Shown one piece after another: positions 1 to 47,043 of a DNA stretch of 47,043 nucleotides. Both the position numbers and the translations under genes were made by a program. The notes beneath the pieces were generated by a model. The model did no database searches and was not told the origin of the DNA. It saw only the letters and a program-made list of their open reading frames with translations. This DNA is from a virus, in the IMG/VR virus record IMGVR_UViG_3300043496_000188, positions 1-47,043 of that record; one strand, 5' to 3'. Numbering within the stretch: the stretch's first letter is position 1; every line of letters begins with the position of its first letter.

Positions 1-126
1 CTTGCCCTCGCCGCTCTTCACCAGCTCCTTGTCCAGCTCCCGCAGGATCTTGAGGTTGCCGAAGTTGCCCTCCAGGTACTCCAGGAACTCCTTCTTGGAG
101 TAGCCGGAGGAGCCACCGCCCCCACC
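1..126. repeat. Terminal direct repeat, left copy (circular closure)
   Basis: These 126 bases are identical to 46879-47004. The same reading frame continues through both copies, so this is assembly overlap of a circular or circularly permuted genome rather than a true duplication. Merging gives about 46,878 bp. Confidence 0.95.
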
Positions 127-735
127 GCCTCCACCCCCGCCGCCGCCACCGGAGCCACCACCGCCGCTGCCGCCGCCGTCACCACCGCCGCCGCCGCTGG
201 TCGGCGGGCTGGTGCCGCCGGCCTTGCCGTACGACTTGGTGTCCAGCTTGATGCCGTTGAGTTCCGACACCCACCCTGCGTAGTGCAGCGACCCGCCGAA
301 GTAGGACATCGGGACTTCGGCGATCTTGCCGTTGATGCCGGTCGAGATGACGTACGGCTTGCCGTTCTTGTAGCTGGACACAATGGCGGTATGGCCCGAC
401 GCGCTGTTGGTCCAGAACACCGTCGAGCCGACCGGGGGGGCCGACGTGTGCATCGCCCCGGCCCTCTTCGCCCTGGCCGCGCTGGTGTTCGCGTTGGGGG
501 AGCTGGTGCCCTGCTGGTACACGCCGTTGGCCCGCGCCACGAAGATCAGGCACAGGCCGTTGAGCCACCGCTCGCCGAGGTGCTTGCGGGCGAAGTCCAG
601 CGCCGAACCTCCGCTGCCGCTGGCGTGCGGCGTGTACGTGCTCGGCGGCGTGTACGCATGACCCACATGCTGCACGGGCTCTGGCCCGTAGCCGCCCCTG
701 GAACCGCCACCATCGCCGGCATTCTGAGTCGCCAT
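1..735 (-). CDS. CHAP-domain virion protein, N-terminal part (gene continues at 46878 on the circle)
   Basis: The reading frame starts at ATG 735 and runs off the left edge in phase with the frame ending at 46084, giving a 509-residue protein once the circle is closed. Residues about 45-155 look like a CHAP/NlpC-P60 cysteine amidase or endopeptidase: a Cys-62 helix (NGLCLIFVARA) followed by His-115 in SGHTAIV, the usual catalytic pair of peptidoglycan hydrolases. Residues about 179-210 are a Gly/Ser linker. It lies in the late operon four bases after the 294-residue virion gene, so a virion-borne wall hydrolase used at DNA entry is more likely than the lysis enzyme, which is encoded separately. 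No signal peptide is seen. The catalytic assignment is by motif only. Confidence 0.8.
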   Translation of the reverse strand, partial: MATQNAGDGGGSRGGYGPEPVQHVGHAYTPPSTYTPHASGSGGSALDFARKHLGERWLNGLCLIFVARANGVYQQGTSSPNANTSAARAKRAGAMHTSAPPVGSTVFWTNSASGHTAIVSSYKNGKPYVISTGINGKIAEVPMSYFGGSLHYAGWVSELNGIKLDTKSYGKAGGTSPPTSGGGGGDGGGSGGGGSGGGGGGGGGGGGGSSGYSKKEFLEYLEGNFGNLKILRELDKELVKSGEGK

Positions 736-738
736 CGG

Positions 739-1623
739 TCAGCCCTCCTGTCCGGCGAGGATCCGCATCGCGTCCTCGAACATCGTGCCCACCGTGTAGG
801 CGGTGCCCTCGCTCGAGCGGCGGATCTTCATCGCCAGCGCCGCCTGCGCATCCTCGGCAGACATGCCGTCGGTCGTGTCGGTCGTGGAGACGACGTTGTT
901 CGGGTCGGTCTGGTCGGTGGTCGTGGTGCTCACCGTCGGGTTGGCCGCCAGCAGCTTGTTCATCACCCCACGCGCCTTGCGCATCTCGGCCTTCGTCGCC
1001 ATCCGCCCCAACAACTGCATCGACAGCTGGTCGGCCGCCGCGTAGGCGGCCTCCCGGTTGATCGTCGCCGACGACGTGGAGCGGTGCGTGGTGATCGGGT
1101 TGACCGGGGCGTTCTCCCCGACCCCGGGCAGGATCGGCAGGCCGTTCGCGTCGAGGATCGGCTCACCGGAGGCGATGGCCTTCGCGACCTCCCTCGCGGT
1201 CACCGACTGCCCGGAGGCGATCCACTCGATGTACTGCTCGGGGGTCTTGGCCCAGTTCCCGCTGGCGACGGCCTTGCCGGCCGCCTCCCAGAGGTTCAGG
1301 TAGTCCTGGTAGGTGCCGTCCTTGCCGCTCACCTGCCCCGACGCGATCGCCCGCGACATCATCCACGTCTGGAAGTTGGGGTCCTCCCACTTCTCATAGA
1401 ACTCCTGCATGTACTGGGAGGCAGCAACCGTGTGCGGGCGTGGGACCGGGGAGAACCCGCCGACGTAGTTGGTGCCGACGTTCCTGCTCGGCGGCCGGTA
1501 CGTGCCGTACCGGGGGATCTGGGTGTTGGGCCAGGAATCACCGCTGCTGGCGGCGGTGGCACCGCTGCTCGCTCCTGCGAGCAGCCGCGCGGCGATCTGG
1601 GCCGGGGTTTCCATCTGAGCCAT
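739..1623 (-). CDS. Putative internal virion / ejection protein (294 aa)
   Basis: The start ATG at 1623 overlaps the TGA of the 1850-residue gene (TGATG), so the two are translationally coupled. The first third is Ser/Pro/Gly-rich, followed by predicted helices and repeated AIASGQ/AIASGE segments (residues about 90-170). A Thr/Asp-rich low-complexity stretch near residues 225-250 precedes a helical C terminus. No catalytic motif is recognised. It sits between the giant virion protein and the CHAP protein, which suggests a component of the internal core or ejectosome typical of short-tailed phages. That role is inferred from position only. Confidence 0.6.
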   Translation of the reverse strand: MAQMETPAQIAARLLAGASSGATAASSGDSWPNTQIPRYGTYRPPSRNVGTNYVGGFSPVPRPHTVAASQYMQEFYEKWEDPNFQTWMMSRAIASGQVSGKDGTYQDYLNLWEAAGKAVASGNWAKTPEQYIEWIASGQSVTAREVAKAIASGEPILDANGLPILPGVGENAPVNPITTHRSTSSATINREAAYAAADQLSMQLLGRMATKAEMRKARGVMNKLLAANPTVSTTTTDQTDPNNVVSTTDTTDGMSAEDAQAALAMKIRRSSEGTAYTVGTMFEDAMRILAGQEG

Positions 1624-4600
1624 CAGAGAGCCGCCTTCACCGCGTCGTTGGGAAAGAACCGGCCCCACCACGTATTGAACTCAGGACTCTGCATCCGCAA
1701 CGTGTCCACCGCTCCCTCATACCGCTCGCGCAGACCAGTGTTCTTGACGGCGCTCAGCTCCGAGGCGCCCCCGGCGAGGTTCGCCTCCTTGAGTAGCTGC
1801 TCGGCTGCACCCCGCAGCGCGAGGAATATCTGCATCGACCTGACCAGCGGGTCATTGCCATGTTCGGCCATGAACTGGGGGCTGTTCAACACGGTGTTGA
1901 ACGCCGCCGCCCGCGAGTTGTACTTCTCGGTGTTGAACGTGCCGTGGTCGGTCAGCCAGTCGGTATTGCCCTGGTCGATAGCGATGCTCTCGACGACCCC
2001 CTTCTTCACGGCAGCCATCGTCTCCCGGTACTGCTTGCTCAGCGGGTCCACGCCACCCATCGTCAGCTGGGCCTCGGCCGCATCCACCGCCTTGCGGTAG
2101 TAGTCCCAGCCGGTGCGGATGTGCGCCTCCTTCACCTGCTCGTTCGGGTCTCCCTGGGTGCGGAACGGGGTGCCGGTCGTGCCCGACGCCCCATGGTTCT
2201 GCTGCCACTGGTAGGAGGCTTGGGAGAACTCGGCGTCCAGCGGGATGTCGTAGTTCATCAGCCACCCGGCGACGTCCTTGTTGCCGGTCCGGTCCGCCTC
2301 CAGCACCTGGCCGCTGTACTTCCGGGCGTTCGCCACCGCCTGCGCGTTGGCGCGCACCCCGGTCGGGTTCCTGCTCAGCGACTCGACGAGCAGGCCAGCG
2401 TCGGGGAACTCGGTGAAGAACCGCGTCTCGCCCTCGTCCTGGCCGTACTTCTCCTGGTAGTCGTGCAGCTTGCCGGCGTACCAGTCGCGCTCGTTCGTGT
2501 ACGACACGGCGACCGGTGCCGTCAGTGACGTCACCACCGCCAGCAGCGTCATCGACTGGGCCATCTTCTTGGCGTCATCGCCGGTCGGCATCGGCCCCTG
2601 CCGGCCACCCTTCTCCCAACGGTCGACCATGATCAGGTTGGCCTTGGACACCCGGTTGGCGAACAGCTGCCCGTCGTTGGTGATCTGCATCGCCTTCTTC
2701 ATCGCCGACGGCAGGAAGATGTCGGTGTAGGTCTCCGGTAGCCCGTAGGGGACCGCCCACTTCAGGTACTGCTCGGCGCTCGGCTGATGCTTCATCAGCA
2801 TCACCATCGGCACCAGGGTCAGCGGACCCATGCCCGGGTTCAGCGGCTGGCCCTGAGTGAGGACGTCGAACGACTTCAACGGGATCTGGACCTGCGTGCC
2901 GAGCACCTTGGCCGCCTGGCCCATCTTGCCGGGCAGTGGTGGGGTCGGCAGGACCAGCAGCTCCTTGCCGGTCCACTCGTGCAGGTGCTCGATCGGGGTG
3001 CCGTTCTCGTCGACGACCAGCGCGCTCTGGCTCGCCTTGCTCAGGTAGTTGGCGTACCGCAGCGGGATCATCGGGTCGGCGCCGATGAACCCGGTCCACC
3101 GCTGCAGCACGTTCTCGTAGGCGGCGACGAACGGGAACATGGTCCGCACGGCGGCGTTGCCGCTGACCGTGGAGCGGCGGTTGATCGTGAACAGCGTCTT
3201 CTCGACGGTGCGCTCCGCGCGCCGCCGGGCGGTGTCGGTGAGCTTGTTCATCTCGTCGGGTGTCATCCGGCCAACCTCCGGGCCGGCCTCCAGACCCTGC
3301 TCGGCGGCCCGCGCCCGCTTGCCCTCCTCGGCGATGGCGAGCAGGTTGCGCCGCTCCTGGTGGAAGGCGGTGGCGAACATTGGGCTGCGGGCGACCGACG
3401 ACTCGGGGATCGACCCGAGCACCCTCATCAACTTGCCCTGCCCGTACCCGATCCTCTGCCAGGTGCTGCGCGCGTCGGCGGCCTCCTTCGACGTCGGGAC
3501 CAGCAGCCCGTCGAGGTCGACCAGCGGCTGGTCGCGGGAGGAGATGCGCAGCAGATCCTCGGTGACGTCGTCACCGGCCAGGAACGCGTCGCGGATCGGC
3601 CCGGGGGGCAGGTACAGGTCCACCGCCGACATCAGCGACGCCACCGACTTCTCGATGTTCTCCGGTTTGGCGAGGTCGGCCTGCTGCTCCAGGGCGGGGC
3701 GGACCCCCGGCCGCTCGGCGATGTCGGAGATGCCGAGGCTGTGCGCCCACTGGTAGCCCTCCGGGGTCTTGGTGGCCCAGTCGTAGATTTCGTCGAACGT
3801 CTTGCCGCTGATCGCCTGCTCGACGACCGGGTCCATGATGTGAGACTCGGTGTCGCGGAAGTGCCGGTTCAGGATGTTGGCCCACGCCTCGAAGTAGCGG
3901 GGGTTCTCTGGCTTCACCACCTTGTTGGCCATCGCCCCGGTGGCCATCTGGGCGCGGTACGAGTCCCCGGCGGTCATCGCGTAGGTGGTGTCCGGGCTGA
4001 TCCGGGTCTCGTAGAACCCGCCGAGGTGGCCGCCGAAGGCGTCCGCCTGCTGGCCGTAGTCGACACCAGCGCGGGACCGCATCTCGTGGGTTCCCTGCTG
4101 GAACCCACGGCCACGAGACGCCAGCGGGGCGGTGAGCTGCACCCACTCCCGGGCGTTCTCGCGGTGCGCGGACAGATAGTCGATCTGGTCGAGCAGCGCC
4201 GCCCTGCGGTCGGCCAGCGCCTGGGCGAAGTCCTGCACCCCGCCGGCCAGCATCGCGTCGGTGAGCTCCTTGTCGTAGTCCAGGTTGATCGGCAGCGGAG
4301 TCTGCCTGCCCTTGTTGCGGGCCACCTTCGCCTGCCGACGCTCCTTGGCCACCTTCACCGGGTTCATCGACAGCGGGGCCAGATGTTCGGTGACGTCGGC
4401 GGCCTTCGCCTCGGCGGCGTACCGCTTCATCCGGTTCGCAACGACCTGCTTCGCAGCGCCCCGGCCGATGGCCCGCTGGTTGACGATCACCTGCTGGCCC
4501 CGCCACTGCGGGCCGTCGGGCAGCACGATCCGGCCGTACCCCTTGTTCCACGCGGCGTCGGACAGGCTCTGGATGGCACCTTGGTCGCCGGCCTTCGCCC

Positions 4601-7175
4601 TGTTCACCAGGGCAGCGTCGAACTCAGGCGGGGCGGCGCCCTTGGCCAGGTCCAGCGTCTCGCCGTACGAGGTGACCTCGTGGGCGCCGCCCCTCACCGG
4701 GGCGTTGGCCTGGGCCAGCGTCCGCGACGGCGTCGTGGACAGGTACCGGCTCTTCGACGGCTTCCATGAGGCGGGCTGGCCGAACACGTTCACCACGTCG
4801 TTGGCGTGGTGGGTGGTCTCGCGGGCCGCCAGATTGACGCGGATCGCGTCCAGTTTGGCGGCCTTGGCCGGGTCGGTCCTGGCCAGCCGGGCGATCAGCC
4901 TCGGCGACAGCGCGTCCATCACCTGCTGGCTTGAAGCCTCGGTGGCGCGCAGCGCCCCCTCCCACGACTGGATGTGGGTGCTGATCGCCTCCGGGTCACG
5001 CGCCAGCCCGCCGGCTATGCCGATGTGGTCGATCGCCCTCGGCGCGGCGAGCGTGGTCGCCTGCAGCCAGGTCTTCATCCGCTCCGGGCCGACCTCGCCG
5101 ATGATGTTGCCGAGGTTGCCCGAGGCGGCGATCGACATCCCCGCCTCGGCGAGGTTGCGCATCGTGTACCCGAGGCGGATCAGGACGCTGACCTTCCAGG
5201 TCCCCATCAGGGCGTCCATGCCGGTGGTGGTGCCCTCCATCGCCTGCAGCGCCTTCAGCCGCAGACCCTCGGTGTCGTCCTTCTGGATCGCCCGGTCGAA
5301 GGCCCGGTAGTCGTACAGCGGCACCGAGTTGGGGGTGGCCCGCTGCAGCGCCGGGTACTTCAGGATGCCGGTGCCGCCCTCGTCGAGGGCGACCGTCAGG
5401 AAGCCCTTCTCGCCGATCTCTACCTGGATCTTCTTCGACTTCGCCAGCAGCGTCTCGGTCGCCGCCCGGCGGGCCGCCGGCTCCAGCTCCGGGTGCCGGA
5501 TCTTCATCAGCTCGTTGACGATGTAGTCGTTCAGGGCGGCGGCCACCGCCCCCCGCTCGGACTCCGGGTTGGCCAGGGTGCTGGCCCGGAACCAGCGGTC
5601 GGCCAGCTGGGTGGCCATCGGCGGTCCCTCGATGCCGGTCTCGTCGTCGATGTGCGGGCGGGTCATCGACCCGTTGGTGAGCCGGTCTCCCTGGCGGATC
5701 GCCGCGTCGATCTCCTCGAACGCGTTCGCACTGCCCGGCTCCACCAGCCCGGACGGCTTCTCGATGTACCACGTCGTCGGGTGGTAGCGGTGCGGCTTGT
5801 ACCGGCTGACGACCGGGTCCTCGCTGTAGCGGGCGGTCTTACGCGCGGCGCCGCCGATGCCGTACTTGCCGACGCCGACACCGCTGAACGCCACCTTCTC
5901 GAACACCCGGTTGGTCGTCGGTGCGTTGCTCAGCACCCCGGTCGGGGACTGGCTCATCTTGTAGATGCCCTGCGAGAACGCCAGCTCCCGCTCGAGGGCC
6001 GCCGAGTTCTCCGCGTCGGCCTTGGCCACGATCTCCTTGATGATCCCCTGCGTCTTCGGCCCGAGCAGCAGGTCGTCGGGGGACTGCAGCATCTCCACGA
6101 GCAGCGGGTCGTGGCCGATGTACTTCGACACGTAGTAGCCGACATCCACACCATGCGCGGCGGACAGCCGGGCCAACGCCTCCTCGGCCCCCTCCGAGGT
6201 CGGGCGCAGCGCCAGGCCGAACAGGTCCTTCATCCGCTCCGGGTCGTTGATCTGGGAGGTGAGGTAGGCCAGCGTGTCCGGGTCGTCAGCGCCCAGCTTC
6301 ACGTCCTCGATGTACTGCCGGGCCACCTTCGTGTCGGTGATCTCGGCGAGCCGCCGCATCACCGGATCCATCTTCCCTTCCTGCAGCAGCTCGTTGGCCC
6401 GGTCCACCGACATGACGCCCTTGGCCCGCGACCACGCCGTCTGCGCCCTGCCGATGTCGTCGACCAGCTTCGGGGCGCGCAGCCCGGTGGTGATCGCCTT
6501 CGTCGGGCCGCCGACGTAGTTCAGCGGGTCCAGCATGATCGCGCCGACGAAGTCGATGGAGCCGGTGTGCCAGTTCACATCGCGCTTGAGCACCTCGCCG
6601 GTCTCCGGGTCGATCATCGGCTTGCCTGTGATCGGGTCGGTCGAGACCGGGTTCAGGGAGTCCTTGAACGCGTCGATGTTGTGGATCGGGTCGACAAACA
6701 CGCCCGTCTGGTCGGTGCGCGAGCCCGCCTTGGCCTCCTCCTCGATGGCGGCCTGCGACTGACCGAGCGACAGTTCGTCGCGGGCGCCCCACGCGTACTT
6801 CAGGTACTCGCCGAGGGACTCGTCGCCCCTCTTGGCGACCGGGGCGGCCAGCATCAGGTTCAGGCCGACCGCCGTGTCATCGATGTACGGCTGGTACACG
6901 TCGCGGTTCCACCACTCAGCGGCCACCACCACTGGGTGCAGGATCGTCGCGGCCGGCTTCAGCACCGCGTGCGCCACCCGGTTGCCGAACACTGCATTCC
7001 AGCCGGTCCGCATCCAGCTCGGGAACGGGCTGCCGCCGTCGACCGCAGGGGAGGTGGCGTCAGCGACCTCGGGGGCGAGGTCGCTGATCGCCGTCGCCCC
7101 CCCGCCCGCGCCCGACATCTGCCCGGCGTTGCCGGCAACGCGGTTGGCCCACCAGCCCTCCTCCTCGCCGCTCAC
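1623..7175 (-). CDS. Giant internal virion protein (1850 aa)
   Basis: This is the longest gene, about 12% of the genome. It starts at GTG 7175, overlapping the previous stop as GTGA. The protein is mostly helical and soluble-looking. Short stretches resemble those of very large phage virion proteins, for example TWKVSVLIRLGYTMRNLAEA near residues 650-670 and an RTMFPFVAAYENVLQRW segment near 1345-1360. Several hydrophobic helices occur near both. No lysozyme, ADP-ribosyltransferase or polymerase motif could be confirmed. Position after portal and lysis genes and before the CHAP protein, in a genome without a tape measure gene, supports an ejected inner-core protein. Alternative: a multi-domain polyvalent protein delivered with the DNA. 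Confidence 0.65.
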   Translation of the reverse strand: MSGEEEGWWANRVAGNAGQMSGAGGGATAISDLAPEVADATSPAVDGGSPFPSWMRTGWNAVFGNRVAHAVLKPAATILHPVVVAAEWWNRDVYQPYIDDTAVGLNLMLAAPVAKRGDESLGEYLKYAWGARDELSLGQSQAAIEEEAKAGSRTDQTGVFVDPIHNIDAFKDSLNPVSTDPITGKPMIDPETGEVLKRDVNWHTGSIDFVGAIMLDPLNYVGGPTKAITTGLRAPKLVDDIGRAQTAWSRAKGVMSVDRANELLQEGKMDPVMRRLAEITDTKVARQYIEDVKLGADDPDTLAYLTSQINDPERMKDLFGLALRPTSEGAEEALARLSAAHGVDVGYYVSKYIGHDPLLVEMLQSPDDLLLGPKTQGIIKEIVAKADAENSAALERELAFSQGIYKMSQSPTGVLSNAPTTNRVFEKVAFSGVGVGKYGIGGAARKTARYSEDPVVSRYKPHRYHPTTWYIEKPSGLVEPGSANAFEEIDAAIRQGDRLTNGSMTRPHIDDETGIEGPPMATQLADRWFRASTLANPESERGAVAAALNDYIVNELMKIRHPELEPAARRAATETLLAKSKKIQVEIGEKGFLTVALDEGGTGILKYPALQRATPNSVPLYDYRAFDRAIQKDDTEGLRLKALQAMEGTTTGMDALMGTWKVSVLIRLGYTMRNLAEAGMSIAASGNLGNIIGEVGPERMKTWLQATTLAAPRAIDHIGIAGGLARDPEAISTHIQSWEGALRATEASSQQVMDALSPRLIARLARTDPAKAAKLDAIRVNLAARETTHHANDVVNVFGQPASWKPSKSRYLSTTPSRTLAQANAPVRGGAHEVTSYGETLDLAKGAAPPEFDAALVNRAKAGDQGAIQSLSDAAWNKGYGRIVLPDGPQWRGQQVIVNQRAIGRGAAKQVVANRMKRYAAEAKAADVTEHLAPLSMNPVKVAKERRQAKVARNKGRQTPLPINLDYDKELTDAMLAGGVQDFAQALADRRAALLDQIDYLSAHRENAREWVQLTAPLASRGRGFQQGTHEMRSRAGVDYGQQADAFGGHLGGFYETRISPDTTYAMTAGDSYRAQMATGAMANKVVKPENPRYFEAWANILNRHFRDTESHIMDPVVEQAISGKTFDEIYDWATKTPEGYQWAHSLGISDIAERPGVRPALEQQADLAKPENIEKSVASLMSAVDLYLPPGPIRDAFLAGDDVTEDLLRISSRDQPLVDLDGLLVPTSKEAADARSTWQRIGYGQGKLMRVLGSIPESSVARSPMFATAFHQERRNLLAIAEEGKRARAAEQGLEAGPEVGRMTPDEMNKLTDTARRRAERTVEKTLFTINRRSTVSGNAAVRTMFPFVAAYENVLQRWTGFIGADPMIPLRYANYLSKASQSALVVDENGTPIEHLHEWTGKELLVLPTPPLPGKMGQAAKVLGTQVQIPLKSFDVLTQGQPLNPGMGPLTLVPMVMLMKHQPSAEQYLKWAVPYGLPETYTDIFLPSAMKKAMQITNDGQLFANRVSKANLIMVDRWEKGGRQGPMPTGDDAKKMAQSMTLLAVVTSLTAPVAVSYTNERDWYAGKLHDYQEKYGQDEGETRFFTEFPDAGLLVESLSRNPTGVRANAQAVANARKYSGQVLEADRTGNKDVAGWLMNYDIPLDAEFSQASYQWQQNHGASGTTGTPFRTQGDPNEQVKEAHIRTGWDYYRKAVDAAEAQLTMGGVDPLSKQYRETMAAVKKGVVESIAIDQGNTDWLTDHGTFNTEKYNSRAAAFNTVLNSPQFMAEHGNDPLVRSMQIFLALRGAAEQLLKEANLAGGASELSAVKNTGLRERYEGAVDTLRMQSPEFNTWWGRFFPNDAVKAAL

Positions 7176-7618
7176 AGCTTGGCCTGCAGGTAGATGACCA
7201 GCGCCCGCAGATCAGGCGTCGCATCCCGCCGCTCGGCGACCTTCATCAGGTACGGCAGCGCCTCCATCAGCTTCTTCATCTGCGGCGGCGCCGGCTCGCC
7301 GCCGGTGGCCAACACCTCAGGACCGGCGCCCTCGCCGAACGGCTGGCCCTGGGTCAGCGGCCGATCCGTGGGGTCGAACATCCCGGCCCTGGGCTGCTGC
7401 AGCATGGCCAGGTCACCCTGGGGGACCGCGCCGGTACCGGCCGCCGCCATCGGGGCGGCGCCCTGCTGGGTCATCAGCTCCTGACCCTCGCCGTACGGCT
7501 GGTCGCTGACGTAGCGGGCAGCCTGGGACGCCGGGCCGCCGTCCGTGCGCTGACTCATCGCACCCGGGCCTGAGGCCGGGGCGGGATTGGCCGGCCTGCG
7601 GTATCCGCCACTAGCCAT
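7172..7618 (-). CDS. Small late protein of unknown function (148 aa)
   Basis: The ATG at 7618 is preceded by a good ribosome site (TAGGAGGAACCG). The protein is rich in Gly, Ala, Pro and Gln over residues 1-100 and looks disordered. A compact helical end (MKKLMEALPYLMKVAERRD) follows. Its stop overlaps the GTG of the 1850-residue gene. It resembles a small head or core chaperone in layout, but no family is recognised. Confidence 0.6.
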   Translation of the reverse strand: MASGGYRRPANPAPASGPGAMSQRTDGGPASQAARYVSDQPYGEGQELMTQQGAAPMAAAGTGAVPQGDLAMLQQPRAGMFDPTDRPLTQGQPFGEGAGPEVLATGGEPAPPQMKKLMEALPYLMKVAERRDATPDLRALVIYLQAKL

Positions 7619-7627
7619 CGGTTCCTC

Positions 7628-8518
7628 CTAGGCGACCCGGGTCGCCTTGCAGACAAAGCGGGTGACATGGGTGCCCGGCGGCATCAGGATGCGGAACGCG
7701 AGCTTCCCGCCACCGGAGATCGTGTGCCCCTGGATGGGGGTGCGCCAACGCATCCACACCCCGTACATCTTGTGCGCCGCGTCGGCCTGGTTGTGGCCGG
7801 TGCTGTCCTCCTTGGACAGCCCCTCCCAGCCCAGGCGCACCAGCTCGCACTCCGCGTCGGCGGCCTTGGCCGGCATCCGCACCTGCATCGTGCAGGCGTA
7901 CTCGCCGCCCTTGGGGATCACGATCGTCGCCGCCGTGTACCACTTGCCGCCGACGACGGTGACCGGCTTGGTCACCGGTGTCTTGTGCATGACGGTCTTG
8001 CCCTGGACGCCGGAATGCACGAGCGTCGGGCCGGGCTTCGATGCTGCCACCTTGGCTGCCTCCAACTTTCTGACGGTCTCGACCGAGTGCTGCTCGGGTC
8101 GCGGAAGGGTGTCCCTGTGCTTGCTGGCCAGACCGTTGAGGCCCTTGTCGTAGGCCGCGACCTGAGACTTGGCCCCGGCGGACAGACCGGGCTCGTCACG
8201 AATCACGGCGTGCAGGTGGGGTCCACCTGCCGAGGCGGGCCAGCCATAGGCGGGCGTTCGCAGCCAGGCGCAGCCGTTGCGCCGTCGCAGCTCGACGACC
8301 AGCTTCACCTGCTGGTCCGAGGAGAGACCGGCGATCGACAGGTCCGCCACCCCGCCCGCGTCGTGGGTTCCCGCCGACGCCGCCACGCCCCGGTTGTAGG
8401 ACCCCTGGATCACCTTCGCCGAGGTGCTCGGGATCCCCGCCGCCCGGCGGGCGTCGACCAGCAGACCGGCCAGGCGGGGCGTGATCCGGCCCTTGTCGAC
8501 CGTGATGAGGGTGACCAT
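7628..8518 (-). CDS. Endolysin, peptidase M15-like (296 aa)
   Basis: The N-terminal domain carries the M15 zinc-peptidase signature: His-52 and Asp-59 in THDAGGVAD (H-x6-D) and a later HLH at 101-103. This is as in VanY/VanX-type D-Ala-D-Ala peptidases and many actinophage endolysins. Residues about 140-170 form an Ala/Lys/Pro linker. The C-terminal about 110 residues look like a beta-rich domain ending at FVCKATRV, possibly for cell-wall binding. ATG 8518 overlaps the holin stop (TGATG); a GTG three bases upstream is the alternative start. Adjacency to a small membrane protein makes a lysis cassette likely. It would cleave peptidoglycan cross-links at the end of infection. The C-terminal role is inference. 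Confidence 0.75.
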   Translation of the reverse strand: MVTLITVDKGRITPRLAGLLVDARRAAGIPSTSAKVIQGSYNRGVAASAGTHDAGGVADLSIAGLSSDQQVKLVVELRRRNGCAWLRTPAYGWPASAGGPHLHAVIRDEPGLSAGAKSQVAAYDKGLNGLASKHRDTLPRPEQHSVETVRKLEAAKVAASKPGPTLVHSGVQGKTVMHKTPVTKPVTVVGGKWYTAATIVIPKGGEYACTMQVRMPAKAADAECELVRLGWEGLSKEDSTGHNQADAAHKMYGVWMRWRTPIQGHTISGGGKLAFRILMPPGTHVTRFVCKATRVA

Positions 8519-8868
8519 CACTCATCCTCTGGCTCGAGCGGGGGTTCCGGGGGCAGCATCTGGACCGGCGGCAGACCTTCTGGCGGGGGCAGCATCTGAA
8601 CCTGCGGGACGTTGCCGCCGTGGAACAGCGAGGTGACCGAACCGGCCAACGCGCCCACACCGGCGGCAGCGATCGTCCAGCTCTCATCGTTGCTGGTGGC
8701 CATGCCACCGGCGATCGCGAACAGGGTGAGCATCGTCAGAGCGGCGATCAGCGCCGCCGGTGGTGGCAGCCGAACGGTGAACGCGAGGACCAGCGCCATC
8801 ACGATGGCGGCCACCAGGACCACGACACCGGCGAAGACGAGCAGCTCGGGATTGCCCTCGAGGTCCAT
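8518..8868 (-). CDS. Holin-like membrane protein (116 aa)
   Basis: Hydrophobic segments at about residues 9-30, 36-56 and 63-82 give two to three transmembrane helices. A Pro-rich, acidic cytoplasmic tail with a repeated VQMLPP motif follows. ATG 8868 is preferred because GGAGG lies 8 bases upstream; in-frame starts at 8874 and 8877 are too close to that site. Size, membrane layout and coupling to the M15 endolysin fit a holin, which would permeabilise the membrane for the lysin. Class cannot be settled by eye. Confidence 0.65.
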   Translation of the reverse strand: MDLEGNPELLVFAGVVVLVAAIVMALVLAFTVRLPPPAALIAALTMLTLFAIAGGMATSNDESWTIAAAGVGALAGSVTSLFHGGNVPQVQMLPPPEGLPPVQMLPPEPPLEPEDE

Positions 8869-8883
8869 CAACATCACCTCCTC

Positions 8884-10710
8884 CTATATCGCCATCCGCC
8901 GAGAAGTGGTCGCCGACAGTTGCGGCTGCCCACCTCGGCCGATCCCGGCCAGCAAGGTCTGAAGGTCAGGCTGGCCGCCCGGGGCCATCCCGGCCTGGCC
9001 GGGGGCCACCCCCGGCATCAGTCCCTCCGGGCCCAGCCCGCCACCACCGGGTGCTGCACCTGGGGCGCCGGGCAGGCCGGGGGGTGCCTGCTCGGCGCCC
9101 GCAGGCGGCTCTTCGGGGGCGAACGCCTCGGAGATGGACTTCTCGATGCTCACGCCCTTCACCCGGTCGGTGATGATCGCCGCCATCCGGGTCAGGATCT
9201 GGGAAGGATCCTGCCCCTGCTGCGCCAGCGCGGGCAGTGCCTGGGAGTAGGCGGCCACTGCCTGCTTCAGCGCCTCGCGGAGGTCCTCGATGTCGACCTT
9301 CGCCTCCTCCTCGCCGGCGTCGATGGAGAACGGCAGCTGGCGGCGGAAGAAGTCTCGGGAGATCAGCCGGTCGCCACGGGCCTGCAGCCCGAAGACCAGC
9401 GCCTGGTTCGGGTTCAGCCCGGCCATCAGGCCGTACTGCACGTCGACCGAGTAGATGCCCTTGATGTCCTTGCTCGGCGTGTACGTCAGCGAGTAGGGGG
9501 TGCCGTTCGCGTTGCCCTCGACCTGCTTGGTCCGGTTGGGCCACACCTTCTCGTCGAGCTCGAGGCAGCGGGCCAGCAGCACCCGGAACCCGTCGGCGAA
9601 GATCGTCTGCGCCGTCTTCACCTGGGTGTCGAACCCGCCCATCAGGGCCTGCACCCCGCGACCGGTGACGATCGAGGCATCGGTGTTGCCGGTTCGCACA
9701 TCCGGGTAGCGGGCACCCTGGCGCAGTTCCATGTCGAGGTCGCGCTGCTGCAGGAACGCCGACTGCGGAACATCGAGGCCGATCCGGCGGATCCGCTCCG
9801 GGGACGACGACTTGAGGATCGAGTCCGGGCCGATCGACAGCTCCTGCACGTCCATCGGCAGCGCGATCGGGGCCTGCACCGCCTTCTGCGCCGCCTCCAT
9901 CGTCAGCAGCGCGAACCGCGCCTTCGCCACCTGCACCGCCAGCACGTCGTCGTACTGGCCGTACTCCTCGTCGGCCAGGCCCGGCCTGCTGAAGACGTGG
10001 GCGCACACCTTGCCGATCGGGTTGGGCACCAGCCGCACCATCTGCCCGTCGCCGACGTTGGCGAACACCCCGTCGTAGTGGCAGTCGTGGAAGATGACCA
10101 GCTCCACCGTGCCGCCCTCGCCGAACCCGTGGTTGCGGCGGTCCAGCAGACCACCCAGCTCGGGGAACTTCGCCAGGGCGTCGTCGCGGGTGTAGGTCTT
10201 CACCTGGTACAGCCGCTTCACGTTGCCCCACGAGTCGCGGCGCGTGTACGTGCCCATCGAGTCGAGGAACTGGATCCGCAGCCCCTGGTTCTCGGTGTCC
10301 AGGCGGACGATCGCGGGCACGAACCCGTAGGAGAAGTACCGGTCGACCGCCGTGAACATCTGGATCTGCAGTCGCGAGTTCTCCGCGTACGCGTTCACGA
10401 TCTTCGTCCGCTTGTCAGCGGCCGCCCGAGCCCGGTCGGAGATCCCCATGCTGCTCGAGCAGTTGAACGCCGGCAGCGGGGCGGTCACCTCGGCGATGTC
10501 GCGGGCCGCGATGTCGACCATGTTCGCCACCATCGGCTCCGAGAACGCGCCGTCGTCGGGGAACATGTCGGGATAGACCATCCGCAGCCCGCCCGGGGTG
10601 CGCACCGTGGAAATCTTCTGCATCCGGGCGTCCCGGGCGCCCGTCTCGCCGCGCAGCCGGTGCAGATCGGCGCGCAGCTCGGCAAGGTTCATGTGACCAT
10701 CCATGCTCAC
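8884..10710 (-). CDS. Portal protein (608 aa)
   Basis: It lies directly after the terminase large subunit, overlapping by GTGA; GGAG six bases before GTG 10710 favours this start over ATG 10704 or 10692. The fold appears portal-like: helical N terminus, mixed central domain with GYGFVPAIV-type strands, a long helical stem after residue 420, and a C-terminal tail rich in Pro/Gly/Ala (about 510-590). Such tails occur in short-tailed phage portals. It should form the dodecameric ring at the head vertex through which DNA is packaged and ejected. Family assignment comes from size, position and general pattern. Confidence 0.8.
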   Translation of the reverse strand: MSMDGHMNLAELRADLHRLRGETGARDARMQKISTVRTPGGLRMVYPDMFPDDGAFSEPMVANMVDIAARDIAEVTAPLPAFNCSSSMGISDRARAAADKRTKIVNAYAENSRLQIQMFTAVDRYFSYGFVPAIVRLDTENQGLRIQFLDSMGTYTRRDSWGNVKRLYQVKTYTRDDALAKFPELGGLLDRRNHGFGEGGTVELVIFHDCHYDGVFANVGDGQMVRLVPNPIGKVCAHVFSRPGLADEEYGQYDDVLAVQVAKARFALLTMEAAQKAVQAPIALPMDVQELSIGPDSILKSSSPERIRRIGLDVPQSAFLQQRDLDMELRQGARYPDVRTGNTDASIVTGRGVQALMGGFDTQVKTAQTIFADGFRVLLARCLELDEKVWPNRTKQVEGNANGTPYSLTYTPSKDIKGIYSVDVQYGLMAGLNPNQALVFGLQARGDRLISRDFFRRQLPFSIDAGEEEAKVDIEDLREALKQAVAAYSQALPALAQQGQDPSQILTRMAAIITDRVKGVSIEKSISEAFAPEEPPAGAEQAPPGLPGAPGAAPGGGGLGPEGLMPGVAPGQAGMAPGGQPDLQTLLAGIGRGGQPQLSATTSRRMAI

Positions 10711-12725
10711 ATCGCACTCCACATCGACTGGGCTTCCACGGCAGTAAGGCGGACCTGGCGGTTGCGGTCATTCCTGGTCAGGAACGGGTTCCTCGCGTGG
10801 GACCGGGTGAATGCGCTCAACGCCTCAACCCGCTGCTGGCACGCCAGTTCGGCGAACCACAGGCTCATCACGGTATCCGTTCGCAGACCCTTGGGCGCCT
10901 TAGGCGCCCAGGTGGACAACTGCTCGACCAGCGCCTTGATGCCCTCACTCAACGTGGGGGAGGGCAGCTCGATCAGGTTGTCGCCCTCCTTCCACCCCCG
11001 GAACAGCCCCGACATGGCCGCCACCCCGAAATCGGGATCATGCTTCGACGATCCGGACGTGTAGGTGGCGCGGATCACCGCACCCCGGGAGCGCATGAAG
11101 TCGTTGATCTCCCGGTCGAAGGCCAGGAACCCCTGGAAGCCGTTGCGCTCGATCACCCATTCACAGATCCCGAACCGCTCGGTCAGGTCGTACATCATCT
11201 CCCGCAGCGCATCGGGACTGAGGTTCGGGCGGTTCTTCACCTCCAGGACGTACCGCCTGTAGTTGGTGGGGTCCAAAGCCACCACCGTGGCGGCCGTGAA
11301 CCCGGTCGTCGCCGGGTCCAGGCCGGCGACCACGATCAGGCCGTCCATCCCGCCCTCGCGGTTCTTGGCGCCCGGCCTGCCTACCGGCATCAGGCCCGGG
11401 TTCCGCGTGTGGTTGATGCAGCCACGGATGTCGACCGGGGGGAACACCGTGTCCTGGGCCACCTGCTGCTGCTGGTACACCCGAGCCCACACCTGCGGGC
11501 TGACCCGGGCCCGCTTCTTCGCCAGCCGGATCCCGTCCCACTTCGGGTACAGCCCGTTGGCGTCGGGGGCGAGGTTGCGGTCCCCCTGATCGGCGACGTT
11601 CGTGTGCGGCCACAGCGTCTCCCACCCCTCCGGGGTGGTGTCGCGGTAGTCCAGCACCGCCGGCATCGACAGGTAGGTCCACGGAGACTGGTCATCCGGG
11701 TACCGCTCCGGGTTGCGCAGCTCCAGGTACAGGTCGTTCTGCGCCAGGCGGGTCCCAACGACGAGCAGCGACCCGTTCGCGGTGATGCGGCTGACCACCT
11801 CCGACTGGATCCAGTCGATCTGCCGGTCCCAGTCCAGGTAGTTCGTCATGTCGACGCAGTCGTCCATGATGATCAGATCAGCGCGGGCACCGTAGAGGTG
11901 CCCACGGATCCCGAGCGCCTGCACCGTCGGGTCCTTCTGCTCCACGTCACGACCACCGACGTAGATCATGTCGGCGGTCCACGCATCGGAGTGCCCCTCG
12001 AACCCGCCGTCGGGGGCGTACGCCTGGATCAGCTTCGCGTACTTCGGGGACGTCAGCCTGCTCTTGATGGCCAGCAGCATCTTCTTGGCCATCGTCTGGC
12101 TCTTGGAGACGATCACCACCCGGACGCTGGGATCCATGCAGATCCGGTACGTGACGTAGTTGATGGTGATGCTGGTGCTCTTGCTGTGTTCTGGTGGGCA
12201 GTTGGCGATCATCAGATCCTGCGCACCCGCCTCATAGGACATCGCCGGGTGCAGCCAGGCCGGTTTCCGGCCCTCGATCATGTCCACCATGTTCATCATG
12301 TGGGGAAAGACCTTCTGCCCCAGGTAATGCTCAGAGAACTCGGGGAACGAATACAGCATCGGATCGTGCGCCGCGTAGTCCCACGTCGCAGCGATCCGCG
12401 CCTGCTCGGCCAGCGGCAACCCCGACGACATCCCCGAGCGCACCCGGATCGCGTCGATCTCGTTCTTCCACTCCGGGAACGCCTCGCGCATCTGCCGGTA
12501 CCAGGAGTACGAGTAGCCGGTCTTCTCCCGAGCTTCGGTAACCCCGATCCCAGACAGCAGCCCCCGGATGATCGAGTCCCGCGCCTCCTGCGGACCCATC
12601 CGATCCGAACGTACGGTTCCAGCCCTACTCCGACGGGCTCTTTCGGGGCCTGTACGGCCCCGATTCGCCTTCCTCGACTGGCGCTCATCAGCCCCCTTAC
12701 GGGGCGCCTGCACCGTGTCCGTCAC
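10707..12725 (-). CDS. terL: Terminase large subunit with extra N-terminal HTH-like region (672 aa)
   Basis: ATPase motifs: a modified Walker A in CPPEHSKST (residues 176-184), Walker B LIIMDD (284-289) and coupling motif LVVGTR (321-326). The RNase H-like nuclease domain begins at VVAGLDPATTG with Asp-470. The first 150 residues exceed the usual TerL length: residues 1-42 are basic and 43-95 look like a helix-turn-helix (LLSGIGVTEAREKTGYSYS). No separate small terminase gene was recognised, so this region may supply DNA recognition. The start is GTG 12725 with only a weak Shine-Dalgarno; ATG at codon 43 is an alternative. It is the first gene of the late operon. Confidence 0.9.
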   Translation of the reverse strand: MTDTVQAPRKGADERQSRKANRGRTGPERARRSRAGTVRSDRMGPQEARDSIIRGLLSGIGVTEAREKTGYSYSWYRQMREAFPEWKNEIDAIRVRSGMSSGLPLAEQARIAATWDYAAHDPMLYSFPEFSEHYLGQKVFPHMMNMVDMIEGRKPAWLHPAMSYEAGAQDLMIANCPPEHSKSTSITINYVTYRICMDPSVRVVIVSKSQTMAKKMLLAIKSRLTSPKYAKLIQAYAPDGGFEGHSDAWTADMIYVGGRDVEQKDPTVQALGIRGHLYGARADLIIMDDCVDMTNYLDWDRQIDWIQSEVVSRITANGSLLVVGTRLAQNDLYLELRNPERYPDDQSPWTYLSMPAVLDYRDTTPEGWETLWPHTNVADQGDRNLAPDANGLYPKWDGIRLAKKRARVSPQVWARVYQQQQVAQDTVFPPVDIRGCINHTRNPGLMPVGRPGAKNREGGMDGLIVVAGLDPATTGFTAATVVALDPTNYRRYVLEVKNRPNLSPDALREMMYDLTERFGICEWVIERNGFQGFLAFDREINDFMRSRGAVIRATYTSGSSKHDPDFGVAAMSGLFRGWKEGDNLIELPSPTLSEGIKALVEQLSTWAPKAPKGLRTDTVMSLWFAELACQQRVEALSAFTRSHARNPFLTRNDRNRQVRLTAVEAQSMWSAM

Positions 12726-13040
12726 GGGTTCAGGGTCGCCTACCGAACTCGGGACCTCAACAACGGGTGAATCGCGGGTCTGGCGGGTACCGGTGACAGC
12801 CCTGCCAGGGCCTCGCGCGCGTCACTTGGGTAACGACACTAGGACCACCCAGCACCAACACCACCCAGTGCAGCCAGCCCCGCGACGTCGACGACGGCAG
12901 GAGTCGTCGAGGTCGCGGTGTCAAGATCATCGAGGCGGAGCGATCAGCGACGATCCGCCGAGATGAAGCATGGAGTCGGCATGGAAGACGATCCGCAGCG
13001 ATCGGCTTTCATGCGCGCGCGGCACTTGGCTTAAAGCATG

Positions 13041-13062
13041 TGTGCGCGTCGCGACGCGCACA
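13041..13062. repeat. Perfect 22-base palindrome
   Basis: The half-site TGTGCGCGTCG is followed immediately by its reverse complement. With no loop it suits a dimeric DNA-binding protein better than an RNA hairpin. Confidence 0.75.
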
Positions 13063-13090
13063 TACCTCTCGGCGAACTGCTTTTCAGTTG

Positions 13091-13113
13091 GGCGCCCCTG
13101 TCTGAGGGGCGCC
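13091..13113. terminator. Hairpin, possible terminator or processing site
   Basis: The stem GGCGCCCCT pairs with AGGGGCGCC around a 5-base loop. No T-run follows on either strand, so intrinsic termination is uncertain. Confidence 0.45.
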
Positions 13114-13177
13114 ACTCGCTGCTGGCGCGCGAGGCCACGAGCATAGCAGTCAAGACCTAAAAAGTACGCCCGAATAC

Positions 13178-13219
13178 GGCGTGTCTCGGCGTGTCGCATG
13201 ACACGCGCTCGGGCGTGTC
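13178..13219. promoter_or_regulatory. Cluster of GCGTGTC operator-like boxes
   Basis: GGCGTGTC occurs at 13178 and 13188. The inverted GACACGC is at 13200 and GGGCGTGTC at 13211. The 13188 and 13200 copies form a 7-bp inverted repeat around GCAT. Spacing near 10 bases puts adjacent sites on one DNA face, as expected for cooperative repressor binding. The binding protein is unknown. Confidence 0.5.
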
Positions 13220-13257
13220 GCGAACCGCGCCATGGCCCCCGAACCGTCACGTACAGC

Positions 13258-13267
13258 ATGGTGCATG
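13258..13267 (+). promoter_or_regulatory. GGTGCATG motif upstream of first early gene
   Basis: ATGGTGCATG lies 34 bases before the ATG at 13302. The same decamer recurs at 25661 and 27517, and its GGTGCATG core at 26804 and 31897. Confidence 0.5.
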
Positions 13268-13301
13268 CTTGACGGCACCACACCACAGCACCGGGGGACC
13301 C

Positions 13302-13562
13302 ATGCAAGCCACGCGCTACCACCTCTGCGACATCTGCGCCGGCATCATCCACATCGGCCAGGACTTCAGCTACGTACGGCCGAAGGGCGGCCCAGTCGGC
13401 AAGCGCCACGCCAGCTGCCCCAGCCCCAAGCCGGCCAAGCGGCTCAGCACGCACGTATTCGTGTCCCGATACCCCAGCCTCTGCCGCCGCTGCGGCCAGC
13501 ACGTCGAGCCTGGCGACGTCGTGCGCATGGACGGCCTCGTCAGCCACCTCTCCTGCCCCTGA
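13302..13562 (+). CDS. Small zinc-ribbon protein (86 aa)
   Basis: ATG 13302 is chosen because GGGGGAC lies just upstream and a longer upstream frame has no ribosome site. Two Cys pairs are visible: CDIC near residue 8 and CRRC near residue 65, with a terminal HLSC. This pattern suggests one or two structural zinc sites of a kind common in short actinophage early proteins. It is the first gene of the rightward block, downstream of the repeat-rich region. Function is not known; nucleic-acid or protein binding is plausible. Confidence 0.65.
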   Translation: MQATRYHLCDICAGIIHIGQDFSYVRPKGGPVGKRHASCPSPKPAKRLSTHVFVSRYPSLCRRCGQHVEPGDVVRMDGLVSHLSCP

Positions 13563-13845
13563 CCGGCCCATATGCAGCAAATTGGGGATGGACTCACACA
13601 CACACAGGGCCGGCCCCTCGTTTAAACACCCTGGGGTCAAGCACGAGCGAGAGTTGGTCCGCCGGCCAGGTCGTGTGAGCTAGTCGGCCGACCATGCTGG
13701 GGCAGGGGGCGGGATGGTCCCCCGGATGGCAGCGGATGCCCCCCCTAGATGTGGACTGCAGCCATAGGGCGAGGGTGGGAGAGCAGTAGGCGAGGCAGCG
13801 CGGCTGTCAGGGCTGCCTTGACGCGTTGACTGTGAGCCCGCAGCT

Positions 13846-13880
13846 CACACGCTGCTCACTGCACACACGCTGCCCACACG
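13846..13880. repeat. Iteron-like short direct repeats
   Basis: CACACGCTGC occurs at 13846 and again 18 bases later at 13864, with a truncated CACACG at 13875. A GTGAGC/GCTCAC inverted repeat lies just upstream. The spacing is close to two helical turns, as in replication iterons or tandem operators. Confidence 0.4.
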
Positions 13881-13939
13881 TAGGGGAGACAGCCGCACTA
13901 CCGTCAAGGTTCGCCGACAGCGAACATAGCGGCATGGCC

Positions 13940-13969
13940 TTGACACATGCATGGTTCACGTTGCATGGT
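13940..13969 (+). promoter_or_regulatory. Candidate promoter for the 14016 operon
   Basis: TTGACA at 13940-13945 matches the -35 consensus. An 18-base spacer leads to CATGGT, a poor -10. The direct repeat TGCATGGTT overlaps it at 13949 and 13963. The exact -35 and the position before a leaderless-looking gap support it; the weak -10 does not. Confidence 0.35.
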
Positions 13970-14015
13970 TATGCCATCGCCAGCCGCTAGGGCAGGCCGA
14001 AGGGTAGGGGACACG

Positions 14016-14177
14016 ATGATCGACTACGTGATCGACGTACTGACTGAGGATGACGGGGAATGGAACATGCTCGCGGCTGTGCTGGCCGTGGCGTTCTGGA
14101 CTGCCGTGGCCACGGGAACCGTGGCTTTCGCACTGTGGGCGAGCGCCAACTACTCCGGCAACGTGGCGGGGTTCTGA
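14016..14177 (+). CDS. Single-helix membrane protein (53 aa)
   Basis: ATG 14016 follows an AGGGGAC ribosome site; earlier in-frame starts lack one. An acidic N terminus (IDVLTEDDGEW) precedes one long hydrophobic helix at about residues 18-42. It is one of many tiny membrane proteins in this block. Function unknown. Confidence 0.6.
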   Translation: MIDYVIDVLTEDDGEWNMLAAVLAVAFWTAVATGTVAFALWASANYSGNVAGF

Positions 14178-14178
14178 T

Positions 14179-14364
14179 ATGACCACGGAAGAATGGCGAG
14201 CAGTGTGGCGCCGCACCACCGCCCCCGTGTGGGGCATGTGTGAGACATGTTGTGATGACGCGTCGCTCACGGAATGCCCGTACGAAGCGGAGTTGATGGT
14301 CTGCGCGGACTGCCTCTCGCACATTGAGAGCGAGTACGAAGCACATCTGATCTACGACCTCTGA
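14179..14364 (+). CDS. Small Cys-rich zinc-binding-like protein (61 aa)
   Basis: It starts one base after the previous stop. The Cys pattern CETCC, then TEC, then CADC is consistent with one zinc ribbon over residues 21-45. The protein is acidic and soluble-looking. A strong hairpin follows the stop. No family is recognised. Confidence 0.6.
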   Translation: MTTEEWRAVWRRTTAPVWGMCETCCDDASLTECPYEAELMVCADCLSHIESEYEAHLIYDL

Positions 14365-14375
14365 CCCACTTTGTT

Positions 14376-14404
14376 CGCGCTCGGTGTCACATGCACCGAG
14401 CGCG
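14376..14404 (+). terminator. Strong intergenic hairpin
   Basis: CGCGCTCGGTG pairs perfectly with CACCGAGCGCG (11 bp) around a 7-base loop, 12 bases after a stop codon. No U-run follows, so it could be a GC-type terminator, an attenuator or an RNase processing site that stabilises the next message. Confidence 0.6.
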
Positions 14405-14463
14405 CGGCATGGCTCACCTAGCCACGGGATCACCACTCCCGACCAACTACCTAAGGGGACAAG

Positions 14464-15216
14464 ATGAAAGCCACGGATGCATGCGTCTACCGGGGGCCTA
14501 GCGCCATCGATGGCTCACCTATCCGCGTGATCGTGACGGGCGTGGCACGCCCGTCACAGAATCGGAAGACCGGTGCCATGGCACAGGTCTGGATCCTCGC
14601 CGATGGCACGGGCGCGGGCACCGCGATGGATGCCATGCGGTCCGGCCGTGATGCGGCCGTGTGCGGTGCCTGCCCGCTGGCAGGCACACGCGGCGACGAT
14701 GGCGCTCGCACGGGCCGTGCGTGCTACGTGAACGTCGGGCAGGCGCCCAACAGCGTGACGCGCGGCGACGCGCGTGGCACGTACGTGGACATGACTCCAG
14801 AGGATGCGGGGATCATGCTCGCTGGTCGGTCCGTGCGCCTTGGCGCCTACGGTGATCCGGCAGCCGCACCGTATGCCGTGATGGCCGCGCTGGTCGCACA
14901 TGCGGATAACTGGACTGGCTACACGCACCAGTGGCGCACCGCAGCGCGTGACTGGTCTGGCCTGCTCATGGCCAGCGTCGAGACATTGCAGGACCGCGAC
15001 GAAGCGCACGCGCTCGGCTACCGGACGTTCCGCGTCACCGCCCCTGACGCGCCCATGGCGGCCCGTGAGGTTGAATGTGCCGCCACGCGTGACCGGAACC
15101 CACTGCAGTGCATCGCGTGTGGCATGTGCGCCGGGACCAAGCTTGGCAGCCGGCCTGGCCGGGTCGACGTTGTGATCGCGGCGCACGGATCCGGCGCCAA
15201 GTACGTCTCCGCGTGA
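14464..15216 (+). CDS. Conserved-looking phage protein with Cys motifs (250 aa)
   Basis: ATG 14464 has AAGGGGAC just upstream. The N-terminal beta-type segment begins YRGPSAIDGSPIRVIVTG. A CGACPLAG motif near residue 69, CYVNVGQAPNSV near 88 and a C-terminal CIACGMCAG (about 216) suggest a bound metal or iron-sulphur cluster. It resembles an uncharacterised protein type I have seen in diverse phage genomes, with the same IDGSPI and CYVN-GQ-P patterns; I cannot give a verified function. It is flanked on both sides by strong hairpins, so it is probably expressed as its own unit. Confidence 0.7.
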   Translation: MKATDACVYRGPSAIDGSPIRVIVTGVARPSQNRKTGAMAQVWILADGTGAGTAMDAMRSGRDAAVCGACPLAGTRGDDGARTGRACYVNVGQAPNSVTRGDARGTYVDMTPEDAGIMLAGRSVRLGAYGDPAAAPYAVMAALVAHADNWTGYTHQWRTAARDWSGLLMASVETLQDRDEAHALGYRTFRVTAPDAPMAAREVECAATRDRNPLQCIACGMCAGTKLGSRPGRVDVVIAAHGSGAKYVSA

Positions 15217-15229
15217 AGGTTGCCCGTGC

Positions 15230-15251
15230 CCCACGGCCCTAGGGCCGTGGG
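15230..15251 (+). terminator. Palindromic hairpin after the 250-aa gene
   Basis: CCCACGGCCCT is followed at once by its reverse complement, 13 bases after the stop; one extra C bulge extends the stem outward. It lacks a T-run. It may be a terminator or processing hairpin, or a binding palindrome. Confidence 0.5.
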
Positions 15252-15286
15252 CATCGGGGAGCATTCACGCTCCACCACTCACCACA

Positions 15287-15304
15287 GGCGCGCGGGAGCG
15301 CGCC
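15287..15304 (+). terminator. Short hairpin before the 86-aa gene
   Basis: GGCGCGC pairs with GCGCGCC around GGGA, 17 bases upstream of ATG 15322 and just before its GGGGAC ribosome site. It could modulate translation or RNA stability. Confidence 0.4.
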
Positions 15305-15321
15305 AGATAGGGGACAGGATC

Positions 15322-15582
15322 ATGGGCAAGAGACGACAGCCGGAACCCGGGACCGTGGCCACGGTCGCACGCATCCCTGACTGTGACATGTGTCGCGTAC
15401 GCCCCGCGTACGTCGACGGGCGTACTCAATTCGGGCCGTGGGCGTACATGTGCCGGGAGTGCGGCTGTAGTCGAGGAGCGTCGCGCGTGAACCGCCGGGA
15501 TCAGAACGTCGTCGTCGGCGTGATTGGGTGGACCGTCGCGGCATGGATGGCGTACTTCGTGCTCCTGACGTGGCTCGCATGA
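15322..15582 (+). CDS. Zinc-ribbon membrane protein (86 aa)
   Basis: ATG 15322 follows AGGGGACAGG. CDMC (about residues 21-24) and CREC-C (44-49) form a likely four-Cys zinc ribbon. A C-terminal hydrophobic helix (about 63-85) would anchor it with the ribbon inside the cell. The stop overlaps the next start (ATGA). Function unknown. Confidence 0.6.
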   Translation: MGKRRQPEPGTVATVARIPDCDMCRVRPAYVDGRTQFGPWAYMCRECGCSRGASRVNRRDQNVVVGVIGWTVAAWMAYFVLLTWLA

Positions 15583-15725
15583 GCGCCACGGAGCGCGCCG
15601 CGCTGGAGCAGCTCGCCGAGCACGCGCTACCGGAGGATGCGCCAGGCGCGTGGATCCGGGCCGCGATCGCGGCCATGCTGGCCGAGGACAGCAGCGTGGC
15701 CGAGCGCGCTAGTTGGCTGCGATGA
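15579..15725 (+). CDS. Small helical protein (48 aa)
   Basis: ATGA overlaps link it to both neighbours. It is Ala/Glu-rich and probably forms two helices (about 3-15 and 24-45). Codon use matches the neighbourhood. No family is recognised. Confidence 0.5.
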   Translation: MSATERAALEQLAEHALPEDAPGAWIRAAIAAMLAEDSSVAERASWLR

Positions 15726-15880
15726 GCGTGCGGGAGCGCGCGGTCGATGTCGGCATCGCGCTCTATGCGATGTTCTTGATGGCCGTCGTCCTCGCCATCC
15801 CCTGGGCCGCGTGGACCCTGCTGGAGTACGCCATGGGCTGGGCCTGGTTCCAGGCCCTGATGATGGCGCTGGGCGGCTAG
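15722..15880 (+). CDS. Membrane micropeptide (52 aa)
   Basis: ATG 15722 overlaps the previous stop. A basic N terminus is followed by hydrophobic stretches at about 9-32 and 38-50, one or two membrane helices. Its TAG shares bases with the TAG of the convergent basic-protein gene, so the two operons end in a 4-base CTAG. Confidence 0.55.
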   Translation: MSVRERAVDVGIALYAMFLMAVVLAIPWAAWTLLEYAMGWAWFQALMMALGG

Positions 15881-16095
15881 GTGTCGAGCCGCCGCTGACT
15901 CGACTTGCGCTTCGCCTGCGGCATCGGGATGGCGCTCTTCCGCTTGGGGGCGGGCCTGGCGGGCAGGCGCGTCTCCTTGGGCCCACCGGGCATGTACCGC
16001 CTAGCGATGTTGCCCTTGACCTTGATGGGCTTCGGCTTCGGCTTCTTGTAGCCGCCCGAAGTCCCGCCTGACGAGCCACCATTCATGACAGCCAT
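15877..16095 (-). CDS. Lys/Pro-rich basic protein, paralogue 2 (72 aa)
   Basis: Starts MAVMNGGSSGG like its upstream neighbour, then a KKPKPKPIKVKG tract and a basic C terminus (KRKSSQRR). Composition resembles histone H1-tail or protamine-like nucleic-acid binders. ATG 16095 overlaps the TGA of paralogue 1, so both are one transcript, antisense within the plus-strand block. Nucleoid compaction or RNA binding is a guess from composition; a small virion protein is the other option. Confidence 0.6.
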   Translation of the reverse strand: MAVMNGGSSGGTSGGYKKPKPKPIKVKGNIARRYMPGGPKETRLPARPAPKRKSAIPMPQAKRKSSQRRLDT

Positions 16096-16238
16096 CAGCG
16101 GTAGGAGCCGCCGGGCCGGGTCTGCTTCTTGGGCCTGGCCGGCAGCACCGGCCCCTTCGGCTTGGCCTTGGCCTTGGCCTTGGGGGGCTTGTATCCGCCC
16201 TTGGATCCACCTGACGAACCACCATTCATGACAGCCAT
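16095..16238 (-). CDS. Lys/Pro-rich basic protein, paralogue 1 (47 aa)
   Basis: Shares the N terminus MAVMNGGSSGG and the following GGYK with the 72-aa gene, then KPPKAKAKAKPKGP and a basic end. ATG 16238 is chosen by this identity; an upstream extension lacks support. The shared N terminus over two genes shows tandem duplication. Strongly basic and disordered in appearance. Confidence 0.6.
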   Translation of the reverse strand: MAVMNGGSSGGSKGGYKPPKAKAKAKPKGPVLPARPKKQTRPGGSYR

Positions 16239-16322
16239 GCAGGAATTGTCGCGCGCCTGTCTCCTCGATGCACACACGTCGAGGGGGCAGGCGCGTGTCA
16301 ATGCGCGTGGTCACTACGTCAA

Positions 16323-16335
16323 GTGACACTGTCAC
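16323..16335. promoter_or_regulatory. Operator-like palindrome GTGACACTGTCAC
   Basis: A perfect inverted repeat GTGACA-C-TGTCAC lies 30 bases before the GTG at 16365. TACGAT at 16337 is a possible -10. The half AGTGACACTGT also occurs on the minus strand at 27368-27358, just upstream of the helix-turn-helix regulator gene. This suggests one regulator acting at both places. Confidence 0.55.
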
Positions 16336-16364
16336 GCTACGATTGCCCGCATGGAGGACGTGAC

Positions 16365-16856
16365 GTGACTGACAAGATCCTGGAGCTCCCGCTCGAGGAG
16401 GTGGCGCTGCTCGCCTCGCTGGGCAAGTCGCGTGACCGCGCGCCGCTGCGCGCGCGGATGGTCGAGCTGCACCAGGCCGGCTACTCGTACACGGCCATCG
16501 CCGAGGGTGTCGGGGTGACCAGGCAGCGGGTCCACCAGATCGTGTCCGCCGAGCGCGCTGGGCCGTCGCAGGTGCAGCCGCGCCGCAAGGCGCGCAAGCC
16601 GGTGCCGCCGGCCATCGCCGAGACCCTGGTCTGGGCGTGGACGGCCAGCGCGTCGCGCCGAGGGTCCACGGTCGAGGGCACGCTGCCAGCGGCAGCGCAC
16701 CGCGTGCTCATCGACACGATCACCGACCTGATGCGCGACAAGGTCACCCTGGCCGCTGTCGCCGAGGTGCTCGGCGTCGAGGAGGGCACGGTGCGTGGCC
16801 GGGTGCTGCGTGCGGGTGTCACCCGCAAGGCGGTGCGTGCCGAGGATGCAGCGTGA
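16365..16856 (+). CDS. Helix-turn-helix DNA-binding protein (163 aa)
   Basis: GTG 16365 is favoured by GGAGG at 16353, 7 bases upstream. A five-codon reading frame ATG 16351-TGA overlaps this start and could be a leader peptide. Residues 39-60 (YSYTAIAEGVGVTRQRVHQIV) look like a sigma-like or MerR-like HTH. A second HTH-like segment lies near 125-150 (LAAVAEVLGVEEGTVRGRV). It heads the WhiB-containing operon and has a palindromic operator upstream, so it is probably a transcription regulator of early genes. Confidence 0.7.
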   Translation: MTDKILELPLEEVALLASLGKSRDRAPLRARMVELHQAGYSYTAIAEGVGVTRQRVHQIVSAERAGPSQVQPRRKARKPVPPAIAETLVWAWTASASRRGSTVEGTLPAAAHRVLIDTITDLMRDKVTLAAVAEVLGVEEGTVRGRVLRAGVTRKAVRAEDAA

Positions 16857-16859
16857 ACC

Positions 16860-17075
16860 ATGGCTGAAGTGAAGATCGACGAGCCCAAGAAGCCCGAGGG
16901 GCCGGTGCTGGACCGGCGGCAGCCGGTCGACATCATCCGCGAGGCCGTGTTCAACGAGGTGATCTACGGCCTGGGCGTCCTCCACGCGGCCTCGAAGGCG
17001 GGCGACTACCCCGGCGTCAGGGGCATCCTGTTCGCCCTGGACTACGTCCAGGCCATGAAGGATGCGGAAGCCTGA
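16860..17075 (+). CDS. Small conserved-type early protein (71 aa)
   Basis: It starts three bases after the HTH gene stop, and its TGA overlaps the WhiB ATG. A charged N terminus (EVKIDEPKKPEGP) leads to helices over 25-70. No membrane segment or metal site is seen. Function unknown. Confidence 0.6.
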   Translation: MAEVKIDEPKKPEGPVLDRRQPVDIIREAVFNEVIYGLGVLHAASKAGDYPGVRGILFALDYVQAMKDAEA

Positions 17076-17347
17076 TGTCTAGGCCGGGGTGGCACGAGCA
17101 GGCCGCGTGCCTGCCCGGGTCCACCTTCTGGGGCAGGCCGGTGGACCCGGAGTGGTGGTTCCCGCGCTCCGAGCACGGCACCCAGTTGGGCAAGCGGGTC
17201 TGTGAGACCTGCCCGGTGATCTCCCAGTGCCTCGGCGATGCGCTGCGCATCGAGGTGTCCGGTATCTGGGGTGGCACCGACGAGATCGAGCGGTACGGCC
17301 ACCTCGTGACCCACAAGCCTCGAGCGGTACGGCGGCGTACCGCGTGA
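17075..17347 (+). CDS. WhiB-family regulator (90 aa)
   Basis: The four iron-sulphur-ligating cysteines are at residues 12, 43, 46 and 52 in the WhiB arrangement (C...C-x2-C-x5-C), followed by the signature GIWGG at 63-67 and a basic C terminus (KPRAVRRRTA) for DNA binding. WhiB proteins are confined to Actinobacteria and their phages, which identifies the host group. In mycobacteriophage TM4 a WhiB homologue represses host whiB2 and blocks septation and superinfection; a similar host-takeover or exclusion role is inferred here. GGAAG precedes ATG 17075, which overlaps the upstream TGA. Confidence 0.92.
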   Translation: MSRPGWHEQAACLPGSTFWGRPVDPEWWFPRSEHGTQLGKRVCETCPVISQCLGDALRIEVSGIWGGTDEIERYGHLVTHKPRAVRRRTA

Positions 17348-17556
17348 TCGGCCCGACAGCCGTGGTGGTGTGCGCGGTGCTCGTGATCTGGGCCGCGTGG
17401 GCGTACATCCGCCGCGACGCCGAGCGCGAGGCTCGGCTGCGTCGGGAGTTCATCGAGCGTGAGATGCGGCAGAAGTACCGGCGGTGGCACCCACCGCCAC
17501 CGCACGGGCCAGACGACGACCAGGACTTCCTCGACTCGCTAGGGGGGCACAAGTGA
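17344..17556 (+). CDS. Membrane-anchored basic protein (70 aa)
   Basis: GTG 17344 overlaps the WhiB stop as GTGA. One N-terminal helix (residues 3-20) is followed by a highly charged stretch (RRDAEREARLRREFIERE) likely to be a long amphipathic helix. The end is Pro-rich and acidic. Topology suggests a membrane anchor with a cytoplasmic coiled segment. Function unknown. Confidence 0.6.
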   Translation: MIGPTAVVVCAVLVIWAAWAYIRRDAEREARLRREFIEREMRQKYRRWHPPPPHGPDDDQDFLDSLGGHK

Positions 17557-17774
17557 CACCCAAGGGAACCAACCTGCGGCCAGATACGCCGCAGGAGATC
17601 ATCGACTTCGTCGCACTCATCATCCCCAAGGACGACGGATGGTCCAGGGGGTGGCTGTGCCAGCGGCTCACCGACCCGGACGATGGCGACCGGCTGTACA
17701 TGCGGCTCAAGGCTTGCCGTGCGCTCCAAGAGGCAGGGGAAGACTGGACGAAGTATCGAGGGCTGGGCTGGTGA
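17553..17774 (+). CDS. Small soluble early protein (73 aa)
   Basis: GTG 17553 overlaps the previous stop, with AGGGGGG about 8 bases upstream. The sequence DTPQEIIDFVALIIPKDDGWSR and later helices suggest a compact helical fold. No family is recognised. Confidence 0.6.
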   Translation: MTPKGTNLRPDTPQEIIDFVALIIPKDDGWSRGWLCQRLTDPDDGDRLYMRLKACRALQEAGEDWTKYRGLGW

Positions 17775-18019
17775 CCACGCACACGAGTCACGAGGGCGAG
17801 CTGTTCATCAAGATCAGCGGCGACGACCCGGACGGGCGGGTCCGGGTGGGCCTGCGCTCCCCCGAGTTGTGCATCTCCCAGGTGATCTCCTGGGAGGACG
17901 CCGCCGCGTTCGCGACCAACCTCCTGCACGCATCCAAGGCTGCCGCCTTCGAGGCTGGGCACACCTGGCAGGACGTCCTCGAGGCGGCGCTGAGCCGTGG
18001 CTTCGACAGGCCGCAGTGA
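17771..18019 (+). CDS. Small soluble early protein (82 aa)
   Basis: GTGA overlap at 17771. The N-terminal half appears beta-rich (ELFIKISGDDPDGRVRVGL) and the C-terminal half helical. It has no membrane segment and only one Cys. Function unknown. Confidence 0.6.
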   Translation: MTTHTSHEGELFIKISGDDPDGRVRVGLRSPELCISQVISWEDAAAFATNLLHASKAAAFEAGHTWQDVLEAALSRGFDRPQ

Positions 18020-18114
18020 TGTGGGGCGAACTGCTGGCGGTGCTGCTGGGCGCGGTGGTCGGCGCGCTCACCGCCGTGGCGGTCTTCGTGGTGTTCTACA
18101 CGGTGCTGGCATGA
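18019..18114 (+). CDS. Membrane micropeptide (31 aa)
   Basis: It starts within the previous stop (TGATG) and ends within the next start (ATGA). Nearly all residues form one hydrophobic helix with an AVVGALTAVAVFVVF core. Coupling at both ends supports real translation. Confidence 0.5.
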   Translation: MWGELLAVLLGAVVGALTAVAVFVVFYTVLA

Positions 18115-18578
18115 GCCGGGCGAAGCAGGCCGGCACTCTCGCCGAGAGCGCGGTGGTCCGTCACCTGATCGCCAACGGGATGCAGCAGGTGACCCGACGA
18201 CCGCTGACCGGGTCGTCGGACACCGGCGACATCTGGGTGGAGGGCGGGGCGATCATCATCGAGGTCAAGTCGCGCAACCGGGTGCACTCCTGGCTCGAGG
18301 TCGAGGCGTGGATGGACGAGTTGGACCGCGAGGTCGTGAACGCTGACCTGATCGGCGCGAAGTCGCTGATCGGCGCGCTGGTCGTGAAGCGGCTGGGCTC
18401 GGGGATCCGCAGCGTCGGGGACTGGCACGTCTATCTGCGCCCCGACGACGCCTCCTACCTGCTGTCCGGGGTGAGCACCCCGGGCAAGGAGGGCTGGCTG
18501 GCGACCACGGTCGACCAGTTCGCCGACTGGGCCGAGTACCGGCTGTTCCACCGAGGGCCCTATGGCCGCCTCGGTTAG
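18111..18578 (+). CDS. Hjc-like PD-(D/E)XK nuclease, probable Holliday junction resolvase (155 aa)
   Basis: The active-site set is visible as Glu-12 in the first helix, Asp-40 in TGDIWV, then Glu-51 and Lys-53 in IIIEVKSRN. This spacing matches archaeal-type Hjc resolvases and their phage relatives. ATG 18111 overlaps the micropeptide stop. Full domain length appears present. It would resolve recombination or replication junctions before packaging. It is placed in the early block away from the other replication genes. A different PD-(D/E)XK endonuclease role is possible. Confidence 0.75.
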   Translation: MSRAKQAGTLAESAVVRHLIANGMQQVTRRPLTGSSDTGDIWVEGGAIIIEVKSRNRVHSWLEVEAWMDELDREVVNADLIGAKSLIGALVVKRLGSGIRSVGDWHVYLRPDDASYLLSGVSTPGKEGWLATTVDQFADWAEYRLFHRGPYGRLG

Positions 18579-18699
18579 GCGTGCGGTGCGGCAGATGGCG
18601 CTGGCCATGGCCGCACTGACGATGCGGTTCCTGGCCGCATGGGACAACCACCAAATACGTCAGATGCACCATCACCACGAAGGAGACGAAGATGAGTAA
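18562..18699 (+). CDS. Possible small protein overlapping its neighbours (45 aa)
   Basis: The frame starts inside the resolvase gene and ends inside the next start region. It has a helical, Met-rich first half and an acidic His-rich end (HHHHEGDEDE). It fills the 113-base gap between neighbours, but its last codons coincide with the ribosome site of the next gene, so it may be spurious. Confidence 0.35.
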   Translation: MAASVRRAVRQMALAMAALTMRFLAAWDNHQIRQMHHHHEGDEDE

Positions 18700-18931
18700 G
18701 ACGTACTGGGCCGCCTCGGTGGCCACGCTCACCCTGGCCGTGGCCACCGGCCTCGGCGACCTGGAGCCGTGGCTGCACCGCCCGATCGCGGCACTGGTCT
18801 ACCTGCTGGTGGCGGTGGCGGTGTGGGTGGTGGCCCGCGAGGTAGTGGCCGCCTGCCGGCGGCCACTGGCCCCGCCCTCGTCGTCGCAGTTCCGGCACCC
18901 CTCCTCGAGGCCGATGGAGGCGGGTGAATGA
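18692..18931 (+). CDS. Two-helix membrane protein (79 aa)
   Basis: ATG 18692 has an excellent AAGGAGACGAAG upstream. Hydrophobic segments at about 5-20 and 31-50 are followed by a basic, Pro/Ser-rich cytoplasmic tail. No enzymatic motif is seen. Confidence 0.6.
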   Translation: MSKTYWAASVATLTLAVATGLGDLEPWLHRPIAALVYLLVAVAVWVVAREVVAACRRPLAPPSSSQFRHPSSRPMEAGE

Positions 18932-19035
18932 TCGCCGCGCTGCTGATGTGCTGGTTCGTGTCGGTGGCGCTGGTGGTGCCCCTGGCCATCAGCGCCCTCG
19001 CCGACATCCTCGACGCGTACGAGGAGGGGCTGTGA
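18928..19035 (+). CDS. Membrane micropeptide (35 aa)
   Basis: The ATG overlaps the previous TGA (ATGA) and the stop overlaps the next GTG. One hydrophobic helix spans residues 2-22, with an acidic C terminus (DAYEEGL). AGGAGGGG near its end serves the next gene. Confidence 0.5.
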   Translation: MIAALLMCWFVSVALVVPLAISALADILDAYEEGL

Positions 19036-19133
19036 ACGACAGCGATGACCTGCTCAAGGCGCTCGCCGCCATGGGGTGCGGCGCACTGATCGCCATCGCG
19101 ATGGTGTTCGCAGGACTGGAGCTGCTGCTGTGA
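19032..19133 (+). CDS. Membrane micropeptide (33 aa)
   Basis: GTG 19032 follows GAGGAGGGG and overlaps the previous stop. A short acidic N terminus precedes one helix at about 12-33. Its TGA overlaps the next ATG. Confidence 0.5.
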   Translation: MNDSDDLLKALAAMGCGALIAIAMVFAGLELLL

Positions 19134-19378
19134 TGAGCAACCACGACCCGTTGTGCCCGACGCCCACCTACGGCTACCGCTGCCCGCGATGCGACTTCAT
19201 CGCCAAGGTTCGCGCCGACGAGCGGTGGAGTTGGACGATGTCTCGCGCGGCTGAGGCATCCATCTTGGACGACCTGCGCGCCAAGGTGGAGGCGCTACCC
19301 GCCACCCGCTGGCGGGGTAGCGCCTCGGTCTACCGCGCCGACGTGCTAGCCATAATCGACGGGGGCAGCGATGCATGA
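19133..19378 (+). CDS. Zinc-ribbon RADER-family protein A (81 aa)
   Basis: Begins HDPLCP, then CPRCDFIAKVRADER, giving three or four zinc-ligating Cys/His residues. A helical C-terminal module (LRAKVEALP ... ADVLAIIDGG) follows. The next gene is a close copy. Parts of the two modules reappear in the genes at 19615 and 20564. Probably a small adaptor or nucleic-acid-binding protein; function unknown. Confidence 0.65.
   Translation: MSNHDPLCPTPTYGYRCPRCDFIAKVRADERWSWTMSRAAEASILDDLRAKVEALPATRWRGSASVYRADVLAIIDGGSDA
19201..19300 (+). repeat. Duplicated DNA segment, copy 1
   Basis: About 100 bases matching 19442-19541 with roughly eight mismatches by eye. It encodes the RADERWSW to VEALP part of both paralogues. 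Its high DNA identity indicates a recent tandem duplication. Confidence 0.8.
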
Positions 19379-19622
19379 TCCGCTGTGTCCGGTGGATCCG
19401 CCACGGATGGATGACGGCTACTGCTTCTGGTGTGAGGTGATCGCCAAGGCCCGCGCCGACGAACGGTGGAGTTGGACGATATCTCGCGCGGCTGAGGCAT
19501 CCATCTTGGACGAACTGCGCGCCCGGGTGGAGGCGCTGCCCACGGAGTACGACTCGGCCGTGGAGGATTACGTCAGCCGCGCCGACGTGCTCGCGCTGCT
19601 CGACGGGGGCAGCGATGGCTGA
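19371..19622 (+). CDS. Zinc-ribbon RADER-family protein B (83 aa)
   Basis: Tandem copy of the preceding gene: HDPLCP, then CFWCEVIAKARADER and the same LRARVEALP ... ADVLALLDGG module. The ATG overlaps the end of copy A by 8 bases. The zinc-ribbon spacing differs slightly (longer loop between the Cys pairs), while the middle is nearly identical at DNA level. Confidence 0.65.
   Translation: MHDPLCPVDPPRMDDGYCFWCEVIAKARADERWSWTISRAAEASILDELRARVEALPTEYDSAVEDYVSRADVLALLDGGSDG
19442..19541 (+). repeat. Duplicated DNA segment, copy 2
   Basis: Second copy of 19201-19300, inside paralogue B. Confidence 0.8.
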
Positions 19623-20121
19623 CCGCGACGAGTTGATCGAGGCCGGGGCGCAGGCTTTGTACCCAATGACGGGTCGCACCGATCCTCGGCACGTCGGGGA
19701 CTACGAGCACACGACAGCGGCGGCCGTGGTCGACGCGGTGGAGCCGCTGATCCGCGCCGACGAGCGGGAGTGGCCTGTCGCGTTGGCCGACGGATGGACT
19801 GCCGAGGCGGCCCGGTATCGCGGTTACGCCGAGGGGTCATCGAACCCAGCCATGCACCGGTCTGTCGCTCAGACGCTGGAACAGTGCGCGGACGCGGTTC
19901 GCGCAGCGGGTGCGGGAATACCGGAAGGCTCCCGTCTTGAGGCAGGCACAGAGACCTCCGTGCAGCCGGACGCCATAGGGCCGGACACCCGCTCGTGGGC
20001 CGCCCTGCGCGCCAAGGTGTTGGCGCTGCCCAAGCATCGGTTCATCCACAGCAGTGGCCGGGTTCAGTGGGTGCGTCTCGATGACGTGCTGGCGCTGCTC
20101 GAGGAGAGCCCCGATGAGTGA
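19615..20121 (+). CDS. Modular protein carrying the RADER-family C-terminal module (168 aa)
   Basis: The N-terminal half (AAAVVDAVEPLIRADEREW) is a different, helical domain. The last 45 residues (WAALRAKVLALP ... RLDDVLALLEE) match the C-terminal module of the two preceding genes. It overlaps copy B by 8 bases. The mosaic structure suggests exchange of modules between neighbours. It has no zinc ribbon. Function unknown. Confidence 0.65.
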   Translation: MADRDELIEAGAQALYPMTGRTDPRHVGDYEHTTAAAVVDAVEPLIRADEREWPVALADGWTAEAARYRGYAEGSSNPAMHRSVAQTLEQCADAVRAAGAGIPEGSRLEAGTETSVQPDAIGPDTRSWAALRAKVLALPKHRFIHSSGRVQWVRLDDVLALLEESPDE

Positions 20122-20260
20122 GAAGAAGTGGGCCAGCACCGCCCCGATGCGGGCGGGGATGGTGTCGGTGTGCCCCAAGTGCTTCGCCTACGTGATGGAC
20201 CGCAAGGCGCACCTCAAGTGGCACCGCAAGCAGGAGCCCACCCGTGGCCGACCGCGCTGA
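20114..20260 (+). CDS. Small C2H2-like zinc-finger protein (48 aa)
   Basis: CPKCFAYVMDRKAHLKWH has C-x2-C-x9-H-x3-H spacing, the same as the prokaryotic Ros/MucR finger rather than the 12-residue eukaryotic loop. A basic C terminus (RKQEPTRGRPR) could contact nucleic acid. ATG 20114 overlaps the previous gene by 8 bases. A DNA-binding role is inferred from the finger only. Confidence 0.6.
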   Translation: MSEKKWASTAPMRAGMVSVCPKCFAYVMDRKAHLKWHRKQEPTRGRPR

Positions 20261-20564
20261 GTACACCATGCACACCATCGAGGTCAGCCACGTCGCCAGG
20301 CCCGAGGGGTCGCGGCGGGAGAACCCGCCGCACCTGCACGACCTGCGGGAGTTCGTCGACGCCTGCGAGGGGCTGCCCGACGACGCCGTGGTGCGGGTCA
20401 CCAGAGGGGCGTCCGCCGACGGCGGGCGCTACGCCCTGACCCTCACCCTCAGGCTGGTCGAGCCGGTGGACCTGCCCGAGGTCACCGAGGAGGACGACAG
20501 CGACGAGTACCAGTCGTGGCTGCGCAGGTTCAGCTCCGGGTTCTCCCGGTCTGGCGACGACTGA
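20244..20564 (+). CDS. Small early protein (106 aa)
   Basis: GTG 20244 overlaps the zinc-finger gene; ATG 20268 is an alternative. A beta-like segment (YALTLTLRLVEPVDL) is followed by an acidic stretch (EVTEEDDSDE) and a Ser-rich end. It has no Cys pairs or membrane helix apart from the acidic tail. Unknown function. Confidence 0.55.
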   Translation: MADRAEYTMHTIEVSHVARPEGSRRENPPHLHDLREFVDACEGLPDDAVVRVTRGASADGGRYALTLTLRLVEPVDLPEVTEEDDSDEYQSWLRRFSSGFSRSGDD

Positions 20565-20896
20565 TGGACTGGCCCGTCCTGGTCTGGGTGCTGTACCTGA
20601 CGGCGGGCCTGTGCTTCATCCTGCTGAGCAGCCTGCTGGCGATGTGGATCAACGACCGCAACATCAAGCGGGTGCTGAAACGTGCGGAGAGGAAGAATGC
20701 TTTGACCATGGACCAACGCTCCGAAGCCATCATCCACGCCCACGATCCGTACTGCCCTGCGTTCACCACCGACCAGCCGGTCGCCGGCTGTGAGGTGTGC
20801 GAGCTGATCGCCCAGGTGCGCGCCGACGAGCGGCACTTGATCGCCGACACCTGGGCGGCGAGTCTGTACTGGAAGGGGAAAGGAGAGCCGAAGTGA
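20564..20896 (+). CDS. Membrane-anchored RADER-family zinc ribbon (110 aa)
   Basis: ATG 20564 overlaps the previous stop. One long helix at about 5-29 anchors a basic linker (RNIKRVLKRAERK). A HDPYCP ... CEVCELIAQVRADER ribbon homologous to the 19133 and 19371 genes follows, so the family has both soluble and membrane forms. Its stop overlaps a further membrane peptide. Confidence 0.65.
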   Translation: MDWPVLVWVLYLTAGLCFILLSSLLAMWINDRNIKRVLKRAERKNALTMDQRSEAIIHAHDPYCPAFTTDQPVAGCEVCELIAQVRADERHLIADTWAASLYWKGKGEPK

Positions 20897-20967
20897 CCAT
20901 CCGCGACGCGCTCGCCATCGCCACACTCATCATCGTCGTGTGGCTGCTCGTGCTCGAGTACATCTAA
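20893..20967 (+). CDS. Membrane micropeptide (24 aa)
   Basis: GTG 20893 overlaps the previous stop as GTGA, with AGGAGAG 7 bases upstream. Residues 5-22 form one hydrophobic helix. Very short, supported by ribosome site and coupling only. Confidence 0.45.
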   Translation: MTIRDALAIATLIIVVWLLVLEYI

Positions 20968-20981
20968 CAGGAGGAATCCCA

Positions 20982-21158
20982 ATGGCATACGAGACCGTCG
21001 CCGACGCCCAGGCCGAGCAGACCCGCAAGCTGCAGGACGACTTCGACAAGGAGCAGCGGGCGCTGGCCGAAGAGGTCACCAAGGCGTACGAGGCAGACCG
21101 CGAGGACGCGCTGGGCCGCAAGGTCAACCCGGAGCCTGCGCCCAAGTCCAAGAAGTAG
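20982..21158 (+). CDS. Charged coiled-coil-like protein (58 aa)
   Basis: An excellent AGGAGG lies 6 bases before ATG 20982. The protein is almost wholly charged helix (ADAQAEQTRKLQDDFDKEQR) ending in a basic PKSKK tail. It may form a dimeric coiled coil. Function unknown. Confidence 0.6.
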   Translation: MAYETVADAQAEQTRKLQDDFDKEQRALAEEVTKAYEADREDALGRKVNPEPAPKSKK

Positions 21159-21160
21159 CG

Positions 21161-21229
21161 GTGCTCAACGTCGTCATCAGTGTTCTGCTGGTCGTGCTGC
21201 TGGTTGTCGTGATCCTCAGCCTGGTCTGA
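21161..21229 (+). CDS. Membrane micropeptide (22 aa)
   Basis: Starts GTG two bases after the previous stop and consists of one Val/Leu-rich helix. There is no separate strong ribosome site. Accepted because of its position in the chain of coupled genes. Confidence 0.4.
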   Translation: MLNVVISVLLVVLLVVVILSLV

Positions 21230-21230
21230 G

Positions 21231-21479
21231 ATGCACGGCCTGCACATGACGGTCGGCTGGGCACTGGTCACGCTGACCATCCTGCTGACCGCCGCCGGTG
21301 CGGCCGTGTACGCCACCGGCCACGTCGGCTGGGCGCAGCTCGCCTGGGTGGCGGCGTCAGGCACAGCGGGCGGCAGCGTGGCCCTGTTCATCCAGAACTG
21401 GCACGACCGCGACGTCGACGAGATCCACTACTGGCACCGCCGCCCGCCGAAGCGCCCGCCAGGCGGAACACCCGGGTAA
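21231..21479 (+). CDS. Two-helix membrane protein, last gene of the early block (82 aa)
   Basis: Helices at about 8-28 and 34-53 are followed by a charged, Pro-rich cytoplasmic tail (RRPPKRPPGG). It begins one base after the previous stop and is followed by the block terminator. A second holin is conceivable but there is no lysin beside it. Confidence 0.6.
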   Translation: MHGLHMTVGWALVTLTILLTAAGAAVYATGHVGWAQLAWVAASGTAGGSVALFIQNWHDRDVDEIHYWHRRPPKRPPGGTPG

Positions 21480-21483
21480 CAGC

Positions 21484-21514
21484 GAGGGCCCCGGTCACCA
21501 CAACCGGGGCCCTC
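21484..21514. terminator. Bidirectional terminator between convergent blocks
   Basis: GAGGGCCCCGGT pairs perfectly with ACCGGGGCCCTC (12 bp) around a 7-base loop, followed by CTTGCT. It sits between the stops of the rightward early block and the leftward replication block, and would serve both. Confidence 0.8.
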
Positions 21515-21575
21515 CTTGCTGCACCAGGGGCGGCGACGGGGACAGGTGCCGCCGACCCTTGGCAGAAGAGTAGCG

Positions 21576-21917
21576 TCAACCCGGCTCCTCGTCACGATCG
21601 TCGAAGTCGAACGCCGGGGAGTAGATCGGCACCGCACCCGACTGCACCATCGTCCCCACGCCGAACCCGATGCCGGCGTAGCCGGCCTCGAGGTACTTCG
21701 CGGCGGCTGCCCGGGTGACGAACGGGCCGTGCAGCGAGGGCGCCCGACCCTCCGGCTGCACGCCCGCCACCCACAACCGCTCCCGCTCGCGGCGCTCGTT
21801 GATGGCCCGCACGATGTCGCGGGCCATCGCCAGCGGGTCGTAGTCGGTGTCGTAGCGGGGGTCCTCGAGGATCTCCACGACCATCCGCACCTCGTGCGGG
21901 GACAGGTTGCGCTTCAC
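21576..21917 (-). CDS. Protein downstream of primase, unknown (113 aa)
   Basis: GTG 21917 overlaps the primase stop as GTGA. The first 50 residues are helical and charged; a later segment (YLEAGYAGIGFGVGTM) is Gly-rich. An acidic tail (FDFDDRDEEPG) ends it. No motif was identified. Last gene of the replication block. Confidence 0.6.
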   Translation of the reverse strand: MKRNLSPHEVRMVVEILEDPRYDTDYDPLAMARDIVRAINERRERERLWVAGVQPEGRAPSLHGPFVTRAAAAKYLEAGYAGIGFGVGTMVQSGAVPIYSPAFDFDDRDEEPG

Positions 21918-22537
21918 ACGTCCAGCCTCTCCCTGACACTTTCGACACCCTGCGAAAGGCACAGTGACGACACGTCATGGCCATCCGGTAGGTGTAACAC
22001 CACCGCGTTATCGAGCACCTTCGCCAGCTTCGCGCCGAACATGTGGCCGGCGTCGTCGCCGTCGCACGGGATGATCACCCGGTCGAAGTCCGCGAACAGC
22101 CGAGCCCAGAAGGGCTGCCACGCGTTCACCCCCGGCACCCCGACCGCCGGGATGCCGACCGCCCCATCGCACATCACCGCGTCCAGCTCCCCCTCGCACA
22201 CGGCCACCGTGGTGCGGCCCCGCGCCAGCGCGCCCACGTTGTACATCGTGGGCGTCGCACCCGGGCGGTTCAGGTACTTGGCGCCGCTGTCGTCGAGCGC
22301 CCGGAAGCGGATGTCGACCACGCCGAGGCCGGTGAGGTAGGGGATCGCCAACCTGCCGTGAAAATTTTCGTGACCGGGCATCGGACGTGCGACCAGGCCG
22401 AGGCGGTACTGCGCGGCCAGCCCGGGGGTGATGCCCCGGGCCGCCAGGTACGGCAGGGCATCGTCGATGTCCTGGGCGTACCGGGTGGCCGCCGATGTTA
22501 GGGAAGTTATCTGGGCTTCGGTGAGCGGCTTGATCAC
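21914..22537 (-). CDS. DnaG-type primase, TOPRIM part (207 aa)
   Basis: The N-terminal region resembles the DnaG RNA-polymerase domain start (YLAARGITPGLAAQYRLG). The TOPRIM motifs are VCEGELDAV (Glu residues 115 and 117) and CDGDDAG (Asp 159, 161, 162), which bind magnesium. The zinc-finger domain is absent and is encoded by the overlapping upstream gene. It would make RNA primers for phage replication together with the DnaB-like protein of the same operon. It lacks a C-terminal helicase-binding domain. Confidence 0.85.
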   Translation of the reverse strand: MIKPLTEAQITSLTSAATRYAQDIDDALPYLAARGITPGLAAQYRLGLVARPMPGHENFHGRLAIPYLTGLGVVDIRFRALDDSGAKYLNRPGATPTMYNVGALARGRTTVAVCEGELDAVMCDGAVGIPAVGVPGVNAWQPFWARLFADFDRVIIPCDGDDAGHMFGAKLAKVLDNAVVLHLPDGHDVSSLCLSQGVESVRERLDV

Positions 22538-22878
22538 GCCTGCCTCCGACGCAGTCGGGGCGGCACGTAGGATCCCCCTCGACTGCGTGGGGAAGCGCGG
22601 TGCAGCGACAGGCCCGGGTGGCCGGCCAGCTCGGTAGCCCGGGCGTCGGCCTCCCGGGCCGACAGCCGCTCCTGCTGCATCAGCAGGGTCACCGCGTTGC
22701 CCTTCGCCTGGCAGGCGAGGCAGGCGAAGGAGTCCAGCTCCTCGTTGTACGAGGCGGACGCGTGGTCATCCTCGTGGAAGCAGCACTTCATTGGCCGCCA
22801 CCGGTCGCCGTAGCCAGTCGGCACGTCGGCGCCGTAGTGCTCGAGGATCGCGGCCATGCGGGCGGTGTCCTCACTCAT
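22534..22878 (-). CDS. DnaG-type primase zinc-finger protein (114 aa)
   Basis: CCFHEDDHASASYN followed by FACLACQAKGNAVTLLM is the CHC2 zinc finger of bacterial and phage primases (Cys 32/33, His 35, Cys 53, Cys 56). Its stop overlaps the TOPRIM gene start by 4 bases, so the primase is made as two coupled polypeptides. The last 30 residues are basic. It should recognise template start sites. Confidence 0.85.
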   Translation of the reverse strand: MSEDTARMAAILEHYGADVPTGYGDRWRPMKCCFHEDDHASASYNEELDSFACLACQAKGNAVTLLMQQERLSAREADARATELAGHPGLSLHRASPRSRGGSYVPPRLRRRQA

Positions 22879-23542
22879 GGCCCACCAGCAACTGGCGCCC
22901 GAGGTGTTCGGTGTAGGCCGGCGGGATGGCCTGCGACATCTCTCGGCGGGTCATCCAGTCGATGCCCATCAGCGCGCGCGCCTCGGCGGCGTTGGCGCTG
23001 ACGCCCTTGGCGTTGCTCTTGGTGCCCCCGCCGTGGCCGTACACGCCAAGGATGCGCCTGCCACGACAGGCGCATGGGGGCGCCGTCAGGGGTTCGCTCG
23101 ACGCGAACCGTCGGTGCCGGCGCAACACGTAACCGTCGGTCTCGCAGCCGAACGACGCCCCGCACAGGACGAGCGCGTCAGGCATCGCGGCCCGCTCGAC
23201 GTTCTCGATGATCCAGGGAAGCCCGGAGCGTTCGAGGCGGTCGCGGGTCGCGCTGAGCATCCATGCCGTGCCATGGCCGGTTCGGAACGACCCGAGCGCA
23301 CTGTGGGCGTGGCACGGCGGCGATGCGTGGATCACGTCGAACCCGTCGAGCGGCCACACCATCGCGTCGCCCTGATGGCACACGAACGGGTAGTGCGGCT
23401 GCGGGCTGATGTCGACGCCAACCACCTCGAACCCCGCCTGGTGGTAGCCCATCGCGGCGCCTCCCGCGCCGCAGTACAGGTCCAAGAGCCTCGGACGACA
23501 CGGTGCATGTGACACCGACGGCGAAGAGAGAGCGGCCGTCAC
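22871..23542 (-). CDS. DNA cytosine-5 methyltransferase (223 aa)
   Basis: Motif I DLYCGAGGAAMGYHQAGF (21-38) binds AdoMet, motif IV is SPPC with catalytic Cys-77, motif VI is ENVE (113-116), and an arginine-rich RRHRRF follows near motif VIII. At 223 residues it is shorter than typical m5C enzymes (over 300), with little room for a target-recognition domain. GTG 23542 overlaps the previous stop. No restriction enzyme is adjacent, so it is likely an orphan enzyme protecting phage DNA from host restriction. Target sequence unknown. Confidence 0.85.
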   Translation of the reverse strand: MTAALSSPSVSHAPCRPRLLDLYCGAGGAAMGYHQAGFEVVGVDISPQPHYPFVCHQGDAMVWPLDGFDVIHASPPCHAHSALGSFRTGHGTAWMLSATRDRLERSGLPWIIENVERAAMPDALVLCGASFGCETDGYVLRRHRRFASSEPLTAPPCACRGRRILGVYGHGGGTKSNAKGVSANAAEARALMGIDWMTRREMSQAIPPAYTEHLGRQLLVGHE

Positions 23543-23697
23543 CGCAGCCCCTCGCCCAGCTCGCCCTTGATCACGTCCAGCTGGCTCATCCACACCCGCA
23601 GGTCCGCGTCGCTGGGGTCTATCCGTAGGCTCATCGCGTCCATCAGGTACCACATGGAGTGGTACGCCTTGTCGTAGGCCAGGTCACGAGGACTCAT
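23539..23697 (-). CDS. Small helical protein (52 aa)
   Basis: ATG 23697 to TGA 23539, overlapping both neighbours. Its sequence begins MSPRDLAYDKAYHSMWYLMD, and it is amphipathic throughout. No family recognised. Coupling inside the replication operon supports it. Confidence 0.5.
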   Translation of the reverse strand: MSPRDLAYDKAYHSMWYLMDAMSLRIDPSDADLRVWMSQLDVIKGELGEGLR

Positions 23698-23896
23698 CGG
23701 AGTCCTCCGACATCTCGGGGATCACCAGCGTCACCTTGTAGCCGGTGCCCCGCAGCCGCCAGCGCAGGTCATCCATGAACTCCTCGCGCAGCGTCTCGAT
23801 GTCGTCGGCGACACCGTCCATCGTCATGGTGGCGTGCGCGGTGTAGCTGGAGCCGTTGGCTCTGAACTCGATCACGATCTCAGGCTTGGTCAGCAT
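23684..23896 (-). CDS. Small protein (70 aa)
   Basis: ATG 23896 lies three bases after the helicase stop and is preferred to longer frames that overlap that gene. A beta-alpha-beta pattern (EIVIEFRANGSSYTAHATMT, then a helix and YKVTLVI) suggests a compact single domain with an acidic end. Unknown function. Confidence 0.6.
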   Translation of the reverse strand: MLTKPEIVIEFRANGSSYTAHATMTMDGVADDIETLREEFMDDLRWRLRGTGYKVTLVIPEMSEDSDESS

Positions 23897-23898
23897 GC

Positions 23899-24696
23899 CT
23901 ACCTCTTGTCTCGGGGGTCGGTGAGCGTCATCGACCCGGCGTCGAAGGTGAACTGGATCGCGGTCTTCCCCGACGCGTCGGCTGGGCCCGTCCTGTTCTT
24001 GACGGGGGCGACCCAGAGGGATGCGCCCTCCGGTTGGTACGCGATGGTCAGGACCAGGGCAGGCGTCTGGCTGACTTTCCATTGGATGGCCGAGCGGGGA
24101 GGACAGGGCTCCGACTTCGCGATCGGACTCTCCGAAACATGGTGGAGCACCACAACGCAGGTGTTGTAGTGCCTCGCGAACAGACTCAAGTCCTTCATGA
24201 GGGCGCGCAGCCCGCCGCCCTCGTCCCCATCCCCGGCGCTGACGTCCACCAAGTTGTCGACGATCAGCAGGTGGGGAGCCTCCCCCTTCAGCGTCACGTA
24301 CGCGTCGAGTTCCGCCTCGACGTCCTCCACGGAGGGTGCCGAGTCGAAGGTCCAGCGGATGTGACGGGCCGCCTCCTCGAGCTGCCCGTCACACCAGTCC
24401 GGGTAGTCCCGCAGCCACGTCTCGACCTCGTCCTGATCCTTGCCGTACCGATTGGCGAGGATGCGGATCGCCTGGGTGTGCGCCGTCGAGTCAGCCGACA
24501 TGTAGAGGGTGCTGACTCGACAGCGCAGCGCGAGGACCAGCGCCACCGAGGACTTGCCGGCGCCGGGAACCCCGGCGATCATGCAGACCCCGCCGCGCCG
24601 GAAGTGCACGCCCGCTGCGGCGAGGCTGGGGAAGGGCGACGGCAGCATGAGGCCGCCGCCCTCCCCTCTACGTATTGCCCTGGCGATGGACCTCAT
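23899..24696 (-). CDS. DnaB/RecA-like replicative ATPase (265 aa)
   Basis: Walker A GVPGAGKSS (42-50), Walker B LLIVDN (143-148) and a VVVLHHVSE strand near 182 place it in the RecA-fold DnaB-like helicase group. The usual DnaB N-terminal primase-binding domain is missing, so only the motor domain is present. ATG 24696 is taken; an ATG 48 bases downstream has AGGGGAGGG before it and may be the original start, because an HNH gene ends just upstream. It probably unwinds or loads at the phage fork with the split primase. Confidence 0.8.
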   Translation of the reverse strand: MRSIARAIRRGEGGGLMLPSPFPSLAAAGVHFRRGGVCMIAGVPGAGKSSVALVLALRCRVSTLYMSADSTAHTQAIRILANRYGKDQDEVETWLRDYPDWCDGQLEEAARHIRWTFDSAPSVEDVEAELDAYVTLKGEAPHLLIVDNLVDVSAGDGDEGGGLRALMKDLSLFARHYNTCVVVLHHVSESPIAKSEPCPPRSAIQWKVSQTPALVLTIAYQPEGASLWVAPVKNRTGPADASGKTAIQFTFDAGSMTLTDPRDKR

Positions 24697-24699
24697 TGC

Positions 24700-25113
24700 T
24701 CATGCCGACTTCCAGCTTCGGCCGTGGATGACGTACTGGATCGAAGTCCTGTGGACTCCGAACTCCCTGCCCAGGGCGTGTGCCCCGTCCGTCCTGCTGA
24801 ACGGGACATACCGCCTCCGAATCTCCCTGACGTCCTCGGCAGTAAGGCGGGACAGGTGATGCGTCGCCCCCCTGCGCTGGCGGCCCTTGGTCACCATGTC
24901 CGCCATGTTGTCCGCATGGGTCCCGAGGAACAGGTGCTCAGGGTTCACGCAACGCCGGTTGTCGCAGTGATGGCAGACGAGCAGGCCGTCTGGGATCGGG
25001 CCGAAGCACTCTTCCCAGATGTGCCGGTGCGCTACCCGATTCACTCCCCGAAGGTCGAAGCGGCAGTAGCCGCTTCGATCAGGGACGGAGTGCCATTCGA
25101 TGCAGCCATCCAT
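24700..25113 (-). CDS. HNH homing-type endonuclease (137 aa)
   Basis: An HNH core LVCHHCDNRRCVNPEHLFLG (His 48/49, Cys 50 and 55, His 60) with a following DN is complete. The C-terminal part (LTAEDVREIRRRY ... FGVHRTSIQYVIHG) is a helix-turn-helix for site recognition. It is a free-standing gene between the 170-aa zinc-ribbon gene and the helicase, with weak ribosome signals. A relative lies at 31902. Such genes are selfish elements that cut intron-less or empty alleles. Confidence 0.85.
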   Translation of the reverse strand: MDGCIEWHSVPDRSGYCRFDLRGVNRVAHRHIWEECFGPIPDGLLVCHHCDNRRCVNPEHLFLGTHADNMADMVTKGRQRRGATHHLSRLTAEDVREIRRRYVPFSRTDGAHALGREFGVHRTSIQYVIHGRSWKSA

Positions 25114-25116
25114 GGC

Positions 25117-25629
25117 CTAGGCTGCGTCTTGCCGCCAAGAACACTGCTGGTCACGCGGCAGACTGCATGCCAGGAATGAGCGATAAGGCTTTCCTGTCTT
25201 GCTGATACCTCCGGGGACCACCTTGGCGGGCAGGCCGTGTCCCGAGCACACCGGGCCGGGCTGCTGCCCCTGTTGCGGCACGGACTGAAGGGGCTGGCCG
25301 TACGGCTGCTGCCACTGACTGGGCGCCGCCCCTCCGCTCGCGCCGGGGAACGGCGGCGCTGCAGAAGCAACCGGTGGCGAGACCGGGAGCGAAGGGGCGG
25401 CGGTCTGGGAGAACCCTGGTGGTGCCTGCGGTGCGGCCAGCGGCATGGCGTCGGCGATCGTCCCGCTCGCCGACAGCGCCTGCTCGGTGGCCAGGATCTG
25501 GCCTGCGTTCTCCTGCACCCAGGCCAACTGCCCGAGGATCTCCTGGGAGTGCTCGCCACGGCAGTTGATGAGTGTGCCGCTGGGGGTCTTCACCGAGATT
25601 TGCAGCTTCCACGATGCGTCGTTCGTCAT
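25117..25629 (-). CDS. Zinc-ribbon protein of the replication block (170 aa)
   Basis: ATG 25629 has AAGGGACGAACG upstream. Residues 1-55 form a small mixed domain (WKLQISVKTPSGTLINCRG), followed by a long Pro/Gln/Ala-rich linker (about 60-125). The C-terminal ribbon (CSGHGLPAKVV ... FLACSLPRDQQCSW) has zinc-type Cys and resembles topoisomerase or SSB-type tails. Its place before the helicase suggests a single-strand or template-binding accessory factor. Not an OB-fold by inspection. Function inferred. Confidence 0.55.
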   Translation of the reverse strand: MTNDASWKLQISVKTPSGTLINCRGEHSQEILGQLAWVQENAGQILATEQALSASGTIADAMPLAAPQAPPGFSQTAAPSLPVSPPVASAAPPFPGASGGAAPSQWQQPYGQPLQSVPQQGQQPGPVCSGHGLPAKVVPGGISKTGKPYRSFLACSLPRDQQCSWRQDAA

Positions 25630-25660
25630 TCGTTCGTCCCTTCGATTGGTGTTGATGAGC

Positions 25661-25679
25661 ATGGTGCATGTTGCGTCAG
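25661..25679 (-). promoter_or_regulatory. 19-base recurrent motif upstream of the 25629 gene
   Basis: It matches 27517-27535 at 18 of 19 positions (core ATGGTGCATGTTGC). It lies 32 bases before ATG 25629 and overlaps the last codon of the nuclease gene. Candidate operator or promoter element. Confidence 0.5.
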
Positions 25680-26563
25680 AACGGGGGTAGATCCTTCGCC
25701 GACGTGTGGATGCCGCGCGGCTTCATGATCCGCTTGGCCCGGACCTCCCGGGCCAGCTCGGCCCGGCGCCAGCCCTCGGCGAGGTCCACCTCGAGCAGCC
25801 GGTCACCGGACCCGTCGCGGCTGATCTGGATGATCAGCCCCACGGTCTGGTCGACGTGCTCGAGCAGGCCCAGGTCGCGGGTGCCGTCCGGGTTGTAGTG
25901 CGTGCCCCGGGCGTACGCCGCCATCTGGATGGCGGCAGCACTGACGTTGTTGTGCTGGTGCGGGCTGGTCTTGATGTCCATCACGACCAGCCTCCCATCG
26001 GGCAGCAGGCCGAGGCGGTCATATGACCCGGCGAGCAGCCACTCGTCGTGGACCACGAAGCCCTCGCAGGCCAGCATCTCGATGTCCTTGGTGATCTCCA
26101 CGTACCGGTCGAGGGCTGCCATCAGATCATCGGGGATGGTGCCGTCATCGGGGAACATGTAGGACTCGGCGTCGAACCACTCGGCCAGGCCGTGCAGGGC
26201 GGTGCCCCATCGACTGGCCTCGTTGCCGCCGCCCGCGTCGCGGGCCTCCTCGATCCACGAGGAGTAGTCGCCCAGCTTCCAGTCGCGCTGCCAGCGGGCG
26301 CCTGCCTCCGAGGATTCCCAGACGGGCTGCTCGGCGATGTGCATCAGGTCGGCGAGGATGTGCGGGCGACGGGTCAGGCCGCGCATCAGGATCTGGGACT
26401 TCCACTCCGACAGCCCGCTGCCGTCGTCGAGTGCCTTGGCGAACGTGGAGACGCGGGTGTAGGTGCGGACCTTGCCGTCGGGGCAGAGGATCTTGGGTCG
26501 ACCGAAGTGGTCGCGGGGGATCGGGACGCGCTCGTCGTCGACGTCCTGCGGCTCGGTGGTCAC
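25676..26563 (-). CDS. RecB/Cas4-like PD-(D/E)XK nuclease (295 aa)
   Basis: The RecB-type motifs are in order: GTALH (His-124), GSYDRLG (Asp-182), VVMDIKTS (Asp-196 and Lys-198) and QMAAYA (Gln-213, Tyr-217). These match Cas4/AddB-like exonucleases often carried in phage replication modules. The Cys residues of the Cas4 iron-sulphur cluster are not evident. GTG 26563 overlaps the previous stop as GTGA and is favoured over an in-frame start at 26590. Role: DNA end processing for recombination or host DNA breakdown, inferred. Confidence 0.75.
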   Translation of the reverse strand: MTTEPQDVDDERVPIPRDHFGRPKILCPDGKVRTYTRVSTFAKALDDGSGLSEWKSQILMRGLTRRPHILADLMHIAEQPVWESSEAGARWQRDWKLGDYSSWIEEARDAGGGNEASRWGTALHGLAEWFDAESYMFPDDGTIPDDLMAALDRYVEITKDIEMLACEGFVVHDEWLLAGSYDRLGLLPDGRLVVMDIKTSPHQHNNVSAAAIQMAAYARGTHYNPDGTRDLGLLEHVDQTVGLIIQISRDGSGDRLLEVDLAEGWRRAELAREVRAKRIMKPRGIHTSAKDLPPF

Positions 26564-26784
26564 GCGCTGGCCGGGCGGTGGAACAGCCACGCGTAGAAGC
26601 CGTCGGCCTCCGCGTAGTCCCAGTCGGCGTGGTCGAGGGGGGTCTGTGGCTCCAGGCCGTGGGCCTCGAGGACGGCCAGCCAGTCCTTCTCGGACGGGTC
26701 GATCACCGTCGAGATGAGGATGACGGACTCCTCGTCATCCAGTCCGGACAGCCCGAGCATGTCCCCATGTCTGGTCAGATTCAT
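26560..26784 (-). CDS. Small acidic protein (74 aa)
   Basis: ATG 26784 begins MNLTRHGDMLGLSGLDDEES. The protein is acidic with a central helix and a Trp-rich end. It starts 20 bases from a GGTGCATG-type motif (26804-26820) and may be the first gene of the replication operon after the regulator. No family recognised; an excisionase cannot be excluded. Confidence 0.6.
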   Translation of the reverse strand: MNLTRHGDMLGLSGLDDEESVILISTVIDPSEKDWLAVLEAHGLEPQTPLDHADWDYAEADGFYAWLFHRPASA

Positions 26785-26803
26785 GCCTGACCCCTGTGGT
26801 GTA

Positions 26804-26820
26804 GGTGCATGCGGTGCACC
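26804..26820 (-). promoter_or_regulatory. GGTGCATG motif with GGTGC/GCACC inverted repeat
   Basis: GGTGC and GCACC flank ATGCGGT, 20 bases upstream of ATG 26784. Same core as 13258, 25661, 27517 and 31897. Confidence 0.45.
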
Positions 26821-26868
26821 GTAGCAACGTCACATGCCCTTGACAACCCTGCTGTCTACGCGGCGTGT

Positions 26869-27348
26869 CTACCCGTGGTTGCGGGGTTCCGGCGGGATCG
26901 GCGGCGGGTTCAGCCAGACCCGCCGACGGCGGATCGGGACCTCGCTCGGGTCACCGTCCTCGCGGTCCACGTAGAGGAATCCGCTCGGGCTGTCGGGGTC
27001 GTAGGCCACGACCAGCCCCTCGTCGGCGAGCCGCGCCAGCCATGCGTCGAGGCGCTCGATCTCCGATGGCTTCAGCGATCCGCCCTGGTTGCGCCGGCCC
27101 AGCAGGCGCAGCATCCGGACCGGGTAGGCGCGCAGGTGCTCGGGGCGCACCCGCCAGGGAACCTCGTCGTGGTAGCGCGGCACGTCCCTTACCCCCAGCC
27201 CCTCCCGCATCATCGCAGCGGCGATTCCGCTGCGAGTGACGGTCACTCCTGTCTGCTCGTAGACCCGCTGCACCATCTGCCCCTGGGTCAGCCCTTCGTC
27301 CAGCCAGGCCTCGAGCTGCTGCTTGCCTGGGATCACTCTTGTGGCCAT
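26869..27348 (-). CDS. Helix-turn-helix regulator, candidate immunity repressor (159 aa)
   Basis: ATG 27348 starts MATRVIPG; a 15-codon upstream extension begins with TTG and would overlap the operator-like motif. Residues 19-50 (GLTQGQMVQRVYEQTG ... MMREGLGV) form a HTH and 90-115 a winged-helix-like segment. It sits next to the integrase on the opposite strand, a usual place for a repressor or integration regulator. AGTGACACTGT, 10 bases before the start, is also present in the 16323 palindrome, which suggests autoregulation and control of the 16365 operon. The role is inferred. Confidence 0.65.
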   Translation of the reverse strand: MATRVIPGKQQLEAWLDEGLTQGQMVQRVYEQTGVTVTRSGIAAAMMREGLGVRDVPRYHDEVPWRVRPEHLRAYPVRMLRLLGRRNQGGSLKPSEIERLDAWLARLADEGLVVAYDPDSPSGFLYVDREDGDPSEVPIRRRRVWLNPPPIPPEPRNHG

Positions 27349-27410
27349 GCCACGCACAGTGTCACTACCATGCCGCACTGTCAATAGATCCAACGGGGTG
27401 TTGACAAGTG

Positions 27411-27416
27411 ATCTCT
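27411..27416 (+). promoter_or_regulatory. Isolated -35-like TTGACA before the att region
   Basis: A perfect TTGACA lies 155 bases upstream of the integrase, but no -10 at standard spacing is recognisable. On the minus strand TTGACA at 27384-27379 precedes the regulator gene by 31 bases, also without a clear -10. Confidence 0.3.
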
Positions 27417-27454
27417 AACGCATCAGATTGGACCCTGCATCGTCGCAGGTCGTG

Positions 27455-27482
27455 TCCGGAGGGGGACTTGAACCCCAGCCAA
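27455..27482 (-). other. attP: Putative attP core resembling a tRNA 3' end
   Basis: Read on the minus strand it is GGGGTTCAAGTCCCC, a tRNA T-arm, followed by CTCCGGACAC. A GTTCAAGTCCC T-loop with a GGACAC end resembles actinobacterial tRNA-Leu genes, which do not encode CCA. No 5' half of a tRNA is present. Tyrosine integrases normally recombine at such 3' tRNA halves, and the integrase begins about 90 bases away. Confidence 0.6.
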
Positions 27483-27516
27483 GATCAAGGCTCTCTCCGC
27501 ATGAACCCGCAGGTGT

Positions 27517-27535
27517 ATGGTGCATGTTGCATCAG
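27517..27535 (+). promoter_or_regulatory. 19-base recurrent motif upstream of integrase
   Basis: The core ATGGTGCATGTTGC, 36 bases before ATG 27571, matches 25661-25679 at 18 of 19 positions. It may be an operator, or an integrase arm-type site because it lies beside the att core. Confidence 0.5.
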
Positions 27536-27570
27536 GGACGTAATGAGCATGCAGGGACAGGAGTGACACC

Positions 27571-28593
27571 ATGGCTACATCCATCCATTTGACAGAGGCT
27601 CGCGATCGTTACGTCAGGCACTTGCGGGCCAGAGGGCTAAGCGAACGCACCGTGAAGAACCACAGCCAGGCCGTCGGACAGGCCACCGCCCTGTGGGGAG
27701 ACCTCATGCTGACCTCGATCACAGCCGCGCACATCGACTCGCTGTTCAGCCACTACGGCTGGAAGCCCACCACCCGGAACCTCTACCTCACCTACCTGCA
27801 GGGCTTCTTCGCCTGGGCCAGGGCGCACCGCTGGATGCCGAAGGATGCATGTCCCACCGAGGGGTGGCGCGCGGTGCGCGTTCCGAAGGTGCGGCGTACC
27901 AGGGTCACGCTGCACGAGTTCCCCGCGCTGCTCGACTCGGCGACCCACCCGAGGGACCGGGCCGTGCTCGCCGTGGGGCTGTTCACCTTCATGCGCGGCG
28001 GGGAGATGAGCACCCTGCGCGTCGACGACCTGGACCTCGACGAGAACCTACTCAACATCTACCGGCACAAGACCCAGCAGGCCGACACCCTCCCGGTGAG
28101 CAGCGAGCTGCACGCCGAGATGGTCCGCTGGCTCAACTGGTACCGCGCCGACCAGGGCGCGCTGCGCCCCAACTGGTACCTGCTGCCAGCGAAGAATCCG
28201 AACCACACGTACTACGATCCAGCCACTAGACAGATAGCCGTGGACCTCACCAAGCACGCCTCGCTGCGGCCCACCACCCTGCTGGCGCGGCCGTACTCGG
28301 TGGTCCAGCGGGCGCTCGCGGCCCTCGGCTACGACACCTACCAGGAAGGCCAGCACACGTTGCGGCGCAGCGGCGCAAGGGCGCTGGCCGACACACTGCG
28401 CGAGCAGGGATACGACTCGGCACTCATGCGAGTCGCCTCTATGCTCGGGCACTCGAACAGCAGGATCACCGAGCAGTACATCGGGTGGGACCTCGAGCGG
28501 GAACGGCGCAACGAGGACATCGCCGGCAAGCCGATGTTCCCCACCCTCACCACAGGAACGGTCACCGAGTTGAGGAAGGCATCCAATGGGTAG
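27571..28593 (+). CDS. int: Tyrosine integrase (340 aa)
   Basis: The catalytic set is complete: Arg-142 (MRGGEM), Lys-167, His-262 and Arg-265 (HTLRR), His-294 (LGHS) and Tyr-303 (TEQYIG). An N-terminal core-binding SAM-like domain spans about 8-90. GGACAGGAG lies 7 bases before ATG 27571. It integrates the phage at a host tRNA and makes the phage temperate. It is on the opposite strand from the repressor-like gene. The next small gene overlaps its end by 8 bases. Confidence 0.93.
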   Translation: MATSIHLTEARDRYVRHLRARGLSERTVKNHSQAVGQATALWGDLMLTSITAAHIDSLFSHYGWKPTTRNLYLTYLQGFFAWARAHRWMPKDACPTEGWRAVRVPKVRRTRVTLHEFPALLDSATHPRDRAVLAVGLFTFMRGGEMSTLRVDDLDLDENLLNIYRHKTQQADTLPVSSELHAEMVRWLNWYRADQGALRPNWYLLPAKNPNHTYYDPATRQIAVDLTKHASLRPTTLLARPYSVVQRALAALGYDTYQEGQHTLRRSGARALADTLREQGYDSALMRVASMLGHSNSRITEQYIGWDLERERRNEDIAGKPMFPTLTTGTVTELRKASNG

Positions 28594-28843
28594 CAGGACT
28601 CTGGTCTACTGCGACATGTGCGGCGCGGATCTCGACGGCCCACGCAAGCTGATCGTGTCCCACCCCTCAGTGAAGTCCTGGGAGGTGGACCTGTGCGACG
28701 CCTGCTACGACCAGTACTACTCGTGGCAGGGGCGCCGCGAGGCGACGCCCACCATCAAGACGGCAGGCCGCCCGCAGGTGCGGCTGCACCGCACCGTGCT
28801 GCCGCCGCAGCCCGGCGCTACACCGCAAGCAGCGTCAGGATGA
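28586..28843 (+). CDS. Small zinc-ribbon protein (85 aa)
   Basis: CDMC (residues 9-12) and CDAC (about 37-40) make a typical zinc ribbon. The C-terminal half is basic and Pro/Gln-rich. The start lies inside the integrase end, with GAGGAAGG upstream. Its own end overlaps the convergent tail gene by 26 bases. A directionality factor or antirepressor is possible from position, but there is no motif for it. Confidence 0.6.
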   Translation: MGSRTLVYCDMCGADLDGPRKLIVSHPSVKSWEVDLCDACYDQYYSWQGRREATPTIKTAGRPQVRLHRTVLPPQPGATPQAASG

Positions 28844-30749
28844 TCGTGCCGCCCATCCCGGTGAACGACCGGGATGGCGGCGTCGTGGTCGTGAACGACA
28901 CCTTGTCGATCAGGCAGCGCAGCGTGTCGCCGGTGCGGTGGTCGGTCACCCCGACCGCCAGCCCGGAGGACTCCAGGCCCTCCAGATCCGCCAGCATGTC
29001 GCGGGCCCAGCCCTCGTAGCCGACCACGTTGTTGTTGCGGTCAGACACCCGGTCGAAGCACAGCAGCGGGTACTGCAGGTACCGGGTCCGCCGGGGCGCG
29101 GGCAGCGCGCGCAGCCCCAGGCTCAGCAGCCTCGGGCTGCCCGCCGCCGTCCCGTCACCGGTCAGCGTGATCCGGTGACGCAGGCTCGACGCCGCCGGCA
29201 GCGCCGCCGAGTCCAGCGCCAGCCCGGAGTCCGAGATCGGCACCTGCAGCGCCACCCCGGTGGTCGGCGCCCAGCCCTTCCCGGCGTCGGCCTCCAGGTA
29301 CACCGTGCCGGCGCCAGCCGCCTCCACCGCGAAGCTCAGCCACGCCTTGCGCTCGGCGGTGGAGAACGACACCTGCCCGGAGTCCAGCCAGCCGATCGTC
29401 GAGTAGGCGTCGTCGGAGCGGTACAGCGAGCCACCCGTCGACGACGGCCCGCAGACGTACCAGAGGCGCCCCGCCCCGTACGTCACGCTCCACGTCTGAC
29501 CCGACGTCGAGGTCGCCCCCGGCTCGTACAGGTCCGCCGCGTACGGGAACCGGCTCGCGGCCGAGTCGCCGAAGTTGCCGCGCAGGTTCACCGGGGCGCT
29601 CAGGTCCACCCGGTACAGCCCCGGTCGGCGGGTGGTGATGTCCGGGGAGATCCGCTCGGTACCGGAGGCGGCGTACAGGTACTGGCCGTCGCCGACCATG
29701 TCGTTGCAGCCACCCTCCATCGGGATGGTCACCGGCCCGATGGGCAGCGCCGACGGCTCCGAGCAGTCCGCGATCCGCAGTCCTTTTGTAGTGCCTATCG
29801 CCAAATACCGGCTCAGATAGCCGTATAGAACGAGGCCCCGCTCACCCCGAGGCAAGGTGGCCACCTCGACCGGCGCCGACAGGGCACCGTCGTCGCCGGT
29901 GCTCAGCATGAAGATCGACGTGAACGCCCCCACCACCATCACGTACACCGCCGCCGCGCCCTGGTCGATGTCGACCACGGTGCCGCCACGGAAGGTGATC
30001 GGGGTGGTGGGCAGCGTCGGCGGGGCCAGGTTGGTCACCTCGTGCAGGTTCTTCCCAGCCCCCACCCACAGCCGGTCCTTGGCCCACGACAGGGCCGTCA
30101 CCTGCGAGCCGGGCACCGCCAGCGCACCCTCCCCGCCACCGGCGAGCAGGCCGTACTCGACGCCCGTGTTCGACGCGGCGAACCACGTCGTGTCGTTGGC
30201 GGTCAGCGGCCCGGAGATCGACGTCTTCGCGCTCAGCACCGTCGGCGACCCGGTGTCGGCGTACCTGCGCACCCCCGTCGCCGAGGTCACCACCACCCCG
30301 CTGGCGGTGCCCAGGGCGCGCCTGGCCCCGGTGTCGCGCAGCACAGAGGTGTGGATCATGCCCAACTCGCCCGGGGTCCACGGGTCCACCCCACCACCGT
30401 CGGCGTACCGGAACCGAGCCTCCTCCGCAGAGCCCTCCAGCGGCTCGGCGTACGCCTGCCCGGCGCCCAGGTGCCACGACGTCTGCCCGCGCAGCCACAC
30501 CCCGGAGTCCAGCGACGCCTCACCCGGATCCCGGGCGTCGTCCAGACGCTGCCGGGTCACCGGAGCCGTCTCACGCACCAGCGGGTTCTCGGCACTGATG
30601 CCCAGGATGAACGGCAGCGCCCCGACGTGGATGTCCCACAGCGGCTCGTCGAGGTTCGTCTGACCACCCTCGAAGACCTGGCGGTGCAGACCGATCAGGC
30701 TGCGGTACTGGTAGCCGAACGCCCCGAGCGAGGACGCGATGACCGCCAT
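28818..30749 (-). CDS. Tail protein with propeller-like repeats (643 aa)
   Basis: Many short beta-strand repeats, for example WFAASNTGVEYGLL, LWVGAGKNLHEV, YLYAASG and LWYVCGP, indicate a beta-propeller over residues about 100-430. A jelly-roll-like C-terminal part follows. Last gene of the late operon. In short-tailed phages a propeller-bearing nozzle or tail-tube-B protein occupies this place, next to the head-tail adaptor. A receptor-binding fibre is the alternative. Confidence 0.6.
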   Translation of the reverse strand: MAVIASSLGAFGYQYRSLIGLHRQVFEGGQTNLDEPLWDIHVGALPFILGISAENPLVRETAPVTRQRLDDARDPGEASLDSGVWLRGQTSWHLGAGQAYAEPLEGSAEEARFRYADGGGVDPWTPGELGMIHTSVLRDTGARRALGTASGVVVTSATGVRRYADTGSPTVLSAKTSISGPLTANDTTWFAASNTGVEYGLLAGGGEGALAVPGSQVTALSWAKDRLWVGAGKNLHEVTNLAPPTLPTTPITFRGGTVVDIDQGAAAVYVMVVGAFTSIFMLSTGDDGALSAPVEVATLPRGERGLVLYGYLSRYLAIGTTKGLRIADCSEPSALPIGPVTIPMEGGCNDMVGDGQYLYAASGTERISPDITTRRPGLYRVDLSAPVNLRGNFGDSAASRFPYAADLYEPGATSTSGQTWSVTYGAGRLWYVCGPSSTGGSLYRSDDAYSTIGWLDSGQVSFSTAERKAWLSFAVEAAGAGTVYLEADAGKGWAPTTGVALQVPISDSGLALDSAALPAASSLRHRITLTGDGTAAGSPRLLSLGLRALPAPRRTRYLQYPLLCFDRVSDRNNNVVGYEGWARDMLADLEGLESSGLAVGVTDHRTGDTLRCLIDKVSFTTTTPPSRSFTGMGGTIILTLLAV

Positions 30750-30750
30750 G

Positions 30751-31878
30751 TCAGTTCGCGAACCAGGCGAGGCCGCCGAGGCTGACCCAGTCGTCGACAG
30801 CCATCGTCCCGCCGAAGGACGGCACGAAGAGCACCACCCCGGCGCCGTCGATGTTGAGCTGGCCAGCCGAGTAGTTGCGGCCGCCTGCGGTTGGGGTGGC
30901 CACGAACGGGACGCTGCAGCGCAGCCCGTTCGCGGGCCGGTACGCCGAGTTGGTGATCGTGCCGATCGTGTAGGTGGTGTTGTCGACGATGGTCAGGGAC
31001 GAGGACCGCTCGAACGTTCCGACGACCACGACGAGCTTGCCGGTCATCTTCATGGTGACCGGCACCGAACCGGCCCGCCAGCCGCTCGCGTAGGACACGC
31101 CCGTCGCGACGGGAACCACATCCATGGCTGTGTCGACCGCAGTCTTGATCGAGTCGTCCACGTACTTCTTGTGGGTGGCGTGCGCGGTCCCCGTCGGCGA
31201 CGCGGTCGGCAGCGTCACCGCGCCCTGCACCGTCACCGCGCTGGTGATCGGCCCGGTCAGCGCCCCACCGGTGAGCTTCAGGTACGGCGCGTTGTCGACG
31301 TACCGCTTGGTGGCCGCCTGCAGGTCCGTGGCCGGTGGACCGTTCAGGCTCAGCGGCCCGGTCATGGTGACGTTGCCGGCCATGGGCACGAACGTGGGAT
31401 CCACGTACGCCCTGGTGGCGTACGGGACCAGCCCGTTGTCCACGTAGTTCCTGGTGGCGTACGGGATCAGTGACTGGTCCACGTACCCCTGGTTGGCGGC
31501 GTGCCCCGGGTCGGTCGGGTTCCCCGACAGGGTCAGCGGGCCGGTCATCGTCCCGCCCGCCAGCGGCACCTTGGCGGCGAAGTCGGTGAAGTCCGCAGGC
31601 CCCACCCCTGGCACCACCACGTCGCCGGCGTTCTTCGCCGTCGCCGGGGTGGAGTCATGGCCTCGGGTGACCCGCAGCGTGTTCACCGTCGGCTTGCCGA
31701 CGACCAGGCAGATTTCCTCGCGGGAGGTGTTGTAGCCGACGATCACCTTGTACGGCGCCCGCCCACCGGCGGTCGGGTCCGGGTAGGTAAGACCATTGGA
31801 GACCGCGATGTCGATAGCGGTCGAGTCGATCCCCGTCGACAGCGAGGTGGCGATGACGTTGGCGGGATAGTAAGCCAC
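30751..31878 (-). CDS. Tail fibre with repeated MTGPL/YVD units (375 aa)
   Basis: Residues about 115-240 contain three MTGPL or LTGPI steps and four YVD steps (TKRYVD, NYVD, AYVD, KYVD). This is the trimeric fibre-shaft pattern found in many phage fibres. The C-terminal about 120 residues form a beta-rich head. The 537-residue protein has the same TKRYVD element near its N terminus, so they may share an attachment region. Upstream is the opposite-strand HNH gene. Confidence 0.75.
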   Translation of the reverse strand: MAYYPANVIATSLSTGIDSTAIDIAVSNGLTYPDPTAGGRAPYKVIVGYNTSREEICLVVGKPTVNTLRVTRGHDSTPATAKNAGDVVVPGVGPADFTDFAAKVPLAGGTMTGPLTLSGNPTDPGHAANQGYVDQSLIPYATRNYVDNGLVPYATRAYVDPTFVPMAGNVTMTGPLSLNGPPATDLQAATKRYVDNAPYLKLTGGALTGPITSAVTVQGAVTLPTASPTGTAHATHKKYVDDSIKTAVDTAMDVVPVATGVSYASGWRAGSVPVTMKMTGKLVVVVGTFERSSSLTIVDNTTYTIGTITNSAYRPANGLRCSVPFVATPTAGGRNYSAGQLNIDGAGVVLFVPSFGGTMAVDDWVSLGGLAWFAN

Positions 31879-31895
31879 GGTCAGGCTCCTGTTCC

Positions 31896-31912
31896 TGGTG
31901 CATGCGACGTCA
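31896..31912. promoter_or_regulatory. GGTGCATG motif between fibre and HNH genes
   Basis: Core TGGTGCATGCGACGTCA, 18 bases upstream of the fibre start (31878) and overlapping the first possible HNH start (ATG 31902). Part of the recurrent motif set. Confidence 0.4.
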
Positions 31913-32366
31913 CCTGTACGGTCGCCTGATGGACGAGATGGAGCGGCGGTTCTGGGACAGGGTCGGGCTGGATGACGGATGCTGGCCTTGGCTCGGCAAG
32001 CCCAACGTCCAGGGGTACGGCCAACTCCGAGGGCGAGGCACCATGCTCACCGCGCATCGCCTGTCGTGGGAGCTCCACCACGGGCCGATCCCGCAGGGGA
32101 AGTGGATCTGCCACCACTGCGACAACCACATCTGCGTCCGCCCGGACCATCTGTTCCTCGGGACGCCGAAGGACAACACCCACGACATGATCCGAAAGGA
32201 CAGGCAGTGGTTCACTGCCCTTTCGGATGACCTCGTGCAGCAGATCCTCGCGTACCCCACAGGCGCAGCCGCGATGCGCGAACTGGGGCTGGGTCGGACC
32301 ACCGTCTACCGGGTGCGTCAGGGCAGGATGGCTCATGTCAGGCTCCTGCCTCAAAATGCACCTTGA
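31902..32366 (+). CDS. HNH homing-type endonuclease, opposite to the late operon (154 aa)
   Basis: HNH core WICHHCDNHICVRPDHLFLG (His 71/72, Cys 73 and 78, His 83) followed by DN; the C-terminal LGLGRTTVYRVRQGR is a recognition HTH. It is related to the 24700 gene. It is the only plus-strand gene within about 31 kb of minus-strand structural genes and overlaps the end of the adaptor gene by 29 bases. ATG 31929 is an alternative start with no better ribosome site. It is probably a recent selfish insertion. Confidence 0.85.
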   Translation: MRRHLYGRLMDEMERRFWDRVGLDDGCWPWLGKPNVQGYGQLRGRGTMLTAHRLSWELHHGPIPQGKWICHHCDNHICVRPDHLFLGTPKDNTHDMIRKDRQWFTALSDDLVQQILAYPTGAAAMRELGLGRTTVYRVRQGRMAHVRLLPQNAP

Positions 32367-33204
32367 CAGGCCATTTGGATTGCAGGGCCTGGATTTCTTC
32401 ATTTAGTCGTTGTTGGTACAGACTAAAATAAAATTGCGACACCTTGATCCGGCTGGTCGGGTACGCGCCCCGCTTCAACGCGTCCGCCTCGGCCGACTGC
32501 GACATCAGCGACACCGGCTCGAGGAACGCCGACAGCCGCCACGCCGCACCCAGGCGGATCACGTCGATGCACGACTCGGGCAGCCCGGTCTCGGTGAAGT
32601 CATCGTCCGGGCGGGGGACCACCGGAACCTGGGAGTAAGTGATGCGCACCGTCCGCCCCGGGCCGACCACGCTCCCGATGGTCAGCTTCGACTGGAAGCG
32701 GTCATGGGTCCAGCGTCGGATCGGGATCCACTGCCCACCGAGCAGCGGCATCCAGACGACGTCCAGCACGGTGTCCACACCGGCTGGCAGGTCGTAGGCG
32801 TACAGCTCGGGGTCGTAGACGATCTGCGCCGACGTCACGGAGAACAGCCCGCTCGACGCCCGCAGCGTCTCGGCCACCGCGTTGACTGCCTGGAAGCGGG
32901 GGATCGTCGGGCTCATCGTCACCCGGTCCCCGACCTTGTGGGCCGACGCCTTGGTGCCGCGCACCCCCCGGCCGCGCACCGACCCCAGCGTCAGTGCGCC
33001 GGTGGCCCGGTCGACCGCGTCGACGACCATCAGCTCGTCGCCGATCTGCACGATGCCCCGGGAGAAGTTCTTGGCGTCGGCGACCGGCACCGTCAGGTCG
33101 TCGACGGCCACGTCCTCGGTCAGGTACGACGTGGTGTCGATGGTGGCGGTGTATCCATATATCTCGGCCAGGGCCGCGTCGGTGAGGTCCGACATCGTGG
33201 TCAT
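32338..33204 (-). CDS. Head-tail adaptor / tail-tube-A-like protein (288 aa)
   Basis: Helical ends surround a beta-type centre (VVDAVDRATGALTLGSVRGRG, IGDELMVV). It overlaps the preceding small gene (ATGA). Size and place among tail genes fit a connector ring below the portal. The last 30 codons are AT-rich compared with the rest, exactly where the HNH gene overlaps, so this end may have been replaced during the insertion. Assignment by context. Confidence 0.55.
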   Translation of the reverse strand: MTTMSDLTDAALAEIYGYTATIDTTSYLTEDVAVDDLTVPVADAKNFSRGIVQIGDELMVVDAVDRATGALTLGSVRGRGVRGTKASAHKVGDRVTMSPTIPRFQAVNAVAETLRASSGLFSVTSAQIVYDPELYAYDLPAGVDTVLDVVWMPLLGGQWIPIRRWTHDRFQSKLTIGSVVGPGRTVRITYSQVPVVPRPDDDFTETGLPESCIDVIRLGAAWRLSAFLEPVSLMSQSAEADALKRGAYPTSRIKVSQFYFSLYQQRLNEEIQALQSKWPVKVHFEAGA

Positions 33205-33488
33205 TGGCTCACCAGTCCGTTCGTCACCGGGTCGGCTGCCGCGTCGTAGCCGATGCCCGTCGCATCCGAGATGTCCATCGCCTGGCGCACCTTGTCCATC
33301 GTCGTGCCCGCAGGGCTGATGCCCTGCTCCTTGGCTGACGCGTACGCGTCCAGCTCACGGTCCCACGCGCTCTTGGACTGGGTCACCTGCAGGTTCAGGC
33401 CCACCCGGCTGGCCCGCAGGCACTCGCCGTACGAGGCGTGTGACCTCTCCTTGCAGCCTGACCGGCAATGCTGTCCGAGGGTAGCCAT
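33201..33488 (-). CDS. Small Cys-containing late protein (95 aa)
   Basis: The N terminus has CRSGCKERSHASYGECLR, a possible zinc site, followed by a helical body. Similar short Cys/His N termini are familiar in actinophage structural clusters, but I cannot name the function. Coupled to genes on both sides by overlaps. Confidence 0.55.
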   Translation of the reverse strand: MATLGQHCRSGCKERSHASYGECLRASRVGLNLQVTQSKSAWDRELDAYASAKEQGISPAGTTMDKVRQAMDISDATGIGYDAAADPVTNGLVSQ

Positions 33489-35101
33489 CAGCCGATGTTC
33501 ACCGAGTAGCCCCTGGCCCGCAGGGCCACCACGCTGGTGTTGGAACTACCGCCAGTGGGAGCAGAGTTGCCAGAGATGTTGATGGTTCCATTCGATCTAC
33601 CCCACGAGTTGATTGAGGCCAATATTGAGTCGACCAGGGCGGTCGACAACCCACAGGAATCCACGAGAACGGTGTCGAACTGACGGCCTCCGGACATGCC
33701 GACTATCGAGGTCAGCGACGTGCAGAAGGCAGCGTTGAACGACCCGGGGCTGGGGGCCGAGGGGGTGTTGGTCAGGTCTATCGAGGTGACCGGGTTGTAC
33801 TGAACCCTCATGTCCATGACGTTGGGAGGAACCACCATCACCCCTCCCTGACCGATGTTCCAGACCCAGTACTCCTGAAGCGCCGGCAGGTTCGGGTACT
33901 TGAAGGGGTTGGTGACTGGCTGATCCCTGATGCAGTAGTGGTAGAGCTGCGTCATCGGCCCAGTCAGGGGAGCGAATGTGACGCCTCCCTGGAACGCCAT
34001 GCGAATGTCCTTGAGGGTCGTTCTCACCGGGTTGAGGTCGACGGTGTTGCCCTGGAAGTTGTTCTCCTCCAGGCCAAGCCTGATCAGTGAGGAGCACCCG
34101 GTCAGGTTCACCCCCGACACCCTCGAGTAGCAGCACTCGATGTACTCCAGCTTCGACAGGTTGGAGAAGTCCACCGTCCCCTGCAGGCGCTCGACGTACG
34201 GGATGGTGCCGTAGGCGTCGCCGGCGCCCATGAAGTTCACCAGATTCGTCATGATCTGCAGGCCGCTGATCGAGGTGACCCGCTGGCAGTTCAGGTCATA
34301 CTCTTCTCGGTCCGCTGTTGGTGCCCCACCCGATGTGCCGGGTCCGTAGTTGCCAGGATCGTGGGCTGTCTTATAGCCAACGTTGAAGGTGAGGATGTCC
34401 TGGGGGCGGGAGCAGTACATGTGGACGGTGCGATTGGCGGCGCTGCCATAGTTGATGGTCGGGGTGATGCCGGTTCCCAGCACCGTGCTGTTCGCGGCGT
34501 TGATCCACTCGATCGCGTTCGTCGATCCAGACGTCTGCCACAGCTTGGGCGTGAACGTCGAACCGACCGTAGTCATCACGATCGGGCCATACATCCTGGT
34601 GACGCTGATCGTCTGATAGGTCTGGTTCGGCCTACCCAGGTCATCCTTGACGGTGAGGAAGACGTTGTAGGCCCCCGAGGTCTCGAAGGTGTGCGAGGCG
34701 GTTGGCCCTGTCGAATGGGCGGAACCGTCTCCCCAGTCCCACTCGTAGGAGGCTATGTAGCCGTCCGGGTCGGAGCTGGCGAGCCCGGTGACGTTGACCG
34801 TGGACCAGTGGGTTGTGTACGTGAACGAGGCCGTTGGAGAGACGTTGCTTGCCCCACCGCCGCCACCACCGCCGGCGATCGGGTACCAGGCCGACCCGTC
34901 TGACACCCGGAGGACGTAGGCGGCAGGATCATCGGTCACTACCCACTGCGAGTACAGGCCAGGACTGGGGCTGGTGCTCGACAGTCCTACGTAGACCTCA
35001 CCGCCGCCGCTGCCCGCATGGGCGTCGACGTACCTCTTCGTCGCCGCCTTCATATCGGAGTCCGGGTCGCGCGGCAGGATGATGTCGCTCAGGGATTCCA
35101 T
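33488..35101 (-). CDS. PKD / leucine-rich-repeat tail fibre (537 aa)
   Basis: A short N-terminal fibre element with TKRYVD (20-26) is followed by a Gly-rich hinge. A PKD domain then spans about 90-170 (WDWGDGSAHSTGPTASHTF), a fold used for carbohydrate or protein binding. Residues about 250-520 carry leucine-rich repeats (VDFSNLSKLEYIE, LTGCSSLIRLGLEENN, IDLTNTP). LRR domains are unusual in phage fibres. Likely receptor or glycan binding. Confidence 0.75.
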   Translation of the reverse strand: MESLSDIILPRDPDSDMKAATKRYVDAHAGSGGGEVYVGLSSTSPSPGLYSQWVVTDDPAAYVLRVSDGSAWYPIAGGGGGGGASNVSPTASFTYTTHWSTVNVTGLASSDPDGYIASYEWDWGDGSAHSTGPTASHTFETSGAYNVFLTVKDDLGRPNQTYQTISVTRMYGPIVMTTVGSTFTPKLWQTSGSTNAIEWINAANSTVLGTGITPTINYGSAANRTVHMYCSRPQDILTFNVGYKTAHDPGNYGPGTSGGAPTADREEYDLNCQRVTSISGLQIMTNLVNFMGAGDAYGTIPYVERLQGTVDFSNLSKLEYIECCYSRVSGVNLTGCSSLIRLGLEENNFQGNTVDLNPVRTTLKDIRMAFQGGVTFAPLTGPMTQLYHYCIRDQPVTNPFKYPNLPALQEYWVWNIGQGGVMVVPPNVMDMRVQYNPVTSIDLTNTPSAPSPGSFNAAFCTSLTSIVGMSGGRQFDTVLVDSCGLSTALVDSILASINSWGRSNGTINISGNSAPTGGSSNTSVVALRARGYSVNIG

Positions 35102-35102
35102 G

Positions 35103-37121
35103 TCACCATCCCAGGAAGTCGGGTTGAAGGACGCCGTCGACCCGGGCGTTGATCCACCGGATCGCCGAGTCGGGGACGTTGTTGTAGACGGTGTTCGGGG
35201 ACCCGCCGGTGACGACGAAGTCCTTCAGCGTGACCCGGGTGATCGGGTAGTTGCTGGCGTCTTGGAGCAGCCCGATCTGGTAGTTGCAGTCCGGGTCGGT
35301 GTTGGTGATCCGCACGTTGTTCATGGTGATGTTGGTGATGAGCATCGGCCGGCCGTTGTAGATCAGGATCGCGCCGTGCGACGGGTTCGGGGCCAGCGTG
35401 TTGCACTGCACCAGATCGACGTCCTCGATCAGGACGTCGTTCGCGGTCTGGGTGCCGTACCCGGCCTCGCAGGCGATGTAGATGGCGGCCGCAGCCGACC
35501 GCTCGGCGCGGATGTGGCGGTACGTCATCCGCTGCCCGCCGACGACACTGAACGCCCGGCCCCACTCCTGGTCGTACACGGCAGCGTTCTCGACGGTGAT
35601 GTCGGAGTTCGCCGGTGACGTCGCGTAGGAGACGCACGCCACCCCGTCATCACCGGGCCGGTACACCGTCAGGCCGTTGAGGTACCCGTTGCTCGAGCCG
35701 CCGGTCATGTGGATCGAGTCCGACCATGTGTCCTCGCAGAGCACGTTGGTGATGGTGAAGTCGTGGCAGTCCTCGATCTGCAGCCCGGCGGCAGCCGACT
35801 CCCTGATCGTCACCCCGTCCACCGAACTGCCGGTGGACCTCATCATCATCAGCCCCACCTGCTCCCACTCGGCCTGCCGGGAGGTCACAGCGGAGTTGAT
35901 GATGGTCAGGTTCTCGACGCGGACGTCGTCGACCTCCCACACCATCAGGGCGGCGGTCATCATGTTGGTGGCCCGCAGCGTGCCACCGCCACCCAGCGTC
36001 ACCCCGGACACGTTGACCCGCAGGACGCCGCTGTGGTTGAACGTCAGCCCGGCGGGGAAGGACAGGTAGTCACCCGGGCTCAGCGAGTCCAGCGCGGTCT
36101 GGATGGCGCTCTGGTCGTTGGTGACCCCGTTGCCTGCCGCGCCGAAGGTGCGCACGTCGATCACGCTGCTCGAGGCCGACGCCGACGTGAACGTCCACGT
36201 CGAGGACCCGGCCTGGACGTTGCCGACGACATCGGTGGCGCCTGACACGACCACCGTGTAGACGGTGGAGGCAAGCAGCGGCGAGCTGGGGGTGAAGGTG
36301 CGGGTGGACCCGGTGCCCGACACAGTGCCGGGCACGTTGGTGCCCGACCGGTTCACTGTGATGGTGGCGGCGGTGACCGTCTCGGAGAACCCGATCGCGA
36401 TCGCCGACCCGACGTCCACGCCCACCGCCCCTGGCCCGGGGGATCGGGTGGACACCGTGGGTGGGGTGATGTCGACGGTCGCGGCAGTGTTGAACGTCCA
36501 GATGGTGGACCCGACCTGGACGTTGCCCGCCTCGTCGGTGGCCCCCGACACGACCACCTGATAGGTCGAGGACAGCGCCAGCGCGAGGGTCGGGGTGAAG
36601 GTGCGGAAGGACCCGGACCCGGTGACGACACCGGGGACGTTCGCCCCTCCCAGGCTCATCGTGATGCTCACTGCGGTGACGGCTTCGGAGAAGCCGACGA
36701 AGACGGCGGACGAGGCGGGGACGTTCGACGCCCCCACGTTCGGTGACCTGTCGATGACCGAAGGTGGCGTGGTGTCCCTGACGTGGACACCGCCCGACAC
36801 CACGCACCGGTACATCCCCTCGGGGATGGGTGCCGCGAACCGCAGGGTGACGGTGTTGATGGAGGTGTGCTCAACGTCGCAGAGCACCACGTCGTAGGGC
36901 GCCACGGTGCGGCGCACCTGGGCCTGCACGTCGAGGGTGCCCATGCCGTGGTCGACCACCACCGACGACCCGCCCAGCAGGTCCACGGCGTAGGACAGTC
37001 CGCCGCTGCCGCCGCCGGCCGGCCCGCGCGGGCCGGGGTCACCCGGTGGCCCGGCGGGGCCCGGCTCCCCGGGGGGCCCGGGGGCCCCGACGGGGACGCT
37101 GACCTCGATGGTGGTGGCCAT
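35103..37121 (-). CDS. Collagen-stem tailspike with Ig-like and beta-helix domains (672 aa)
   Basis: ATG 37121 shares one base with the previous TGA. Residues 10-35 are collagen-type Gly-X-Y triplets. Two Big_5-like Ig domains at about 125-320 (SPGPGAVGVDVGSAIAIGFS) follow. The rest begins VIDVRTFGAAGNGVTNDQSA, the classic entry to right-handed beta-helix spikes, with many TI-N and NV repeats. Pectate-lyase-like spikes often depolymerise capsule or wall glycan. Catalytic residues cannot be identified by eye. Confidence 0.8.
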   Translation of the reverse strand: MATTIEVSVPVGAPGPPGEPGPAGPPGDPGPRGPAGGGSGGLSYAVDLLGGSSVVVDHGMGTLDVQAQVRRTVAPYDVVLCDVEHTSINTVTLRFAAPIPEGMYRCVVSGGVHVRDTTPPSVIDRSPNVGASNVPASSAVFVGFSEAVTAVSITMSLGGANVPGVVTGSGSFRTFTPTLALALSSTYQVVVSGATDEAGNVQVGSTIWTFNTAATVDITPPTVSTRSPGPGAVGVDVGSAIAIGFSETVTAATITVNRSGTNVPGTVSGTGSTRTFTPSSPLLASTVYTVVVSGATDVVGNVQAGSSTWTFTSASASSSVIDVRTFGAAGNGVTNDQSAIQTALDSLSPGDYLSFPAGLTFNHSGVLRVNVSGVTLGGGGTLRATNMMTAALMVWEVDDVRVENLTIINSAVTSRQAEWEQVGLMMMRSTGSSVDGVTIRESAAAGLQIEDCHDFTITNVLCEDTWSDSIHMTGGSSNGYLNGLTVYRPGDDGVACVSYATSPANSDITVENAAVYDQEWGRAFSVVGGQRMTYRHIRAERSAAAAIYIACEAGYGTQTANDVLIEDVDLVQCNTLAPNPSHGAILIYNGRPMLITNITMNNVRITNTDPDCNYQIGLLQDASNYPITRVTLKDFVVTGGSPNTVYNNVPDSAIRWINARVDGVLQPDFLGW

Positions 37122-37381
37122 CAGCTCTGGCCCATCAACGCCTGGGTCGCGGCGAGGATCTGCCCGTCGGTGATGACGGCCGGGTCGCGGCCGGGGGTCT
37201 TCACGTTGGTGGCCACCGCGTACGCGTAGGCGGCGCCGAACCCGGGCTGGCCGGCGTACTGCCACCGCCAGGCGAACCCCTGCTGCTCGGGCGCCGGGTG
37301 TCCCTCCGTCGCCAGTGCTGCGACGCACCGGGCCCTGAAGTCGGGGTCGTCGGACAGTTGGGACACGTCCCAGTAGGTCAT
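37121..37381 (-). CDS. Small late protein between fibres (86 aa)
   Basis: ATG 37381 has AGGAGAACAG just upstream. No longer start is needed. Helical, Trp/Tyr-rich, with QPGFGAAYAYAVATN in the middle. It may be a fibre chaperone or joining protein; not recognised. Confidence 0.55.
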   Translation of the reverse strand: MTYWDVSQLSDDPDFRARCVAALATEGHPAPEQQGFAWRWQYAGQPGFGAAYAYAVATNVKTPGRDPAVITDGQILAATQALMGQS

Positions 37382-37389
37382 CTGTTCTC

Positions 37390-38187
37390 CTAGGGTGCGG
37401 TGGTCGGCCAAATATTGGCGGGGCCGTGCCAACGTCCGGCGGTGCGCATCGACGGCCCCCCGACGGCGAGGCATTCCATGATCACGGCGCCCGCGTACTG
37501 GTGTGCGTAGACGATCCCCAGCGGTGTGAGGCCCGCTGAGATGGGCGCCCAGTCGTAGCCGTTGGTTATCTCCTCACCTTGTCCCCAGCCCGACGGCAGT
37601 GCGATCAGGGTCGACGCGCTGGTGCTGCTGATGGTGACCCGGCCGAGGCCGATGGACACCGTTTGTCCGATACGGCGCAGGGTGGCTCGGGTGCCGGACG
37701 TGTCAGTGAATGAGGCCCCGGCTGGCATCACAACCTTGGTGGTGATGTCGTGTAGCCCGGTGTCACTCTCGGGCGCCACCGTAAATGCGGTGCCGTTGTG
37801 CAGTGCGACGAGCAAACCCAACCCGCTGGTGACCCGGATCTTGCGGCCCGCGTAGTTGCCTGCGGTGGGCAGGTCGGCCCACAGTGTGACGGTTTCCCAC
37901 GCGGCACCCGCCCCGGCCGGCCCTTGGGCACCCGTGGGTCCGGTCGCACCCGTGGGTCCGGTCGCGCCCGTGGGTCCGGTCGCGCCAGTTGCCCCGGTGT
38001 CGCCCGTGGGGCCCATGGCACCGGTCAGGCCGGTCAGGCCCCTCGGCCCCTCCGGGCCAGGGATGGTGGACGCCGGTCCCGGCGGTCCCATCGGCCCCGG
38101 CGGGCCGGAAGCCGTGATCTCGATGACCGGGTCGTCCATGGAGAAGACGACGCTCGTGCCGTCAACGTCGACCACCGCGCTGCTCAT
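37390..38187 (-). CDS. Collagen-like tail fibre (265 aa)
   Basis: Gly-X-Y repeats cover residues about 27-95 ([13 protein letters not shown]), encoded by nearly exact 18-base DNA repeats around 37930-37995, so its length may vary. A C-terminal beta-rich head follows. Stop and start overlap the 132-aa gene. Trimeric fibre stem and tip; receptor unknown. Confidence 0.75.
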
Positions 38188-38585
38188 CAGAGCCTCGTCA
38201 CGTCGTTGAAGATGCGCACCGGGCCGACAGCCACCGTGATCGTCGGGTCACCGCCACCCTCAGGGGCCAGCTGGCAGTCCCACACCCCCTCGTACGCGGC
38301 GCCATCGGTGCTCGTGAAACTGCCGGGCCTGGCGCTGCCCTGCTCCGCGAGGCGGCGGCTGTCCTCCGACCTCAGGTACACGGCGGCCGGGCCGTCAACC
38401 TCCGTCGGCGCCACGAAAACCAGCGACGCGTCGACCACCGGGGAGGTGAAGGAGGACCGCACCTGCGCCGAATAGACGCGGCCGGCGATGAACACCGTCG
38501 GCGCCTTCACCGCCACGGTCAGCGTGTCCCCAGCCCAGCCCTCGAGCTTCACGACCTCGGGCACGTACTTCAGCGTATGCACCAA
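38187..38585 (-). CDS. Small fibre-module protein (132 aa)
   Basis: A mainly beta protein ([29 protein letters not shown]) resembling small baseplate or fibre-base domains that join fibres to the tail. It overlaps the collagen-like gene. Assignment by pattern and position. Confidence 0.55.
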
Positions 38586-38598
38586 TGACTCCTCTCGG

Positions 38599-41500
38599 TC
38601 ACAAGTTTGGAGTCAGGTTCGACCCATAGCCAGCGGCAGTCAGCACTGCGGCCTCGTCGGCGGACACCACGTACAGGTGCCCGCCGAGGTAGACGTGGTC
38701 GGCGGTGTCCCACTCGGAGTTCCGCACCGTCTGCTCGGCACGCACCGACCTGCCGTGGACCACCAGCGACACCCCCCGGGGCAGCCTCGACCAGCGCCCG
38801 CCGCCCGTCCCGTACGTGACCGTCGGCGGGCGCAGCAGCCAGGTGGCGGCGACATCCTCGGGCAGCCTCCCCGAGATGGTCGAGGAGATGTAGAGGACGC
38901 CGTGCACGCAGTACGCCGCAGTCGGCGTGCCCGAGGCTCCGGTGGCTGCAGCGACCAGGCCGGCCAGCGGGTACACCTGAGGCCCGGCAACCCCGACCGT
39001 GCCGGTCGTCGCGGTCAGGGCCGGCAGTGTGCCGGTCAGTCGGTAGACGGCGGTCGCGTCGCCGACGGTGGCGCTGGTAGCAGCCAGCACCCCGGCCAGC
39101 GGGTATGCCCGGGGACCGGTGATCAGGTTGATGGCGCCCGATGTCGCCGACGTGACGGAGGAGGCTGCGGCTAGCGGGTGGCGAGCGGCAGGTGCGCCGC
39201 CCGCCGTTGTGGTGGCGGCCGGCGTGCCGGCCAGCGGGTGGCTGGCGGTGAGACCGCCCTGGTAGGTGTCGCCGTAGATGTCGGTGTAGACGCCCTCAAC
39301 CGAGGTGGAGCTGACGGCGGGCAGCAGCCCGGCCAGCGGGTAGACCTGCGGGCCCCCGACTAGGTTGATGGTGCCTGACGTTGCCGATGCCGCGTCCGCC
39401 GAACCTGCCAGCGGATGCATAGCGGCCGGGTTGCCAGCGGTGGCGGCGATCCCCGCCACCGCTGCAGCAAGGGCCAGCTTCGCCAGCAGTACACCCGCGC
39501 TGGTCGAGGCACCGGCCAGGACACCGCCCGCAGGGTGGGTGGCGGTCGGTGCGCCCGAGGATGCTGTGGCCGCCGCGACGCTCCCCGCGAGCGGGTATGC
39601 CTGCGCCCCGACGACCATCCCAATGGCGCCGGCGACCGCCGACGTGGACGCTGCCGCGCCCGCCAACGAACGGCTGACCGCCAGACCGCCCAGATACTCG
39701 TCGCCGTAGATGTCGGTGTAGGTGCCGTCGACCGCCACCGCGCTGGTGGCGACGACGACACCCGCCAGCGGGTACGCCTGGGGACCGCCGACCATGTTGA
39801 TGGTGCCTGTCGCGGTCGAGACCCCGGCGACCGATCCGGCTACCGGGTGGACCGCCGCAGGGTTGCCGACCGTGGCGCTGGTGGCGGGCGCCGTTCCGGC
39901 CAGTGGGTGGATGGCGGCGATGGTCCCGAGGGCCACGGTCGACGTGGCCGACAGCGTGCCCGCCAGCGGCAGCGCCAGCGCGACACGCTCGACGCTGCCC
40001 GTAGTCGTCGAGGTGGCGGCGACAGTGCCGGCAAGCGGGTAGGTCTGGGCCGGTGTGGCCGACCCGATGGTGCCTGCGCTCGTCGTCGTCGCGGTCGACG
40101 CGCCCGCCAGGGGGTGGGTGGCTGCCGGGTTGCCCGAGCTCGCTGTGGCTGCGGCCACAGTGCCGGCGAGCGGGTAGTCCTTCGGCGGCGAGACCATGCC
40201 GATGGTCCCGCTGGTGCTCGAGGTGCCTGCCACTGTGCCCGCGATGGGCTTGTCGACCGGGCCGCCACCGCCGCCGCCGATGGTGACCGTCGGCGTCGAC
40301 GTGTAGGTGAGCCCGGTCGTGGCACCGTTGCGGAGCACCCGGAACCGCAGCGTGTCCCCGGCGGTCAGATCCGCAGCCTTGAACGTCAGGGAGTACAGCA
40401 GTTCGGTGTAGTTGTTCCCTGCCCAGGCGACATCGTCGGCGAGCCCGTCCTCGGACACCTTCCCGGGACTGAATGTGCCCGTGCCCCCGGTGAGCCGGTT
40501 CGTGGTCGCAGCGGCGTCGGTCAGGTTGGGAGAATCGTAGGTGTCAACGGTTACGGGCTGTGGGACCGTTGACACCCTGAATAGAACGTCACCACTGAGC
40601 GGCGTCCACGTCGTTCCGTTGAATTGGACCCTGTTGCCCTCGGCGGTGCCGCCGTTGTCGGTTTGCATGTAGTAGTTGCCAACGGTCCATGCCGTCGTTT
40701 GCAGCCCGATAACATATGCAACGCCTGACTGTAATGTGAACGTGCCGTCAAAGGGGAGCGAATACCAATCTGACGCGGGATCTACTACGACGGAAGCGGA
40801 AGACAGCGAACCCGTTGACGTGGCGAGCGCCGACCCGGTACCCACACCGCCGGCACCGAGCGTACCCGAATGTGCGAATAGCACCGCACTGACGGTCCAG
40901 TCGCTGGTAGAAAAACGACCTAACTTGAATTCGACCCCCGTCAGGGGCTGCCCGTTCCCCATGAATGTCTGTCCACCAAAGAACCCAACCAAGCCTCCAG
41001 CACTGAATTTCGATGGGGTGATCGCGGTCGTGTACTCGATGAGTTTGCTACCGGGTGTCGCCCACGTCCCGCTGGCGTTCTTCTCCCACTGCAGCTGGAA
41101 GTCGTCCCACGGATCCACCGCCGCGCTGGTGGTGGCTTGCAGCCGCACCCGCAGTTGGGCGTTCACATCCCCGCCGGAGGTGTCCACGGTAGGTGTGGTG
41201 TCCTGCGCGGCCAGCGCGGTGCTCGCGGTCTCGGTGCCGTCGGCGTAGAACCGGTACGCCTCCTGGGTGATCGCCGGGTCCACGTACTGCTGCAGGATGG
41301 CGACAATGACGCCGTTGCCCGTCGCCACCGCAGCACTGCTGGTGTACGTCTGGTGCGATGCGGCGGTCAGAATCTTGTACTGGGCCAGACCGTAGTTGTT
41401 GGTAGCAGCCGAGCCACCAGTCGAACCGATACCCGAAGCCGTGCTCCAAGTGCCACCCGTGGTGTTGTTCGACCCCGTCGGTGTCGCCGCAATATTCGAC

Positions 41501-41994
41501 CCGAAGATGAAGCCAACCGCCAGATCCCCAATTACCGGAGCGGTACCGGTCGTAGTGGCGGTGGCCACAGTGGCAGTGCCTGAATAACTCGAGCCAGTCG
41601 TGGAGCGCATGGTCGCGAGCACCCCAGAGAACTCGCGGACATCGGTCGCCTTCATCGGAACAGCGAAGTCGAGAGTGACCGTGTACGACCCAACCGGCCA
41701 CGGCACCGTCGTCCGGATCGCCCACATCTCGGCAGATGACGCAGCGCCCAGCGTCACACCGGGAGAGCGAGACGCACCAAGGCGCACCCAGTCGTTCGTT
41801 TCGCCTGCAGGCTTGGCGATGCCTCCGGTAGAGAGAACCTCGGGCTTCAGGGTCGTGGAGTAGTTGTCGAACAGGATGCGAGCGATCAACGTGTTGCCGG
41901 GCGTCGTGACCGTGCTGATGTTGACGCCGATGTTGTTGGTGCCCGAGGTCTTGGTGGAGACGCCCGTGTGGTCACGAACGAACGCGACGGCCAT
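38599..41994 (-). CDS. Large tandem-repeat tail/virion surface protein (1131 aa)
   Basis: The ATG follows the glycosidase stop with no gap. Residues 1-220 form a beta domain (PKPEVLSTGGIAKPAGE) and 230-580 further beta domains. From about 580 to 1035 it is a tandem array of about 20-residue units of the form YPLAGTVAATSTTTGS or HPLAG, Thr/Ser/Ala-rich. Two larger units also contain YTDIYGDEY/YTDIYGDTY. The C-terminal 90 residues are non-repetitive. Likely an elongated surface fibre or adhesin. Confidence 0.7.
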   Translation of the reverse strand: MAVAFVRDHTGVSTKTSGTNNIGVNISTVTTPGNTLIARILFDNYSTTLKPEVLSTGGIAKPAGETNDWVRLGASRSPGVTLGAASSAEMWAIRTTVPWPVGSYTVTLDFAVPMKATDVREFSGVLATMRSTTGSSYSGTATVATATTTGTAPVIGDLAVGFIFGSNIAATPTGSNNTTGGTWSTASGIGSTGGSAATNNYGLAQYKILTAASHQTYTSSAAVATGNGVIVAILQQYVDPAITQEAYRFYADGTETASTALAAQDTTPTVDTSGGDVNAQLRVRLQATTSAAVDPWDDFQLQWEKNASGTWATPGSKLIEYTTAITPSKFSAGGLVGFFGGQTFMGNGQPLTGVEFKLGRFSTSDWTVSAVLFAHSGTLGAGGVGTGSALATSTGSLSSASVVVDPASDWYSLPFDGTFTLQSGVAYVIGLQTTAWTVGNYYMQTDNGGTAEGNRVQFNGTTWTPLSGDVLFRVSTVPQPVTVDTYDSPNLTDAAATTNRLTGGTGTFSPGKVSEDGLADDVAWAGNNYTELLYSLTFKAADLTAGDTLRFRVLRNGATTGLTYTSTPTVTIGGGGGGPVDKPIAGTVAGTSSTSGTIGMVSPPKDYPLAGTVAAATASSGNPAATHPLAGASTATTTSAGTIGSATPAQTYPLAGTVAATSTTTGSVERVALALPLAGTLSATSTVALGTIAAIHPLAGTAPATSATVGNPAAVHPVAGSVAGVSTATGTINMVGGPQAYPLAGVVVATSAVAVDGTYTDIYGDEYLGGLAVSRSLAGAAASTSAVAGAIGMVVGAQAYPLAGSVAAATASSGAPTATHPAGGVLAGASTSAGVLLAKLALAAAVAGIAATAGNPAAMHPLAGSADAASATSGTINLVGGPQVYPLAGLLPAVSSTSVEGVYTDIYGDTYQGGLTASHPLAGTPAATTTAGGAPAARHPLAAASSVTSATSGAINLITGPRAYPLAGVLAATSATVGDATAVYRLTGTLPALTATTGTVGVAGPQVYPLAGLVAAATGASGTPTAAYCVHGVLYISSTISGRLPEDVAATWLLRPPTVTYGTGGGRWSRLPRGVSLVVHGRSVRAEQTVRNSEWDTADHVYLGGHLYVVSADEAAVLTAAGYGSNLTPNL
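38890..40260 (-). repeat. Tandem coding repeats, about 60 bases per unit
   Basis: About 22 degenerate units encode the (Y/H)PLAG-x-(S/T)-rich motif. A longer duplicated block is visible: both copies run from GTIN(M/L)VGGPQ through YTDIYGD to (L/Q)GGL. Copy number could change by slippage. Confidence 0.75.
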
Positions 41995-43173
41995 TTACCG
42001 GGTACTGGGGAAGTAGTAGTCCCCCGCCAGCCAGAACCCCACGTACTGGACCCGCTTGTTCACGCAGAGGGCGTAGTAGGAGTCCATCGTCCGCTGGTCC
42101 GGGGCGACGATCTGGTAGCCGCTGACCACCTTGTTGAGGTACTCGAAGCCGCCCAGTCGGGTGGCGGTGCTGTAGAAGGTGGCGTCGAACGCCGTCACCT
42201 GCGCCCTGGTCAGGTTGTTGTTCGACGCCGCTAGGGCAGTCCAGTTATACGGCTCGACGGCACGGATCCCGTAGGAGCCGAGGATGATCCCCGCCTTCGA
42301 TGCGGGGATGCGGGACAGTTGGTAGTCGAGGGCGTCTGCCACCTGATCCATGCTGGTGATCGAGAAGAGGGGCGGCGTGCTGAAGTCCGCGAACTGGTCG
42401 TACGCCTGCATCTCCACGATGTCGAAGCCCATCGCCACGAAGTCGTTGACCGTCGCCGAGTTCCAGTTCACGCCCCGGTTCCCCGCGTACGCTGTGCCAC
42501 CGGCGTCCTGGTTCATCGCCACTTCCCCGGTGTAGTTCACTCCGAAGTACGGCTTGTTCGCCTTCACCTCCGGATCCCAGACCAGCTGCCCGGCCCAGGT
42601 CATCAGCAGGCCGGGGCCGATGCTGTCCAGGGCGGTGCGAAGCTCTGAGGCGAACAGCTTGAAGTTGGTCAGCACAGCGCCCGTGAGCAGGCTGACAGGC
42701 TCGAAGTTGAGGTTCACCCCGATGAACCCGTTGGTCTGGACGTGGGTCTTCAACGCGGCCACCGTGTTCGCGCGCAACGTCGTGTTGGCGAGCATCGTCT
42801 GGGTGCCGGCGTCCAGCGCACCCGACAGGGTGACCACCAGATTGGTGGCGATGGACAGCGCCGTGGTCTTGTTCGCTGCGCTGTACGCCATCGGGTTCGA
42901 CCCGTTCACCGGCAGCTGGGTCACCACCCCCGAGCCGTTGATGGTGAAGTTCTCCCACCACACCCCCCAGAACTTGCCCCGCGCCGCAACCTCCGTCGAG
43001 GCCATCGCCTGGATCTCGGCGACCGGCTTGTACGGGGCCAGGTACACGTAGCACTTGGGCTGGAACACGGCGCTGCGCGTGTCGAGCGCGGCCAGGGCGT
43101 CGATGATCAGATTGGTGTCGGCGATGTGACCGGTGTCCCCGGCGTTCACATGGTCGGGCAGGTTCAACGCCAT
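41995..43173 (-). CDS. GH18-like glycoside hydrolase (392 aa)
   Basis: A TIM-barrel-like sequence with IGVNLNFEP at about 151-159, the position of the GH18 DGxxxDxE motif; the Glu-158 proton donor is kept but both Asp residues read Asn. Other barrel-like strands are FVAMGFDIVEMQAYDQF and AGIILGSYGIR. The protein would cut beta-1,4-GlcNAc-type glycans (wall or capsule) if active; the Asn substitutions make reduced or altered activity possible. Tail-associated by location. Confidence 0.65.
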   Translation of the reverse strand: MALNLPDHVNAGDTGHIADTNLIIDALAALDTRSAVFQPKCYVYLAPYKPVAEIQAMASTEVAARGKFWGVWWENFTINGSGVVTQLPVNGSNPMAYSAANKTTALSIATNLVVTLSGALDAGTQTMLANTTLRANTVAALKTHVQTNGFIGVNLNFEPVSLLTGAVLTNFKLFASELRTALDSIGPGLLMTWAGQLVWDPEVKANKPYFGVNYTGEVAMNQDAGGTAYAGNRGVNWNSATVNDFVAMGFDIVEMQAYDQFADFSTPPLFSITSMDQVADALDYQLSRIPASKAGIILGSYGIRAVEPYNWTALAASNNNLTRAQVTAFDATFYSTATRLGGFEYLNKVVSGYQIVAPDQRTMDSYYALCVNKRVQYVGFWLAGDYYFPSTR

Positions 43174-43189
43174 CAGGGGCGCTCCTCAG

Positions 43190-43564
43190 TCAGGTCAGAG
43201 TGATCTGCAGGGCACCGGCCGCCCAGGTGACGGTGTCACCGATAGCCAACGTCTTCGAGCTGGTGACGGCCTGCCAGTCGGTGCGCTGCCTGCCCGCCGT
43301 CACAGCCGAGTACACCGCGAAATGGGTCACCGTCACCGCGCCCGTGGCGGTCGCCGAGGTGAGCGCGTTCTGGTTCTGCTTCACGCTCGGGTCGGCGGCA
43401 CTAGCCGCAGCCCAGCCGGTCGCACCGATGGCGGTGCGAGCCAGCGAGGCGGTCTCCGACGAGCCGTTCGCCGAGTAGGCGATGTAGTCGGTGCCGCCCG
43501 ACGTGGGGAACCCGACGGAAGAGTCGAGGATGAGCTGTGCTTCTGCGGTGGTCAAACCGGCCAT
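43190..43564 (-). CDS. Small structural protein after the capsid (124 aa)
   Basis: Ser/Thr/Ala-rich with many beta strands (VTHFAVYSAVTAG), no membrane helix. Located just after the capsid terminator, as head-decoration or fibre-base proteins often are. Function inferred from position. Confidence 0.55.
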   Translation of the reverse strand: MAGLTTAEAQLILDSSVGFPTSGGTDYIAYSANGSSETASLARTAIGATGWAAASAADPSVKQNQNALTSATATGAVTVTHFAVYSAVTAGRQRTDWQAVTSSKTLAIGDTVTWAAGALQITLT

Positions 43565-43600
43565 GTCATGTTCCTCGCTGCTTGGGGTCTACATGGAGCA

Positions 43601-43637
43601 AGGACCGGGGCCGGCGGAAGGGGCCGGCCCCGGTCCT
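43601..43637 (-). terminator. Hairpin after the capsid gene
   Basis: A 15-bp perfect stem (half-site AGGACCGGGGCCGGC) with a 7-base loop, 6 bases after the capsid stop, followed by TTGCTCC on the minus strand. A leaky terminator that raises capsid output relative to downstream tail genes is the usual reading. Confidence 0.8.
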
Positions 43638-43642
43638 GGGAC

Positions 43643-44599
43643 TCACAGGGTGGACGACGTCTCCACCCGGTACAGGGCGTTCTGCCGGTACAGGCCGTAG
43701 CCCAGCACGCCGTACCAGCCGATCGGCTGGAACCGCTTGAGCTTGTCGACCACGGGGCCGACCACGACGCCGGGCTGCTGCACGGTCGCCGACGCGAACG
43801 CCTGCTGACCGAACACGTACGACCGGCGCACACGAGCGGAGGTCGCACCGTCGAGCGCCGAGTAGCAGCGTGGGCTCTCGATGAAGACCGCGCCCCCGAA
43901 GGTGCCGATCTCACCGTCCCAAATCTTCTGCTGGGACTGGCCGTACTCGTTGGGGGTCAGCCAGCCGCCCTGCCCGGTCTGCTGGCGCAGATCGAACGAC
44001 ACCTCGGGGGAGATGATCGCCGTGTAGAGGTTGCTGCCCCGGTTGGGACGCGCCGCGTTGCCACGCAGCTTGGTTACCGCAGTGCCGAACGCCTTCGAGT
44101 TCGCCGTGTCGGTGGCGGCCACCGTCGCCGTGGTGCCGGCGAGGCTGACGTTGCCACCGATGACGCGCACCGTGTTGGTGCCGGTGCGCAGCACGTTCTG
44201 CGCCACGATGTCGAGGCTGTCCATCATGTTGAACGCGATGATGTTGGCGATGTCGGTGTCCACCCCACCGGAGGCGAGGTTGAACAGCTGCAGCCTGCGG
44301 GTGAGCAGCGCCGCGTTGCCGTACTCGCCGAGGGTGATGGTCACCGAGGTCGTGTTGCCGATGGCCACCGAGTCCGGGTCCACCGTCTCGGTGAGGGTCG
44401 CCGTGGCCGGGGCCAGGTCGTTGTAGAGCTGCAGCACGATGGTCGAGCCAGGCATGGCCTGCTGCTCGGGATGCTTGTCGGCGAACGCGTCGAAGAGGGG
44501 GACCGTGCGAAGCGCGAACGCGACCGCACGGTCGTAGGCGGTCTGAACCAGGCTGGTGCCGAGGGAGGCGCCACTGGTGTCTGTGAATACGTTGGCCAC
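43643..44599 (-). CDS. Major capsid protein, N4-gp56-like family (318 aa)
   Basis: Matches the N4-gp56-like capsid pattern: PLFDAFADKHPEQQAMPGST near residues 34-54, then ALLTRRLQLFN (about 97-108), FNMMDSLDIVAQN (123-136) and FGQQAFA (281-287). It lies between a scaffold gene and a strong hairpin, a typical arrangement for the most abundant virion protein. HK97-fold shells of this family occur in short-tailed phages. Confidence 0.85.
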   Translation of the reverse strand: MANVFTDTSGASLGTSLVQTAYDRAVAFALRTVPLFDAFADKHPEQQAMPGSTIVLQLYNDLAPATATLTETVDPDSVAIGNTTSVTITLGEYGNAALLTRRLQLFNLASGGVDTDIANIIAFNMMDSLDIVAQNVLRTGTNTVRVIGGNVSLAGTTATVAATDTANSKAFGTAVTKLRGNAARPNRGSNLYTAIISPEVSFDLRQQTGQGGWLTPNEYGQSQQKIWDGEIGTFGGAVFIESPRCYSALDGATSARVRRSYVFGQQAFASATVQQPGVVVGPVVDKLKRFQPIGWYGVLGYGLYRQNALYRVETSSTL

Positions 44600-44629
44600 C
44601 GGAGTGGCTCCTTTCGGAGAGGGAGGGCT

Positions 44630-45118
44630 TTAACCCGCCATCCCCCGGAAGATCCCCTGCAGCTCGTCCATCGACCCGGCGTTGGCAATACGCGCTTCCA
44701 GGTCGGCAGCCGTGCGCTGGTCCAGACCGCCCAGACCCACCTCGTCGATGTCACGCAGGGCGTTCACCGCCCCTTCGGGCAGGTTCGGCTCGTCGTTGCT
44801 CGACTGCGGTGGACTGGCCGTCCCGAACACGTCGGCGTACTCCTCCAGCCAGGAGCTCACCGCATCGGCGGTGGGCTCCAGATCGGTAGGGATCAGCTTG
44901 GCGATCTTCGGGTTGGACAGGCCCTTGCTTGCCAACACATCCGAGATGGCGCGTTCCCGACTCGCCTTCGACAATCCGCCCAGCTGTTCCTCGAGCGTCT
45001 TGTTCCGCGCCTCGCTGGCCTTGAGGGCCTTGCGCAGGTCGCGCAGGACGTTGTTGTCCCGCGCAGGCTGTCCGTCGAAATCGTTGTCGTCATCATCATC
45101 GGTGTCGTAGATGCCCAT
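44630..45118 (-). CDS. Scaffold-like protein (162 aa)
   Basis: An acidic start (YDTDDDDDNDFDG) is followed by a coiled-coil (LRDLRKALKASEARNKTLEE, 25-45) and a helical C terminus that usually contacts the capsid. Directly upstream of the major capsid gene. Expected to guide procapsid assembly and then leave. Confidence 0.75.
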   Translation of the reverse strand: MGIYDTDDDDDNDFDGQPARDNNVLRDLRKALKASEARNKTLEEQLGGLSKASRERAISDVLASKGLSNPKIAKLIPTDLEPTADAVSSWLEEYADVFGTASPPQSSNDEPNLPEGAVNALRDIDEVGLGGLDQRTAADLEARIANAGSMDELQGIFRGMAG

Positions 45119-45243
45119 TCAGGCTCTCCCTCATCTCGTCGCTGGCCACAGGCACCACCGGGGTAGCGGCGCTCGGCTCCAGCTAGCGGACTTGTACTCC
45201 TCACCGGGCCGCTCGATCGGTGGAGGGATTGTGGGGTGAACCG

Positions 45244-46065
45244 TCAGATGCCAGGTCCACGTAACGACGAGCCCGTGAGGCCCGACGAGCCAGAGAAGCG
45301 GGCGGCCTCCCGGGCCGCGCGCTGGCGACTGGCCAGCGTCTTGCTCTGGTCCTTCAAGACCACCACATCGGCGGCATCCTCGGCAGTGAAGTCCGTTCCC
45401 TCAACCTGCGACAGGCGTCGCTGGGAGGTGGCGAGATCACTGACGGTTGCCAGCGCGCTGCGGTAGTCGGCCTCTGTTGAGTTGTTGAACGACGTGTCCA
45501 TCGCCAGCCTCTCGGCGTACGACCGGCTCATGTCCAGCGAGTAAGTCCGAGCCAAACCCTGCAGGGTCGCGCTTCGTGCGATCCGGTCCACATGATCCTT
45601 ACCGATGCCGGTGGGATCAAGTGCGTACTGGGTGAGGTCGTCGATGCCCAGGCCGTAGTTCGTGCGCAGCGCCTCGCGGATGTGCGGGTCGGTCGCCTCG
45701 GCGACCATCCGCGCGTCCTGCAGCCGCTCCTCCAGCGACTGCACATCCACCCCCGACTCGATGAGCCGGGTGTAGGTGGTCTTCTGGTCGAACGCCCCAC
45801 CGCGCAGGCCGTAGGCGTCCAGCGCCTGGGCGTACGACCGCTCCATCGAGATGTACTCGCCCTCAGTGATCGCCTGCCCGCGTGAGCGCAGCGCCGCCAT
45901 CGCCGGGAACCGGGCCTTGTAGGCCGGCTGGTCGTACATCTCCACGACGATCTGGGCGTCGGTGGCGCCGTTGCGGATCCGGTCCAGGTACCACGAGGCC
46001 AGCTCGCCGAGGCCCGACTTGTTGAACAGGTCCTGCAGCCATGCCGGAACCTCGACAGTCGCCAT
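45244..46065 (-). CDS. Helical virion protein, candidate ejection protein (273 aa)
   Basis: All-helical with few hydrophobic runs; charged repeats near the C terminus (QSKTLASRQRAAREAARFSG). It lies between the CHAP protein and scaffold, next to other core proteins. Likely another internal-core component. No family recognised. Confidence 0.55.
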   Translation of the reverse strand: MATVEVPAWLQDLFNKSGLGELASWYLDRIRNGATDAQIVVEMYDQPAYKARFPAMAALRSRGQAITEGEYISMERSYAQALDAYGLRGGAFDQKTTYTRLIESGVDVQSLEERLQDARMVAEATDPHIREALRTNYGLGIDDLTQYALDPTGIGKDHVDRIARSATLQGLARTYSLDMSRSYAERLAMDTSFNNSTEADYRSALATVSDLATSQRRLSQVEGTDFTAEDAADVVVLKDQSKTLASRQRAAREAARFSGSSGLTGSSLRGPGI

Positions 46066-46083
46066 CTCAGCCTTCTCTCTTGA

Positions 46084-47004
46084 TCATCCGGCGAGGCCCA
46101 TCCTGGTCATGAGGTTGTAGACACCCGAGGACAGGGAGTCCTTGGCGTTGGTGGTGTTCAGCCAGCGGTTGTCCTGCTTGACCATCGTCTCGAACGCGTC
46201 CATCCCGCGCACCACCTGCTGACCGGTCTTGGGGTCGGTAGTGGTGAACGCCTTGCCGTTGGAGAACAGCGGGTCACTCCAGCTGAGGGTGTCGGGGTCC
46301 ACCTCGAGGAGCTGGGCGGCCTGCTGGAAGTAGCCGTCGGTCAGGCTGCGCAGCGTCTTGCCGCCCTGGATCTCGTCGGCGAAGACCTTGTACTTCGCCG
46401 CCGCCGCATCACGCATCTGCTGCTGGACGTCGCCGACCCCCCGGTTGGTCAGGTAGTCGCTCTTGAGCTGGTCGTTCAGGCGGTCGGTGAATGTCACGCC
46501 GTAGTCGTCGGCGTACTGGTGCAGCTGGGTTGTCACGTCGTCCCACGCCCCGCCGCGCAGCACGGCGTTCTTCGACTTGGCGACCGCGTTGGCGATCTGC
46601 TCGTCGTTCCAGCCGTACGCCCACGCGTCGCGGGCCAGCTTGGCGACCTCCGAGCCCGGCAGGTGAACGCCCTGGGCGTTCAGCGTCGACTCGATCGTCT
46701 TCTGGACCCCGGCGATGTCGCCCTTGGCGACGCCCGGCCGGGCCCGCTCCAGCACCAACCGCTTGCCGATGTCGACCGAGTACTTCTTGAAGAACCCGGT
46801 CTTCGCCATGTAGGAGGCGGTGATCTTCTCGTCGACGATCCGCTTGTCGACCAGCGTGTCGATCAGCCAGTCGATGCTCTTGCCCTCGCCGCTCTTCACC
46901 AGCTCCTTGTCCAGCTCCCGCAGGATCTTGAGGTTGCCGAAGTTGCCCTCCAGGTACTCCAGGAACTCCTTCTTGGAGTAGCCGGAGGAGCCACCGCCCC
47001 CACC
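46084..47004 (-). CDS. CHAP-domain virion protein, C-terminal part
   Basis: Continuation of the gene whose start is at 735; positions 46879-47004 duplicate 1-126 in the same frame. The 300 residues after the linker are helical (YSKKEFLEYLEGNFGNLK, then KYSVDIGKRLVLERARPG) and lack an obvious enzyme motif. They resemble the helical virion proteins on both sides and probably dock the hydrolase in the inner core. Stop at 46084, 18 bases before the next ATG. Confidence 0.8.
   Translation of the reverse strand, partial: GGGGGSSGYSKKEFLEYLEGNFGNLKILRELDKELVKSGEGKSIDWLIDTLVDKRIVDEKITASYMAKTGFFKKYSVDIGKRLVLERARPGVAKGDIAGVQKTIESTLNAQGVHLPGSEVAKLARDAWAYGWNDEQIANAVAKSKNAVLRGGAWDDVTTQLHQYADDYGVTFTDRLNDQLKSDYLTNRGVGDVQQQMRDAAAAKYKVFADEIQGGKTLRSLTDGYFQQAAQLLEVDPDTLSWSDPLFSNGKAFTTTDPKTGQQVVRGMDAFETMVKQDNRWLNTTNAKDSLSSGVYNLMTRMGLAG
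46879..47004. repeat. Terminal direct repeat, right copy
   Basis: Identical to 1-126, then diverges into poly-C at 47005 where the left copy continues with a mixed Gly-codon tract. Confidence 0.95.
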
Positions 47005-47043
47005 CCCCCCACCCCCCCCCCCCCCCCCCGCGCCCCCCCCCCC
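47005..47043. other. Poly-C tail, probable assembly artefact
   Basis: Thirty-nine bases, all C except one G. The genuine sequence at the same place (127 onward) is a varied Gly/Ser tract, so this is unlikely to be real DNA. Confidence 0.8.

Follow-up and report, generated by a model that had tools for sequence, protein, structure and literature searches.

Within the window, i.e. the whole 47,043-nt stretch of viral DNA that was analysed, the 8-mer GGTGCATG recurs upstream of several transcription units, which raises the question of what recognizes it and to what effect. An earlier note had listed five copies as a phage-wide operator or promoter element, perhaps bound by a repressor-like helix-turn-helix (HTH) protein encoded at 26869.

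Distribution and orientation of the motif

The coordinates and sequences of the five listed copies were all correct, those at 25661 and 27517 are indeed identical in 18 of 19 bases, and all five are located shortly upstream of gene starts, at distances of 18 to 44 nt. GGTGCATG was also found at 14390(-), 19851(-) and 23502(+), and the eight exact copies together with a one-mismatch site at 18663 bring the predicted sites in the window to 8–9:

13260..13267, + strand: GGTGCATG site ~35 nt upstream of the start codon ATG 13302(+), where the late (-) and early (+) operons diverge
14376..14404, + strand: hairpin CGCGCTCGGTG-TCACATG-CACCGAGCGCG, containing the 14390 site
14390..14397, - strand: GGTGCATG site within the rightward early operon, in this strong hairpin; coding-strand reading TGTCACATGCACC
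18663..18670, - strand: one-mismatch site GGTGCATC, 22 nt upstream of the ATG at 18692 within the rightward early operon
19851..19858, - strand: GGTGCATG copy, the only one wholly within a gene
23502..23509, + strand: GGTGCATG site in the leftward operon, at the methyltransferase 5' end
25663..25670, + strand: GGTGCATG site between the exonuclease and gp49-like genes (46-nt gap), 33 nt before 25629(-)
26804..26811, + strand: GGTGCATG site 19 nt before 26784(-), directly in front of the first gene in the leftward replication operon
27519..27526, + strand: GGTGCATG site between attP and the integrase gene, 44 nt before the integrase start at 27571(+)
31897..31904, + strand: GGTGCATG site upstream (18 nt) of the structural gene that starts at 31878(-)

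The raw abundance of GGTGCATG in the window is only modest (8 copies versus 3.07 expected, with at least 8 in 3 of 100 shuffles), and the strong signal is its location. Seven of the eight copies are intergenic, although intergenic DNA makes up 7.7% of the window (binomial P = 1.2e-7); the density of the exact core is 7 per 3.6 kb of intergenic versus 1 per 43 kb of coding DNA, so the equal density in coding DNA that the earlier note had named as counter-evidence was not seen. The 19851 copy may be a chance occurrence. In an unbiased scan for intergenic words, for which the 7-, 8- and 10-mer results were used with shuffles as the control, the top 7-mer was GGTGCAT (9 versus 1.03 expected) and the top two 8-mers were TGGTGCAT and GGTGCATG; 2 of 590 dinucleotide shuffles contained an 8-mer that occurred at least 7 times. 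The counts of '12/2' words (two mismatches) in the window were within the shuffle range. The same scan also finds repeated intergenic words in phages R4 and Amethyst. The window thus contains multiple related sites, mainly intergenic and spread over several operons, as do repressor–stoperator systems.

Read along transcription, the sites follow YGYMR-CATGCACC, which resembles CTTGA-CAKCCACC of phage L5 (GGTGGMTGTCAAG reversed). GGTGCATG is located on the template strand in all six exact copies with a defined direction of transcription, the 19851 copy included, and the 18663 site obeys the same rule; the orientation of the 13260 and 27519 sites is uninformative because both lie between divergent genes. 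This is the orientation found in L5 and D29, with all exact GGTGGMTGTCAAG sites of D29 likewise on the template strand, and asymmetric sites in a single orientation relative to transcription are a further feature shared with repressor–stoperator systems. With three mismatches allowed, the L5 consensus occurs 63 times in the window versus 47.7 expected, which is not convincing enrichment, and the L5 motif itself is therefore not what recurs here. GGTGCATGTCAAG at ≤3 mismatches was not enriched in the window either (17 versus 13.7). The Cluster A site comprises 13 bp ending in an invariant TCAAG at positions 9–13 (PMC5559632), whereas the sites of the window keep only the GGTGCATG half and lack TCAAG. 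On the coding strand, position 9 of CTTGACAKCCACC is G in the window and C in L5.

The repressor gene and its neighbourhood

Repressor–stoperator immunity has been described for phage L5 and related phages, in which stoperators inside operons are thought to block elongation; repressors of the L5/R4 family are known to bind numerous intergenic sites. The repressor-like HTH protein pointed out in the earlier note belongs to the L5/R4 repressor family, and its gene is surrounded as follows:

25117..25629, - strand: gene similar to gp49 of L5/D29 (Pfam match weak and under the cut-off)
25676..26563, - strand: PD-(D/E)XK (Cas4/RecB-like) exonuclease
26560..26784, - strand: small gene, downstream of the repressor gene
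26869..27348, - strand: immunity repressor of the L5 gp71/R4 gp29 'stoperator' family, assigned by phrog, profile and fold matches
27450..27476, + strand: likely attP core between the repressor and integrase genes, similar to a tRNA 3' end (TCGTGTCCGGAGGGGGACTTGAACCCC)
27571..28593, + strand: tyrosine integrase, divergent from the repressor

The repressor start was placed at the ATG at 27348, the choice of the gene caller being the GTG at 27336. The protein matches phrog_3929 (E 3e-25) and also phrog_357, and it is up to 39% identical to immunity repressors of Streptomyces phages (39% for Amethyst); R4 gp29 is annotated as similar to L5 gp71. A profile of the repressor family (alignment A1) matched the crystal structure of the TipsytheTRex repressor:DNA complex (7r6r, E 7e-10), which was also the sole significant fold match of the AlphaFold model (pLDDT 91.5; TM 0.63, E 3.5e-5, prob 1.00). 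As judged from these sequence and model comparisons, the protein is homologous to L5 gp71, with a predicted HTH and Stoperator domain. L002 and L003 carry a sequence similar to this attP core in the same position; neither an intact tRNA gene nor a match to Rfam families was found in the window.

Similar to L5, TipsytheTRex and D29 (Cluster A2), the window combines a homologous two-domain repressor with many asymmetric intergenic sites that have a GGTGnMTG core and the same orientation to transcription, and the repressor gene is followed by a small gene and then a Cas4-type exonuclease; in D29, too, the junction with the Cas4 exonuclease carries a site. However, the window contains 8–9 sites versus 20–30 in these phages (20–34 per genome across Cluster A), its repressor has 155–160 aa versus 183 in the L5 type, its tyrosine integrase gene diverges from the repressor gene with the putative attP in between, and its terminase lineage is different. 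The phage is uncultured, probably actinobacterial and outside Cluster A. R4 and Amethyst (Arquatrovirinae, cluster BD) have a repressor 34–37% identical to that of the window over its length and repeated intergenic sites of the CTGTGCAAGTGT type, with a strong orientation bias in R4, but differ in site sequence, in a serine integrase encoded elsewhere and in a linear virion genome map of another arrangement. The MabJ prophages of Mycobacterium abscessus, compared by their published description, have a 155-aa repressor and 14 sites (cTTgACATACGaCC), mostly intergenic and in one orientation, similar to the window, but the right half of their site differs and their genome organisation is Cluster A-like (PMC9934374).

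Conservation of the sites in relatives

Close DNA relatives of the window were not found in the phage collection, nor were relatives found by tblastn of the integrase against phages or by single-sequence scans of IMG/VR with the exonuclease and repressor; IMG/VR relatives were recovered by alignment search. In the uncultured relative G001 (IMGVR_UViG_3300027985_001046), the repressor is 57–59% and the integrase 58% identical, the gene order around the repressor is the same, and the small gene has a homologue at the same place that shares DWDYAE. All three G001 copies of GGTGCATG are at equivalent spots (at the integrase promoter, in front of the small gene and at the exonuclease/gp49-like junction). 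Two of the three carry the more L5-like exact TTGACATGCACC, and the G001 sites include the TCAA half (GGTGCATGTCAA), which places them nearer to L5 than those of the window. A site at the exonuclease/gp49-like junction is also present in several relatives and in D29, and other relatives have GCAACATRTGA-type repeats there and in the integrase–repressor gap. Not all relatives whose repressor is related yielded a copy-rich set of sites. In seven relatives chosen by their terminase, irrespective of the repressor, as a negative control, 13 of 14 GGTGCATG copies are within genes.

Proposed function of the sites and alternatives

Because of the repressor homology and the distribution, orientation and syntenic conservation of the sites, we conclude that the GGTGCATG sites are very probably operators/stoperators of the L5/R4-type immunity repressor that the phage itself encodes (26869–27348). 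We infer that this two-domain protein would bind an asymmetric ~13 bp site, YGYMR-CATGCACC in the coding-strand reading. Bound at the promoter-proximal sites (13260, 26804 and 27519), it would keep the early, replication and integrase transcripts from being initiated, and at the intra-operon sites (14390, 18663, 23502, 25663 and 31897) it would halt RNA polymerase during elongation in a manner that depends on orientation; the bound sites would silence the prophage and give superinfection immunity.

The operator role proposed in the earlier note is thus supported by location, orientation, L5 likeness and conserved placement, but 'promoter element' is only partly right because most sites are inside operons. 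That the motif is a promoter element (for example a -10 of the type TATGGT/CATGGT followed by GCATG) for the RNA polymerase of the host or a phage-modified form of it is unlikely, although several sites lie upstream of gene starts, ATGGTGCATG at 27517 overlaps TATGGT, a possible -10, and TTGACA-18-TAGGGT runs into GCATG before the G001 integrase. Within operons GGTGCATG is on the template strand, so that it could not serve the genes there as a -10, most sites have no evident -35, and the consensus promoter scan, which no promoter passes, picks up none of the sites. The integrase case would be explained by an operator overlapping a promoter, and the G001 site equivalent to 27519 overlaps TAGGGT. 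Binding by another phage or host protein, such as a nucleoid or replication protein of the host or the second HTH/sigma-region-4-like protein that the phage encodes (16365–16856), is quite improbable, since the motif is L5-like, is oriented as in L5 and goes with the repressor family, occurring at corresponding positions in G001 but not in the terminase-chosen relatives.

A function as RNA hairpins or terminators is very improbable. The 14376–14404 hairpin is very stable (-30.4 kcal/mol, z -3.9, with 0 of 200 shuffles as stable), but six of the seven sites tested are no more stably folded than shuffled sequences, and what is conserved is the whole CATGCACC word rather than pairing. An inverted-repeat reading, with GGTG 7–16 nt upstream of CACC at five of nine sites, reached only p ~0.012 post hoc and was rejected. 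Chance recurrence of a short word picked after looking, to which the marginal whole-window excess would point, can practically be discounted given the intergenic concentration, the top rank in the unbiased scan, the orientation and the G001 synteny.

With the sites taken as operators/stoperators, repressor–stoperator prophage silencing would be placed in an uncultured lineage distinct from both Cluster A and R4-like phages, with a site set intermediate in form, and stoperator-type sites would be predictable from metagenomic sequence alone. More tentatively, this lineage may have changed L5-type repressor specificity half by half, with the GGTG half kept and the TCAAG half lost in the window phage but retained in G001, with an integrase gated at a promoter-overlapping site beside attP and with one stoperator within a terminator-like hairpin. 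The window phage and G001 lend themselves to a comparison of how the specificity of a monomeric two-domain repressor shifts in step with that of its dispersed sites.

Individual sites have further local features. The 14376–14404 hairpin is possibly a terminator plus stoperator, and the 14390 and 23502 sites have a 17-mer in common. The 26804 site forms the inverted repeat GGTGCA-TGCGG-TGCACC; TTGTCA-17-TACGGT, just upstream of it on the - strand, is a candidate promoter by sequence reading, where the consensus scan gave no significant promoter. The 31897 motif overlaps a possible ATG of an HNH gene on the + strand.

Repressor gene and genome layout

The end repeat of the 47,043-base virus record (165 bases, 93%) makes it probable that the window is a circularly assembled phage genome. 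At only 93% identity and with long runs of C close to the right end, the repeat (1-165 and 46879-47043) points to errors of sequencing or assembly where the ends join. The host is likely actinobacterial, because the large terminase has its relatives among Streptomyces phages (43.5% identity) and the closest matches of the repressor are in Streptomyces phages, followed by Mycobacterium phages. Gene calls and PHROGs give the following layout:

12599, leftward via the coordinate origin, to 28818, - strand: late genes, from the terminase
from 13302, + strand: early genes
21576-26784, leftward: replication module, with the repressor (26869-27348) at its head
27571, + strand: integrase, divergent from the repressor

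An HNH endonuclease-like gene (31902-32366; PHROG/Pfam HNH) lies on the opposite strand within the late operon, and a second (24700-25113) is called solely on the shared peptide PEHLFLGT. The rightward early operon contains two neighboring small - strand genes with the common start MAVMNGGSSGG (15877-16238). At 19133-19622, a 111-nt duplication gives two small neighboring genes, 89% identical and 241 bases apart.

A Pfam search of the 26869 product returned no match, and the PHROG families matching it are named transcriptional repressor. Among isolated phages, its tblastn matches were in Mycobacterium phages and in Streptomyces phages, the latter annotated as immunity repressors (up to 39%); R4 gp29, annotated as 'similar to L5 gp71', aligned along the full length at 34%. 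A five-sequence profile matched the TipsytheTRex immunity repressor (7r6r, the repressor:DNA crystal structure; E 7e-10), which was also the only significant PDB match (E 3.5e-5, probability 1.00, TM 0.63) of an AlphaFold model built from a 25-sequence alignment (pLDDT 91.5). The in-frame ATG at 27348 (MATRVIPGK) is preferable as a start to the GTG called at 27336. On the - strand at 27337-27384, TTGACA-17-CACTGT ends at this ATG, on the repressor side of attP, and is a possible promoter of a leaderless repressor mRNA. The putative attP core (27450-27476), between repressor and integrase, resembles a tRNA 3' end and has a similar sequence at the same place in relatives L002 and L003.

Distribution of the motif

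The five motif sites described in the earlier note (cores at 13260, 25663, 26804, 27519 and 31897) were all confirmed, and three more exact copies of the core GGTGCATG were found at 14390 (-), 19851 (-) and 23502 (+). Two of these, 14390 and 23502, have 17 identical bases in common (87% over 30), and a one-mismatch copy (18663) lies upstream of 18692. Raw abundance is modest (8 copies versus 3.07 expected; 8 reached in 3 of 100 shuffles), but location gives a strong signal: 7 of the 8 copies fall in intergenic DNA, which makes up 7.7% of the genome (binomial 1.2e-7). These figures are for a motif picked after the fact and depend on gene starts that are our own calls. The density check suggested earlier thus came out in favor of the motif, with seven exact cores in 3.6 kb of intergenic and one in 43 kb of coding sequence. 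In an unbiased word scan, the top intergenic 7-mer was GGTGCAT and the top 8-mers were TGGTGCAT followed by GGTGCATG; a maximum 8-mer count of 7 arose in 2 of 590 dinucleotide shuffles, both times for GC-rich words.

Relatives and form of the sites

The uncultured relative G001, whose repressor and integrase are 57-59% and 58% identical to those of the window, has three copies of GGTGCATG over 28 kb. One precedes the integrase and corresponds to 27519, another lies upstream of a small gene and corresponds to 26804, and the third, at the exonuclease/gp49-like junction, corresponds to 25663. Two of the three are exact TTGACATGCACC, and the integrase site overlaps TTGACA-18-TAGGGT. At the corresponding exonuclease junction, D29 carries a stoperator (44033). 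Where the repressor is 46-53% identical, relatives have GCAACATRTGA-type repeats both at this junction and in the gap separating integrase from repressor, with GCAACATG in common with window sites 25663 and 27519. In five uncultured relatives (L059, L061, L051, L052 and L060), arrays of this type lie upstream of their own repressors and therefore appear to be other site specificities within the same family. In seven terminase relatives, picked regardless of repressor, 13 of the 14 GGTGCATG copies lie within genes. The same scan recovered CTGTGCAAGTGT-type sites in Amethyst and in R4, for which a repressor-stoperator system has been described (PMC10276819); they have one main direction in R4 (19/21) and are less uniform in Amethyst.

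The L5 site consensus is 5'-GGTGGMTGTCAAG (PMC3029335), and in every exact D29 copy the strand carrying it is the template relative to transcription. All six exact window copies with a clear transcription direction obey this rule, as does 18663; at 13260 and 27519 the flanking genes diverge, and direction is not defined. Read along transcription, window sites are YGYMR-CATGCACC, whereas L5 sites are CTTGA-CAKCCACC. Variation among TipsytheTRex sites is greatest at consensus positions 8 and 9 in that paper's own numbering (PMC9283540), and the C-to-G difference between L5 and the window would fall at position 9 if this numbering follows transcription. The TCAAG half, invariant in Cluster A sites (PMC5559632), is clearly absent from the window sites, where GGTG is the conserved half instead. 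Because the window system has the testable broad features of repressor-stoperator systems and departs from Cluster A in two (20-34 sites and the TCAAG half), it is best classed outside Cluster A, as a new member of the broader kind. The mechanism of such systems is already known in outline.

Proposed working

The analysis shows which family the repressor belongs to, where the sites lie, how they are oriented and that their placement is syntenic. This supports the earlier reading of the motif as an operator bound by the HTH repressor encoded at 26869; all further steps we infer. By analogy with 7r6r, a repressor monomer would bind each site via its HTH and Stoperator domains. At 26804, which adjoins the promoter-like TTGTCA-17-TACGGT (a possible promoter), and at 13260 and 27519, it would prevent initiation of replication, early and integrase transcripts, respectively. 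At operon-internal sites it would halt elongating polymerase, as proposed for L5, and at 14390, within a strong hairpin, termination may be added. This hairpin (14376-14404), just past a stop codon, has a perfect 11-bp stem but no run of T, and holds the motif in its loop and arm. Upstream of the gene at 14016, TTGACACATGCATGGTTCACGTTGCATGGTTATG (13920-13980) combines a -35-like hexamer with TGCATGGTT repeated at a 14-bp period and may be another operator or promoter.
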